Source: Anthostomella pinea
Lineage: Eukaryota; Ascomycota; Sordariomycetes; Xylariales; Xylariaceae
Assembly (NCBI GenBank): GCA_963556695.1
Contig: CAUWAG010000007.1
Location: 4,092,001-4,156,000, forward strand
Length of the DNA: 64,000 nucleotides
Reading direction: 5' to 3'
Made by a program: the position numbers and the translations under genes. Of the stretch, positions 1-64,000 are shown in pieces. The notes under the pieces were generated by a model, which ran no database searches, was not told the origin of the DNA, and was given only the letters and a program-made list of their open reading frames with translations. How positions within the stretch are numbered: the first letter of the stretch is position 1; each line of letters opens with the position of its first letter.

Positions 1-410
1 AAATATGTCTTTTGGGGGTACTGTGACTTCATGCATCATGACGAGCGATTACCCCGACCCGACGACAACGACCCTATGTCGACATTAAATCATATCCGAA
101 AAGCTCGAGTACTGTCACGGTTACGGATTCGCCAAGTCCAGTGGCATTGCTTTGTCAGACATCATTATGATGAGACACACTCGGCCAAATCGCTTAACCA
201 GCCGAACGGGAAACACCATGGGCTTGGTACCCAATAGGCATCTGAGGCACGGGTGAATGACCCTCTGGCAGGTCGACAGACGCCCTGGAGACTGCTGCAT
301 ACACTCAGACACATACAAGACGTGGTTTCAATATTGAATGATGAGTTGTCGAGGTCTATATACGACCCCGACGTATCGTGTATCATACGCCGTCTAGCTA
401 ACACCACCGC
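1..410. other. left-edge intergenic, no gene seen
   Basis: No open frame here resembles a known family or shows a convincing exon pattern. It lies downstream of the sedolisin gene, whose stop codon is at 411-413, so it probably holds that gene's 3' UTR. Confidence 0.5.
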
Positions 411-2718
411 TCAATAATGCAACTCAACACCAGCCAAGCTGACCAGCTCAGGGAAAATTGGAGTGCCTAAGCCCGTGACCGGGCTATCAAACTGTCAGTG
501 TTACTCTTGTAGATAACATGGCTGTTTCTCGGGAGTTCAAACTCGTATTTCAGGTGCAAACACCCCCGGCAGAAGTTCGACCTCCCGAGACACCATGCAA
601 GGGGACAGAGGTTCAGTTAGTACTTACTCCCAGCCTGTCGCTGCAGGGAATCCATCCGTATTACATCCGACAGCGGACCCGGAGACGATGTCAGTCAGGC
701 CCTTGAAACCCTTAGAGTAGAGCCAGGGGTTCAGGAAGCCGAGCGATGGCTTGCCGGAAGAGAGCAACGCATCACTGCAACAGTGTCAGTACTTGTCCCG
801 CAAAGAAACTTGAGATCACGCGTTGGCCCCAGGAGGAGGTGTCTGTATATAGTATGGATGACTTACTTGACCAGGGAGATTATTCCGCCTGTCAGTGGAG
901 TACTAGCGCTTGTGCCACTGTGATTTGTTTTTAGTAAGCTTTTCAACCGCAAGCGAAGAGCCAAACCCAAATACCTGATAGTATCTTCTGTGCCGTTCCA
1001 GAAGTAGGCGAAGTTGAGACCCTGGGCCGAGATGTCCGGGTATCCACGGCCGGTGTGGTTGTACAGGCCGTCGTAGAGGCCATCGAGGCTTTCAATGTAG
1101 CTTGTGGCCTCCTTCTTCTGGTAGTCGGGCATAGGGAAGTAGTTGCTGAAGCCACCACCAGAAGCATCGGCAAGCAAATTAGAGTCAGCAATTGCTTCAT
1201 TTAGATGTTTTGTGGAGTAAAATGGAGTCGTAGTGCATGTCTCGGGAGCATGACACGGGCTAGAAGAGGGAATTCGCGCCCTGGACATGGCCAAATGGGG
1301 AAATAATGAGACTCAAAAATGTACATACATTCACCGCCGCTTACACCTCGGGAGTCGACGAAGGCAGGTAGATACGCTACGATTTCAGGTTCGAAGTTCA
1401 TGGTCGCTCCAACCGTGGTAACGTATCCGCAGCTAGAGGGGAACATCGGCAGGAACTTGGACGAGTTGGTTCCGTCGTTGCTGATGCATTCATCCTCGGG
1501 GCCTACGCCGTAGTCGCCGCTCGAGAACAAGAGCGAGGTACCTCGGGCACCGACTTGTGCGAATTGTTGACAAACTCGCAGGGCGTAAGAGTAGGGAACC
1601 GTCTGCTCATCTTCTCCATACGACGTCGTTATGACCTGGGGAAGAGAGCCATTCTGGGACAGCAACCAGTTCACCCACACCAGGTACGGCTCGTTCGAGT
1701 TGTCAGGGGTGCTGGCGTCAGGGTTGAAGGGAGGGCTGCCGCCCGTTGAGTAGCTGATGATGGGTACAGTTTTGGTGATACCGGCGATAGCTTGGACGTC
1801 CAAGTTGGCTTCCTCCGATTGGGCATTCTCGAGATCTTCTTCGCTCAGAGGGAGGTCTCCCGGTCCGCCAGCAATGGTAATCTGAGGAAACGTGAAGGCG
1901 CTGTGAACAGCACTCGGCTGGTACTTCTCAAGAAATTCGACAGTGTCGCTGCGGATAGGGTGATCGCCGAAGAAGTTGTTAAATCCTATCATGTTAATAT
2001 TAGAGCGGGTCTTATAGCCTTTCGTTCCGTACAGTGTCTCGAAGCATTCGGGTGCCACACCCGGTACGGCTGCATCAGATGAGTAGTTGCAGACCGCAGC
2101 AATGGCCTCGTTGGTGGGTGTCTTGTAGCTGGAAGCGAGCTGGACCATCGGGGTGACGATATGGTCGAACGCTTCGGCACGAGCCCGGAAGAAAGAATTG
2201 GTTGGTTGAATAGTGTCGACACGGCCGTGGAGATGTTCTGGAAGCGACCACTTGGGTGCTCGAGCTACTATACCGCCATCCTTGTGCTCAAAGAGGTGGT
2301 ACTCGGTGTCCAGAAGACCCTCGACGGTCTCAAGGGGCAGAGAGATCGTAATCCAGTCCTTGGCTGGCGTGTACTCTGAAGGGACAACACCATTGTCTTC
2401 AAGCCACTCGTGCACGAGATCCAGGGTCTCGTCAGCCGGCTTGACAAGCTCGTTGACCCTGGCTGCGGAGAGGTGCTGGCCGTATCTGGAGCTCTCGGGA
2501 TCGGAGACTTCCATCAATTGCCTCTCGAGCTCTGGAAAGTTTCCTTGTTTAACCCCAATCTGGAGTTTGATGACATGGTCGGCGGGAGCTCGACCGATTC
2601 TCTTCCATGGCCTGGGGACGTGGTGGGAGTCCTTGAGCTTGTAGGGGGTTCGCGAGCGCACAGTGTTTGCGAACACGGCCTCGGCGGCGAGGAGCGCAAA
2701 GAGAGTGAAGCCAAGCAT
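411..2718 (-). CDS. sedolisin-family (S53) serine-carboxyl peptidase, tripeptidyl-peptidase type
   Basis: Secreted acid protease that removes tripeptides from protein N-termini. I read five exons: 2718-1347, 1194-975, 917-867, 774-628 and 483-411. The start at 2718 is preferred over an ATG at 2757 because it opens directly with a signal peptide (MLGFTLFALLAAEAVFA). A long propeptide follows. Catalytic features are visible: the E-x3-D pair in EEANLDVQ, the nucleophile Ser in SGTSAS formed across the exon 2/3 junction, and the C-terminal GWDPVTGLGTP formed across the exon 4/5 junction, which is the usual S53 calcium-site region. The protein ends just after this, so the gene looks complete. The intron between exons 2 and 3 (918-974) belongs to a repeated intron family described separately. 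The family assignment is firm; the exact subgroup is inferred. Exon 1/2 boundaries are the least certain. Confidence 0.93.
918..974 (-). repeat. introner-like intron, copy A (57 nt)
   Basis: Intron of the sedolisin gene, starting GTATTTGGG and ending CACAG. It aligns almost end to end with the 57-nt intron at 37637-37693 in an unrelated transporter gene. Shared blocks include GGCTCTTC / CGCTCTTC, CTTGCGG and AAAAGCTT / GGAGCTT. A GCTCTT...AAAAGC stem with one mismatch can form. Confidence 0.85.
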
Positions 2719-3532
2719 GATGGGCACCTGAGTCTGCCTGGTCGTCTGGGAATGCAAGGACGAGCTGGGCAGAATAGAAAGGGCGGACCGGGCGAGAGCG
2801 GTGGTGTTCGAGACTCGGCTGCGCTTTACCTGTACGCGTACGACAGGTTCGCCGTCAGCGCGTATGCAGCTCGTGCAGCTCGTGGGCTATCACCCCCGCA
2901 TACAATATAATTATACAACATACCTAGGAATTGTGTTGTATTGTATCTTTTAATAGAACACGTGCGCTTTTTGGTTGCCTGGCTGGCCTTGAAGGGGCGC
3001 AGCCAGCTAGGAGCCAGCCAGGAGCCAGCCAGCTAGCCAGCCTAGCCATATAGGGCTCAGCGCCGGACTGGGATAAAGAGCCTCCGCACCGCTCTGATCG
3101 CAGGGCTGAACGCAGGAAGAGGAATGGGTGCCGTTTCGTTCCTTTACTTCGTTCTGGAACTTTACTTCCAAACTGCTCAAATCCCTGACGGGCAGGGCAA
3201 ATTTATGTGTCATTGCTCCTTACTCTCGGACTTCGGTTCCTTTTCGGTGAGCGTGCCGATAGCCGTCGAAGATACCGGCTAAAATGACGAGCATGGACAC
3301 CACATCTGAATGATCGATTGCAAAGACACGGATTTGGGTGATGTAGAAGCTTGCTTCGGCTAAAACTCTGGTCTATGGCAAAAGCGCAACTCGTATGTGT
3401 GGCTGCGCCACAATCAGCCTTGGCGGCTGATACCCGTCCACCATCCTGTCTCACCGACCCACAACACCGTACCCCTATCGATCCGTAGCATCGGCTCTCA
3501 GGCCGGAGGAGTCTAACGACTCCTCCAGTCCT
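2719..3532. other. intergenic with AGCCAGC-rich repeat
   Basis: This holds the sedolisin promoter. At about 2998-3052 there is a short array of AGCCAGC and CAGCCAGCTAG motifs, partly self-complementary through AGCT/CTAG cores. No gene is recognised. Confidence 0.6.
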
Positions 3533-3994
3533 TCAGGTAGCGTTGTCGCGCATCGCATCGAAGAAGGGCTGGAGAAGGTTTGGAGTTTTGAAGTCGGCCT
3601 CGCTCAGACCGCTGGCATCCGGCGCCGTGCCATGCTGTGCCTCGAAGACCTGTCGACGTGCCAGGTAGATGGCCAGTTCGTCGTTCCACTCAGCACAGCG
3701 CTGGCGCTCAGCTGCGTCGTTTTGGGCGATCGCTGCTTCCTTCTGCGCCATGGTCATGAAGCCAAGATCACCTGGGATGGTAGGGTCGGCGTTGGGGTAC
3801 TTGATGAACGCCGCCGAGCCCTCATTGCCGTTGCTGTCGTATGCCTTCCATTCGATGACATTGGTGTCGCGATTGAGAAATGGTAGGATGAAGGCCGCGG
3901 CGCCGGCCTGGCGAGCAGGGTCAGGGTTGCTGCCGGTGTTGCTGGGCATCGTGACTTGTTTTCTGGTGCTGGGCGAATCGGTCAGCAGTGTCAA
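3533..3994 (-). CDS. unknown small acidic protein, about 138-153 aa
   Basis: An uninterrupted frame of 153 codons, or 138 if the second ATG at 3949 (MPSNTGSNPDPAR) is used. The protein has no signal peptide or membrane segment. It is rich in Ala, Asp, Glu and Asn, with a central helical-looking stretch (AQKEAAIAQNDAAERQRC) that could be a short coiled coil. I do not recognise a family. Coding is supported by its length, its lack of low-complexity sequence and the balanced composition, but no homology was tested. A G-rich purine/GT tract lies just upstream at about 4060-4170. Confidence 0.5.
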   Translation of the reverse strand: MTLLTDSPSTRKQVTMPSNTGSNPDPARQAGAAAFILPFLNRDTNVIEWKAYDSNGNEGSAAFIKYPNADPTIPGDLGFMTMAQKEAAIAQNDAAERQRCAEWNDELAIYLARRQVFEAQHGTAPDASGLSEADFKTPNLLQPFFDAMRDNAT

Positions 3995-5247
3995 GAGCTT
4001 GGAGGAGGCGGGAAGCTGACCGTTGTGATGATGTCGTGATGTGGGACGCTTGGTGATGCAGAGATGGAGGTGACGGGAGAGTTGGTGGAGATGGGAGAGC
4101 TCGTGTTGATGGGAGAGGTGGTGGTGGTGGGTGGTGTTGATGGGAGAGATGGTGGTGAGTGGAAGGTCTTCGATGGGAAGATGGGCCGTGGTGACCGAAG
4201 TGGTATTGCAGCTGGCAGTAAAAGCTGCCTGGGGCTACTGCTCGGAAACAGGAGTCTCGGGTCAGGAGCTAAGAGAAAGACCAGAACCATAGGGTGAGGT
4301 TCTGGTGCGTAGATACTGACTTATAAAGCCGACCGCCTTCCTGGTGGAGGCAGAAACAAAGGGAATCTGTTGGTGGGAAGAGGGACGAGACAAACTTGTT
4401 GTGCTTGTGCACCTAAGACTCACTTTCTACTCTGGGTTACCCTCTTCATGGAGGAGGGATGAAAGGGACAGTAGCAACATAATCTACCCCTTCTGGTGTT
4501 GACATATTTCAGAGTGAGCCCGTCAGGGGGTGATATAGACATCTTGATGGTTTCCGTCGGCACAACTTGGCATATTTCTACAATATTCATGATTAGTGCC
4601 GCCATAAGCACTATTGTTGGAAGATAGGGGTTGGAAAGCAGCCGGCTCCCATGCTTATCGTTTGTTGGAATAATTCCAGATCACACGTGAAAACTCGGAA
4701 ATCTAGAATAAGCAAACAGGAACAAGCAGCTCATGGGCATTAAATCATCTTTGATGCTTATTCCAGCATGCTTATACGGTTTATAACAAACACACTTCCG
4801 CTTGGTGGATGAGGAGGGTTCAGTGTACAAGGGATCGTGCGACCATGAACTACGGCTGTGACTTATTCATTATCCATGTGATCATTGATGTTTGCCTGTA
4901 CGACAGCCACATACTCCGCAAACAAGGATGGATCAGCCGTTGTCGCTGTTGATAATTTTAAATGAGCCCATTGCCTTGGTTGCCGTCGTGACCCGTGCCC
5001 CCTTGCGCATCAGCTGGACAACCACCCGCACCAGTGTGTTACAACTTCTTTCACAACCCACATTCTTCGCGAAAATTAATTCTCGCCAAGAAAACACCTG
5101 CCACCCACCTTCCTCCTCCTAGTATTCCCGGAAGCGGATTGTTCCTCGCCGATAGAAGATCAGCACCCCTCGCCGATAGAAGATCAGCACCCCTCGCCGA
5201 TAGAAGATCAGCACCCCTCACCCGTTTCAACATCTCTGCCGTTGCAA
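3995..5247. other. intergenic with G-rich tract
   Basis: From about 4060 to 4170 the plus strand is a GA/GT-rich tract with the imperfectly repeated motif GTTGATGGGAGAG and runs such as GGTGGTGGTGGTGGG. It sits in the promoter of the small minus-strand gene. The rest shows no recognisable gene. A 3 x 24-bp repeat near the right end is listed separately. Confidence 0.5.
5145..5216 (+). repeat. three perfect 24-bp tandem repeats in a 5' leader
   Basis: The unit begins CTCGCCGATAGAAGATC and ends AGCACCC. It occurs three times without a mismatch at 5145-5168, 5169-5192 and 5193-5216. It ends 31 bases before the chosen start codon of the glycosyltransferase gene at 5248, so it probably lies in the 5' UTR or core promoter. 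Confidence 0.9.
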
Positions 5248-6968
5248 TGAGTTCTCATCTCGTTGCTGTAGCCGCTGCCATGGGCTGTAACTTCATTCCC
5301 TTCTCGCCGGAGTTCATCGCAATCCTCCCTCGTCTTGGGATTGCCCTCCTTGTCAGTTTCTGGTATGTTCTATCCATTCTTCCAAAGACCCTCCATATGC
5401 TTGCCCGACTTCAATCGTGGCGTGACGCCAGAAGTGCCCAAGTCCTCCTCCCACCAGACTGCGATCCGTGCTCATGTTGGAGAGAGGCTGACCCGGTCGC
5501 AGGCTCTGGGGACGCGTCGACCTATGGTACCAGACGAAGCATGGCAAGGCCTACAAACCCTACCGGGTTGCTGCGAATTCTAGATACGGCGCAAATGATG
5601 TCAGCATTGTCGTCTGCACCATCGGACCGGTCGGCAACTTTGAGATGTGCATCCGCTCCTGGCTCTCGAACAAACCTCTGGAACTCATCTTTGTGACCAC
5701 TAAGGACAAACTGAACGCCATCTCTGCCCTGATCGACGAAGTGAAGTTCCGTCTTCCAGCCGATCAGGCAAAGAAGATCAGTCTCCTTGCCGTCAAGCAG
5801 GCGAGCAAGCGCGTGCAGTTGGTAGATGGTATCAACGCTGCTCGAGGTCTCATCATCGCCACCGTCGACGATCACATCCTCTGGGGTGAGGCCCTCATGC
5901 CCCACATGCTTGCCCCCTTCGAGGACATCGAGGTTGGCGCAGCTGGACCTGGAACCGATGTCTACACTGACCCTGCCCGTCGCTATCCTGGTGTCGTCAC
6001 AGCCTGGGAAACAGCCGCTACTCGGCTCGCCTGGAAGCGAAAGCCTACTTACAAGAACATGTTCGCGATCACGGGCTGGTGCTGGATTCTCGGTAAGTTA
6101 ATGCCCCCTCCCATCTCCCGTCAGCCTTTGAACCGGTTTGCAAGGACCTATCATCCAACGAGTACTGATGATCTACTTCCATGTAGCCGGCACTACCACT
6201 TTCTACCGCTCCGCCATCCTCAAAGACGCCGAATTCCAGCACGCCCACCTGAACGATTACTGGTTCGGTCACAAGCTCAACGCCTCGGACGACACCTTCA
6301 TCTCTCGCTGGCTCCAGATCAACAACTGGAAGCTTGCCGTCCAGATCATGCCACAGACCGAGATTCTTCGAACCGTCAAGCGCGACAGCTCATTCCTGAC
6401 CCAGCTCGCACGATGGGAGCGAAGCACGATCCAGTCGTTCCTCCGATCGCTGTGGGAAGTGCCTCAAATCTACCGGTAAGTCTGCGCGGGGTGCAACTGT
6501 CCTAGGAGAGAATTGTTTTGCTAATGAGTATATTCCAGACAATGGTATGTCCTGTACAAGACGCTCGAGAGACTCACCCGACCCGTCTTCACTGCCATCC
6601 ATGTCGCCGCCTGGTTCCTGTCGTTTTACTACACTCCGCGCCTCACGTGAGTTATCTGCTTCGAATCCCAACATGTCCCATATACTAACTGGACACAGTA
6701 CCATGCTCCTACTATGGTACATCTGCTCGGTCGCACCGTCTTACGCCGAATTCCTGGGCGAATACCCCTGGATGTGTCGACACCTCTGGGCTCTCGTTCT
6801 GACCGACTACTACTACGCTGTCTATGACTGGTATACTTGGGGAACTCTCAACAACGTGAGTAGATTGGCTCACCCTGACCCTTCTCAACAACTGTCTGCG
6901 TGACTTATGGACTGACACTACCATTACAGACCCAGTGGGGCACCCGCGACATTCCTGGCGAGGAGTAA
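5248..6968 (+). CDS. membrane glycosyltransferase family 2, fungal GT2/Cps1 type
   Basis: Polysaccharide-synthase-like enzyme of the fungal plasma membrane. Six exons join in frame: 5248-5362, 5503-6092, 6188-6475, 6539-6646, 6699-6855 and 6930-6968. The N-terminus has a hydrophobic segment (LGIALLVSFWLWGRV). The catalytic part begins at NDVSIVVCTIGPVGNFEMC. Motifs seen are DDHILW (nucleotide-sugar site), GWCWILAGTT, NASDDTFISRW with the second acidic pair, and QLARWERSTIQS, the (Q/R)xxRW-type motif of processive GT2 enzymes. Hydrophobic helices follow and the protein ends TRDIPGEE. Related fungal GT2 proteins affect the outer cell-wall surface and hyphal growth on solid surfaces; the specific product made here is not known from sequence. 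Confidence 0.9.
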
Positions 6969-7651
6969 GGGGGAGCAAGGCAGGCGTACGAATCGACAAG
7001 TGGTACCTCTGGGGAAATGGACCCTTACAAGATCATTCGCAATACGCCTGCACAAGCATGAGAGGCATTACTTGAGATTGTCTCTACTGCTAGTCATTGG
7101 ATGGACACCAAACACTGCACATCAGCTCACATCGCATGACCCCAAAAAAGGGGTTCAAAAAGGTGTGCTCTTGAAGACGAGTCTGGTAATGCACCTGGAT
7201 ACTTGATACTCAGCTACTTGCCGAACAACCCAAAATTAGGTGTGCGAGATCGTCTAGATCTGGGAAGAACCCAAGGAATTATGTGTGGTAGTGCTCGGTT
7301 TCATAGCATGCAACACTGCAGATACAACTCCTCTCCTGTCTCCGTGACTGATGATTCTATTGTTGCTTGTCTTTGAACTCTAGACTTCTATGTGTCTAAG
7401 TAATGGCGTGTGTTGCGCATTATGGGTATTGGTCTCGCCGCTCCTTATCTTCCAGCGCCTTGCTTGCTATACATATGCTCAATGAAACAGTTTCCTTGTC
7501 CTCGCTTTTAAGTATCCCCACAGTCCATTCCTTCGCGCTTTAGGTACATTTCCTCTCGTCCCACGGCTTGAGAAAGGGTCGCGGAGGACTGCTGACCAGC
7601 GACGCTGATGACATGAAGATCAGCAGCCTTCCTCTCCTCAGAGCAACCACC
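6969..7651. other. convergent 3' intergenic, no gene seen
   Basis: This lies between the 3' ends of the glycosyltransferase (plus) and the aquaglyceroporin (minus). I see only short, unsupported frames; it should hold both 3' UTRs. Confidence 0.5.
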
Positions 7652-9851
7652 TCAGAACTTCCGCCCAATGTTCTTGATCTGCTTCTTGCGGTTATGCAGA
7701 GCCTTGGGAATTCGGTAGTTTACCGGCGACTCGCTCCCGACAAAGATGAACAGATCGTAGAAGATGCAGCCCGCCAACGCCCCAGTCAGAGCCGCGGCCC
7801 ACGGGCCGTATATCCACCAGGCATTGTCGAACAGGGCTGGGGTGCGGTAGCCTACCCACAGGGCGACGAGACGGGGGCCGAAGTCAGACGCGGGGTTCAG
7901 GGAAGAACCGGTGTTGTAGCCCAGGCAGAACTTCAGGGTAACTTGGAGGAAACCGAGGATCTAGAGTCATGTTCATTAGTCCTCGCTCAAGCAGTTTCAG
8001 TGGGTTCGACTTACCAAAGCATGCATTCCGGCTCCAGGAGGGTTGTTCTGGTCGTCACCAAGGGAGAACACGGCAATCATCATGACCGCTCCAGCGACGA
8101 ACTGCGAGAAGAACGCCCCTTCGACCGAGACCCAGTCCTGCGGGGAGGAGAAGAAGCTCTTGTATGACGACGACATGGTCGGATCGACGTAGTGGATGGC
8201 GTCGTAGTAGGTGCCGTAGGCCATGGCTCCGGCCGTGATGCTGGCGAGAAACTGCACGACGATGTACATGGCGCATTGGCGCCAGGGGAAGCCACGGAAG
8301 ATTGACAAGCAGATACTGATGGCTGGGTTCATGTGCGCTCCGGAAACGCCACCGCCTGGATCGTGTCAGCTGTTGCTCTGTGATATGCTGAAGAAATCGA
8401 CGTACCTAAGTAGATACCCAGCATGAAGGCGAAGCCCCATGCCCAGCAACTGTACGAGTGATTAGCATAATTTCGACGCAAGGTAATGTGAGCCAGATTG
8501 GGATGGGTGCCGAAATATCGGGTAAGGGTGTGTAAGGGTTGAGGGGTGTAAGGGAAAAGAAGGGGGTGGTTGTGGGAAGGGGTGAAACTAGTGGTAGAGG
8601 GTTACAAGGAAGCCGGGGGTGGGGTCCGGACGAGGGTGAGCAGAGTGATCGAAATGTCAAATACATACGCAGTCTCGTAGGTGCCGTACTGCGTCTCCTG
8701 ATTGGCACTCAGGTTGACACTGAGGGTGGCACAGAGTCCGAGGAAAACCGACAGGCCAGTCTACGTGATGGCACAGTTGATTAGCCGTCTCGTTTCAGCA
8801 GTCTGGATGATCATGTCAGACTCACACAAGCGAATTCAGCGAGCGGCTCGGGGTACTTTGCGCGCATGCGAGCCCACCAGTTCCTGAGATCTTCCGGATC
8901 AGTCTCGCCTTCCTCGGCCTCGTCGTCTTTAGTCTGGCCCACGGGCTCGCCGTCAACCTTGTACTTGGAACCTTCCTCATACCCGGGGCCCCTCTTCCGA
9001 CTGCCACCGCCGGCATTGAGGTCAGGTACACGGAAGTCGGTCTCCCAGGGCTGATGGTCGTAAATAGGAGGCGACCCAGCACCATTCTGGTTCGGGCCGT
9101 CCTTACCCATCATCTCCTGGTCCTCGCCCTCTGCGATCTGCACGCGCTTCCCCTTCTTGGATTTCTTCGGGCTCACGCCGGCTTCCCCTTTCTCCGGGTC
9201 GGCCTCTGAAGGCTTCTTCTTGGGTTGCTTCTTCTTTGACCAGGCTCGGCTTTTGTGCGGCAGCGGCTTTCCGAGACTGAAGACGGGCTTCTCCTTGCCT
9301 TTGCCGTACCACGGGTTGGTGTCGTAGTACTCGTCGTCGACCCATCCTTGTCGGTCTATTCCGGGGGGCTGGTCGAGCGGTTGCGCCGGGCGGTCGGACT
9401 GGGCCTGCACCTCGGAGTACCTGCTGGCATTGGTACGCGTGCTTGCGTTACGCGCCGGCGGCATGTTGTTGTCGACTGCAGATGGTAGTTAGCCGGAGGA
9501 TAGGAGAGCGGTGTGTGCTCATGACAGCCTACCTGATCCCCTCATCGGCGCCACACTCATGTACTCTTGCGTCGCATGGATACCAGACACCGCGGTCTGG
9601 ACAGCGCGGTGGGCTTCCGTGAGCTGTTCGATCTGTTCCTTGTTCGCTTTCATCTCTGCTCGCAGCTCGGAAAGTCGCTGAGCAGTCCCCGCCTTGCGAG
9701 AGTCGACCGAGCCTCTCGGTAGCTTGGAGCTGCTGTCATCGAGCGGGATCTCATTGAGTGTTTCCGGGTTGGACGAGTCAGCCTCGGCCGAAAGCCACGG
9801 CATGCTGACTGAGTCCGATCGATGTCGTTCATTACTATTAGGTGGAGGCAT
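7652..9851 (-). CDS. aquaglyceroporin (MIP family) with long cytosolic N-terminus
   Basis: Channel for glycerol and water in the plasma membrane. I read six exons starting MPPPNSNERHR at 9851 and ending NIGRKF, stop at 7652-7654. The first about 300 residues are hydrophilic: a short coiled-coil-like region (ELRAEMKANKEQIEQL), then a Lys/Glu-rich low-complexity stretch. This is like the extended termini of Fps1-type osmoregulatory channels. The pore domain follows, with the first NPA box in GAHMNPAISI and the second in SLNPASDFGPRL. The Asp after the second box is typical of glycerol-conducting members; the usual Arg is Ser (NPASD instead of NPARD), which is a departure. Introns fall within the membrane part near 8770-8830, 8460-8670, 8345-8410 and 7950-8020. 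The family is firm; the transport preference is inferred. Confidence 0.9.
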
Positions 9852-11609
9852 GTTGACGAAAAGATGGGGGATGTGAAGGAGACAGAATGGCAAGCGGACG
9901 GACGATATTCAACAATGGAGGAAACGTGAGTATGGGGAAACGCGTGTTTTGTAGCTGGTCACCACAATTCTTTATCAACCTTGACCGACATTATTTGGGG
10001 ACGACACTTCCCTGCTGGCTTCCAAGGAAACTCACAGCTGACGTAGGGTCGGAGGCAAGTAACAGATCTCCATGGACACGGGCTGCAAAAAGCCTACTGA
10101 AAGGGGATATTTGACCACTTAAGCAACTGCTGGCGGCTCCTCATTGGTTCTATGTCCAGTCCCATGTCCAGACCCATGGCCCTTATAGCTAAGAAAACGA
10201 GCTCGCCAGCTCGCTTCGGCCAAAATGCGCCTTGGACGTCGAGACAGTGGATGCTCTCTCGATCAGTGGAGGCCTGGCAACTCGGGGAAGATCTCGATTC
10301 ACCAAAGATGGCTAAGACGAGCTTCTGGTAATCTCGGTACGCCTGATGTTTCATCCAGCGCAACGAAGGGATCTGCATGAATGAACCAGTGAGAAAGTTT
10401 ACAATGGGGTCAAAGCCTATAAAAGGAGAATTAAGCTGCCAGCGAGCCACATCGGGCGTCATCGCGCCGACCTTGATTTCAACGCGCTGCGGCACCCGCG
10501 ATATAAAAAGCAACGGTGCCATATGCGGCGACAACAATCGGAGAATATGCTGAAACAGGCAACCATGCAACCGTCAACTCAGGGGGCGGTCTCGGCAAGG
10601 TGGGGGTCTTCTCTACCGATAGCAGAACAGGAATAGGACTCGAATATCGTAGACCGGATGTTCGAGGCTCCAAAGCGGCTTGGGTAGAGCTCTTCACATA
10701 CACACACACATTGCGATGACTTGCTATGGTCGGGCCGTAGCGCAATTCCCGGAATGGTAGTATCTCAATCAGAGACACGAATCCAAGCAGTCAAACCCTC
10801 CCCGCCGAGGTGGGCTCCAATGAGATCTGGGAGACAGGGATATACCAAAGATGAGGCCGGCAATGCACACGGATTGGACGCGGCATTGGAGTTGTGCCCG
10901 GTCGGGATGACGTCGTGCGTCGTTGTCGGCCATCCGATCAGCATGATAACAAATGATGCACAGCGCTAAGACGAAGAGCCGCAGGGGATCGTGGCTAGGG
11001 TATCGTTTGAGCGTATACCCTATCATATACCACACAATAATATACCCCCATGCGCTATCTGGGGATATTTCTCCGCCCCTGGGGAAGCGTTTCGGTAACG
11101 CGCCATCCGTGCGACGACGGCAGGTGTGGATGACATGCGTAATTTCAAGAAGCGGCAAGGGAAATGAGTCTCATGGCATCGTCGCATCTGATCAACACCA
11201 TCCAACTCGGTATCCCGAACTCGAAACGGGAAAAAGGAAAGAAAAACGGATTGGACACAGATTGAAGAGCCACATTCACCAGGGACAGACATCAGCACTG
11301 TAGTCCACTGGAAACGTGGATGGACGGTCCGATGAATGATGCCAGGCAAGACGGGAGTGTGTGAAAATGTACGAGCGGTGTGACTCGAGCCGGTGGCCGC
11401 GACTTTACTCGAGTTTCCGGGTAACTGGGACAGCTTCACTTCTGCCTTTCGACACGATGTCTCGAGCGTTTCATCACCTCGCTATCATCCGTTTCCCATG
11501 TCCCTTGTTATTGACACAAGAGATGGAACGTTTGACATTGAAGTGAGTGGGAAGTTGGGAGAGTCGCGAGGAAGAATCGACAAATCCGGGGTTGTGCTTG
11601 GTTGCCGTT
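9852..11609. other. intergenic, no supported gene
   Basis: Only scattered frames with no recognisable domain. A 158-codon minus frame at 10094-10570 was considered and not accepted. A short CA-rich run (ACACACACACA) occurs near 10699. Confidence 0.45.
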
Positions 11610-12142
11610 AGTACTGCCATTGACAAGCCGAGTGCCCAGCCCCACATCACTTTTACACGCACACACACACAATTCTGAGCTACTGCCAGACAACCAGAAA
11701 GTACGTTTTTTAACGACAACACTTCCGAACCTTACGTCGCATATGTCAACCATACATTCTTAAATAGCCCTGATTTGTACTTATCTTAAGAATGTATTAT
11801 GTACGTATGCGGCGTTAATTTAGGAGCGTAATGATACTTTTATCGTTATTGCCGTCAGGTTAATGTTCGTAAGGTAATAGACCTCGGCATCTCTCGATAA
11901 AAGTACGCTTTGCAACTATTACGCTTCCAAGTCAACGTCGCATATATCATTCCATATGTTCTTAAATAATTAGCAAATCAGGGCTATCTAGAAACATACA
12001 TAATGACAGATGCGACGTCGGTTTGGGAGCGTGGTCGCTAGAAAACGTACTTTTGTCGTTATCGCATGCCAGCTCCGAATTGTATGTGTATGTGTAAAAA
12101 TGCTTAGTCAGGCTGGACACTCGGCTTGTCAATGGCAGTACT
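11610..12142. mobile_element. 533-bp foldback/MITE-like element with about 135-bp inverted arms
   Basis: The left arm (about 11610-11745) is the reverse complement of the right arm (about 12006-12142). The outermost 25 bp match perfectly (AGTACTGCCATTGACAAGCC followed by GAGTG), and similarity continues through a CA-rich stretch, an AAAGTACGTTTT block and a CGTCGCAT block. The interior repeats the same blocks again: GCGTAATGATACTTTTATCG near 11843 pairs with CGATAAAAGTACGC near 11895, and a CTTCC...CGTCGCATAT unit occurs twice in direct orientation. There is no coding capacity. I could not identify a clear target-site duplication. Confidence 0.82.
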
Positions 12143-13639
12143 TGGACCGGGGCTGCAACCCGGCTTCTCTCCCGCAAACTTGACCTCTTCCCAGCGCGTT
12201 CCGACCTCTCGCTGCAAGCCGGCTGGCTTCTGCACCGGCCGCACCTCATCAATACTATGCGAATCCTCAACGGCGAGCGGCGAGTCGGCGTATCTGCGCG
12301 GTCTGCGCCAGCCTAGCTGTGGCAACGGGCGCGTACATCGGAGCACCGTGCCCCAACGTCGCCGTTGCGCAGCGACTTCGCGTCCGATAGCCGGATTGGT
12401 GAGCTGTGTGGAATCTGAAGGGGCACAATCCACTGTTCCCTAACGACATCCAGCGAACAACCGGCGCCTCCACTCAAGTCCGTCCCCGAGCTTCCCAACG
12501 TTTCCCGGGGTAGCCTTTACCACAAGGCGGCGGCGTGGGGTATCAGGGTGTCCTCTCCTCGGGGACGTGTTGTCACGTGCACCCTTGGCTGAAAGCGCTG
12601 TCTTGGGGGTCGGTGGTTTATGCCTGGTCGAGAGAATCTTGGCGATTGATAGAATCGCCGTCAGGTGCTTGACGTGCGCCAGTACTCAGGCACCCGTATG
12701 GTAATTGCCTGAGCGGTCTGCGTAAGCGAAGAGGGATGTGTTATTAGAGCTGAAGAGCGCCCTCGCAGGCGGGAAAGATTATTGCCGACGACCGTCTCGG
12801 AGTGGAACCCCCCGCCCAAGCGACGCAGCTATTAATAGACACAGCCCAGGACACCGAAGTCATACTCTCGGAGACAACAATGCATGCGTGGAGCATGTCC
12901 GGTAGGGCTGAATGCGCCGAGCCTGCGTGACAGACACCCTACCTGCCATGAGACCTACTGCATAGGGGTTTATGAGGAGGGCTGCAGTCTTTCCCCCGAT
13001 ATATTTTCCACGATCCTACAAAAACAGCCAATTCGGGCGGCGCGGGGCCAGAAGACGGGCCCGATCGTTCCTTATCTCCGACTAAGTTCTGTCGTCTTTG
13101 CACACAACCGCCGCGCCAGGCAGCGACATGTCTTGGTTTTAAGATAATCATTTGATTCCTCGCGCAGCTCGGCTCGGACTGGAAGACTATTTACCTCAGG
13201 ATCGTACGAGTGAGAATGGGGTCTTTTGGAGCCACCATCAGCTCGGACATCGGACACACCAGGTGTGTCCGCGGTGGGGCGCTGTTCGGTCCCGGTGGGC
13301 TTACATCTGTTGTAAGACGGCGCCACACGATCTTAATACCAGACGACGCTTTCGTCCGAGCAATAAGAATCTGACCAGAAAATCCTCTCATTCTCAGTTA
13401 AATCATTCACTCCACTGTTTGTGTTTTAGTCAAAGCTGCCATCTTCCTCTTCTACCAAACCTTACCTGCTGCACCTCCACCAAGGCATCCAATCACGTAT
13501 ATCACCACAGCCCGAAAGAGGCAATAGGGGATGTCCGACGACCTCCCTAGGACCCTCCACCACCTTCCGCATACCACCTCCGGGCGCACAAGCCGCGTCT
13601 TGCGTCCCTTCTTATAGCCCTCCACTAGCCCGTCCCAAC
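12143..13639. other. intergenic, no supported gene
   Basis: No frame shows a known domain. The stretch after about 13150 is the upstream region of the cytochrome b5 reductase gene and contains pyrimidine-rich leader-like sequence (about 13410-13480). Confidence 0.45.
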
Positions 13640-14638
13640 ATGGCTGCCAGACCACTCTTCACCAATCGACTCACCACTGGCCTAGGCGGAGTTGCAGTCG
13701 CCGGCGTAGGAGCAGTCCTCTACTACAGATTCATGATGCCCACAGCACACGCGGACTCGGGGTCACCCCCCAAGGCATTCGGCAAGGGACCGGCATTCCT
13801 GTCGCTGAAGCTCGAAAGCAGCGTACCCATCAATGACAACACGAAGAGGCTGAGATTCGAACTGCCCACGCAAGACACGCTCACGGGACTGAGCATTTCT
13901 TGTGAGTAGCGGAGGACAATGCGATATAGACGAGTGTCGGAAAATTAACCCTCGAAATAGCTGCACTACTCACATACTCATGGCCAAAGGGCAGCTGGCT
14001 ACCCTGCGTCCGACCCTACACGCCCATCACCTACGCAGGTAAGTGCCCAGCATCGCCAATCATCGTCCATTCCACTGACAAATGCGACAGAAGAGCCCGG
14101 CGTCCTGGAATTCCTGATCAAGAAGTACCCCAACGGCAAGCAGAGCACGCACATGCACTCTCTGCAGGCGGGCGACACAATGCGCTTCCTGGTCCCCATC
14201 CCGGGCTACAAATGGACGCCCAACAAGCACCCAGACGTGACCTTCATCGCGGGCGGCGCGGGCATCACGCCCATGTACGCCCTCATCGAGGGCATCCTGC
14301 GCAACCCGGAGGAGAAGACCCGGATCACGCTCGTGTTCGGTGTCAACACCGACGCCGACGTGCTGCTGAAGAAGGAGTTCGACGCGTACGCGCAGCGCTA
14401 TCCGGGACGGTTCAAGGCTGTGTACACGGTCAGTAACCCGATGCCTGGCTCGCCGTTGCGGAAAGGATATGTCACGAAGGAGCTGTTGGAGGAGGTTGGG
14501 GCGTCGCCGAAGGTGAAGAATACGAAGGTCTTTGTTTGCGGTCCGCCGCCCATGGAGGCTGCTCTTATGGGTACCAGGAAGCAGCCTGGTATCTTGGAGC
14601 AGATGGGCTATACGAAGGATCAGATCTACAAGTTCTAG
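13640..14638 (+). CDS. MCR1: NADH-cytochrome b5 reductase, mitochondrial type
   Basis: FAD flavoprotein that passes electrons from NADH to cytochrome b5. Three exons join in frame: 13640-13901, 13961-14038 and 14091-14638, giving about 296 aa, a little below the usual length. The N-terminus is a positively charged leader plus one hydrophobic anchor (residues about 12-31), matching outer-membrane or intermembrane-space Mcr1 of fungi. The FAD-binding motif RPYTPI lies in exon 2, the NADH-binding motif GGAGITPMYAL in exon 3, and CGPPPMEAA with the C-terminal MGYTKDQIYKF ends the protein. Exon 1/2 joins at ISSALLTY, where the family has a longer loop, so a small missed exon part or a real shortening is possible. 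The gene symbol is by family resemblance. Confidence 0.93.
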
Positions 14639-15340
14639 ATGGCCTAGGTTCACTCGTTTTGCTGTAACTCTAATACCCAACTTCTGACATTATCTACTGT
14701 GAACTTCTCGTGAACGCTTCTATGTGACAATAAGGGCTGCCTCCATGGTTCGGACTGCGGGTTTTGTGTCTTACAGTACAACGATATGCACACGTGGAGT
14801 ATGTATTGAAACGTACTGCGGTTCCCTTCGAGATTATGTCGAGTCTTTAATAACCTACATTGGCAAGTCGAGGGCGTTACAGGGGCAGGTAAAGGTTGGG
14901 CTGGGCGCTGGTTCTTCTCTGGTCGAGGTATATTGTCTACCACGCCAGGCACGAAGTGACAGAAATTATAGAACGTGGGTGCCACGTCGAATATCAATCT
15001 CTCTGTATCTGTGTTTACATTTATGATGGGTTTTGGGAACGCTTGGAGTCGTGTTGGAGATGGTGGTGTGGGCGATGACACCACCTCCACGAGCGTTGAC
15101 GAATGGAGTGACTTGTCTTCCACAATCAACACGATATTCCAGATCTGTCGTGCTTTCGGGGCAGGTTGTCGTATACTGGCAGTCGCGTCATTCGATACCG
15201 TTCTCCTCCCCTCGATGTCATCATACGGCCATGGGATGAGCAATGTGCGGGGTCCATCGACGTGGTTATACATATCAACGCGGGATGGATCATACCAAGG
15301 GCAATCAGATAATCTAGAAAACAATCCAGTTGAATGAATC
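14639..15340. other. intergenic, no supported gene
   Basis: This holds the 3' end region of the reductase and the promoter of the dioxygenase. A 253-codon antisense frame (14650-15411) overlaps the dioxygenase start and shows no recognisable domain. Confidence 0.5.
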
Positions 15341-16680
15341 ATGGCACCATCAGTGGTAGACGTTATCTCAAGTACTTCAGAGCTGAATACTGTAGCAGAG
15401 AAGAAGCTCAACCGAGCACACGAGGCAGCTCAGCACTCGTCGGTGAGTCCAAAATATCAACTCGTGACAGCGGCCTGCTGAATCTGTCATAGTACACGTA
15501 CAGCAGCTACCTACCAGTCTACGACGAGGAGACCAAGTTCCCTGCCACCGAGCCCTTCGAGTTCGTCGACCGCGGCCTCCAGGCCAACAAAGCCAAGCCC
15601 CACCTCCTCCAGCTGGACGACCCGAACGTCAAGATCACGAGGCTGACGCCCCGCGTCGGTACAGACATCGTCGGCCTTCAACTTTCTGAGTTGACGGATG
15701 TCCAGAAGAATGAATTGGCGCTGCTGATCGCCGAGCGGGGCGTCGTGGTGTTCCGCGGCCAGGACTTCAAGGACATCGGCGTGGAGAAGCAGAAAGCGTT
15801 CGGGTCGTACTTCGGCCGTCTGCACGTTCACGTAGGTCACCTCTTCCAGGACATATATAGCTAGTTGCGAAACCACAAATGACCCTCTACGCAGCCCGTC
15901 GGTGCCCATGTAGAAGGCGCACTCGAGTTCCACAACATCTATCTCGGGCCCGACAACCTGTACCGTGCGCAACTGAGCTCCGACCGTCTGTCGACGACAG
16001 GCTACCACTCGGATGTCTCGTATGAGCATCAACCACCGGGAATCACGATGCTCACGCTTCTCAGTGTGCCTGCTACTGGGGGCGACACCGCCTGGGTGTC
16101 GCAAGTCGCGGCATACGAGCGGCTGTCTGACCCTATCAAGAATCTCCTAGAGGGTCTGCGCGCGGAGCACAGCGGATATCCACAGGCGGAGCATGCGCGC
16201 CGTGATGGCAGATTCGTTCGGCGGGAGCCTGTCAAGTCACACCATCCAGTCGTGAGGGTTCATCCAGAGAGTCAATTCCTCCCATATGGTCGAACTTCAA
16301 CTAATGGTTCAATAGGTGACGGGCGAGAAAGCACTCTTCGTCAACCCAGGCTTCACCAAACGCATCGTGGGCTTGAAGGTCGAAGAGTCCGACGCCATAC
16401 TCCAGCTTCTCTTCAAGGTATATTGCCCCTATTCTCGCGCCCCATATAGTCACTGGCTGATATGCTGCGCGCGTAGCATATTGCCCAAAGCCAAGATGTT
16501 CAGGTCCGGGTCAAATGGGACGACCAGACCGTGTCGCTTTGGGATAACCGCGTCACGAGCCACACGGCTATTTCGGACTACGACGTGCACAGTGCGGCAG
16601 AGGGTCTTCGTCATGGGTTCAGGATCACTACGCTTGGCGAACAGCCCGTTGGTGTGGATGGCTTGGAGACTGTTTGGTAA
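15341..16680 (+). CDS. TauD/TfdA-family 2-oxoglutarate Fe(II) dioxygenase
   Basis: Probably oxidises a sulfonate, sulfate ester or similar small molecule using 2-oxoglutarate, like yeast Jlp1. I read five exons beginning MAPSVVDVISS at 15341, with introns near 15441-15492, 15833-15894, 16250-16315 and 16417-16476; the stop follows GLETVW. The iron ligands are visible: the HxD motif in GYHSDVSYEH and the distal His in WDNRVTSHTA. The 2-oxoglutarate-binding Arg is likely in HGFRITTLGE. The core line RGVVVFRGQDF and the second-half GGDTAWVSQ are typical of fungal TauD homologues. The substrate cannot be told from sequence. It stands alone, with no linked sulfur-metabolism gene in the window. Confidence 0.9.
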
Positions 16681-17003
16681 GGCATTTTGGGGGATGGGGC
16701 TTTGGACTGATGTACCATGGATTTCACATGCAAGAAGGCAGTTGAAGGTAGATGTAAATCAGGCGGGGCAGACATCGTGATGTCTTTGGTCATCCTGGAA
16801 CCCCTGGCACCTTCGGTCTCGGGCCATTTTCACACAGCATGGAACTCGTCAAATACATATGTGTTGCCATATCCCTTGGTCCTTATCCGACATTGCTGCA
16901 TGGTCTGTGGTTGTGTCTGCGTGCTAGCTATCTACCACTTATAATGCCGGGTGCATCTGATCTGCCCCATCCACCGGCCCCCGAATTGATGCGGCTTGGC
17001 CTC
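16681..17003. other. convergent intergenic, nothing seen
   Basis: Short region between the 3' ends of the dioxygenase (plus) and the zinc-finger gene (minus). No features are supported. Confidence 0.5.
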
Positions 17004-17862
17004 TCATGCGGCGGTTTTGTGGTAGAGCACACACCGTCGGACACAGCTGATGGCCTTGAACGTCTTACCGCAGCTCGCCCAAGAGCAGGGGAATCTGCTC
17101 TGTTCATTCAAGATCACATCGGAAGATATAATGTGGGAGGCCTCGAGATGTCTGAGCATGTCCCGCTCTGTCGTGGTCGTGAGTCCGCAAGTCGGATGCC
17201 GGCATTGCAGTCCCGGATGGCTCATGCGAACGTGCTGTCGATGGGATCTCTGTCGGGCGTAAGTCTTGCCGCACTGAATGCAGGCGAAAATGCTCTGCTC
17301 GTTGTCTTCTTCGTCGTCGTCTTCCGCGTCGTCGTCTTCCGTGTCGTCGCCATCCTCATCGTCCTCGTCCTCGTCGGAGGCATGCGCTTGACCGCCCCCC
17401 TCTGCGGCTGCGTGATGAGCCGAAACTTTGGCTTCAACACTTCGTATCATCTGCTCGAGTTCTTCAATGAACCGTTCAAGCATTATACGGCGATGCAAAA
17501 GGTTGATCGTCTCCTGATCCACGCCCCGGTTTCCAATCGCATGTCCTCCGTCGGTTAGCTGCACTCGCTTTTCCTCGATCTTGTCATTGAATGCCGTCAT
17601 GTGCGGCTGCATATCATCGATAATCGTTCTGAGGTGGGCTGTGAAACGTCTGAGTCAGCACTGATAATTTTTCCAGCCCTTGTCTTGAAATCGACGTACC
17701 TGCGAAAAGCCGACATGTGTCGGTATCGGCCGGGGTGATGAGTGCATTTGAGATGATGGAAATTCTGTTGAAGGCAGAAATATCGACTGCGAGGCCTGCG
17801 ACAATTCCCGGGTTGATGTTCGGCATGAGTGCCAGCGAAGTGAAATCGTAGTTGTCTGCCAT
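17004..17862 (-). CDS. C2H2 zinc-finger protein with acidic linker (family copy A)
   Basis: Likely DNA-binding nuclear protein. Two exons: MADNYDFTS from 17862 through CRLFAG, a 61-nt intron (GTACGTCGATTTC...CACAG, about 17640-17700), then a long second exon. The order is: a short N-terminal module (PNINPGIVAGLAVDI), a helical region (EERFIEELEQ-like, around LERFIEELEQMIRSVEAK), a 27-residue run of almost only Asp/Glu, then C2H2 fingers. Finger 1 is FACIQCGKTYARQRSH..HVRMSH; finger 2 is LQCRHPTCG...HLEASH. A third (FPCSWASCGKTF) lacks a complete His pair as read, so either the C-terminus is decayed or a further intron starts near CGACG|GTGTGTG. Relatives of its N-terminal module and its intron occur at 18572-19079 and 19822-20124, so this is one copy of a local family. 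Confidence 0.75.
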
Positions 17863-18571
17863 GGTGTCTGGTGATGCCACGCTTGACTTCGCGTTTTGTC
17901 TGGCTTGGTCCGGTGCAATGGGTGCGGGTTCTTTTGTAGTAATGCACAATATCCACAATCGCTTGCTGTGGAAGAATAATGGGGGGCAAGTTAATGAAAA
18001 TTAAGACGGGGGTTTAATGGAAATTCACCTGGGATCGACGATTCAGCCTCGCAGGACCAACTGTAATAAGCAATGCACTTTATATCATCGCTTTTAACTC
18101 TAGATTATAGTTTTTACAGCTTAACGTTAAGTTATATTACTCTGGTCTTTTTTTATACGACGCTTTATATGCTTCCGTTTTAACGAAGTAAAAAAAAAAA
18201 CTTTCAATATAACTTATTAGCTTATAACATCGTGGTATATTTTAATTTTCATTATCACGTAATATTATACTTAAGTGGTTAAGTTGAGGCTTTATATTAG
18301 GCTTTAAAGCGTAATATAACGCGAGGAAGTTTTAAAATCCTTTCGTAGTTATATTAAAAATACGCGAAACTACGCCGTTTATTAATAGGGATTAAAATAG
18401 ACTACACATGGGTTAATTTAAGATGTTTCAACATTATTCCTTCTGTTATAGTCGTCGTATTGTACGCAAACTAAAAGCAATATAAGCCGGGATACGCTGT
18501 GCGTAAATATTGCCGGTAGCTTTAAAGCCTTTTATAACTCTTTCGGCGAATCCCGCAGGCAAAAGTCGTCT
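17863..18571. other. AT-rich degenerate stretch
   Basis: From about 18050 to 18420 the sequence becomes strongly AT-rich, full of TTATA and TAATATAAC motifs and stop codons in all frames. The base composition contrasts sharply with both sides, as expected where repeat-induced mutation (C to T) has acted. No gene is left. Confidence 0.6.
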
Positions 18572-19079
18572 GCTATTCATTTGCGTTGGCTTCGTCGTCC
18601 TCGTTATCGTTGTCGCCGTCTTCCTCGTCGTTGTCGGTAGAAGAGGAGGAGGAGGAGGAGAAGGAGAAGGAGGCAGGCGCTTGATCGCCCTGGTCTGCGG
18701 CTGCGTGAGAGATGGACAATTACTCGGCGTCATCGAGCATTTCTTGTAATGCATGGATCAATCCCGTTAGAGTGGCGCTACCCGGTTGCAGGTCGCCCAG
18801 GTCGCTCAACAGGTCTCGTAGCCGCACTGCGGAACAGTTAGATCAGCACAAGGAAATTCTGGAACATCCTCGGGAAATCGACTCACCTGCGGTTTGGCGG
18901 CGACTCTCTTGGTCGTCTGCGGCCATTTCGCCACCGGTGTTAATCCGCTACATGGTGGTGATGTCGGTCACTAAGTTAACGATGATGTTAGGTTCCGTGT
19001 TGGGGAATAGGCCGTCGGCATTGATGTCGAGTGAGTTTTCCATGTTGGCGAAGTCTTCGTAATAGAGATCGATATCCAT
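18572..19079 (-). pseudogene. decayed relative of the zinc-finger gene (copy B)
   Basis: Read from 19079 the frame starts MDIDLYYEDFANMENS and runs through a module similar to copy A: copy B has FPNTEPNIIVNLVTDI where copy A has MPNINPGIVAGLAVDI. An in-frame stop follows ITTM. The intron is at the same place: GTGAGTCGATTTCC...CCGCAG matches copy A's GTACGTCGATTTC...CACAG. After it comes VRLRDLLSDL, against HLRTIIDDM in copy A, then a stop, then SHAAADQGDQAPAS against SAHHAAAEGGGQAHAS, and a Ser/Asp/Glu run. No zinc finger remains before the frame ends. The shared intron position makes common descent likely. Confidence 0.7.
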
Positions 19080-19821
19080 GATGTCTTGTGAGGCGACAGT
19101 TCGGTGTCGTATTCGTTGTGTTCGGAAGATGTGGCGACGGATTTTTTACTCAGTGTTGTGCAACTTCCATGGACAACAAGGTGTGTGGATAACAAGATCG
19201 AACCTGAGGCATCGACCAAAGATTCCTCGAAATGGACCAGGCATTTAGGCCCACGAGATGTCTTTACGGTGGTACTATTATAATCGTGAAGCAGTGTAGT
19301 GCTGCGATTTTTTCGTCATGCTATTGCTTATGCCGCTGTTTCACCCTGCGCGTCGACGCGGTCGAGGCAAAATCTTTTTCTATACGTAGATCGTTCGAGA
19401 TTGGTTCATCTAGCTGCATAGCAGTGTCGCAGTATCATAGTATCCCCAACTTCTAATGAGGCTAAGAATGTTACTCCGGATCATACTCATGTTGACGCTT
19501 GGCTCGTATGCAAGGCCTGATGCGAGTAAGCTTTCCAAATTAAATGTAACGACGTTGACAGATGAAATCCGTAGGGGAACATGTGGTGGCGTCTCCGAAA
19601 ATTTGATTGGTAGATGATAGAACATTAAGAGGTACCAGAGCATCAAGGGAAATATCCGTTCGGAACGCCTGAATCGTAGGCAATTTCTATTTGGCGGTGG
19701 ACTGCGGTAACAACTACACAACCTAGAGTCATCCAGGCAAACTCTGAAGTAATGCTTGCACTTCAGTCAAAAAGGTTCAGTCCAGACATGTGAGCAAAGG
19801 CTTCCATGATTCCCACTCCGT
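19080..19821. other. degenerate intergenic
   Basis: No intact gene. A few minus-strand frames (for example 19410-19721) show no clear similarity to the neighbouring family. It could hold further decayed material between family copies. Confidence 0.4.
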
Positions 19822-20124
19822 TTAAGTCCATGTGAACATTAGGGGTGGTATTGGGTAGTTGTGGCCGTCCGTAAAGCTATGCTTTTCACAGTCCTGCTGG
19901 GTCATCCGCTTCGGTGTCGCCGCCAGCACGAGAAGATTTCGGAAGATCCTCCGGGAAGTTGACTTGCCTCCTATCAGTCGGCAGGCCTCTGCGTTGTCTA
20001 CTGCGACACCACGGCCAATGCTGATGCGTTGCAAGGTGCCGATATCGACAGTGAGACTGGCAACACGTCCCGGGCTTAAGTTCGCATGGGTAAGAAGGCT
20101 TCGTAACTTGTCCATTGTCGTCAA
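19822..20124 (-). pseudogene. fragment of the zinc-finger gene family (copy C)
   Basis: Starting MTTMDKLRSLL at 20124, it gives NLSPGRVASLTVDIGTLQRIS, which aligns with copy A's NINPGIVAGLAVDISAFNRIS, and then DNAEACRLIGG against DTDTCRLFAG. At the place of the conserved intron the sequence reads GCAAGTCAACTTCCCGGAGG, alignable to copy B's intron but with GC instead of GT at the donor. After that only a short tail remains, with no helical region, acidic run or fingers. It is a truncated copy; the GC donor may still be functional, so expression is not excluded. Confidence 0.65.
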
Positions 20125-20719
20125 ATTTACGAAATCCCTTTTTACCTGTGGTGTTGTTATGAAACTCGTTCGTTGTTCTTTAAAGGCATGTTGTAGTAAT
20201 AGGTTAGGTAAAGAAACGATAAGTGAAAAATGTGTAAAAACATATGCCTGGTGTATTAATCAAAGTTCCTGAAAATAGACTAGACATTTTGGTCGACCAG
20301 CTTTCCTTGTGTTGTGTTATATATAATTAATACTAGGCAGCCGGATGTTACAAGTTCACGTTATAACACTGCTTATCAGTCGATTTTGAACTCTATGTCG
20401 ACGCACCTCCGAACTAATGCTTTATCAGGGACTGTTAAATGAAATGGGTAGGTTTTATACCAAGTGCTTGTCTAGGGGCTGGAACAAGTCGCTTTAAAGC
20501 CGTGTAGGGCTCGCGGCTTACTCATGATGTTTTTAATACAGCCTCGGCGACAGCCTCAGCGACAGGGGTTAAAAGTAGACAGTTTTCTAAAAGAGTGAAA
20601 TTTATAAAAGGGTTGCGCAAAATGGATTTTTTCGGTTTAAGGGTTTGAATGCCCTGGTAGTGTTTTATTATATTATAATTAAAAAAAAGTTTTTACTTAA
20701 TTATATAAGTGTTAACATA
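20125..20719. other. AT-rich intergenic before the transposon block
   Basis: No gene seen. It ends at the TA target site (20718-20719) of the pogo/Fot element. Confidence 0.5.
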
Positions 20720-21904
20720 GGTCACAAGTGAGCGGGACACACAAGCGAGTAAGACACTTTCATGAATCTCTCAAACTTTTAACTTCCAACCAGTATTCCT
20801 CCACTCACAATAATGGCACTACATTATAATAAATCAGACATGCAGCTAGCTGTCCAAGCTCAAAAACAAGATCCTTATATTTCTGTTTTAAAGCTTGCTA
20901 AACCTTTCCACCTATAAATCTCTACACTGGCTCAAAGAATTACCGGCTGACCATCACGACGCGATAACATGCCCAATTCTTTGAAACTTACAGTTTCTAA
21001 AGAGAATGCCATTTGCTCCTTCATACTTGACCTGGATGCGCGAGTATTTCTGCCCTGGTACACTTATGTTGAAGATATGGCAAATCAGTTATTGGCGGCA
21101 CGTGGGGCTGGACGCGTCAGAAAGAACTAGACGGCAAACTTCATCAAATGTACACTAGGTCTCTGGACACGTTTTCATCGCAAGATGTACTACTCAAGGG
21201 TCTTAAACAAAGATCCAGACGTATATTGCGCGTGGTTTTGCCAAGTTGGTGCAGCAATCGCAAAACATGGTATCCAAGACACGGATATTTATAATTTTGA
21301 CGAGACTGGGTTTATGATGGGCATTATTGTGTCTGGTATGGTCATCACAAGCATTGAAAGACGTGACAGGCCTAAACAAGCTCAGCAAGGCAACAGAGAA
21401 TGGTCTACAGCAATCTCTGCTATCAATGCTGATGGTTGGGTGGTCCCGCCATTCATTATTCTACAGGGCAAAATCCACCTTGCATTATGGTATCGCGACA
21501 TGACATTACCACGCGATTAGAAGGTGGCCGTGTCTGACAATAGATAGACTACAAATAAGATCAGGTTGAAATGGATGTAGTATTTCAACAAGTATACCAG
21601 ACCGCGTATGACTGCCGGTAAACGCCTTCTCGTCCTAGATGGTTACAAAAGCCACCATTCCCAGGTCTTTGAGAATTATTGTCAGAATAATGGCATTATT
21701 ACTCTTTGCATGCCTGCCCACTCGTTGTACAGGCTCTAGCCTTTAGATATCAGCTGTTTCAACCCGCTCAAACGAGCTTACGGTCGCATGATTGAGGATC
21801 TCATCCGGCGTTATATAACCCATATTTCAAAGGAGGACTTCCTTACAGCGTTTTGTGAAGCACACAACGCTGCTATGACGCCAAGAAATATTTGAGCAGG
21901 TTTC

Positions 21905-22077
21905 TGTTGGATTAAAGGTGAGCCCAGAGGGCACCTTGATAGGTAGACACCGGAAACTAGTTGTTCCGTCCCGATCCAGCCCCCTCTGACACAAAACTGC
22001 CACGGTCGCACGAGAACACTCTAGAGAGACAGAATACACAGACACACTTTAACCTCACGATTGGCTCAAATCTGACA
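21905..22077 (+). repeat. 5' LTR of the nested Copia element
   Basis: 173 bp, TG...CA ends, preceded by GTTTC. It aligns without gaps to 26998-27170. Confidence 0.93.
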
Positions 22078-22134
22078 ATTAAGAGTCTCATCGCCGATCC
22101 CTTTGACTAAACCCATTTATCCTGTATATCTAAA

Positions 22135-25100
22135 TTGCCTATTCTTTCAACCCTGCGAGAGTCTGAAAAAGCAGACTTCTCAGCATCACTGTCGGAAGCA
22201 AGAGAATGGCCCGAATGGGACCATGAGTTCCAACTGAAGGCAGACGCCTTAGGTCTGCTTGACCGCCTCATTCAGAAGAAGGGAATTATACCACAACCAG
22301 AGATTCCGAATATTGCACAAAAGAAATACGAGAAGAAACGAACGACTCTCGAATCAAGCCAAACCATCGAAATCAATCCTGATCCGAATGACGGGAACGA
22401 AGACGACGAAATCATTCAACACAAGCGAAACAATGGTGTGTGGATGTTATCAGATCTAATGACATCGGGGAAACAAACCTATGAACTCGATAATAGCTTT
22501 TACAATCGAATCCAGAAGCTGCACGAGAAGCAAGCACTGTCTTTGGAAAAGATCAAGAACCATATACTCAAGTCTGTCGCAAACCACTACAAGACCACCT
22601 GCTGCATTCCAAAACAACCAATCTAGGAGTGGTACGCAAATCTCCAAGCCCAGTGCAGAATGGCAAGTGCAGATGAGCAGGAGGATGCAAAACAACTCTA
22701 CAAGACAGCACTCCAACCCCTCAAAAATCCCAAGAACGCAGCAAGATGGATTGCTTCTTAGGAGATCGCCTTTACGAAGGCCCATCAGAAGGAAGTTCCC
22801 GAAACGCTCAGCATGAGCTCATGGGCCAGAGACTTCCTGGACGCGGTATCCGAAGCATTTCCCATGTGGTCAAACACTTACGCGGTTACCAAAGACAAAC
22901 AAATCCGGCACGGGATTCTCAAACATCGAGATCTTGTCAACGACTTCACAAGAGCTATTTTGCGGACCACCAACAAAGCTGGACAAGCCTCCAAAGGTGC
23001 ATTTGGGTCTACCTATAACGGTAAGGGCTCTGGCAAAGAAGAACAAAAAGCCGGAAGCAAAAGGCCTAAGAGACAACAGACCAAACGCCGACCGAGGAAC
23101 GAGAGAAGTAGGGATGAAGACCATTCCGAATGTCCAGCGTGTGGAATGGATCACGTATTGGCGAATTGTTTCTATGTCTTCCCGGAGAAGGCATGGAAGG
23201 GCTTCCGACCTAGGGACTATCTTGTCGAAAAGACAACCCAAGCCTTGGAAGATCCAGAACTACAAGCTCAAGTCCGCGCCTTAAAGCAGAACAAGACAAA
23301 ATCAAGCACAAAGACTCCTCAACCTAAAGGAGAAAAGCCTAAAGAGATTCAAGATTGACTCTATGGCAGAACGATGAGTAAGGTGCCATCAGCCTTCACA
23401 GCGGCCAAATCAGATGACTATCCACTGTCCTATTCAGTCATTTTAGACAGTGGAAGCACCATCACAATCACAAACCAAGCATGGCGTCTAACCAGCTGGA
23501 GGACTGCGCCACCAGGGGATTTTGTATGGTCAGGAGACCGCCCTCTACCCATCCAAGCGTACGAAAGTATGCAAGTATGCGTCGGAAGCACGATTATCAG
23601 CTTCCCAAATACAGCCTACTGCCCCTCACTCCTCACCACTCTCGTATCCCTACGAGAACTCAGACGGAGAGGATATTGGTGGGACAACAAGGAAAGGCAG
23701 ACCAGTCTCAAAAGAAGAGACAATATCTTGGTCGGCCATATCAAGGACATGTACGGCCAATATGTCATCGACTACCAACCAAACGACCCGAATACTATAT
23801 TTCACATCGCACGACAAAGCAAGAAGCATCTACACAACTCATAGTCCAGAAGATCTCCCCTCACTTGGAACGCGTGGCTGTGGCATCAACAACTAGGACA
23901 TCCTGGCTCACAAGCTTTGGAACACCTAGTGCGCGCATCTCAGGGGGTGGTCATCCGAGGACCAACAGGAGTGGAATGCGAGTCATGCACAGTGTCCAAG
24001 GCCAGACAGCATATACAGAGAGCATCATGATCCAACTACGAAGATCCAGGAGAAAGATTAGCTCTCGACTTCCACGACTACGAGAGGTCCCTATCAGACG
24101 AGTCATCTCACATGGTCTTCACATGTAGAAACTCTGGTATCTCATGGGACTATGCTCTCAAGAATTGAATTACGCAAACAATCATCTATGTAGTATCAAT
24201 GCACCTCTTGTGGTTGGAATGCCAATATGACATCAAAGTCAAGGTAGTTGAAACAGACAATGAGATATACATTAACAAGCCAGATATAGGAAGATGGCTA
24301 AAAGCCCGCGCGATCAAGGTAGAGCCCTCAGCTCCCAACGCACAAGCCCAGAACGGAGGTGCCAAGTGCCCATGGGGTGTACTGAAAACAAAAGCGCGCG
24401 CAATGCGAATTAGTGCTAGATTGCCGACCTTTTTATGGCCAGAAATACTCAAAGTGGCTATATATCTCTACAATCAGATACCAAGAAGGAAGAGTGGATA
24501 AAAAACCCCTTTTGATGTCTTCTTTAAAGCAGTCATAAGGAAGACAGGTCGACCAATGGCCCCAGACAAGCGCCTCGACCAGACACATCTCCGGGTATAT
24601 GGCTGCAAAGCCTACGCAATAACAACCGACATGAAGTTGGGTTGCTGAAGGCTAGACAGACTCAGTCCCAAAGCATGGATTGGATACTTGGTTGGATATC
24701 GGTCCTCCAATATGTACCGTGTGTGGGTACCTCACCTGAACAAGGTGATAAGTACGAGAGATGTCGCTTTCAATGAGAACGAGGTATTTGATGGAAATAA
24801 AGAGCGGTTCCGAGATGACTTGAAGACGGCGACTGTTAAAGAGATACAGGCCATAGTCAACAAGTACGTTCTATCCGAGTCTGATGACTATATCCAGGAT
24901 GAGGAAGAAAATCCTGATGAACTGCAAGCAGACCAACATCCTCCCCCCCGACGGGGGTAGAGGATGGAAGTGCGGGAGGCCCGGTGGTCCCAACGGGAAT
25001 ACAAGTCCAAGAGGACGAAGAGGAAATAGATGTGGGTATTGGGAATGAGCACCCGTACACCACGACAAAGTTTGCCCTATTACCTTCACCACTGCCTAGT

Positions 25101-26960
25101 CCTCCGTCCGCCCTGCTATGTCATAGTATTCAGAAGGGGAATAAGGAACCCAAAAATCCTCTCCAAGACCTAGGACGAAAAGAGCTCGAGCCTTGGAAAG
25201 CGGCGTTTCTAGCAGGCCTCAAGGCTTCGCCCATAGAATGATCGGGTCAAAACACCCTAGATCGGGCAAGCATTGAGAGAGCCTTGCAAAAAGGATTCAA
25301 GCTGCACAGACGACTCCTGGAGGAAGCGCCATAGCGGTGCGATAAACTAGCAACCCATTTAATAAGGCACTTGTTCAAAATGGCCGAAAAGGATCACCTA
25401 AAAAGTCATGATGGCATGAGGTCATGGACTAAGATCCGAAAGAAAGACCCATCTATACGAGGGCATCAAATCTTGGACTGCATGTGGGTGTATGTCTACA
25501 AGTTTGATAAACATGGGAGGTTCATCAAGTGCAAGGCACATCTCGTGATCAGAGGAGATCAACAGAAGGGGCTGCATTCAGAACAAACGTATGCAGCTAC
25601 TCTTGCTGGAAGATCGTTCAGAACCTTGATAGCCCTGGCGGCCAAGTTTGACCTCGAGATGATCCAGTACGACGTTGTTAACGCCTTTGTGCACGCCCCT
25701 ATCAATGAGAAGATCTTTATGCGGATGCTACACGGCTATCGCAAAAAAGGTACAATTCTTTAATTGAACAAGGCACTCTATGGGCTGAGGGTTTCTCCAT
25801 TGCTATGGCAAAAGGAGTTCTCAAAGACTCTGGCCAGCTTGGGATTCAACCCAGTTCCACATGAGCCGTGCTGTTATACAAGAAAAGGAATCATGATATT
25901 CTTCTACGTAGACGACGTGATTGTCGCATATAGAAAACACGCACAAGAAGATGTCCAAGACGTGGTTCAGCAGCTTCAACGAAGATACGAGATTACTGGA
26001 GGCAAGCACGTTCAATGGTTCCTTGGAATGGAAATCATTCGGGACCGGCCCCAGCAAAAGATTTGGCTATCCCAGACCTCCTACATTGAGAAAGTAACCA
26101 AATTAATCAACCTGACCGATAGACTCCCTGAGGTCCCAATGGGTACAGAAGAACTACTGCACCGGCAAGATCACGCCGCCCCTCACGAGATCCAGAAATA
26201 CCAATAAAAGATTGGTTCCATCTTATTTGCTTCCGTTTCCACACGACCAGACATAGCCTTCGCAACATCACGCCTCACTAGATTCCTTACGAACCCAAGT
26301 CAGATCTATCAGAATGCCGCCGACCGAGTCATCCAATACCTATACAAAACAAGACACTACTCTCTCCAGTTTGGAGGAGGAGACGATTTAGTGGTGGCTA
26401 GTGATGCTTCCTTTGCCGACAATACTTCCGACAAAAAGAGCTCTCAGGCATTCGCCATGACTCTCTTCAGAGGATTGATCGGCTGGAGGGCCAATAAGCA
26501 AGACACGGTTACTACATCGACTACAGAAGCAGAACTACTCGCACTGGCTCAGGCAGTCAAAGAGACTCTGTATATCAGCCGGCTGGTTACGGAACTTGGT
26601 GTTCAACTCGAACGCGAGAAGATCAAAGTGGAATGCGACAATACACATACGATTAAGTTAGTGACCACCGAAATTGCCCTCTTAAAAACCAAGTTGCGGC
26701 ATGTGGACATACACAACTATTGGCTTTGACAAGAAGTGGAACGAGGAACTGTCAGCATCGAGTACACGCTTTCAGCAAAGATGAAAGCAGATGGGTTGAC
26801 CAAGGCCTTGCCGGCTCAACAGTGGGCAGGATTTCTGGATCAGTTGGGATTGGTAGACACTCGGGCGAGGCAGCTTGATTTGAGGTCACAGAAGGGAGCC
26901 ATTGAGAAGAGAGAAGGGATTCTGAGTCAAGACCCTGAAGTAATTTACTCTATAGACTAG
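22135..26960 (+). pseudogene. degenerate Copia gag-pol
   Basis: Pieces in several frames, separated by stops. A gag-like part (ASLSEAREWPEWDHEF...) begins near 22135. A C-rich knuckle-like part (CPACGMDHVLANC) lies near 23130. The protease active site is ILDSGST near 23440. The integrase HHCC region is recognisable near 23900-24000, with a catalytic-core piece VVETDNEIYIN near 24245. Reverse transcriptase is seen near 25400-26000 (KALYGLRVSPLLW and FFYVDDVIVA) and RNase H near 26400 (DASFADN, STTEAELLAL). The order is correct for Ty1-copia, but no long intact frame remains. Confidence 0.85.
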
Positions 26961-26997
26961 TTCAGCCAGAGCCGTTGCCTGCCTGGCTGAGGGGGTA

Positions 26998-27170
26998 TGT
27001 TGGATTAAAGGTGAGCCCAGAGGGCACTTTGATAGGTAGACACCGGAACCTAGTTGTTCCGTCCCGATCCAGCCCCCTCTGACACAAAATTGCCACGGTC
27101 GCACGAGGACACTCTAGAGAGACAGAATACACAAACACACTTCAACCTCACGATTGGCTTAAATCTGACA
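26998..27170 (+). repeat. 3' LTR of the nested Copia element
   Basis: 173 bp, followed by the GTTTC target duplication. The differences from the 5' LTR are almost all transitions. Confidence 0.93.
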
Positions 27171-27840
27171 GTTTCAGTGCTATTGGGCTTGTTCCTTTTG
27201 ACCAAGAAAGTGTCATTTCAAAGCTGGATGCTGTCGCTATCGTACGAACACCGTCATCAGACCCCAATCTGCCACCCACTACTTGGACTTTCAAGACGCC
27301 CACTACCATTAACGAAGCGGTAAACCAATCAGTTTATATACAAAATCGAGTCAGAAACCACCAGGGAAGCTCACCTACATCAATAATTGATACGTTAAGC
27401 TCGTTTTCAAAAAGCAACATATGGTCTTATACACAAGGTCGATTTAGTTGATTCCCAGGTCCGCAGCTAGAGGAGGCCAATCACTTATTAAGTAAATGCC
27501 AGAAAACAAAAAACAAACGTTTAGTAAAAGGAGGAATATTTTCTGTTAAAAATACAATAGGTCTTTAGGCTACAAAGGATAGTAGTGAGCTAACAAGACA
27601 GGAAATGGGTGAAGGTAGTCATCGTCCAAGGAGGGCGGCAGCGCGTGAGCGACGGTGTGGCATTTGCGGCAGCACTGGCCATAATGCGCGAACTTGCACA
27701 ATAGAGATAGAAACCTCTGAGGAAGAGGAATCCAATTGATTAAATTGAATTGAATGCGTTGTGATCATGTTATTTGACATGGCAGTTGGGAGGTTGGTAA
27801 AAGTGTCCTGCTCGCTTGTGTGTCCCGCTCGCTTGTGGCC

Positions 27841-28445
27841 TACGTTATAATAAAGAAAGATAAGGTAGCTGTTGAATGGGAGCCAGAGATAGATACCGGA
27901 AGATCTCCAGTGGGGCAGAGACGCACAGGGCATTTGACCCACCAAGAAGACAGATGATCAATCTCTGCACACTGAAGAAGCAGAGCAGAACAATCAATAG
28001 CATCAATCAACATCCGTGTTGTCACAGCGAGCGTACTGAGGAGCTGGGACATGGCCGGCAGCAAGCAGCTATTACTCTATTGACGAGAATATCAAGACTA
28101 GAGAGGAAAGGAAGAGAGAGAGAGAGATAGGTACAGTGGGAGGTTGCCCCTTTAAGGGGATCCTCTGGTCAGATCCTTCCCCTATTAGAAAGTATCCGTT
28201 TGTCATGTGGGAAGGTCTGTGCAGGCCGTCACATGAACTAGATCATATTAATAAGTAAGCACGTGTTCAGCATTTCCAGCAAGCTCATCGTGTGGAGTAC
28301 GAGACCTTACCAAGCCAGAGACAGAGTAACTAAATGGTGAGACTGATGCAACCAAGGCTGAATGAAGGCGGCCTCTTCCTGCTAGAGTAACCAAACGGTC
28401 AGCGCACAATGGGCATGGATATTGTGAAATCCGGCAGTGAGTGAG
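27841..28445. other. between transposons, no gene seen
   Basis: Starts at the right TA of the pogo element and ends at the GTGAG target duplication of the second Copia element. It contains a GA-rich run near 28100-28130. No coding frame is supported. Confidence 0.5.
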
Positions 28446-28673
28446 TGTTGGATATCGTACCAGGCTGAGGCTTTCGGTGATGAATGCGCTGATAGGTGGC
28501 TTCATGGCATTCACCTGGCGCCACTATCAGATGATTATCTGGTCACCTTAGCGCCATTATTGTACGACTATCTGGTCACTCTGATGGCATATCTATACAT
28601 ATATATGGGGACTTCTCCCCCAGAGATCTTCTTCTCTTCCCTCTTCTAATACAGAACGGTTTGAAATCTCATA
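28446..28673 (+). repeat. 5' LTR of the second Copia element
   Basis: 228 bp ending TCTCATA; the 3' LTR ends TCTCACA. A short TATATATGG stretch near position 165 of the LTR may be the promoter. Confidence 0.92.
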
Positions 28674-28871
28674 TGGTAGCATCTCGCTTTCGATCACGAC
28701 CTTTGCAGATCTTCTGCTGCCGATCATCTCTCTCTCCACTGCTTCACGAGGATTAGCTACCCTCATTGTCGCAGTCCCCTACCGTTCTCCGAATACGAAT
28801 CTGTTCTTTATAACAGAGGCTCCCTGACGTCGGAAGCCACCTATCACGTACCGTATCCCTTCATCACCATC

Positions 28872-29834
28872 ATGTCTGACTCGAACGAGCACTCCTCCAA
28901 GGTAATCATCAAGCTTCTGGACTCTCAGAAGCTTGTTGGTCAGGAAAATTGGGAGAATTGGGCTCAAAACATGGAGCAACTGCTGACCGCAGTTAACCTC
29001 TGGCCTCTCATCCAAGAGGCCATCGAGAAGGACGATGAGGTCCTCTATTCGCTCAAGACCTCTGCTGTCGACGTAGATGGTCATTCGAGCAAGACTTCTT
29101 CCAAGGTCAAAGATGAGACTGACGAGAAAAAGCCTACCAGCGAGACGTTTTCAAGCTCGCAAAAGGCGATCGTATATCTCTCGATTACGCAAAACATCAA
29201 GCCGGAAGCGGGTTATCGCATTGCCGGCCTGCATGACCCTGGGAAGGTCTGGATCGCCCTACGTTGTGCCTTTTCTGGTATGACAATCGACCAGGTATCG
29301 TCGGTCCTAGACGATCTATCTGCGATTCGATACTCCGATCATGGAGATGACTTTGTGGCGCGCTACCGCCTTCTGATAGATCGTGTGGAGCGCCAGAAGA
29401 TCGATTACTCTGCGATGAGTTGGATTTGCAACTTCCGAGCGGCAATCAGGACTTCTTTTCCGACCCTCCACCGCGAAAGCTCACAGGATTATAACCGTGG
29501 GATCTACTCGACAACAGAAAACCTCATCTATCAGCTTCAGGAGGAGATATACATCCGCAAGTCGCAGGATGAGACCTTTGCAACCCATATAGGCCGATCT
29601 CCTGCCCCTCCTGCTGCTCCTGCCACTCCTGCCAGTCCTGCGGGCGCCAACAAAGGCAATAAGCAGCGAAAGAAGAACAGGGGCAAAGGAGGCTCCGGAG
29701 GCGCTCGGGGACCTGATCAGAAGGATCCTGGTGCTTCAAACACTACAGTTGTGTGGTGCTTTGAGTGTGGAGAGCTCAACAAGAAGAAAGGGCACGATGG
29801 CTGCAACCAACGCATCTTGAAACAGGTGTTGTAA
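28872..29834 (+). pseudogene. Copia gag polyprotein (5' part, stop at 29832)
   Basis: A 320-codon open frame starting MSDSNEHSSKVIIKLL. It has the gag features of fungal copia elements: NWENWAQNMEQLL near the N-terminus, DDFVARYRLLIDRV in the middle, and a basic Gly-rich part before a zinc-knuckle start (VVWCFECGELNKKKGHDGC). The frame stops at QVL, just after the knuckle. Coding-like sequence continues beyond with the protease motif WLFDSGST near 30113, so the stop or frame change separates gag from pol. In an active copia element this would be one polyprotein. Confidence 0.75.
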
Positions 29835-30154
29835 GCTGCTTCAAAGGGAGCTGCGAACGGCTCTTCTAGGGGATCATCTGGTGCTGGCGGTACTACTCCT
29901 GCTACTCACTGGTGCCGTGAGACTTCTGCGGCTGCAGGAGACCATGGTATCGCTCCTGCGAGAACTACGAGCAACGTCACGGTACAGGAAGCATATTTTA
30001 ACGTTCCTTACGGCGCTAATCAGGTGGATATTGACCTCAGTGTCCCCTTCCAACCTGAAATTCAAACTGAAGCTCACGCTCACGCTATCTCTGCCGCCTC
30101 TGATCGATGGCTATTCGATTCTGGATCCACGGTTCCTATTTGCAACCATAAGAA

Positions 30155-31836
30155 GTGGTTCATTCGTCTCTGAATAGACCTGACCTTCTTCCAATTGCTA
30201 CAGGTGGTGGCCCCGTTCAACCTCTTGGTGTTGGCGACGTGGAGATCGATTTTGTCACTTCTGAAGGCAGAACAGTTACTCGATTGATCACAGACGTGCT
30301 CTACGTGCCCTCCTTTCAGATCAACCTCTTCTCTGGCGATCAGTTATATCGTCAGGGTTGGTATCTGATGATTCGGGATCTATTTGACTCTGCAGGCACC
30401 TGGGTGACATCCCTTCATAGCGACATGTATGTGAAGATAATCACTCCACCGCTACAGAAGGAGTCTTGCAACATCATACGCGCTCTACAGGCATTTGTCA
30501 ACCTGTTCTCAGCTGAAGGAGAGGAAGAAAGTGATCCTGGTGCCCAATTGAGGGCCAAAAGGGAGGCTATGAAGCTCCTTCACCTCTGGCATACGAAGCT
30601 GGGCCACCGATCGATTGGCGATATCGTCAAAACGGCCAAAATCGTCAAAGGCATCGATCTACCGACAAATACGCTCGAATTGGCAAAGGAATTCACCTGC
30701 TTAGACTGTCTGGAGACGAATCTCTGTCGAATGGTCTCCCGAGTCGAGCAAGAACACCCTGATCAGGCCCTTGACGTGGTTCACACTGATACCGCGCACC
30801 ATTCGGCTGAAGGATACGATGGTTCTAAACGAGCTACGATGCTAGTCGATGGCAAGTCACAAAAACGTGAATATCATCCTCACACGCAAAAGAGCGAGAC
30901 CTCAGACATCTGCATCTGTTATTACAAGCGGATGAAGCTTCAGTACGGTCGCTACCCTCACTGTTTCGCTTGGATAACGGCACAGAGTACGCCAAATTTA
31001 TCAAATGGGGCCGATCTAAAGGCATCGAGTTTGAACTGAGTGCTCCATATACTCCTGAGCAAAATGGGGTGGCAGAGCGCTCTCTTAGCGTGATTCATTT
31101 GTTTGTTCGGAGTGTTATCGAACAGATGAAGCTGCCAGAGTCTCTCTGGCCAATTATTGGCCCTGCAGTATGTGATCGGCTCAACCTGAGCTACACCTCC
31201 TTCCTCCAGAAGGATAACAGGACCCCAGATGAGGTCTTCTTTGACGATCTGACTCCTGACAAGGATAACAAGCCTGATCTGAGCAATCTCCTCCCAATCG
31301 GGCAGGCTGCCGTGGTCCATCTGCCACATCAGCGCCGCGTTCAGGGCAACAAGACGGCTCCTCATGCGAGAAAAGGGCGAATTCTTCGCTCACTTGGCTC
31401 TAATCAGTATCAGGTTTATTTGCCTGAGTCGCAGACGGTCATCACGAGTGCACATCTTGAAATTCTAGATGGGTACATCGCTTCTGGGGAATCAATCCAC
31501 ATCTTCCCAGACTTCCAAGGTACACTTGACGATTACGAGCGAACTATCCATAAAGAAGATAATCTGAAGAAGCCATCTTTTTCAGAGGGCGCTGACGATC
31601 TTCAGCATATATCGGATGAGTCAGATGGTAAAGATTGGGGCTGGATAAATGTCTCTGAGCCCGTCATCACTTTGGGCACTCCGGTTATCTCACCGATCGT
31701 ATCCGATGATGGCGGCGGCGACCCTCAATCAACACTCAGCGATTCTGAGCCCGATATTGGCCCAATTAATACGCCGACTAGATCATCGGAATTGCCTCAG
31801 CAAGTTCTATCTCATAAACCGACTCCAGTACCGTGA
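30155..31836 (+). pseudogene. Copia protease/integrase region, broken
   Basis: Two frames cover this part. The first (30155-31039) contains DVLYVPSFQINLFSGDQL, the protease-to-integrase linker, and the integrase zinc-binding region LWHTKLGHRS...CLDCLETN. The second (30970-31836) contains the integrase core end LDNGTEYAKF and SAPYTPEQNGVAERS. The overlap of the two frames marks a frameshift near 31000, so no complete integrase is encoded. Confidence 0.8.
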
Positions 31837-31848
31837 TCACAAGCTGGG

Positions 31849-33624
31849 ATGGATCCTGGCAACGTGTTATCCGGAGGGCGTACCCGCAGATTGCAGAACC
31901 ATTACGTTTCTGAGATCACAACTCCCGGGATCTCTCCACATGTTACAATTCAGGCTTCTTATGCTAATTGGCCCTCTGCTGACCCTGATCAAGCGCTTTC
32001 TGAAGCAGATGAACCTTCCAACTATCGGGAGGCGATGGCGTCAGTTGAAGCACCACAATGGTTAGAAGGTACTCATCTCGAGATACGCGCGCTGCTGCGT
32101 AACAAGACCTTTTCGGCGCACTGGAGGTCAGCAATACCTCTAAATCGCAAGCCCTTAACCTCTCGTCACGTCTACAAGCGCAAGAAGGACCCGATTACTG
32201 GTAAAACAGCTCGATACAAGGATCGGATTACTGCTTGTGGGTTCATGCAACGCCATGGTCTCGATTATTTCGAGACTCAAGCCTCTGGTGCGCGCACAAC
32301 CACCTGGAGACTGTTGTTGGCTCTCTCAGCCATTCTGGATTGGGAGATCGACCAAATGGACGCCGTTTCGGCCTTCCTGATGGGAGAATTAGATGAAGAG
32401 ATCTACATGGAGACTCCTGACGGCCTGGATGACTTCTTTGAGATGTATCCAGAAGAGAACACCATTGGTTGGCGACAAGGGATAATTCTCAAGCTCGAAA
32501 AGCCCCTATATGGCCTCAAGCAGAGCCCTCGTCAGTGGCAGAAGCGCCTTTGTGGCACGCTTCAGACCCTTGGCTTTGAACCTCTGATCTCTGACAATGC
32601 CGTTTACTATTCCAAGGAGCGTGGCATTTTCGTCATTAGCTACATGGATGACTTCCTTATCCTGGGCGCCAACCGCTCTAAGATTGATCTGTTCAAGCAG
32701 GATCTCTCTGTTGCCTTCGAAATAAAGGATTTGGGCGCTGCCCAGCACTTTCTCGGCGTAAAAATCGTCAGGGATCGTGTGAAAAGGACACTGTGGCTGT
32801 CACAAAGCACGTACATCCAACGCACTGCTGAGACCTTTGATCAGGCTCGAACTGGACGTGTGAACGTACCCATCTCGCCTCAAACGGTTGAGAAACTGGA
32901 CCAGGATGACACCGAGGATGGCGGTTCGCCCGAGGTAACTCACAAGTACCAATCCCTGATTGGCTCTGAGAATTTCCCTGCATGCTACACCCGTCCTAAC
33001 ATCTCCTTCTCAATGGGGGTATTTTCGCGGTACCTCCATTGTCCCAGAACTGTACAACTTGCTGCGGCTCAGGGGCTCCTTCGATACCTCTGGAACACGA
33101 AGGACCTAGGCATTCGTTTTGGAGGCCCTGAATACGCCAAAATGACCTCTGACAAGGTCACTGGCATCATCCCATCCCTTCTACTTGGTTATTGTGATGC
33201 TAGCTACACTGGCAGTATCAAGGATGGAGCCAAATCGACCTCTGGCTACCTATTCACCTTTGCTGGAGGCGCTATCTCGTGGTCTTTGAAGCTACAGACT
33301 GTTATGGCATAATCTACTGTTGAATCAGAGTATTATGCTATCAGTGAAGCCGTGAAGGAGGCTGCCTGGCTACGAGAGCTGATGAACGAGCTCGGATACA
33401 CCCTGGACACCCTCCTATTGCACTCTGACAGTGCTGGAGCCATTCATCTGGCTCAGAACACCGAATTCCATCGCCGAACGAAGCACATTCGAGTGCGAGA
33501 GCATTACATTCGCCAGGAAATTCAAGCTAAGCATATCTCGCTGCAGTTCCTTGGTACTGACGAGATGCCAGCTGACGGCCTCACCAAGGCCATGCCAAAG
33601 GCGAAATTTAGCTCGTTTTTGTAG
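31849..33624 (+). pseudogene. Copia reverse transcriptase and RNase H, one stop
   Basis: A 487-codon frame (31849-33312) carries reverse transcriptase: FETQASGARTTTWRLLL, QMDAVSAFLMGELDEEIYM, KPLYGLKQSPRQW and the active site SYMDDFLIL. RNase H begins at YCDASYTGS. A TAA at 33310-33312 breaks the frame after QTVMA, and RNase H continues at 33313 with STVESEYYA and runs to KAKFSSFL at 33622. Only the single stop separates the parts, which makes this the best-preserved pol segment of the window. Confidence 0.85.
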
Positions 33625-33742
33625 CTATTAGGACTCATTGAAGTCAAATAGGGGTTCAGGAGTGCTGTAATACTCCAAGGTCTAGGTGATTAGACTGTTA
33701 ATTATAGTTGTGTGATAGTGATGCCCTCAGTTTGAGAGGGCG

Positions 33743-33970
33743 TGTTGGATATCGTACCAGGCTGAGGCTTTCGGTGATGAATGCGCTGATAGGTGGCTTC
33801 ATGGCATTCACCTGGCGCCACTATCAGATGATTATCTGGTCATTTTAGCGCCATTATCGTACGACTATCTGGTCACTCTGATGGCATACCTGTACATATA
33901 TATGGGGACTTCTCCCCCAGAGATCTTCTTCTCTTCCCTCTTCTAATACAGAACGGTTTGAAATCTCACA
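33743..33970 (+). repeat. 3' LTR of the second Copia element
   Basis: 228 bp, followed by GTGAG. It aligns without gaps to 28446-28673. Confidence 0.92.
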
Positions 33971-34672
33971 GTGAGTGGCGTCTGCTTCGATCAAGAGATC
34001 TAAGAGACGTTTCATCAGAGCCATCCTTATCGTCATTAGCTGTAAAGAGGATACAAGGTCAAGGGGGAAACTACTCTAGGCCTGGATTGGAAACAATGAC
34101 TTTCCACCTCCTTGATTTTCCCGTCCTGTCTCTCATTGCATTGAATGGGAAGTTTTGAAACCCTGGACCAACGAGAAGGACTGCGCTGCTTCAATATTTG
34201 GGTTTGTTTTCGCCAGATACGATACAGATAGTGTGGTCTATAAACTGAGACCGCGGCCAGCAAGGCTTGGAAAAGCAGGTCCTCGTACTACAAAAAGCTG
34301 AGACAAGAAATATACGCCTAGTGTGCAAAGTTGAGGATAAGCCTATGGGGTAAGTCTCCCCCAGGCCCTGCCGGGCACTGTGTAGCTCCGGGCTACAGTT
34401 TAGTGCTACAGTACGGCGACGTTGGCCGAGAATGGTGTGCTAGATTGAAAGGCAGCGCCTTTCAGAAAAGCGGCACAAAAGCTTCAATGCCGAGAACGTG
34501 GTTGCCGAAGGTCGGGTAAGAGGTTCTAGATGTAAAAGTCAAAAGGAATAGGTAAGTATCGGTAATAGTAGTGTCAAGGTCCTCCATTGAAGACCAGTTC
34601 ATGGGCTACAGGCGTGGTAAGAAAGACATGAAAAAAAACCCCGGTAATGACACAAAGAAAGTAAAAAATGTA
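33971..34672. other. no gene; small hairpins
   Basis: No coding frame supported. Two perfect short hairpins occur close together: TGTAGC-tccgg-GCTACA (about 34380-34396) and GAAAGGC-agc-GCCTTTC (about 34447-34463). They precede the tRNA-like sequence and might belong to a degenerate SINE or small RNA. Confidence 0.4.
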
Positions 34673-34767
34673 TGCCCGAAGATGGAATCGAACCACCCAC
34701 CTCCCTACCGATCAGTGGCTCTACAGCTCGCCGCGCTCAGGAATCATAACCACTAGACCACACGGGC
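34673..34767 (-). tRNA. tRNA-like sequence, probably intron-containing or a pseudo-tRNA
   Basis: On the minus strand an A box (TGGTCTAGTGG) and a perfect B box (GGTTCGATTCC) lie at tRNA-like spacing. The 5' GCCCGTG and 3' TTCGGGC ends pair apart from one T-T mismatch and a G-T pair. The T arm folds as GGTGG-TTCGATT-CCATC. An anticodon stem TTCCT/AGGGA encloses 32 nt, enough for a loop plus an intron, but I cannot place an anticodon with the conserved U33. The isotype is therefore not assigned, and a decayed gene or SINE head is a real alternative. Confidence 0.5.
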
Positions 34768-36036
34768 TTCCGTATAAATTAGACACCGAAGTAGTTTGAA
34801 CTACTGGTGCTGTTCTAAACCCTCCAACCTACCAAAGGTGCATGTGAAATGAATGCCACTCATAACGGCCAACGACTAACTTACCTGGGTGATTTCCGGC
34901 GATCACCAGTTCTCGTTCGCCATTGCCAGGAGTGTACCAGACAACCACAAGACGAAGTGGCACTTTAAGGATACAGCCGGTCTTCGGATGAGTTTCCTCT
35001 CTGGGTGCTAGTTGACGAGGTTCTTGCAGAACTTGACGCCGAGCGACTTCTGCAGCCGTTCATAGAGCCTGGAGTAGACCCGTAGTGTAGTGCAGAACTC
35101 ACCTTTGTCCGTTCACATGGGTCACAAATTAGGAAACATGCCTAGTCCAAGTTCTCGTCTCGGGACTTGGCGCCGTAGATGCTCTTCCCGCCCGTGCCAT
35201 CGCCCTTGGTGAAGTCACTACCCTGAATCATGAAGTGTTTGAATGACTCTGTGGGAGGTAGAGTCCTCGTAGCCACAACCCTCCTGGCCAGTCGCAAGAG
35301 CACGGAAGTTCTCTGTGGTGGACCGTATCAACGGACGTGCGAAGCCAGGACAATCAACCTCGGCCGAAGGCAGCGAAGAGCAGAGACCTGTGAGTTGCGC
35401 TCAGCTTCTCCCGTGGCGATTAACAGCATCACTGACAACATGGCATCATCAGACATTTCAACGGTCGAGCTTAATGTGCCAGAGCTGGACACGCTCATCG
35501 GATGATGCTTCTATAGCAAGACCACGCAGTACCACGATGTGCCATGCGGATCAGTTCCCGGATGACGAGGACGATGAGAGGGAGTATGCTAGATGGAGAA
35601 AATCGAAAATGAAGGTTTACTGGATGATCTCTGATGGCTGTGTGATGATCTCTGAATGAGGCGGCAGCAGATGCTGGATCAGACTGGTAAGTCGAAGGCG
35701 CACACGGTGGGCAGTATGGAGTCGTATGGCATCACGCCAAAGCATAACAGCTGGCAAACTAGTCAGCGTGTTATACGACGAACATTCGGATGCAAATCGC
35801 CTGTTGGTTGGCATGTCACGTCAATTCCCTGCAGGCACACGATGCCGCAATTTGGTAGAAGTGACGAACAGTGAGAATATTTGTGCCATCAATTGTACTC
35901 CTTGAAGTCGTGGTACTCGTATATTCTGCCTGACGCTGCCGAGGAATGAGCTGCACCACTGCTGCCGCAGCGCTCAATCATGCGTAATCCATCCATCATC
36001 ACCAAGCAGATGCTTCACCTCTGAATAAGAGCTTCA
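34768..36036. other. intergenic, no supported gene
   Basis: Several short frames (for example 35230-35505 and 35656-35874) show no recognisable domain or exon pattern. I see nothing I can support here. Confidence 0.4.
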
Positions 36037-36552
36037 CTACTGGCCAGAAGCAAGCTCTCTCAGTATTTCCCTTGTCCCTGAAACTGACTTGGAGTCGCCA
36101 TACAACGCCGCGACGAGACTCCCGTCCACACTTGGGAACTCCCTCTGCAGCGTCTCCAAGTCGCGGTCTTCGTCGGTCTGAGGTTTGCTCATGTCAAATT
36201 GCTCCAGAGTTTCGCGCTGCTCGCCACGCTCGGACTCGGGCACGAAGTCAGACTCCTTGAATGTGTCGGATCGCGCCAGACCTGGTCCAAGAGGTTGCTG
36301 GCCTGGCGGTGGACCTGAAGGCGCAGAGTGTCCTTGGTACGTCGAGTGAGGTGCGCCAGATGATGGTTGATCCTGCCATGCGTTCGCTGGTGGTGGACCC
36401 GAAGGCGCAGAGTGTCCTTGATACGTCGAGGGAGCTTCGCCTGTGGGCTGATCTTGCCATGGGTTCGCAGCTTCGTGGCTCTGCTGCAATGGGTTGTTGG
36501 TCTGGAAGTGCTGGCCGCCAGCAGATTGACCGTAGTAGCCTTGACCTGACAT
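36037..36552 (-). CDS. CUE-domain protein with Pro/Gln-rich repeats, 171 aa
   Basis: A single-exon frame starting MSGQGYYGQSAGGQ. The first 100 residues are disordered, rich in Gln, Pro, Ser and Gly, and contain a duplicated unit: STYQGHSAPSGPPP occurs twice, each near a WQDQP motif. The C-terminal 45 residues (DLETLQREFPSVDGSLVAALYGDSKSV...ILREL) look like a CUE ubiquitin-binding helix bundle: a Phe-Pro near the start and a di-Leu-like end. It may therefore be an adaptor in ubiquitin-linked trafficking or protein turnover. The precise family is not recognised. It lies 0.8 kb downstream in coordinates from the transporter gene's 3' end, without obvious linkage. Confidence 0.7.
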   Translation of the reverse strand: MSGQGYYGQSAGGQHFQTNNPLQQSHEAANPWQDQPTGEAPSTYQGHSAPSGPPPANAWQDQPSSGAPHSTYQGHSAPSGPPPGQQPLGPGLARSDTFKESDFVPESERGEQRETLEQFDMSKPQTDEDRDLETLQREFPSVDGSLVAALYGDSKSVSGTREILRELASGQ

Positions 36553-37394
36553 GTTGATTATGTTTCAGTTTTCTTCTTGCCTCGATATGTTTTTGTAGGC
36601 CACAGTCCGTCTTCGACGATGTCTGGCAGTGATTAGGATCGAGAAATGATGTAGGATCGAGAAAGTAGAAGCCTCCGCCACAGCATTGCGTGTCGTGCTG
36701 AAGGACGCCGTGCATGTGATCGCCGAAGATCCGCCGGCGCGCCGTCATCATCATGAGGCCCCCGCTTTATTAGATATTCACATTACACGTGCCCCGCACC
36801 ACCACAATGCCGCTTGTCTGGCAGCTGGCAGTCAACAATTGTGCGGATGTGCGGATGTGGCAAACAATGCCGCCCGAACGTGAAGGAATCACGAGCTCCT
36901 GCGATATGCGTTCTGAGTCTATGTGATCTAGCAAGTAGATCACCAATCCTCATCGCGGCTATCGTGAGCTATTCTTGAGGTAGGACCGTCCGGGCCTGGT
37001 TCGATGTGTCGTGGCCAATCAACCACTACTATGTCGACGTGCTCAATGAGAAGCACGCTGCTCTACACCTCTTGTTCCTCAACATACCTGCTAGCAGCCT
37101 TCACGTCCACTTCAACCAGAGGGCCCACGTGTCTGGCCATGCTACACTGCTCCGTCTGACTCGGGGCTAGATTCTGTGTGAAGATGAGACATATTTGGTG
37201 GGCATCTCGGTTTGTTCTGCTCCTCCGGCATGATGATCAATATCACAGGACCGTCATCTGTTCGAGGATTGCCTCTTAGGTGCAGTGTGAAGACGGTCAT
37301 TGCCTATGGGGACGTATTGATATAAATCTCCTTATACAAGCTGATCCCAAGACAAGAGAACCAGAGAAAGATAGCTTCCATGATACCACTGGCA
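36553..37394. other. intergenic, nothing recognised
   Basis: Contains the upstream region of the CUE-domain gene (minus) and the 3' region of the transporter. No further coding sequence is supported. Confidence 0.5.
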
Positions 37395-40345
37395 CTACCA
37401 GGTCGCGGGACCAAAAGTGTCCCCTTCCGCCACCATCTTCAATATCGCAGTATAAGACGCATCCTAGACGCAATCGTCAGCATTCGACCTCTCAGGCGTA
37501 TAGGGGCAACCCATCGAGTTACTTACGGCTGTATTCATGACATCCACGTTGCCCCACCACTGCGGAATGGTGACCCCTGGCAGGGTGATAGCGAAGAAGA
37601 TGACGATTGTGGACAGTATCAACCCTGCGTCAAGACCTGATTTATTTTGTTATTAAGCTCCTCGGCCGCAAGTGAAGAGCGAAGCCCAAATACCTGCTGC
37701 CGTGACATAATTGTACGTGTGCCACCAGCCGTTAAACCGTTTGCGTATGCCATAGTTGAAGACCAGTCCCGTGATAGCCCAGGTCGAGAAAGAGAGGGTC
37801 GTAGCCGGTGGCAGCCAACTCATGGCTCCCAGCATCACAGGGGCGTTGAGGTGACGGACGAATTTGACGTTCGTCTTGCGGATTAGGACCCAGAAGATAA
37901 GCGGCAGAGCTGCCCCGAGGAGCCAGAACCAGTTGAAGTTCACGTATTGCGAACCTTGGCCGAACATTCGTTGTGGGCCGATGACTCCCCAGACGATCGA
38001 GGAGGAGAAGAATGCTCGTCCGTTGGGACACGTGAAGTGATCTGGTTGCGTGCTTGGGATGAGTTAGTTCATCGGCTGCTGAGAAAGGGGGTAGAGAGAT
38101 ACCCCACTTACATTTCACACACATTGGGGATATTTCCAAGAGTCCAGTTCATAACCGCTATCTGGACAAAGACAGCCCAGATACTTGCCGCTACCTGGCA
38201 CGAAAACGTAATTCTCGGAGGCACCTTCATGTAGTGTGCAAGCTTGAGGTCGCCGCTAAATTCGAGATTAATCATTGCTGTAAATATCGCACGGTTGAAA
38301 CCCTTATTTACCTGTATGTTTGGGCCTGACCTAGACAGATTGTGGAGAAGACCTGCTTTTATTTTATTATTGAGCTCTTTGACCGCAACGGGGGAGCCAA
38401 ACCTTGAAGATCATGACGCCGACCGGGCGTCCTGGGATCATGAAACCGGCTAGGAAGGGGGAGACGACGTTAAGGGACAATACGATGTTCGAGACCGCGA
38501 GAACCATGCACGTCGGAATGACCCACGCCAGCCCTAGAATGACAGAAACAAAGAACGCCCACTGCGTGTATGTTAACATATTGTCTCTAAACCCGTATCG
38601 CTGATTTCTTGATGAAGAAAGACAGGAAAAATCAAGGCTTGTTCACCAAGGCTCAGGGTCTTGGGGTGGGATGTTTTTATACGTACCCAGGGCAATTGCG
38701 AATCGAATCCGAGAGTAGCCGCAAGACCGAGAGCGACTGATGGCACAAAGAGTGCCGCGTACCACCAGTCAGGGCACTCGCGATACTTCTTCATCAACTT
38801 CAGATGGATGTCTGGCTCCTGACTTTGCGCTGTTCGGAATCGATACCAGATCTCTTTTCCATGGAACAGACCGGCATGGGTCAATGCGGCGGTTAATGCT
38901 GCGAATGAAAGTCCTATATAAAAGTGTCAGCGCTTACCTGTGATATGAAGGCAGTGGGTTAAATGGTTAGGAACCTACCGTAGTTAAGTGCCAAGCTTGG
39001 AGAGAGGAACAGAGGCGAATATGAACTGTACTTGTTGGGGTCGAACTGAAAGCTGTCACCAAGGATACGGCTGACGTTGTATGCAGACTGGGTGTTGTCG
39101 TATGTCTGCGAAGTGACCATTGGAAGATATTCAGAGTAACTGATTAGGTTTCAGTACCAAACCTGAGCAGAGGGGACACAGATGAAGAATGAGTACTTAC
39201 AGCGCCCCCGAATAGGTTATACCGATCGTAGTAATGATGACAAAGATGAACAGCCCGATCAACGTATTCACATGGGCATGAGTCGGCGCAAGAAGTGGGT
39301 CATCCAGGTACGCGGTCACATACGTCCAGTCGAAGGTAATGGGCAGCAAGCTGAGCCCAGTGAAGCCTCCAAAGAGCTGGTTGAGAACGACGTTGTTCGG
39401 TTTGATCCATGTGACAAACGCGAAGACCGAGAGTCCCTGCCAGAGCACCCCGGGGATCCAGTAATAGCAGGACATGGCGACAGTGACGTAAAAGAAGTAC
39501 CTGTACCTGCTGATGACCCAGCCGTTCGAGCTGACAGCGTCGCTCTTCGTCTTGTCGTGCAGCGCAATCAGGAGCGAAGTTTTACTGAAGACTGTTGGCC
39601 AAATCATTGCAGAAGGCCATACCAGGAACCTCCGAAACATGCCGGCCAGGGATATACCTATTAATTGAGAGCTTAAGGTAAAGAGCAGCGAGAAGCCCCA
39701 GCCGAAATTGATGTTGTAGAAAGGCTTTCCCTGGAGCGCAAGCAATGCGTCGGTACTGTAGGCGTAGCTGATCGAGACGTTGGCCATCAGAGTGACCACG
39801 ACGTGTTCTTTGATCGTGAAAGGGCCAGGGTTAAGAGTCCACTCCAGCCCAAACGTGTTGAAGACACGAGTCGGAAGAATCCGTGCCCACAGATTACCCA
39901 GGGGGTATGTCAGAAGCAGCACCACGATAGCGGGAAAGTTGATGGCGGGACTCCTCATGGACAGGAACATGTTCAGCCCACTGGCGATGGTGACGAAGAA
40001 CATGCCCAGGACCCAGGCGCGCAGCGTGTTGGCGACCTCGCCGCCGTCGACGTTCCTCACCGCAGCACGAACTTCTTCGTATGGTGAGTCCTCAGTGAAC
40101 ATGAGATCAGCCTCGGCGATCTTGTCGGCATCGCCATCCTCCAGGGCTTGCTTGACGGCATCCAGTTTCTCCTGGGGCAAGTTGGGATCCCATTGGTGTG
40201 AGTGCTGTATCTTGTCGAGGTCGGCGGTGGCGGTAGCGATGTCTACCCCATGGTGCTTCTCCTCGGGCCAGGTCTCTTGCACCGGTGTGATGTCTGCAAC
40301 CGGTACATCTGAATCTGCTGCCTTTCTAGTAAACGGGAACTTCAT
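37395..40345 (-). CDS. oligopeptide transporter, OPT family
   Basis: Proton-coupled importer of small peptides (or glutathione-like substrates) in the plasma membrane. The first exon (40345-39197) encodes a hydrophilic head with the TEDSPYEEVRAAV line typical of OPT proteins, then several membrane helices. At least seven further short exons follow, with pieces such as FHGKEIWYRF, SVILGLAWVIPTCMVLAVSN, NLEFSGDLKLAHYMKVPPR, MNWTLGNIPNVCE, TCPNGRAFFSSSIVWGVIGPQRMFG and RRFNGWWHTYNYVTAA. The last exon ends FGPATW, stop at 37395-37397. Two of its introns, at 37637-37693 and 38353-38402, belong to the repeated intron family. Exon junctions were checked at those two introns and at the end; the others are approximate. 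A run of G-tracts lies about 300 bp upstream. Confidence 0.92.
37637..37693 (-). repeat. introner-like intron, copy B (57 nt)
   Basis: Intron of the oligopeptide transporter between codons for YVTAA and GLDAG. It starts GTATTTGGGC, ends AAATCAG, and matches copy A in length and over most positions. GCTC...GAGC can pair around a CTTGCGG loop. Confidence 0.88.
38353..38402 (-). repeat. introner-like intron, copy C (50 nt)
   Basis: A second copy in the same transporter gene. It starts GTTTGGCTCC and ends AAAAGCAG, and contains GTTGCGG and AGAGCTCAATAATAAAATAA. It lacks the first 7 nt of copies A and B. Splicing joins MIFK to VFSTICLG, restoring the OPT reading frame. Confidence 0.85.
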
Positions 40346-41026
40346 GATGGCGTTGGACAGCTGGGTGAGCGCAAGAACTCAAGAAGAAAACATAAAGACG
40401 GGAGAAGGTATACCTTATCTCTACCGCGTTCATCGTCCCATGGTGCGACGTTGGGATATACGGGGCACCATCACAAGACCGGAGTTTGCTTATCGCACCT
40501 ACTCGGATGGTAACATTCTCTTCGTACAGTCTAGCCCGTTCGATAGACCTGTGGTAACTTGATGGTCGCGGCCCAAATATCTACCTTCCCAGTATGAACA
40601 AGCATTGCCAATCATCACTCTTCAACCACTGACGGCTCGAGGACAGGGGCGGGGTATTGGGGCTCGACCAGGGGGACGGGGTTTTGGACAAACATTCGGC
40701 CTATACGTCCCGGCATCTCGGTTATACGCATCCGCACATGCATACGCAGCAGGGGAGGTATGTCACTCGCAAAGGAGACGTATGCGGCGTTTGACTATCT
40801 ACCCTACTGGTGGCCTAACGATCAAATGTGACGCTGAACAGATAATAATTTTCCTTCCTGAACACACAGCTTATCTGAGCACACTTTCACGAACCCTTTC
40901 TTTGGCCTCTAAGGTTAGATCACTTGTCGTGGTCAATGCGCTTGAAGCGGTCACATTTTACACGCTGTACTTAGCATGCCGTTGTCCGGGTTCTCAAACG
41001 TCACAATCCAGCCAAATCGTACATGA
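40346..41026. other. intergenic with G-tract cluster
   Basis: Upstream region of the transporter gene and 3' region of the Hce2-like gene. The plus strand at 40646-40681 has five runs of four or more G (for example AGGGGCGGGGTATTGGGG), a potential G-quadruplex. No gene is seen. Confidence 0.6.
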
Positions 41027-41704
41027 CTAGAGCTCGCCCGGTCCTACACCCTCCGCAGCTGCCGGGAAGATTCTCCAGACCCTCCATTTAAGCATCTCGT
41101 ACACCGGCTCGGTCACGCTCCTGCATCGAAAGCCGCCTCCCTGAGCCACAGCACCACCAACAGCCTTATCGAGCGCCTCGTTGATGTACGTCGCGATGTC
41201 TTCGTTTCCGATCCTGGCCGATCGTCAGAGAAGCACGACCCAAAACGGCAAACTGGGCAAGGATATAGAGCCCAAGAAGACATGAGAAGGGGGGCGTTAC
41301 CAGACATCTGGGCCCGTCTGGTCATCCGCTCGCTTGACCGAGAAGCTGCAAGTGCCGTTCTCTCGCAGACTGAACCAGTCCAGGTCGTCCCAGTCGGTGA
41401 TCTGGAAGTAGCCGTTCGTGGTGTAGTACTCGTCGCGGAGAGCCTTGCAGTCGGCGGCCAGGGCAAGATGCCATATCGGGAGGCCGCCTTGGTCCGTGTT
41501 GTTACGGCACATGGTTTGTGTCGTGTTGCGGGAGTACCAGCGAATGCCGCCGTCCAGTACACTACCTAACTCTGCCTGTTGTCGTCAGCGTTAGGCGTGT
41601 ATTGCCTGGTTTGGTAGTCCGGGGATAATAACACCCACATTGGCAAGAGACATGGTGAATGAAGGCATAAACCCGAGGGCAACGAAGGCGCTGGAGAACT
41701 GCAT
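41027..41704 (-). CDS. small secreted Hce2/Ecp2-like protein
   Basis: Three exons: a signal peptide exon (MQFSSAFVALGFMPSFTMSLA), then a central exon from AELGSVLDGG to GPDVW, and a last exon starting IGNEDIATY and ending VGPGEL. The order of features fits the Hce2 domain found in fungal Ecp2-type secreted proteins: a Cys after the first Asn-rich part (TMCRNNT), CKALRDEY, NGYF..TDWDDLDWFSL, then GTCSFSV and FRCRS. Four Cys are visible, consistent with disulfide bonds. Known members act outside the cell, some as plant-interaction effectors and some possibly against other microbes; which applies here cannot be told. The family call rests on pattern memory only and needs a profile search. Confidence 0.7.
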
Positions 41705-42796
41705 CTGAGGCCACAGAGTGAAGTTCGAAAATGGGAGTTTTCGGGACTGGGGTTTCTAGCTGAAGGGAAGGCGGGAAGAACACGAGAAGAACGTTCGAAC
41801 TTGTATTTATAGTGAACTTGGCAAATGGTGACACCGGCGTCCCGGTCATCTGCCTTTGGATCAACTCATCAATGAATCACATCCTCACATCTTTCACTCA
41901 CCCCCATTTCCACGAGTCTGTCTCGATCTTGACCTCATTCAGCCCTTGATACAAGAAAGGTTCCTGTCAGAGGTGCGCTGTAACCGAATCACAAGTCTTT
42001 CAGACGTCGCCAGGATTAATAAACTTGGACATGGAATTTGTCACTGTTGCTTCTGTTGACAGTAATCGAATTCGTTCCCTTGTATGTGTTTTCGCGTACC
42101 ACACTTCCTCCTGGTATCCCTCTCCAAAGAACGAGACTCGTCACATTCTGGCTCCCCTTGATGGGAATGTCCGCGTGACCCGATCGTCGACACCGAAGAC
42201 CCCGGACTCTTCATCAAGTACCAAGAGACCAGCTTCCAACGACTCTCCTCTCCTAGCGGCGAAGAAACTGAAGGCAACTGTCAGTCCTAGGGTTGCGATA
42301 TTACCCATCGTGTTCCTGGTACGGTCTCGCTGACAATGGCTGCGAAGGCTCTGCCTCCCTCAAGGGCGGCAGCGTTGTCGACGGCAAGGCTGGCGTCTCT
42401 GGTGTCGAATATGACCAATGGCATGCAAATCAAAGCGGTGACTCTCGTCCGGCTTCAGGTCGAGGCACTGAGCAGCTGTGGTTAGGTCTTTGCAGGGATA
42501 GTGGGCCGGACATACGGCATGGAGGCCTGAAATGAGCAATTAAAGGAGGCCGGTTATGGAGAGAATATATATTCAGGAGATCCATGTAGTGTATTTGCGC
42601 TTGGTACTTCAGAGGCATGCGATGCTACTCTGCGTCGCTTGGTCACTGAACTGGCTCCGTTATGGTGCCCGGTTGTGGCCTGCTGCGGGGAGCCGATCGG
42701 AGACCGTTTGGCGTGCAGAGCATCTCCAAACCCGTGCCGTCAGATCAGATCCTCTCCTATCGACAATGTACCAACCAACACACCTCGTTCAATCTA
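41705..42796. other. intergenic, no supported gene
   Basis: A 102-codon plus frame (42025-42333) with a Ser/Pro/Lys-rich centre was considered but has no recognisable domain, and its end lacks a coding pattern. Otherwise nothing is seen. Confidence 0.4.
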
Positions 42797-43315
42797 ATGC
42801 CCGAAACTATGCAAACCACAACCCCCAAGAGTCAAGTCATATACGCGCCAGCCAGAGAGGCTATCCGTGGCGTCAAGTCGATCTTCCTAGCCGGTACTAC
42901 CGCGAAAACGAAACCTGACGACCGTGATTGGCGAGAGGTGCTGTCAGAGTCGCTGGCAGACACCCCCGTCACCATACTCAACCCCTACCGCGGTGACTGG
43001 GACTCAACCTGGCGGGAAGACATCGCGTTCGCGCCGTACCGCGAGCAGGTAGAATGGGAGTTGGATATGCAGGAAGCTGCCGACATCATTGTGGTCTTCT
43101 TCCACCCAGACACGCAGGCTCCCATCAGCCTCCTAGAGCTGGGCCTAAGTGCAAGGTCTGGCAAGTGTATTGTGAGCTGCCCCGAAGGCTACTTGAAGCG
43201 AGGGAATGTGCAGATTGTGTGTCAGAGGTTTGGTGTTGAGATGGTGGAGAGCGTGGATGAGTTGAGGGATGCCATCTTGAGGAGACTGCCTGATGACTTC
43301 ACGCGGACTGCCTAG
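42797..43315 (+). CDS. nucleoside 2-deoxyribosyltransferase-like protein
   Basis: A single exon of 173 aa starting MPETMQTTTPKS. The fold signature of the family is visible: a first beta strand with FLAGTTAK, a DW..V...L repeat-like helix, NPYRGDWDSTW, the QVEWELDMQEAADIIVVFF strand-and-helix, and PISLLELGLSA with the Glu that lies in the nucleotide pocket. Known relatives cleave or exchange the sugar of deoxynucleosides; many fungal members are of unproven function. The start is the first ATG with family-like sequence downstream; an upstream ATG at 42662 opens a frame unlike the family. Confidence 0.8.
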   Translation: MPETMQTTTPKSQVIYAPAREAIRGVKSIFLAGTTAKTKPDDRDWREVLSESLADTPVTILNPYRGDWDSTWREDIAFAPYREQVEWELDMQEAADIIVVFFHPDTQAPISLLELGLSARSGKCIVSCPEGYLKRGNVQIVCQRFGVEMVESVDELRDAILRRLPDDFTRTA

Positions 43316-43831
43316 TCCCACCACTTAGTGAAAGGCGACTTGGATAGCTCGAAACATGTTCCGAGGCAACATAACTTACATGGAAACTGTACGTGTAGCA
43401 TAGGGGTGCTGAACTGGATACAAACAAAGGCTTATTCCAGGCAATGGAAGTTCAATGAGACATCGCCTTGCATTTCTAGTAGCAAGACAAGACAACATCC
43501 CTTCCTAGGAGCCTCACAGGATGTCCAGCTGTCGGGACAGGCGGGAAGACCCGTGGACGGCTGCATGGTTGGTCAACCGGCTCTCGAACAGGCGGGCCGA
43601 AGTTTCTCCGCTGTCATGAATGCCGGAATCCACCACTGCATGACCGCTAATCTTGAGGTGGCACTTGGATTCCGCTCGCGGCTCGGATAAGTCTGCAGGT
43701 GGTAATTCAATAGTTTCTAGCTTCACCCATCATCAACGCCTCCCCAAGCTACATTGCTTTCCTCCCCCTTGCTATAATTCGGCAGCATCACTAAGACTAT
43801 TCTTGCTCTACAATCGCTCCAGCTCTTCACA
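43316..43831. other. intergenic, nothing recognised
   Basis: Upstream region of the RGG-protein gene, with a pyrimidine-rich leader near 43738-43775. No coding frame is supported. Confidence 0.5.
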
Positions 43832-45091
43832 ATGGACGACTTTGGCGGCCGCACAGACGACGATCTCTTCGCCGACGACTTTGAGCCCGTCAGCGAGCCC
43901 GTTAGCACGCTTGTCGTCGAGCCGCAACCACAGACTACCACCAACACAACTCCAGCTCCAGTTCCTGCTCCCGTGCCCCTAGTCGAAAACCAACCCAGTG
44001 CTCCAGCTCCGTCAAAGCCCACGCAGCCTGCTACTGTTCCGATCGCTCCCAAATCTCTAGCCCAGTCGCGCCACGCGCCGACGAAGCCCGCGCATCAGCC
44101 CCGGCCGCGCAAACACTCGCCGAAACCCCCCAAGCAACCCGCACCATTTACCACACCCGCCGCCGAATCGACAGCAGCCGCCACTGAAGAGGATGGCGAC
44201 ACATCCTACACAGGAGCGCCTACGCAAGCCACAACAGGCCCCTCCGCCACCTCCTCCGCCCCAACCAAGCCCAGCGGGCGGCACTCGTCAAACACAGCCT
44301 CGGGCGACCGAACAGGTTCCGGCTCGAACCCGCGCACCAAGCTGACGGAGACGGAGCTCGCGGCCAAGATGGAGCAGATGCGGATCCTGTCGGCGGAAAA
44401 GACGCGGCGGTTCGAGCAGGCGGAGCGCGACAGCCGGTCGCACGCGCTGGCGTACGAGAAGGGCATGGAGGACGCGCGGAAACGACGGGCCGAAGAAGCA
44501 GAACGCCGCAAGCGCGGCGACGAGGAGAGGCGGCGCATGGACGACGAGCGCGAGCGGAACCGCGAGCGTAAACTGAAAGCCATGGGCGCCAAGGACGGCG
44601 GCAGCTGGGACGAGGGCAAGAATGTCGAGGAGGAGCGGGATTATGGCTATAGCCAGAGCTTCAAGAGCGCTAATGGGGGTGTGAGGGGGTCGAGGACCGG
44701 GATGGGTATGGCGGGGAGTCGCTTTGCTGAGAGGAATGATGCGCCGCCGCCCCAAAGAGAATTCGCTGCGGATGAGTTCAGGGGTAGAGGTCGTGGACGG
44801 GGACGGGGGACCACGAGAGGTGGACGGGGCGGTAGAGGGGGCTCGTTCGGGGATGGGGAGAGAGGTTCACGAGGCGACCAGAACGGGTCGTCCCATCAAC
44901 AGCATACCCAAGTCCCACCGAAGCCCGACGATTTCCCTGCTCTATCTGGTTCTGACACCATCAACGTGGACACGACGACGAACAAGCCCTCTGAGCTGCC
45001 GAAGCTACCTTCGCTTTCGGGTCCTAATTCGCCGTTAGGGAAGTGGGACGATGAGATGGCTGCGCTGGATGCCAAGGCCTCCGGTACATAG
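43832..45091 (+). CDS. RGG-repeat, coiled-coil protein (putative RNA-binding)
   Basis: One exon of 419 aa starting MDDFGGRTDDDLFADDFEP. An acidic N-terminus is followed by about 100 residues rich in Pro, Ala and Thr. The middle (residues about 170-250) is a highly charged helix, with ETELAAKMEQMR and a run of Arg/Glu, probably a coiled coil. The last third holds an RGG/RG cluster (RGRGRGRGRGTTRGGRGGRGG) and a DDFPALSG motif. The protein ends DDEMAALDAKASGT. RGG clusters commonly bind RNA and are arginine-methylated. I do not recognise a named orthologue. Directly after the stop the DNA repeats the coding sequence for DDEMxALD. Confidence 0.75.
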   Translation: MDDFGGRTDDDLFADDFEPVSEPVSTLVVEPQPQTTTNTTPAPVPAPVPLVENQPSAPAPSKPTQPATVPIAPKSLAQSRHAPTKPAHQPRPRKHSPKPPKQPAPFTTPAAESTAAATEEDGDTSYTGAPTQATTGPSATSSAPTKPSGRHSSNTASGDRTGSGSNPRTKLTETELAAKMEQMRILSAEKTRRFEQAERDSRSHALAYEKGMEDARKRRAEEAERRKRGDEERRRMDDERERNRERKLKAMGAKDGGSWDEGKNVEEERDYGYSQSFKSANGGVRGSRTGMGMAGSRFAERNDAPPPQREFAADEFRGRGRGRGRGTTRGGRGGRGGSFGDGERGSRGDQNGSSHQQHTQVPPKPDDFPALSGSDTINVDTTTNKPSELPKLPSLSGPNSPLGKWDDEMAALDAKASGT

Positions 45092-45545
45092 GATGATGAG
45101 ATGGTTGCGCTGGATGTTAGCCGTGGGCGCTGGGTAATTGACCGGAGCAAATTGAAAAGGCTCTGGGAGTGTTATCCTTCCACCCTTGAGCCCTATTGGT
45201 CAGTCGGAGCCTATTGGTCAGTCCGGGCTATTTTTCGATGGACAATGAAGGCTGGGAAAGAATCATTACCCGAATAGCTGTATGGGGAGTTGTGCGCCAG
45301 ACGAATATTCGCACTCGAAGATTCCCATCGCGCATTCATAGGAGATGGCACAAGGGAGCCATAGCATCGGACATACCAATAGCGTAGACAAAATTGAATT
45401 CCATCAGTGCATCTATTGGGTCTTATCTCATACAGTGATATCACAGGAAGTCAGAAATTGACCGTGGCAAGCCCCTTTTCTGCCATCAAGCCCCAAACTC
45501 CGCCGGATGCACAAAGTGTGAGTAAGAACTGGAAATGTCGCTCGA
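45092..45545. other. intergenic, duplicated ATTGG motif
   Basis: Lies between convergent genes. A tandem duplication at 45193-45223 repeats CTATTGGTCAGTC at an 18-bp step, giving two inverted CCAAT motifs. No gene is seen. Confidence 0.6.
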
Positions 45546-46440
45546 TCACCAACCACCACGGAACCCCCGTCCACCACCTCTCCCTCCAAAGCCACCTCGT
45601 CTAGGACCTCTAGAACCACCCTTCCACCCGTCACCATAACCGTCGTCGCGCCCACCCATACCATCATCCTGCATCGGCGGCCGTCCTCGTCCCCTCAGCT
45701 CCTTCGACAGGGTCTCGTACGTCTTGCGCATCTGCGCGTATCCCAGGTGCATCTTCCCATAGAAGTGATCCGCCAACCTGCGGTCATTATCAAGCCTCGA
45801 CAAGTACGCCCCGCACACATCGCAAACCTGCAGCTTCTGGTGCCCCGACGGCCCACTAGTATCGCTCAGGGCCTTGAGCTCGCGCTCGCGCTCCGCCTTG
45901 GTCTGCCCGGCCTGGCGCACCTTGAAGAACTCGTCGTAGGCGCGGCTGACCTCGCCCATCTCGCCCAGGATCTGCACCTCCAGTAATCCGCAGTTGATCG
46001 TGCACGCCAGATCGGATATCCCCTTTAGTAAGACGTTCGTCTGCCGGATCTCGTCGGGCGTTTTTTCCAAACGCCGCTGCGCCGTGTCGATCCGCCGGTT
46101 GCAGTCGTCGATGTATTTTTGTAGGTCGCGCGCGTAGTCGTGCTGGAAGCCGTACTTTTGCCGCTCCGCTTCGGGGAGCGTCTCCCATTCGGTCTTGAGC
46201 GCCTCGGCGTGCACGCGCGGGCACTGGCCTAGGTCTTGCTTTGTGTTGGTGAAGAGGTCGTGCGGGCAGGTGCCGACGAGGAAGGAGCGGCATACTTTGG
46301 GGTCGGTGAGGGAGAGTTGGCCAGCGCGGGACGTCTGGGGGTTGCCCATAAGCTGCTCTGCGGTCTATTAGCTGGTCTGCTGCGGGTGGTAGGATGGCGG
46401 ATTAAGACTTACCGAGCAGCTTCCGCTGTTCTGCGGCCAT
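45546..46440 (-). CDS. LUC7: LUC7-like U1 snRNP component
   Basis: Splicing factor of the U1 snRNP that helps select 5' splice sites. Exon 1 (46440-46411) encodes MAAEQRKLLE up to a split Glu codon; exon 2 (46357-45546) continues QLMGNPQTSRAG. The two zinc fingers of the family are clear: the CCCH finger VCRSFLVGTCPHDLF...LGQCPRVH and the C2H2 finger QVCDVCGAYLSRLDNDRRLADHFYGKMH. A helical spacer (YIDDCNRRIDTAQRRLEK) lies between them. The tail is Gly/Arg-rich (RGG type), replacing the RS tail of animal members. It is divergent with GPI16, 395 bp apart. Its role in 5' splice-site recognition is of interest beside the odd introns in this window, but no direct link is shown. Confidence 0.93.
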
Positions 46441-46835
46441 GATGATGGCCCTTTTCAGGAGTCGAGACTGAAATTGTACGTGTACTCGAAAAGGTGTATT
46501 GGTATGATCCCGAGCTGCGTTTACGTGGAAGCGCGGTCGCGGGTTGTAATTGTCGTCGGTGAATCGTGGAGTGGATGGTGTTGAATTGGACAAGGCTGGA
46601 AACTTTTCGAGAGTCGCGACCAGGTAGCTTCGATGGATTTTGCGGGGAGCCAATAGCGGCCCCCTGAGATGCGCTAACAAGCCTCGCTGCAATTGGGGCT
46701 TGTCCCAGTTCCAGGTTGATGTCGCCGAGCATCTCCAAAAGACACCTCGAATTGCTTAACTTCCAAGTTCCAACTAGACTTCCCTGTCTTTTCCAGGCTT
46801 CGAGATCAGGTCCTCATGGACCGTCAACCGTCACG
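46441..46835. promoter_or_regulatory. shared divergent promoter of LUC7 and GPI16
   Basis: The two start codons lie 395 bp apart on opposite strands, so both promoters must lie in this interval. No specific factor sites are claimed. Confidence 0.5.
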
Positions 46836-48746
46836 ATGCGGTCTTTTCTTTCTTACATAATACCCCTTTTCCTTCTTTCGTGCCAGGTTTTTGCTTCCGA
46901 TTACTACGAGCAGCTCAACCTCAAGCCCCTACCGCATTCCGCCCTACTTGCCAGTTTCGACTTTCGGTCGAATACGAGTCTGTCGCAATTCGAGGCCCAG
47001 AACTTCCGATACTTCCCGCGATCGCTGGGCCAGATACTACAGCATGTTGGAACGAGGGAATTGCATTTGAGGTTTAGCTTGGGAAGATGGGACGCTGCAA
47101 GTTGGGGAGCACGCCCCTGGGATGGCACCAAGGAGGGAGGAACTGGTGTCGAGCTATGGGCATGGCTGGAAGCTGATACGGACGAGGAGTAGGTGTCCAT
47201 GCGACCGTGCTGCTATACAGATGTCTGATGATGGTTTTAGGGCCGATCACAAGTGGCTTACCTTGACGAATGCTCTGTCCGGTCTCTTCTGCGCGTCGCT
47301 CAACTTCATCGACGGAACCCGAACCACTCGGCCCGTCATGTCCTTCATATCCGAAGGAGATCACCCGAACTCGACACTGGCGAATATGCACTTGCTACAC
47401 GGTATTCTTCCGCGAGAGGTGGTTTGCACCGAGAACTTGACCCCTTTTCTGAAGCTTCTACCCTGCAAGGGCAAGGCTGGTATTTCGAGTTTGCTGGATG
47501 GGCACAAGCTATTCGACGCATCGTGGCAAAGCATGGCAATCGATATTCGACCCGTCTGTCCAAGTGACCAGGAGTGTGTATTGGAGATCGAGCAGACAAT
47601 TGATATGGTTCTGGACATTGAGAGGTCCAAACGGCCAAGGGGTAAGCAGACCGTGTGCGGCCAATATTGGGGTCACGCTGCTGACTTGACATAGACAACC
47701 CCATTCCTCGACCACCACCAGGTCATGACCTGAAGTGCAACTCGTCCAAGCCTTACCATGCTGGCGATACGTGCTTCCCTGCCGACTCTATAGAAGGGCA
47801 AGAGTGGGCTCTGGATCAAGTCTTCGGCAAGACGATGAAGGGTACTTGTCCGTTGACAGACCCGGATGTGCCGCCAGTCTGCATCCAGGCACCAGACAGT
47901 CGGGATGTTTACACATCAGCTGGTGTGACTGAGCTCAAGACCCCGAGTGGGCTCTCACGATGTTATAAAGTCCCGTCCGACTCGGAGTTCTCCTTGGTTC
48001 TCCCTCGCATGTCACATGAGGGCGAGAACGCCAAGACCAATGCCGATGAGATGGTGGAGCCAGAAACACCACTACTATACGCAGAACGCAGTTTCACCGG
48101 GCATGGCCAGGAGCGCGGTGGTGTCCAGTCGATCCTCACAAACCCAAGTCCCGATACCGAAGTCGAGTTTATCTACATGGAGACTTTGCCTTGGTTCATG
48201 CGCATCTATCTGCACACCCTGAAGACCCGTATTGAGGGCATATCTGGGTTCAACGAAGACGTCGTCAAAGAGATATACTACCGCCCAGCGCTTGACCGCG
48301 CTCGAGGTACGCAGCTCGAATTACGGATGCGCATCCCCCCAGCCAGCACCGTCTTCCTCACATACGACTTTGAGAAGTCCATCTTGCGATACACGGAATA
48401 CCCACCTGACGCGAACAGAGGATTCGACGTCGCCGCATCAGTCATCACCATCCTTCCGTCCACTGCTCCCAACGCCCCACCCGCGCGGCGGAAGACGTCC
48501 AACCTACGAACCACGAGCTTGTTGCTCAGCTTGCCGACTCCGGATTTCAGCATGCCGTACAACGTGATCATCTTCACCAGCACAGCTGTTGCTGTTGCGT
48601 TTGGTGGACTGTACAACATCTTGGTGCGGAGATTCGTGGCTGCGGATGAAGGCCCCGCGGTCGCGGGCGGCTTGAAAGGCAAGATCATCGCGGGTGTCAG
48701 CAAGCTCGCTGCGATGTTCAAGGGTGCAAAGGGAAAGGTGGAATGA
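46836..48746 (+). CDS. GPI16: GPI transamidase subunit Gpi16/PIG-T
   Basis: Part of the ER-membrane complex that attaches GPI anchors to proteins. Three exons: 46836-47188, 47241-47641 and 47695-48746. It starts with a signal peptide (MRSFLSYIIPLFLLSCQVFA) and then DYYEQLNLKPLP, a hallmark of the family. Other family lines are FDFRSNT, the ELHLRFSLGRWDA stretch, GTGVELWAW, PCKGKAGISSLL, the ERSFTGHGQERGG region and the C-terminal MPYNVIIFTSTAVAVAFGGLYN membrane anchor. A short cytosolic Lys-rich tail follows, ending GAKGKVE. The length (about 600 aa) fits. The start at 46836 is chosen over an upstream ATG at 46716 because the signal peptide begins here. Confidence 0.95.
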
Positions 48747-49211
48747 TGTACCAAGCTGGACACACCATGATGACCAACAGAGTAATACATACAGTACAAT
48801 ATCGAATCGATTGACTGCCTGTTGCCTGATATAATTCGCCAGTTGCGACCTTGCTGTGAGATGATCTGTATGGACCGTACGAGTCGTCGACACTACCTAG
48901 TCACATCCGGTACGGATACAACTCATCACGGGCCTACTAATAGTATACACGTTGCACTTCACCGTTCAATATGCGAATACGATGAATTGCAGGCCCGTAC
49001 TTTGGTATGAACTCCGGTGTGGCTCGTCGCAGGATCGTCTAGGTTATGTCTGCTTCCCTTCTGATACCACAACTGCCTACGAACATCAGGTGGATACATC
49101 TCCCAAGGATCCTTATACCACCCTTAGTTCTCAGCAGCCAACAGGCAATAGCAGACTGCTCTCGTTCAGATGCACCCCGAATGGCTCTGTGACCCCGTCC
49201 GAAGTTCTCAA
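48747..49211. other. convergent intergenic, nothing recognised
   Basis: Lies between the 3' ends of GPI16 and the F-box gene. No coding frame is supported. Confidence 0.5.
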
Positions 49212-49658
49212 TCAATCCGTGTCCAACCACAGTGCAAACCCCGCATTTAATGCTGCAATTTCATCCCAACCATAATGGTTGAGCGATGTTGTGTGTCTAA
49301 CAAACAAGACCATACGCTGCTGTATCCATAGGCCTGAGAATTTGTGTCGTAGTGATTTGTCGCAGCTGATACGCTGGAAGTTGCGGCAGGTTCGAGCCAG
49401 GGAAAACAAGGCTGCAGCAGTGCAACGATGCATGACCTGCAATATGATCCCCTCCGGGATGATATCGAGTTGGCTCTTCTTCGGTGGAAGTGGGGGCATC
49501 ATTGCAGATTCCGTGGTTCGCGGGATGATACCCTCCTTGGCGGCCTCTTCGCCTGCCAACTGATGTATCGAGTGTTCTGTTTCTGGCCTGGTTGCCTGGG
49601 AGGCAGACGCTTCGGCAGCCATCATACCCACGGAAGCGCGAGTTGCTGACTCAATCAC
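49212..49658 (-). CDS. F-box-like protein, 137-148 aa
   Basis: An uninterrupted frame. An Ala/Glu-rich head (residues 1-57) is followed by LDIIPEGIILQVMHRCTAAALFSLARTCRNF, which matches the F-box pattern: a Pro after two hydrophobics, a Leu-rich helix and a Cys-Arg end. A short tail (FSGLWIQQRMVLFV) follows and the frame stops. F-box proteins bring targets to SCF ubiquitin ligases, but the usual substrate-binding repeats are missing, so it may be a truncated or small stand-alone member. The start could be either 49658 or 49625. Confidence 0.6.
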   Translation of the reverse strand: MIESATRASVGMMAAEASASQATRPETEHSIHQLAGEEAAKEGIIPRTTESAMMPPLPPKKSQLDIIPEGIILQVMHRCTAAALFSLARTCRNFQRISCDKSLRHKFSGLWIQQRMVLFVRHTTSLNHYGWDEIAALNAGFALWLDTD

Positions 49659-50591
49659 AGATCTTTTCAGATTGGTCGTGACTTCGTGTTGGCCTCTTGA
49701 TCTGAACGATGAGTCTCGTTGCTACTATTCGTGGTCTTATCGGGTGCCATCTTCTTGTTTTCGTTTAGTGCCGGAGGTCGAGGGTTGAGATAGGAGAAGT
49801 TTTTCTCCCTTTTCGGGAAGGGAGGAACGAAGAGCCGCGCAGAAATGGCTGCGTACCTTGACATGGGACATCGACGAAGAACGGAGAAAGCTCGAAACCA
49901 TTAACGATATTTCCAGGCTCAATCAAAAAGCGCTTTTTGGTGTATCTTGAAAGCTATCTGGGCGGTTCGTGCGGTATGTTCTGGATGACCTTGGGAAGAA
50001 TTGTGTGTGGTTCGTGGAGGAAATCTTCGCGAGGTTCCCGTGCGAGGATTCGATTTCATACGGGGCTCTCGGGACTCATCGAAAAAAGACGAAAGTTTCG
50101 CTGGAGCCACGTTGGCATTGAGGTTGACGGAAAAGACGAACAAAGTTCAGCCATAAGCCACCAAAAAAGATAGTTATTTTGCTCAAGGTTACGGCACCGC
50201 CCGAATTAATTCTGCAATATCGATACCATCTCTTAATTTGCTGGGCTATGGACATGAAGACAGAGACTTCCATAGGAGATACAATATCGGGAGCCAAAGA
50301 TGTTAACAAGGGTCTTTGTCACGGCACTAGATGACAACCCCACAACCCCAGGGGTATATATACCAGATCATGTCACTTAGCTAGCTTCATAGTTTCTTTC
50401 CTTCTTTACGTACATGAACAAAGTCATTTCTCAAGTCACCTGCAGTCGAACTTTGTCAGTTATTGATATGACTCAGAGCTCGCGAAAACCCCCATGACAA
50501 CACCAGACAGCATGCCCATCTTCCGGTCATGATGGGCAGGTCCAAACCGTTCAGCCAAGGCTGCTACTTGAGTCACGTAATTCCAGGAATA
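49659..50591. other. intergenic, nothing recognised
   Basis: Upstream region of the F-box gene and 3' region of the FAD oxidoreductase. A few short frames, none with a recognisable domain. Confidence 0.5.
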
Positions 50592-52385
50592 TCACGGAAG
50601 GACCCCGTCAATGTCCCCCTGTAACTTCCCCTGACAACGGAACCGTTCACTGGAGATGTCCGAGTCTTCAAACCCAACACACTTCCAGCACTTGAGCAGC
50701 CGATCTGGATCATACTTCTGCTTCACCTCGAGCAGCCTGGGGTAGTTGTCTCCCCACCACGACTCGCGCCAGTTCTGAGTGAAAATGTTGGCTTCGTTCG
50801 TGTAGCCCCCACCCGCTTCTCCGGTCAGGTCTTCGACGAGCAGTGTCACGTTGGTGAATGCGGTCATGTTCAGGAGGCGCTCCGCGTACGAGGCATTCCA
50901 CGACACTGACATACCAGTCGACAGGAACCAAAGGGCGTCATACCATGCCGAGTTGACCGAGGTTTGGCCTCTGGCGACGTCTCTGGCTTCGTGGGATGAG
51001 GCGTTGTCCGCGACAAAGGGGGTACCGACTGGACAGTAGAACTTGCGAGGGTCGAATCCCAAGTCCTGGATGGAACTGATGAATTCCACGATGCTTTGGA
51101 TGCCCTCTGCGTTTTCGAAGAGCTTTCGTGGTGCTAGTCTTGGCGACACCATGCGGACAGTTCCCGATGTGTGAGTGGCCCCCGGCAGGACGTACTTGTT
51201 CCAAACGCTGAGGAAGTCAGGGAGGACCTCGACGACGCTGGTTCCTCCCACGGCCAATGCGAAACTCGTAGCATTGCTCATCGAAACCTCAGCCTCCGTC
51301 AAGTTGGAAACAAGCGGATTCATGTGAGTCAAGTAGAGTCCGGCAGCGTGTCCACCCCATCCTTGCGTGCCCCAGCTGAGCGACTCCCGTGCCATCAGTG
51401 CTATCCACTCAATTGCAGTTTCTGTCGTGATATTTGACGGCAACTGGATGTTGGCCACTGCTACTGGGGCAGACTTCTCGACCCGGTGCGTCGCCTCTAG
51501 AACCACCCCAAACGTTCCACCGCCCCCGCCGCGTAGAGCCCAGAATAAGTCAGGATGCTGGTATGGATTGACAACTCGCAGCACACCATCTGGGGTGACG
51601 ATTTTGAACTGAGCCACGCGGTCCACCCCGAGTCCAAACGCCGGCGACAAAACACTGTGGCCACCCCCGAGGACCCATCCTCCCGACGCAGCTATAGTTG
51701 GTGAATAGCCTCCGACGAAAGTGCTGTTGTGTTCAGACGCAAATTCGATCACCTCCCCAGTGCTGACACCAGTGGCAACAGTCACGGCGCGCCCTGCAGT
51801 AATGTTTCCTGCACAGCCCTCCAAAGCGAAGTCTGCGTGGAACTCCATGCCCCGCAGTTTGTGTACCCATAGAGCGAGAGACCCCTTCTGGCTATTCCGA
51901 GTCAAGAAGTCATGCCCGCTGTTCTTGATGACCAGTGGTACGGCATGCGTCTTTGCGAAGGCGAACGCGGAGATGATGTCGGAGACTTCTTCCACTTCGA
52001 TGCGACGTGATGGCACGCTGCCTTGGTTGCAAGAGGAGCCTGGCGAAGGTTGACCTGCTGGGGATACGCTATTGTCCAAGATGCACTGGTCGTCTGGGTC
52101 TGATAGGCACATCTCGTCTTGCAAGTTAAGGTACCCGCTGGGCGATTCTGCGCGAAATTCGTTGTCGGTATAATTGGCTCGGATGAGGGCGCAGGAGTCG
52201 GCATCAACCACCACGGGTTTGCCATTATACGAGGAGTAACACGGGAGTGCCAGCGGCGTGGTGACGTGAAGACGGCCATTGACCGAGCCATTGAGAGCCG
52301 TCCAGTCCTGATCGGTTTGGCATATTCCGCCGACAACCCACGAGATGCACACTATCAATGATACGGGGAACATTTTGAGTTCCAT
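50592..52385 (-). CDS. secreted FAD-linked oxidoreductase, BBE-like
   Basis: Extracellular or secretory-pathway flavoenzyme of the PCMH/berberine-bridge type. A single exon of 597 aa; a signal peptide follows the first few residues (MFPVSLIVCISWVVGGIC). The FAD domain is clear: VIKNSGHDF, where His is the usual covalent FAD attachment, GYSPTIAASGGWVLGGGHS, then LFWALRGGGGGTFGVV. The position that is Cys in bicovalent members is Ser here (GYSP), so one covalent bond at most is expected. The BBE C-terminal motif is seen as NEANIFTQNWRESWWGDNYPRLLEVKQKYDP. Several N-glycosylation sequons occur. Relatives oxidise sugars or secondary metabolites; the substrate is unknown. Confidence 0.93.
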   Translation of the reverse strand: MELKMFPVSLIVCISWVVGGICQTDQDWTALNGSVNGRLHVTTPLALPCYSSYNGKPVVVDADSCALIRANYTDNEFRAESPSGYLNLQDEMCLSDPDDQCILDNSVSPAGQPSPGSSCNQGSVPSRRIEVEEVSDIISAFAFAKTHAVPLVIKNSGHDFLTRNSQKGSLALWVHKLRGMEFHADFALEGCAGNITAGRAVTVATGVSTGEVIEFASEHNSTFVGGYSPTIAASGGWVLGGGHSVLSPAFGLGVDRVAQFKIVTPDGVLRVVNPYQHPDLFWALRGGGGGTFGVVLEATHRVEKSAPVAVANIQLPSNITTETAIEWIALMARESLSWGTQGWGGHAAGLYLTHMNPLVSNLTEAEVSMSNATSFALAVGGTSVVEVLPDFLSVWNKYVLPGATHTSGTVRMVSPRLAPRKLFENAEGIQSIVEFISSIQDLGFDPRKFYCPVGTPFVADNASSHEARDVARGQTSVNSAWYDALWFLSTGMSVSWNASYAERLLNMTAFTNVTLLVEDLTGEAGGGYTNEANIFTQNWRESWWGDNYPRLLEVKQKYDPDRLLKCWKCVGFEDSDISSERFRCQGKLQGDIDGVLP

Positions 52386-53354
52386 GGTCAGATTTTGGAG
52401 ATATAGAGCTACTAATCTTCACCTGCAATGTCGTGTTGTCCTGCTCTTATACCCCAGGCTTATTGACGGTGTGTGCCAGAGGTGTCTTATTAAGCCACTG
52501 TCGCTCGCGTTCTGGACCAAACTTGCCTATACCGCTAGTCACAATAATGCAGTAGGATATGTCTTACATTGTCGATGCATCCTCAAGGGCCTAGTGGTGC
52601 AGTGCTTACACACATGCCTGTATTCCCCAACGGATGCTACATCACTGGCCTATCAGGGGATTGTTGCAAGGTGGTGCTAGCAAATGTGGCTGCATACTCC
52701 AAGCGATGCAGAAGTCCGGCTGCATGACCTCGGGTCTCATGTTTAAGTCCCATAGGCTCCTTGGTATTACTCATGGCTGAGGCGAAGTTACCAGGGGCTT
52801 TGTCCGTAGGAGCTTGATTGGCCCTGCAAGTCTGAAGACTGGGCAGCAGTAATCGTTCATAACACGCTTGTAAGACGAACAAGGTAGCGGATAATCATGA
52901 GTAATCATAAGCGCTGAGCACGTAATCTAATGGACCCTTTGCAACTTGCCCAGTTACCCTGCCAACATGATAATTCGTCCAGCAAGGATGGCGGTGGCAA
53001 CATTCAAGCGTGGGTTGCTCCCGCATATTTGCCTCTTATGGGGGCCGCGGACATCAATGCCTCCCTGGGTGACAAAATCGACCATGTCGGATTGGTGAAT
53101 TTCGGCATCGCATTTCTGATGGTATGGGTCGAAAGTTGCTCTTTGTGTGCGCGATGGAATAGCTTTGATACATCAGCGACACCAAGTACCGTTTCGGTCA
53201 ACTCTTCTTTGTTTATCAGTGCTCAACCAAAGGGCCAGAAACAAACAAGCAGCTCGGTGATGACCGTATTGAATAATATCACAAGACTCGATGCACTTTT
53301 TTCGCGTCTAGGGCTCCACACGAAATTTTCATTCCGCTGTTCATCCTCGACTTC
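52386..53354. other. intergenic, no supported gene
   Basis: Upstream region of the FAD oxidoreductase and of the kinase-like gene. A 246-codon plus frame starting at 52930 overlaps the next gene in another frame and has no domain; it is not accepted. Confidence 0.45.
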
Positions 53355-56300
53355 ATGGCTTCCAACACAGCAACGTGTGGGCCGCTACCCAAAACGTGGC
53401 GAGAAAAACTGCAACTGTCCAGATGGTTGTTTGGGGAGTACCGCCGAAGAGGCAACGACCCGAGGGGAGGAGACCAAGAAAACAGAACGATGCGTCCAAA
53501 GTACTCGACGCTCCCTGTCCCCGATCCAGATAATCCTACCTTCTTTGACCACGACGAGTGGGAAAAGGACCCGTATAGGAAGGAATGGAGCGGTTACCCA
53601 CTCGATAAACCGATGCCACCCACCGCTGATCCCCCAACAACGAATGCTCAGATTCGGTATACGGAATTGACCACTTGGTTCGGCGGCGCCCCTCGCTAAT
53701 CTCTGCAGGGGCCTCTAGTATGGGGTGGTGAGGGCGTGGCGGTTCATTGCAAGTACCATGGAGACTTCGGTGAAGATGTTCGTGGTCGTGACATAGTCGG
53801 TGAGTTGTAGCTGCGCGACGCGATCCATGTCTTTACTGCTTCCTTTTGCGAAAAAGAAAACGAGGTATCGCTGATCTCGGCAAAGTCAAGGTAGCAGTTG
53901 ACAGTTGGCAAAGCGACGGTATTATCCACGAGCGGCTATGATGAGGGTCAGTTCCACAGAGTCCAGCATGGCATGAATGCACTAACATCAGTACTGCGCA
54001 CCAGAAAGTCAAGAAATCGGCACGCTGTGTGCAGTTGATTGATGCAGAAGAGGTTGGCAAACCTCCAGAGCCTGAAATTTATATGCGGATACCAGCGGAC
54101 GATTCCGACGTAGACTGGGCATCAAGTGGGAGCGACAGCGAAAGTCAGGCTTCATTACGTAATCGAGGATCCAGGAGGCGAAAGACATATGGGCAACGAC
54201 ACTGGGAACGCAAAGCTGCAGAGAGGGAAGAACGAGAGAGAGAAGTTGAGAGAGGGTTGAGGAAACAGGCGAAAGAGCCAGCGCGAAGGGACTACCTGAT
54301 CATGGAGTACCTTGAAAACGGCGACTTGGTAAGCTTGATATATCAGCTTCAAGAAGACAAATCCACGGACGGGCGAATTCCAAACCGAGTTCTTTGGGCG
54401 TTCTGGCTCTGCTGTACCATGCCCCACCCCCTAACGGGACACACCCCCCACCGGGACAGCCAAACCCCACCATCACCACCAAAATACCCCCTTACTCACT
54501 TACACGCAATTGAGGCTGAAGATGCCCAAAGAAATCAACAAAATTATCATTCTGTGGTGTTGAGGCTCCTCAATCCACGTATCTAGCTGGCGCCCTAATT
54601 GACCGACCGCTTCTCGTCACCTGGGGCTCTGCAACAGGGGCTTCTTTACCCTCCTCAGCCTCCTCAACCTCTTCCTCCTCCTTACCCTTATCTTTAACAA
54701 TCTCTGGCTCTGCTTCTGACTCTGAAGACTCTATAACCACGGCCCTTAACGGGTCACCCCCCTGGGCCAATACCTCGGTCATATTCATGAACTTCTGGTT
54801 CGGATTTGGGACCTTCTTCCTCTTCTTGGGCCGTAGCCGCTCTAGTTCAGCCTCCAGGGCCTTGATCTTATGATCTTTTAGGGCCAGCTCCGTCTCCTGG
54901 TTCTCGAAGGCGTGGGAGATCTTCCTGAATTTCAGCCGAGTGGCTGGGGAGCGGTTCTTTACGAAATCTATGATCTGTTGGCTTGTGGTAGGGGTCTGCT
55001 GGTCTTCTGGCTCCGAGTCTTCAACTTCCTCTGGCTCCGGGGTCTTTCTTTTATCCTCCTGGATTTCCGGGTGCTTTAAACACTTCCTGCGGCTAACTGG
55101 GTAGCACCCCGTTACTCGGAAGCCCGAGAGGATATTCGGCTTAGAAAAAGCCTTGTCCCTAGCCTGAGAATAACAGCGGATGAAGTTGATCTTATCCACG
55201 GGCGAGGCATCTATGAGAGAATTTAACTGCGAAAGAAATCTCTGGTAGTAAGCTTTGAGCGCGTTATATGGTCCGTTATCTAGTGGTTGCATGCCGTGGC
55301 TGGTATGGGCTGGGAAAAAATAAAACAAGATATTAGCAAAATAACACCGCAACATGAACTCGTCCTGTTAGTTATACAGTTAATTAACTGATTAAACAAC
55401 CCCTGAAAAATAAATAACGTACGAAAGTATGGCTACCATGGCCATCTAGTATCAAAAGGATCGGCTCTGCCTGGTCTTCCCCTCGTACAGCATCCATCTG
55501 GGGTAGGAAAATGTGGTCCAACCATAGGCACGCAATCTCGTTACTGGTCCAGCCGTTATCTGACATTATGTAGTACCAACCCGCGATTTTGTGTAATTCT
55601 TTGATGAACCATTAAGCCTGGAGATCTTTTCTTTTGAAAATTATGCCTGATTTGAGAACTTTTCCCGTGGCTGAGATGGCTTCGATAAAGGAGGTCCAGC
55701 CACACCCCTGGGGACTCTTTAGGAAGGCTTTCATAGTCTCAGAACTTCCTAAGACTAGGGAATCGATGCCTATAGGGGTTAGCTAGTTAACTGACAGGAT
55801 AGGGGTGAATAGGGGGTTAAAAGACTAACCAAAACCCGACATGATGCCGCCCTTATCGACATTGTACGTATTTTCTGGCTTCACCCATTGATAATCCCCC
55901 AATATGTCAAAGAACCAGTTGACAGACTTAGGGATGAACCCCTTAAACCGAGCGGATTCCATCCGCTTACCGATTTTAGTCTGGATAATAGGGTTACGGC
56001 GTTTATAGCCCTCCATATAATTCGGGCCCAGTGGTGCGAAATCCCCCCCCCTTTTTCAGCAGTTGTATAATAATCTCCCGTACGGCTGTGTGAGAAGGGG
56101 CAAGCCCTAGGGACTCCTGGCGCAATATCCATTGAGCCACCTTACTCTCTTGTTGAGGGGAGAGTCTCTGCTTGCTAACCTGGGCCTCGGCTCAGGTGAC
56201 TCTGCCGTTGATGCGTGCTGACAGCGTTTGTTTAGGGATGCCGTGTTTTTGGGCGGCTTTTCTCACAGACATGCCGTTATCTGTCACATCTAGCCAGGCA

Positions 56301-59040
56301 TCCGCCACATTATCTTCAGTGTACATGGGCGGAGGCATCGTGGCTGGCTTCACGATGCTGTGGCGGCATAAGGGTCAGGGGCTCAGAGAGAGAATTCTAC
56401 AGCAAATTTGCATTTAGGGGCGGGGCACAGAGGCTCCTAATCACTGATGCCGATGGCTGAAACTTCACTAATCTATATCCGGCTAAACACCAAAAAAAGG
56501 GCTATCTAACCATCTAAAGAGCGTATAGATAGCCTCAAAGGGGGCTGTAATCCGTGTAAGTGAGGTAGGGGACTTTTGGTGGTGGTTGTGGGGTTTGGCT
56601 GTCCCGGTGGGGGGTGTGTCCCGTTAGGGGGTGGGGGATGGTAAGTCCGAGAACCACACTAGTAGCCATTGTTCTGACTGACACCGAGCAAGTGGTTAGA
56701 GCCTGTATCGCAATGGAGTATCCTCCAAGAAAGCATCACCGTCTACGGAGGGAACCGACTATCCCCGATGGAGCTGTAGCGTGTGAATCGGCGAGGCGCA
56801 AAGGGATGATGCGAGAGCTCAAAGGGCTAGGGACACCGATCTATAAACATGCAGAGCACGAGAGGGACTTGGCAAATTACGAGCTACTGGAAGGTGACCT
56901 ACTTGAAAAGTACCCATCGAGAGCCAATCAAGACAAGCGAAAACAAAATATGGTTCACTTCGACATAGATCCTCCAAATATCTTCATTGGGGGTCTCGAG
57001 CTGGACCGTGCTGGAAGAGGACTGTGGCGAAATACCCGTAGTGAAGCGAAAGCAAAGGCAAATGGCGCTTCGACGGAGCCCGACAAGTCTACAGAGAAGG
57101 CCACCGACAAGGCCACAGAGAAGGCCACCGACAAGGCCACCGACAAGGCACCTGAGAAGACCACAAAGGGAGCCGTAAAGGATACCGCAGAAAAAGACGG
57201 GGCCAGTTCAAAAGATAAAGGAGGTAAAACAAACCCCTTACGTGTGATACACGGTCAGCAGAACCGAAACCCGACCGAAGAGATGGGAGCATTCGCTTGT
57301 TCCTCGACTCAAGGTAAGTTGAAGCACCGTGTTGGACTAAGCATGAAGCCTGACAATTCGGCCGATAGCTTGGGGATTATGGCACTGCAGAATGCATCAG
57401 ACAGGCAAAGCGCAAGTAAGTATTTGCCCTCTGCTTTGAGATACGATGGCCGTGGCTAACCTGCTCGACAGCGTCTATTACCTCAATCGGCGGTGGAAAG
57501 CGAAGCATGGCTTCCACGCCCCTGTGAGTTCAGTCAATGCAAAGTCCTGATTCTGTAGTCAGTGCTATACTGACACATCAGAAGGAGCAATTCGGTCCAG
57601 AGTGGGACAAAATCCCTGATAGGCCCCACGGTCCTGAGTTGGTTGAGTCTAATATAGCCGCTAACTATAGATCTCACACGAACGTATGGGGTATTGCATG
57701 GGTATGTTTTATTTTATTATCAAGCTCTTCGACGCCGAGGAAAGAGCAAAACCCAACTGCCCTAAGATACCACTAAAACCAGAGTCCCCATGCTGCACGC
57801 AAGAGCACAAGGTCCAGTCTGACAGAATATTACTCCACAACATTGAAATCATCTCCATCCCCATCCACCAAATCTCTAACCATGGCGTCTTTTCATGAAT
57901 AAAGACCAGAACGCTGATAGAAACAGACAATGTGGATTTTGATAACCAAATGTAAGTCTGCGCTCTTTCTTATCCAAGGAACCCATAACTGACAGCCCAA
58001 AAGACTATCCTCCGACACCACCTCAACCACAACCGCCTTACGACCTGCCCGTTGCCGACCCACGGTTAACAGACGAAGCAATCGAATTATCCGGGCGCAG
58101 TCACGTCATTTCGTACTGCCCATTCTTCCTGGACCCAGCTAACACAGACTACGACTACGTTGACATCAGATTGCGCCAGACGATTTCTCAGTGCATGAGC
58201 CACGATCCCGGTTGGCGGCCATCGTTAAAGCACCTTGAATATCAAGCCACTCAAATCGTTAGAAATGCGGCGTTCTTGGGCGAGACCGATGAGTACGTGA
58301 GGCGGTGGGTACACTACTGGCTCTACGAGGCGCCATCCACCTCTGGCCCCGGCGGACCGACAGGCACGAGCGGTAAAGCAAAAGGTTTCGGTGGCGGAGG
58401 CGGCGGCGCGCCTGTGAACAAGCTGGAAGAGAACCTGGCTTCGAAGAAGGACCCTGACCACCCTATCCGAATCCAGCTGCAGATTCAGTACAATGCTAGC
58501 TTTCCATATGGCCATGATCGCATCCCCAATGCGGCGGTCAATCTCGACTGCGGGTTCCGGGCACTGGTCGACAGCATCCAAGCCCAGATCGGACCGAACC
58601 CCCTGATCGGCGGCGTCCCGACCGCCATTGTGCTCCCAAGAAACGGTGATCTTCGGACTATTTACAACAACCCGAAGGCAGCGGGTGAATTCGACGTACT
58701 CGTCCTGTTGAACGAGGCCAACGAAGACGAAGAAAGCAACTACTTCCTCTCTGAGCTGTCGCTGGTCCTGGTCCGCTGGGGCGAGTCCGTCGGGCTGAGT
58801 CTCCAGCTTTGCTATATCCTGGAAGGCCGCGGGAGGCCTATGCGCGAGCCGGTGGAGGATCAGAATCCAAGGAACCTCTGGATATATAACGATAATGCGA
58901 TGGATCTCGCGGGAGCCAGTTACAACCATTACGAGGGCATTCGGGCCAGGCCGCGGCCCGCTTCACCGGCCGGCGGCGCTGGTACCGGCGTTAAAGAGGG
59001 GGCCGACCCGGACGACCTCCCAGACTATGAAAGCGACTGA
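53355..59040 (+). CDS. protein-kinase-like gene, probably a pseudokinase, with transposon in an intron
   Basis: Many exons, only partly certain. Pieces in order: MASNTATCGPLPKTWREK (53355, start not proven); VWGGEGVAVH, a Gly-loop-like line near 53715; VVKVAVD with a candidate ATP-binding Lys; CVQLIDAEEVG; DYLIMEYLENGDLVSLI, the hinge region; WAFWLCLVRACIAMEYPP, formed across the transposon-carrying intron; VHFDIDPPNIFIGG, the catalytic-loop equivalent with Asp; a low-complexity KATDKATE repeat; then NVWGIAW, another long intron, and CMSHDPGWRPSLKHLEYQ, the kinase C-lobe end. After the C-lobe a Gly-rich linker leads to about 200 residues of unknown type ending DLPDYESD. No DFG motif is visible where expected, so catalysis is doubtful. 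Exon limits apart from the described intron are approximate. Confidence 0.7.
54417..56641 (-). mobile_element. 2225-bp pogo-family DNA transposon inserted at a 5' splice site
   Basis: Inverted repeats start CCATGCCCCACCCCCTAACG at the left, with the reverse complement (one mismatch in the first 22 bp) at the right end; similarity extends about 85 bp inward. TA duplications flank it at 54415-54416 and 56642-56643. Removing it restores CTCTGCTGTAAGTCC, where GTAAGT is the donor of an intron in the kinase-like gene. After insertion the left side reads GTACCATG and the right side reads GGTAAGTCC, so a GTAAGT donor is recreated by the element's last G. Confidence 0.88.
54570..56338 (-). pseudogene. 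pogo-like transposase, interrupted
   Basis: Read from 56338: MPPPMYTEDNVADAWLD and a psq-type helix-turn-helix (SVRKAAQKHGIPKQTLS), then an in-frame TGA after INGRVT, a CENP-B-like part (RLSPQQESKVAQWILRQE), and catalytic pieces YNVDKGGIMSGFG (first Asp, with the usual Glu changed to Lys), LLILDGHGSHT (second Asp) and HTSHGMQPLDNGPYNALK (third Asp). The long C-terminus has a coiled-coil stretch (ALKDHKIKALEAELERL) and an acidic tail. Several stops and frame changes make it inactive. It runs antisense to the host gene. Confidence 0.82.
57090..57170 (+). repeat. in-frame tandem repeats coding EKATDKA
   Basis: Imperfect 12- and 24-bp units (GAGAAGGCCACC / GACAAGGCCACA) encode repeated EKAT/DKAT tetrapeptides inside the kinase-like gene. 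The unit number is likely to vary between strains. Confidence 0.8.
57702..57760 (-). repeat. introner-like element, copy D, reverse orientation
   Basis: Plus strand reads GTATGTTTTATTTTATTATC followed by AAGCTCTTCGACGCCGAGG and AAAGAGCAAAACCC, which is the reverse complement of the copy A-C type. It lies at the 5' end of a roughly 300-nt intron of the plus-strand kinase-like gene, and the exon ends right at GTATGT. GCTCTT and AAGAGC form a perfect 6-bp stem. Confidence 0.75.
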
Positions 59041-59821
59041 TCATAAACTGGAGGCCGAGATGAATGGTTCTGCAGTCCAGCTAGGGGTAGGGCATGCGCA
59101 CGGCCGGAAGCGGCCCCTATATAAGCCAGCCAAGCTGGGACGGGGAGAACTTCCCTTCTTCATCTCGCGATGGTTGTACGGGGTCAAGGCGTCACGCACG
59201 GTACGCAACGGTCACGATATCACCCGCCCGCCGTCCCTCGCGATGTAACGAAGGGATATCAACTGGGTGCAGGTGGTGATTTTAGATTTTATTTTCCTAG
59301 GACGTGGGCAGCTTTAGTGAGTCTGGCTGCAGGCTCGACGCCTGGCCAGGCCCCTCGGAGATATGTCACCACACAGCCAATGCTGTGAATGTAGATTAGC
59401 GTTTTTGGGGGTGCCCGGTGCTATTAGACAGACATTGTACTTCAATTTGAAATAGTCGACAGGATTCGATAAACCTGGCTTTTGTAGCACTCCAGCTGCC
59501 GTATTGTCACGCGGATGTAACCTTGTGCCACCAATACCGGCGTCGGCAGGTTGGGACAAGTCCGCCAAGAAGGGGACCTGCCGCCTTCGCCTCGACAACT
59601 TCCCCATGCGGAAGGCCTGGAGATGGCAGGCAGGTGCGCGGGAAGACAAACGATGGTCGTAATACGTCAGTCTCTGGATCGGACTTGAGGCTAGAAATAT
59701 CTCTCCTTGGCGTGCCTTGACTCAAGATCGACTTCATAAAAGCTTGAATGTCCCGATCTACTTTGTCATCGTGTGCCAGCGCCGAGATTGACTTCTACAA
59801 CCCCAGCACCCAGCAGCGACA
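59041..59821. other. intergenic, no supported gene
   Basis: This holds the 3' region of the kinase-like gene and the promoter of the carboxypeptidase. Short frames only. Confidence 0.5.
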
Positions 59822-61262
59822 ATGAAGTGGACCGACGCAAGCAGCTTTCTCTGCCTGGCTCACCTGGCTGGCGCATGTCTCCTCCCCGAGGAGCGCGCCG
59901 GAGGTTCCATCCGTCGGCACAATACACGCCAGATCAGAAACTCGGGTAAAGCAATCGGGACAGGTGACCGCTTCAATGGCGGCGCGCTCTTCCCTATTGG
60001 GCTGGGTAGTGGTAATGAAACGGATATGAGCACCATTCTCAATGTCAAAGAGGTCAACTCGGCTCTCCAGGGTCTCGCGAAAGAGTACGGCTTCGAGACC
60101 TTCACGACCCCTTATACCACCTACGAGGGTGCGACCATGTCGGGTGGCACGGTCGGAGGCCAAGGGACCTGCGATGAGACGTACCGCGTGTTTCTGAACG
60201 GCGCTATCCACGCCCGCGAGCGCGGATCGTCGGACAATGTGCTGTACTTCATCGCGGATCTCCTGTACGCCGAGAAGCACGGAACGGGTCTGACGTACGG
60301 CGACAAGACGTACACCAATGCCGACGTGGTCACCGCGCTGAGCACGGGCATCGTCTTTCTGCCGCTGAGCAATCCCGATGGCGTCGCCTACGACCAGTCC
60401 ACCAACAGCTGCTGGCGCAAGAACCGCAACCCCGCGGCCGCGACGAACGGGGACGACGACACGGTCGGCGTGGACCTGAACCGCAACTTCGACTTCGTGT
60501 GGGACCTTTCCAAGTGGGCGACCAGTGTCGCGGATGAAGTCGCGTCCGAAGACCCCTCGTCGGAGGTCTACCACGGAGAGGCGGCCTTCTCGGAGCCCGA
60601 GACGCAGAGTATCAAGTGGGTGATGGACACGTACAGCAAGGTACGATGGTTCCTAGACCTGCACTCCTACGCTGGTGACATCCTGTACTCCTGGGGCAGC
60701 GACACCGACCAGAGCACCAACACCGCCAAGAACTTCCTGAACTCGGCCTACGACAGCGTCCGTGGGAAGACCTCGGACTCGACGACGACGGGCTACGGCG
60801 AGTACATCTCCAGCGCAGACCTGGACAACGTTAGCAGCGTCGGCAAGAGGATGGGCACTGCGATGGATGCGGCAACCGGCCGTAGCTACACGGTGATGCA
60901 GTCGGCTTACCTGTATCCCACGTCCGGGGCCAGTGATGACTACGCCTTCTCGCGCCACTTCGCAGACCCGGATCTGAACCTGGCCTACGGCTATACCGTC
61001 GAGTTTGGATTTGGCAATAATAAGGCATCTTGCCCATTCTAGTAAGTCCCTGGGTTCCCTTACGAGCTCTCCTTGCTTCCAAGAGGTGCCTCCTAGTTCA
61101 CGCCCTGGGTGAGTTGTCTGTTGAGAGTGGTTACTGATTCCTGTTCTCTACAGCCCTACGGACGCTCAATATATCCAGAATCTGCAGGAGACAAATGCCG
61201 GATTCATGGAGTTTCTTCTCGGCGCTGCTGAGGTTGGTCTTGGCGACTCCCAGGCCTGTTGA
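59822..61262 (+). CDS. secreted zinc carboxypeptidase, M14A type
   Basis: Releases C-terminal residues from peptides outside the cell. Exon 1 (59822-61042) starts with a signal peptide (MKWTDASSFLCLAHLAGACLL) and a short propeptide-like part. Zinc ligands: His and Glu in GAIHARERG and the third His in LDLHSYAG. The substrate-binding DLNRNFDF and NPDGVAYD lines are typical of M14. The catalytic Glu lies in YTVEFGFG. A TA|GTAAGT donor then splices to exon 2 near 61155, giving YPTDAQYIQNLQETNAGFMEFLLGAAEV and a final Cys. If the intron is kept, a TAG stop follows at once, giving a protein 406 aa long. Total length is about 441 aa. Confidence 0.93.
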
Positions 61263-62041
61263 GAGAAGGACGGGCTTGGTTCCACGGGCGGCTGAGATCA
61301 TAAGTTGCAAGAAACCAGTCTGGGCGCTTATTTCGGGGGCAGTTAGTAGAAGACCATATCGCTGCTTGTTACTCCGTGCGCGTAGCAAAAGTCAAAACTT
61401 ACTTAATTAAGTTGGGCCCTACGTCTATGTGATGATGGCCTGTTTCCAGAGAAACGACCTGCCAGATACGTTTGTTCCATACTATCACGTGCATATGCCT
61501 GAGATGGGCGGCGCTCGGCGAGAGGGAATCTCGGAGGAGACGTTGCAGGAGGTGCGGTGCCCTTGTGACAGATCATGGCGAGGGATTACTGCTACCCCGG
61601 GAAGAAGTTATGCTCGTACAGTTGCATAGCCTACATGCTTTAAAACATTATTTCTATAACAGAAACTGAGACTTGGCTGTTTGCTGCCTAGTAAGCCGGC
61701 AGTTCCCGGTCACCCGACTTGCCCGGCTGGGGGCCGTCACCTGAGCTGCACTCGTATTCACTGCGTACTGCATCCTGAATCCCATTTACGATTGCAAGTG
61801 AATCTAGCCGTGGGTGCAATTCTATCTTAGCAAAAACTTGGTTGTTTACACCTCTTATACCTTGTACATGGTCAGGACTTGGGGTTTTGTCTACGCCGCG
61901 CTTAACAGAGCAAACGGGCACCGCAGCCACAAACACGTTGGCAGGTGCGTCAATTACGACGCCGTCATCTGTCTTATGCTCTTTCAAGTTCCACGATACA
62001 GTATTGACAACAAGCCTTGAAGGGGTGATTCGAATACCTCG
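61263..62041. other. intergenic, possible gene remnant
   Basis: A plus-strand frame near 61429-61550 (NDLPDTFVPYYHVHMPEMGG) looks protein-like, but I cannot name a family or find flanking exons. The rest has no supported gene. Confidence 0.4.
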
Positions 62042-62802
62042 ATGGAACCGCCGCCATACGATGATCCGGACAGGGATGACTCCAACGAAGTGCTCGAGCC
62101 GGTGATCCTCCTTCTCGCCGGGCAGTCCATCCACTCTGAATCGGCAGACTCGGCCCCACTCTATGAAGTCTCCCGCGGCGTCAGCTCTCTCTCTCATACA
62201 GACCAAACCGTGACATTCTCCCGCCTGGAGCACAATGTGCGGACAGATAGCAGCGGAACCCCCATTGTGAAGCGCCGCGACAGGCACCTTTTTGACCTCA
62301 AGCATCCGCCCGCTACCATCTCCACCGACCGGTATGATTTCTTCGTGGAGTCGGTGTCCAAAAGGACCTTGGGTAATATCGGTTTGAAGAAGAGTTCGAT
62401 ACCAACCAAGCGGGCCTTCAAGGTTCTGCGCATGTGCCGTTCAGAGAAAGACGACCATGTCCTGTTTGAGATCAAGCAGAAGAAGGACCAGTACGAATGG
62501 ATCGATTTCAACGAGAGGGCCATCGCGTTCGAGGACAAGGCAGACAATCAGTACAGGCTGGTGGTCACGGCATCCCTGCACCGGGAGACGATGGACGCGC
62601 TTGTGGCTGCTTGGTGCCTGCGTCTGTGGCATGACTCGGCATTGGACAAGGAGAAATCGATGGGATGGACTGACTGTAAGTCCAAGCCCTTCTGCCACTG
62701 ACTACAAGACTTGCTGAGTTCACTCCAGTCAAGAGGGTGTTCGGCGTCAGCCGCAACGAGTTTGCAGGCAAGAGCGCGTTCTACCCCAATGGGAAGAAGT
62801 GA
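62042..62802 (+). CDS. unknown protein, possibly LURP-one/Tubby-C-like fold
   Basis: Two exons: the first from MEPPPYDDPDRDDSNE to a split Asp codon near 62675, then the intron with donor GTAAGTCC and acceptor CTCCAG, and a short last exon FKRVFGVSRNE...FYPNGKK ending at 62802. The middle alternates short hydrophobic strands (YDFFVESV, AFKVLRMCRS, VLFEIKQKKDQYEWIDF, YRLVVTAS), which is suggestive of a beta-rich barrel like LURP-one/Tubby C-terminal domains. The final LVAAWCLRLW would be the helix. This is an impression, not a match. There is no signal peptide. Confidence 0.65.
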
Positions 62803-63349
62803 GTTGACGCTTATATCGGGTGGCAATTGCCGGTTGAGGCGCCAATGGACGGAAAGATGATGTGCGTACCTTACGTTTATTCGTTGGCAGACCGCGAGCA
62901 GGAAACAATGGGGAATTGAGCATGGAACCTCGATCCTCTCTTTCAAACGGCACAGAAGGAAAAGCCCGCTGAGATACCCAAGAAGGCTCTGGGTAGTCCC
63001 TAGTAACATAACACCCCATGAAAGAGGCTTTGACGGACTTTGATACTCTCCTGCGTCTGAGCTATCGGGGGCTGTTTCAAATGACATTTTGACAAGCCTG
63101 AAGTATTTCGGCCGTGGGCAGCACGCCCAATGACATAGAGGGGTTCCCAACAAACAGCCGATGAAACTTGCCGTCGCGGAATTCCAGGTCTTACTCATAT
63201 TCGAAGACAGCTAAATGGCCAGACATCACCGCTAGGCTTGTGCGACGCGTCTTTGGCTCTGAAGCAGATGTTGCAATCCAATATGTTGCTGGCGTGGACA
63301 TGATAAGGTTGGGCAAGGAATGGTCGTGGCCCCTCGGCGCTTGTTTGGA
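62803..63349. other. upstream region of the mannosidase; N-terminal exon not located
   Basis: The GH47 gene should have a start codon and possibly a membrane anchor around here, but I could not identify them with confidence. Short frames on both strands are unconvincing. Confidence 0.35.
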
Positions 63350-64000
63350 AATGGGAAAGTGACGGACGGCCCGGGGGGCACTTGGTCTGGGGAGTCCTCG
63401 TCCCGGACTACAGGCGAGAAGAGGTGAAGAATGCGTTCATCACTAGCTGGGATGCGTATTCGACTCATGCTTGGGGTGAGCTCTTCGGCATTCTCTCACT
63501 ACTTACTGTCACTCCCGAATCTAGATTAACGATGTGTTTCTGCTAGGAAACGACAGATACCACCCTATCTCCCAGTCCGGGTCCCAGATGAGCCCTAACG
63601 GTCTGGGTTGGGTCATCGTGGACGCGCTAGACACGGTGATGAACCTGACAACTCGACTGGATGAGCCTCGAATATGGCTTCATCGAAGCCTCAATTACTA
63701 TCAGGACCAAGACGTAAACACCTTCGAGGCGACGATCCGTATGCTTGGGGGTCTCCTGTCAGCACACTACTTGACGACGAAACTACCCCACATTGCCTCT
63801 CGCAGAGACGCCGTGTACCTGACGAAGGCCGTAGAGCTGGCAGAACACTTGCTACCGGCCTACGAGTCCCGCTCTGGTATACCGTACGCGAGTGTGCATC
63901 TTGGCAAGAAGAAAGGTCTGCCATCGCATGCAGATGGCGGAGCCTCGTCGATGGCAGAGGCTGCCACTCTCCAACTTGAGATGAAGTACTTGTCGTACCT
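63350..64000 (+). CDS. GH47 alpha-1,2-mannosidase, partial (window edge)
   Basis: Trims N-glycans in the ER or Golgi. An exon ends at 63475 with VPDYRREEVKNAFITSWDAYSTHAW; the intron GTGAGC...GCTAG follows; the next exon starts at 63547 with NDRYHPISQSG and runs to the window end. Family lines are clear: GLGWVIVDALDTVM (the LDTL region), FEATIRMLGGLLSAHYL and the HADGGASSMAEAATLQLEMKYLS region. The 5' end is not resolved and the rest of the catalytic domain lies beyond 64000. Confidence 0.85.

Follow-up and report, generated by a model that had tools for sequence, protein, structure and literature searches.

Introners are intron-generating transposons, and the ascomycete families among them, as set out in the available account (PMC9860276), were described without target-site duplications or terminal inverted repeats and were interpreted by others as RNA-based. 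Introner-like elements of this kind are described for Fulvia, Dothistroma, and Zymoseptoria (PMC4457414) and for Alternaria (PMC9860276). Another route to introns is the insertion of a transposon into an AGGT target, for which PMC3443670 lists Oryza, Drosophila, Oikopleura, and Zea. Short retroposons are also known from filamentous fungi: AfuSINE2 and AfuSINE3 of Aspergillus fumigatus are 140 to 493 bp long, have target-site duplications of 4 to 14 bp, and normally lie in intergenic regions or near coding regions, according to PMC5063351.

Here we describe three related introns in a 64,000-nt stretch of the genome of Anthostomella pinea (the window), together with the dispersed element from which they appear to derive. 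Like the ascomycete introner-like elements as portrayed in PMC4457414 and PMC9860276, they are short, similar introns of unrelated genes, with precise borders and no evident duplications; here, by contrast, the unit comes from a longer dispersed retroposon, of which it is the truncated 3' end, the copies of that retroposon have mostly non-coding flanks, and only three introns were found, not hundreds. The element resembles AfuSINE2 and AfuSINE3, as outlined in PMC5063351, in its size range, its target-site duplications, its non-autonomous nature, and its location mostly outside genes, but it has no detected tRNA or 5S head, is strongly 5' truncated, is present in more than 100 copies, and in some of them now forms introns. 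As in the AGGT-insertion gains summarized in PMC3443670, the element makes up the intron body and a host AG(GT) restores the protein; AG/GT (a slash marks the junction) is the target in two of the three cases here. In contrast to those gains, the host is a fungus, the insert is a 5'-truncated fragment of non-LTR type of about 50 nt, and the donor position varies with the truncation. Sequence-similar introns repeated within one fungal genome are shared with the Hypoxylaceae, whose stwintron-derived introns (PMC8469720, PMC12403724) are set apart by their description as nested introns, with no retroposon parent mentioned in the portions of text available. A search of titles and abstract openings in the open literature, with subscription papers and preprints outside its scope, returned no report of fungal introns derived from truncated SINE-like copies. 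What is new is the combination of a SINE-like family in a fungus with the predicted use of its truncated 3' ends as whole introns.

Three related introns in two genes

The three introns lie in a sedolisin-like peptidase gene and an OPT transporter gene (Table 1). In gene orientation, introns 1 and 2 start with GTATTTGGG and intron 3 starts with GTTTGGC, at the next GT of the shared sequence; GCTC, TTGCGG, and AGCT follow in all three, then an A-rich tail and CAG at the end. A pattern of the shared blocks (up to 3 mismatches) had two matches in the window, introns 1 and 2, and none in 100 dinucleotide shuffles. A consensus compiled by eye, chiefly from genome copies outside the three introns, matched introns 1, 2, and 3 with E values of 3.5e-13, 2.4e-15, and 5.2e-11, respectively (relative to the sequence set searched). 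An unfiltered profile search of the window returned four copies, introns 1 to 3 and the longer copy in Table 1, with no other match below E 0.27; these four match the profile by construction, because they were included in it.

Table 1. Positions of the three introns, their host genes, and the longer element copy in the window
Feature	Positions	Strand	Description
Intron 1	918-974	minus	57 nt, phase 2; sedolisin-like peptidase gene, immediately upstream of the GTSAS motif
Intron 2	37637-37693	minus	57 nt, phase 1; OPT oligopeptide transporter gene; exon junction CAG/GTCTT
Intron 3	38353-38402	minus	50 nt, phase 0; same OPT gene as intron 2; exon junction AAG/GTCTT
OPT transporter gene	37395-40345	minus	9 exons, 8 introns as assembled here; 804 aa
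Sedolisin-like (S53) peptidase gene	420-2718	minus	host of intron 1; low end approximate
Longer element copy	57707-57839	minus	profile positions 2-121 of 122; 13-nt insertion; low-coding flanks; not recognised as an intron

A preliminary description of the window had given the coordinates and lengths of the introns exactly, including the 57 nt of two of them, and had considered them related over nearly their whole length, which the pattern, the shuffles, and the consensus E values bear out. It had also called the copies near-identical, and this is too strong, as each is 87 to 89% identical to the consensus over the part that it retains. Its count of three genes comes down to two for the introns; the flanks of the fourth copy are non-coding. 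That copy had been placed in reverse at 57702-57760; it does belong to the same family, but the stretch is only the 3' part of the longer copy. On these similarities, introns 1 to 3 are homologous to one another and to a sequence family that is dispersed and looks mobile. That one window intron descends from another was rejected, introns 1 and 2 having no shared derived differences from the consensus (alignment by eye). The introns fold no better than shuffled sequences (z of -0.67, -0.59, and -0.45 for introns 1 to 3), and a conserved RNA hairpin at the 3' end of the element was likewise discarded, with consensus folding of 42 sequences predicting no pairs.

Pfam OPT aligns to the spliced OPT protein (804 aa) as a single stretch, over profile positions 2 to 622 of 623; solved structures searched by sequence with this protein gave no match. 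Removal of intron 3 joins GVMIFK to VFSTICLGQ, removal of intron 2 joins YNYVTAAG to LDAGLIL, and retention of either leads to a stop within that intron. In the sedolisin-like gene, for which exon borders were set by eye in the 3' part only, removal of intron 1 yields ISGTSASTP, to which human TPP1 aligns with VSGTSASTP and no gap at the junction; four residues upstream, the alignment has a gap of one residue. Retention would add 19 residues right ahead of the GTSAS motif without a stop. Pfam did not separate the two versions of the sedolisin piece: Peptidase_S8 has a cut-off of 21.8 bits, and neither the spliced form (16.1 bits) nor the form that keeps the intron (14.3 bits) reached it. The conservation of protein sequence across the junctions supports removal of introns 1 to 3 by the spliceosome, which we infer. 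Elsewhere in the OPT gene, an ordinary intron (38914-38978, minus strand) contains an inner CACAG/GTAAG, and alternative acceptors or a nested arrangement are therefore possible there.

A dispersed element with a constant 3' end

Further copies, whose absence would have counted against the reading in the preliminary description, are present in the genome (53.7 Mb in 16 contigs), in which a 25-nt core pattern (up to 3 mismatches) found 144 sites and its reversed control found none; flanking sequence was examined for 84 of 100 sites listed, out of the 144. Most copies run upstream past the intron borders, with a constant 3' end and differing 5' starts, and the longer copies elsewhere have the same 3' end and up to about 260 nt of extra upstream sequence. 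Among 11 matches besides the query's own locus, three share their start at query position 238 and one more starts at 244; these coinciding starts indicate a full length of about 317 nt. In a set of 117 copies, four of them in the window and one rearranged locus (L094) counted three times, the 5' starts (BLAST borders) spread continuously from 1 to 277 without a single preferred point. Five of these starts fall at 262-263, and two of the five are window introns: intron 2 corresponds to element positions ~262-317, and intron 1 corresponds to the same positions plus a few bases ending in AG, with the donor of both being GTATTT at element position ~263. In intron 3, the element is cut about 8 nt further in (position ~270), and the donor is therefore the next GT of the element. 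The A-rich tail reads AATAATAAAATAAA in the alignment.

At least two subfamilies can be distinguished, one with CTTGCGG and the other with CTTCCGG or CTTCGG; introns 1 to 3 carry TTGCGG. Locus L094 (1-775; contig C2, near 8232617) contains several rearranged element pieces in a row, one of them from the 5' part. Two copies on contigs C5 and C9 (L016 and L021) have near-identical flanks, an apparent segmental duplication carrying the element.

To score target-site duplications in 116 copies with sufficient flank, the stretch preceding the 5' end was compared with that following the tail, and the best match was taken. A score of at least 9 was reached by 12 of the 116 copies and by none of 580 mispaired controls; L094 is among the 12 and owes its score to repeated element sequence rather than to a target, leaving 11. 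At a score of at least 7, the counts were 28/116 copies and 26/580 controls. Most copies thus have no clear duplication, and a minority have one, well beyond the control. Examples are L029 (GTAATGGACCTGCAT), L121 (CTGACCTTGACGA), L035 (CCCCGAAGCCAC), and L023 (GCAATGTCAGGT); in the full-length copy L048/L058, GATGGGTAGTG lies a few bases ahead of the 5' end and GATAGGTAGTG soon after the tail. The duplications at some copies outside genes measure 9 to 16 bp. Introns 1 to 3 have no long duplication, their best matches being CAGGTATT and CAGGTCTT (5.5), GGCACA (6.0), and TCTTC (5.0), all in the control range; retroposition at those very sites is therefore something that we infer.

The duplications, the tail, and the 5' truncation together mean that the element fits a non-LTR-type retroposon. 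As in SINEs, it is short, dispersed, and high in copy number, with an A-rich tail and, in a minority of copies, duplications. A head of tRNA, 5S, or 7SL type was not recognised (the only Rfam match in L058, L067, and L080 was weak and irrelevant), and a tRNA search of five loci found none. We scored 150 of 474 candidate reverse-transcriptase sites, and at least 20 of the 150 contain a LINE with a reverse-transcriptase frame of 1254 to 1256 aa (for example, C2:4193610-4194362 and L085), which is therefore probably recently active. A 3' end common to the element and this abundant LINE was not found in the one LINE copy compared (L085, 1255-aa frame), whose 3' region differs from the 3' end of the element. 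Because no pol III head was recognised and the LINE 3' region differs, we call the element SINE-like rather than a proven SINE.

Placement of the copies and evidence for intron gain

The flanks of most copies outside the window are non-coding according to a rough hexamer coding score on 109 copies, which was trained on 19 reading frames (23,727 bases) and combined with open-frame checks; since two of the three window introns themselves scored near zero in their flanks, exons elsewhere may have been missed. By the same rough score on the 109 copies, the enrichment in genes that marks introners was not seen. This rough screen recognised 3 of the 109 copies as introns, all in the window (105 of the copies lie outside it), a count that leaves unassigned some open-frame candidates flanked by long open stretches (L020, L044, and L117 among them). 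Eight copies added later were judged by eye, and one of them (L126) was translated. There are five clear coding-site cases among the 109, introns 1 to 3 and two others. In L019 (1492-1567, minus strand; contig C7, near 2327293), the copy is bordered on both sides by ACTGCTTC and disrupts a coding sequence; no AG was visible by eye between its tail and the coding sequence, and the insertion has not been turned into an intron. L005 (1500-1541; contig C5, near 695593) is possibly an exonised copy: truncated to 42 nt and in antisense orientation, it sits in frame within a long open frame containing ankyrin repeats, to which it adds about 14 codons. Four copies within 64 kb, three of them introns, exceed the density expected from the family, and the clustering of intronic copies in the window is unexplained beyond chance and the way in which the window was noticed.

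The whole genome was also searched with junction-specific patterns. CAG followed by GTATTTGGG... was found at 21 sites with up to 3 mismatches, and with 0 or 1 mismatch at two only, introns 1 and 2. The 3' end of the element followed by CAG was sought with a pattern that hit 34 sites, of which intron 2 alone ends in CAG. An intron-3-type pattern gave 27 sites, two of them with CAG ahead (L134 and L124, both longer copies), and one built for another donor within the element hit 29 sites, each with 2 or 3 mismatches. Two intron candidates outside the window, L126 and L134, turned out to be longer copies. Genome-wide, apart from three sites of the first pattern (C9:2103117, C16:1119193, and C2:8479868), these patterns revealed no further near-consensus intron. 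Diverged introns are missed by such searches, because intron 3 itself is too changed for the pattern of its own type; near-consensus introns of element origin are therefore few, and older ones may exist.

The spliced proteins served as queries for paralogues in the same genome, and an intron was taken as absent where a match ran through the site with its length unchanged. At the site of OPT intron 3 (residue 564), all five covering matches run through (C10, C5, C4, and C16 twice), as do all seven at the site of intron 2 (residue 745; C10, C5, C4, C14, C3, and C16 twice), with lengths within 9 residues of the query stretch. Single stops occur in some of them (TAA in C10, TAG in C4 at site 564, and TGA each in C4 and C14 at site 745), so some of the paralogues may be damaged or misread. 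The C10 match is interrupted around residue 430, where the query gene has another intron nearby, and intron-related breaks are therefore detectable. At the sedolisin site (residue 76), eight of eight matches continue across it and are free of stops; six exceed the query stretch by no more than 10 residues, clearly too little for a 57-nt insert, which would add 19, and those on C15 (+15) and at C5:4427066 (+18) are ambiguous. Since the paralogues run through all three sites, intron gain is likely; with identities of only 26 to 60%, they support gain rather than prove it. Loss of the introns in the paralogues is possible but less parsimonious. The preliminary description had weighed recent introns against old ones shared with relatives; on this point, the comparison covers paralogues of the same genome only, and the introns are absent from them. 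The element thus fills the intron and the paralogous sites have none, as looked for in intron gain by transposon insertion.

Origin of the introns

We consider it likely that the introns are rare insertions of 5'-truncated SINE-like copies into coding exons, excised whole. A non-autonomous SINE-like retroposon of about 317 nt would have spread through the genome, probably borrowing the enzymes of a LINE, presumably its partner in retroposition, for target-primed reverse transcription. Reverse transcription would start at the 3' end of the RNA and stop early, leaving most copies without part of the 5' end, and a few severely truncated copies (~46 to 56 nt) would have been inserted in sense orientation in coding exons, right behind an AG. 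The 3' part of the element, starting with GGTATTTGGG or GGTTTGGC, would offer a usable splice donor, the first GT of the fragment being used; the element would thus supply the donor and most of the intron, and host sequence behind the A-rich tail would supply the acceptor AG. Because it has its own donor GT and a host AG behind its tail, the fragment could be excised as a complete intron of 50 to 57 nt with the protein unchanged, and such insertions would have survived selection. The insertion targets are AG/GTCTT in two cases and CAG/TGG in one. The donor position shifts with the truncation point, which agrees with truncation and is unlike an intact introner. A SINE was reportedly involved in at least one of the intron gains in rice.

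Fungal introns are short and A/T-rich at their 3' end, and unrelated ones may look alike for this reason alone; with no match in 100 shuffles and E values of at most 5.2e-11 against a consensus drawn chiefly from other copies, the probability that ordinary introns resemble one another here by chance is vanishingly small. A family that multiplies in intron form (for example, as proposed for ascomycete introner-like elements, with excised intron RNA being reverse-spliced and then reverse-transcribed) would explain why unrelated genes contain short, related introns whose GT...AG borders are exact and which lack clear duplications, as in the ascomycete introners of PMC9860276. We regard this as very improbable: the shared sequence passes the intron borders in most of the other copies examined, most copies have non-coding flanks by the rough score, duplications of 9 to 16 bp accompany some copies outside genes, the junction searches yielded no further near-consensus intron, and introns 2 and 3 have no common donor position. 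The introner-like reading in the preliminary description is therefore supported as far as homologous introns, a mobile-looking family, and an appearance of gain are concerned, but not as active spread as introns, the family being a SINE-like retroposon of ~317 nt. An active introner family was rejected, as no more near-consensus introns were found and the candidates L126 and L134 are longer copies. In place of many near-identical introns in unrelated genes, there are three in two genes, a count that diverged introns would escape; given the mostly non-coding flanks and the lack of a further near-consensus intron, this is not apparently a family spreading as introns.

The truncated copies might instead have entered or replaced older introns, whose own sequence later vanished, and an insertion into an intron does less harm than one into an exon. 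This is improbable, as only a few bases besides the element are left between donor and acceptor of each intron and the paralogues are intronless at all three sites; both points argue that the three introns are gains and not replacements. Fragments of retroposon cDNA might also have been captured with microhomology while double-strand breaks were repaired, rather than inserted by target priming; this is unlikely yet a live alternative. It would suit introns 1 to 3 in that they have no long duplications and in that the target of intron 2 and the element have bases in common at the 5' junction (CAGGTCTT versus CAGGTATT). Against it, the 3' end and tail of the element are kept in all three, as expected of target-primed insertion, and 88/116 family copies likewise have no duplication scoring at least 7. 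Insertion of 5'-truncated copies into exons, probably by target priming, remains our preferred reading. Its extension to the introner-like introns of ascomycetes in general, such that those without duplications or terminal inverted repeats would be surviving 5'-truncated ends of non-LTR retroposons, is doubtful; selection for exact splicing would in that case mask the truncation by keeping only break points just before a GT beside a host AG.

This small set of short introns, three in two genes, looks like the broken-off tail ends of a copy-and-paste element. With the parent element, its non-genic copies, and the derived introns together in one fungal genome, there is a concrete and testable route to introns, in which truncation of a retroposon would leave a fragment whose first bases chance to be a donor. 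A mobile family can pass for an introner family when its intronic copies alone are seen. As far as can be judged from genome sequence, these introns suggest that mobile-element debris can become working introns.
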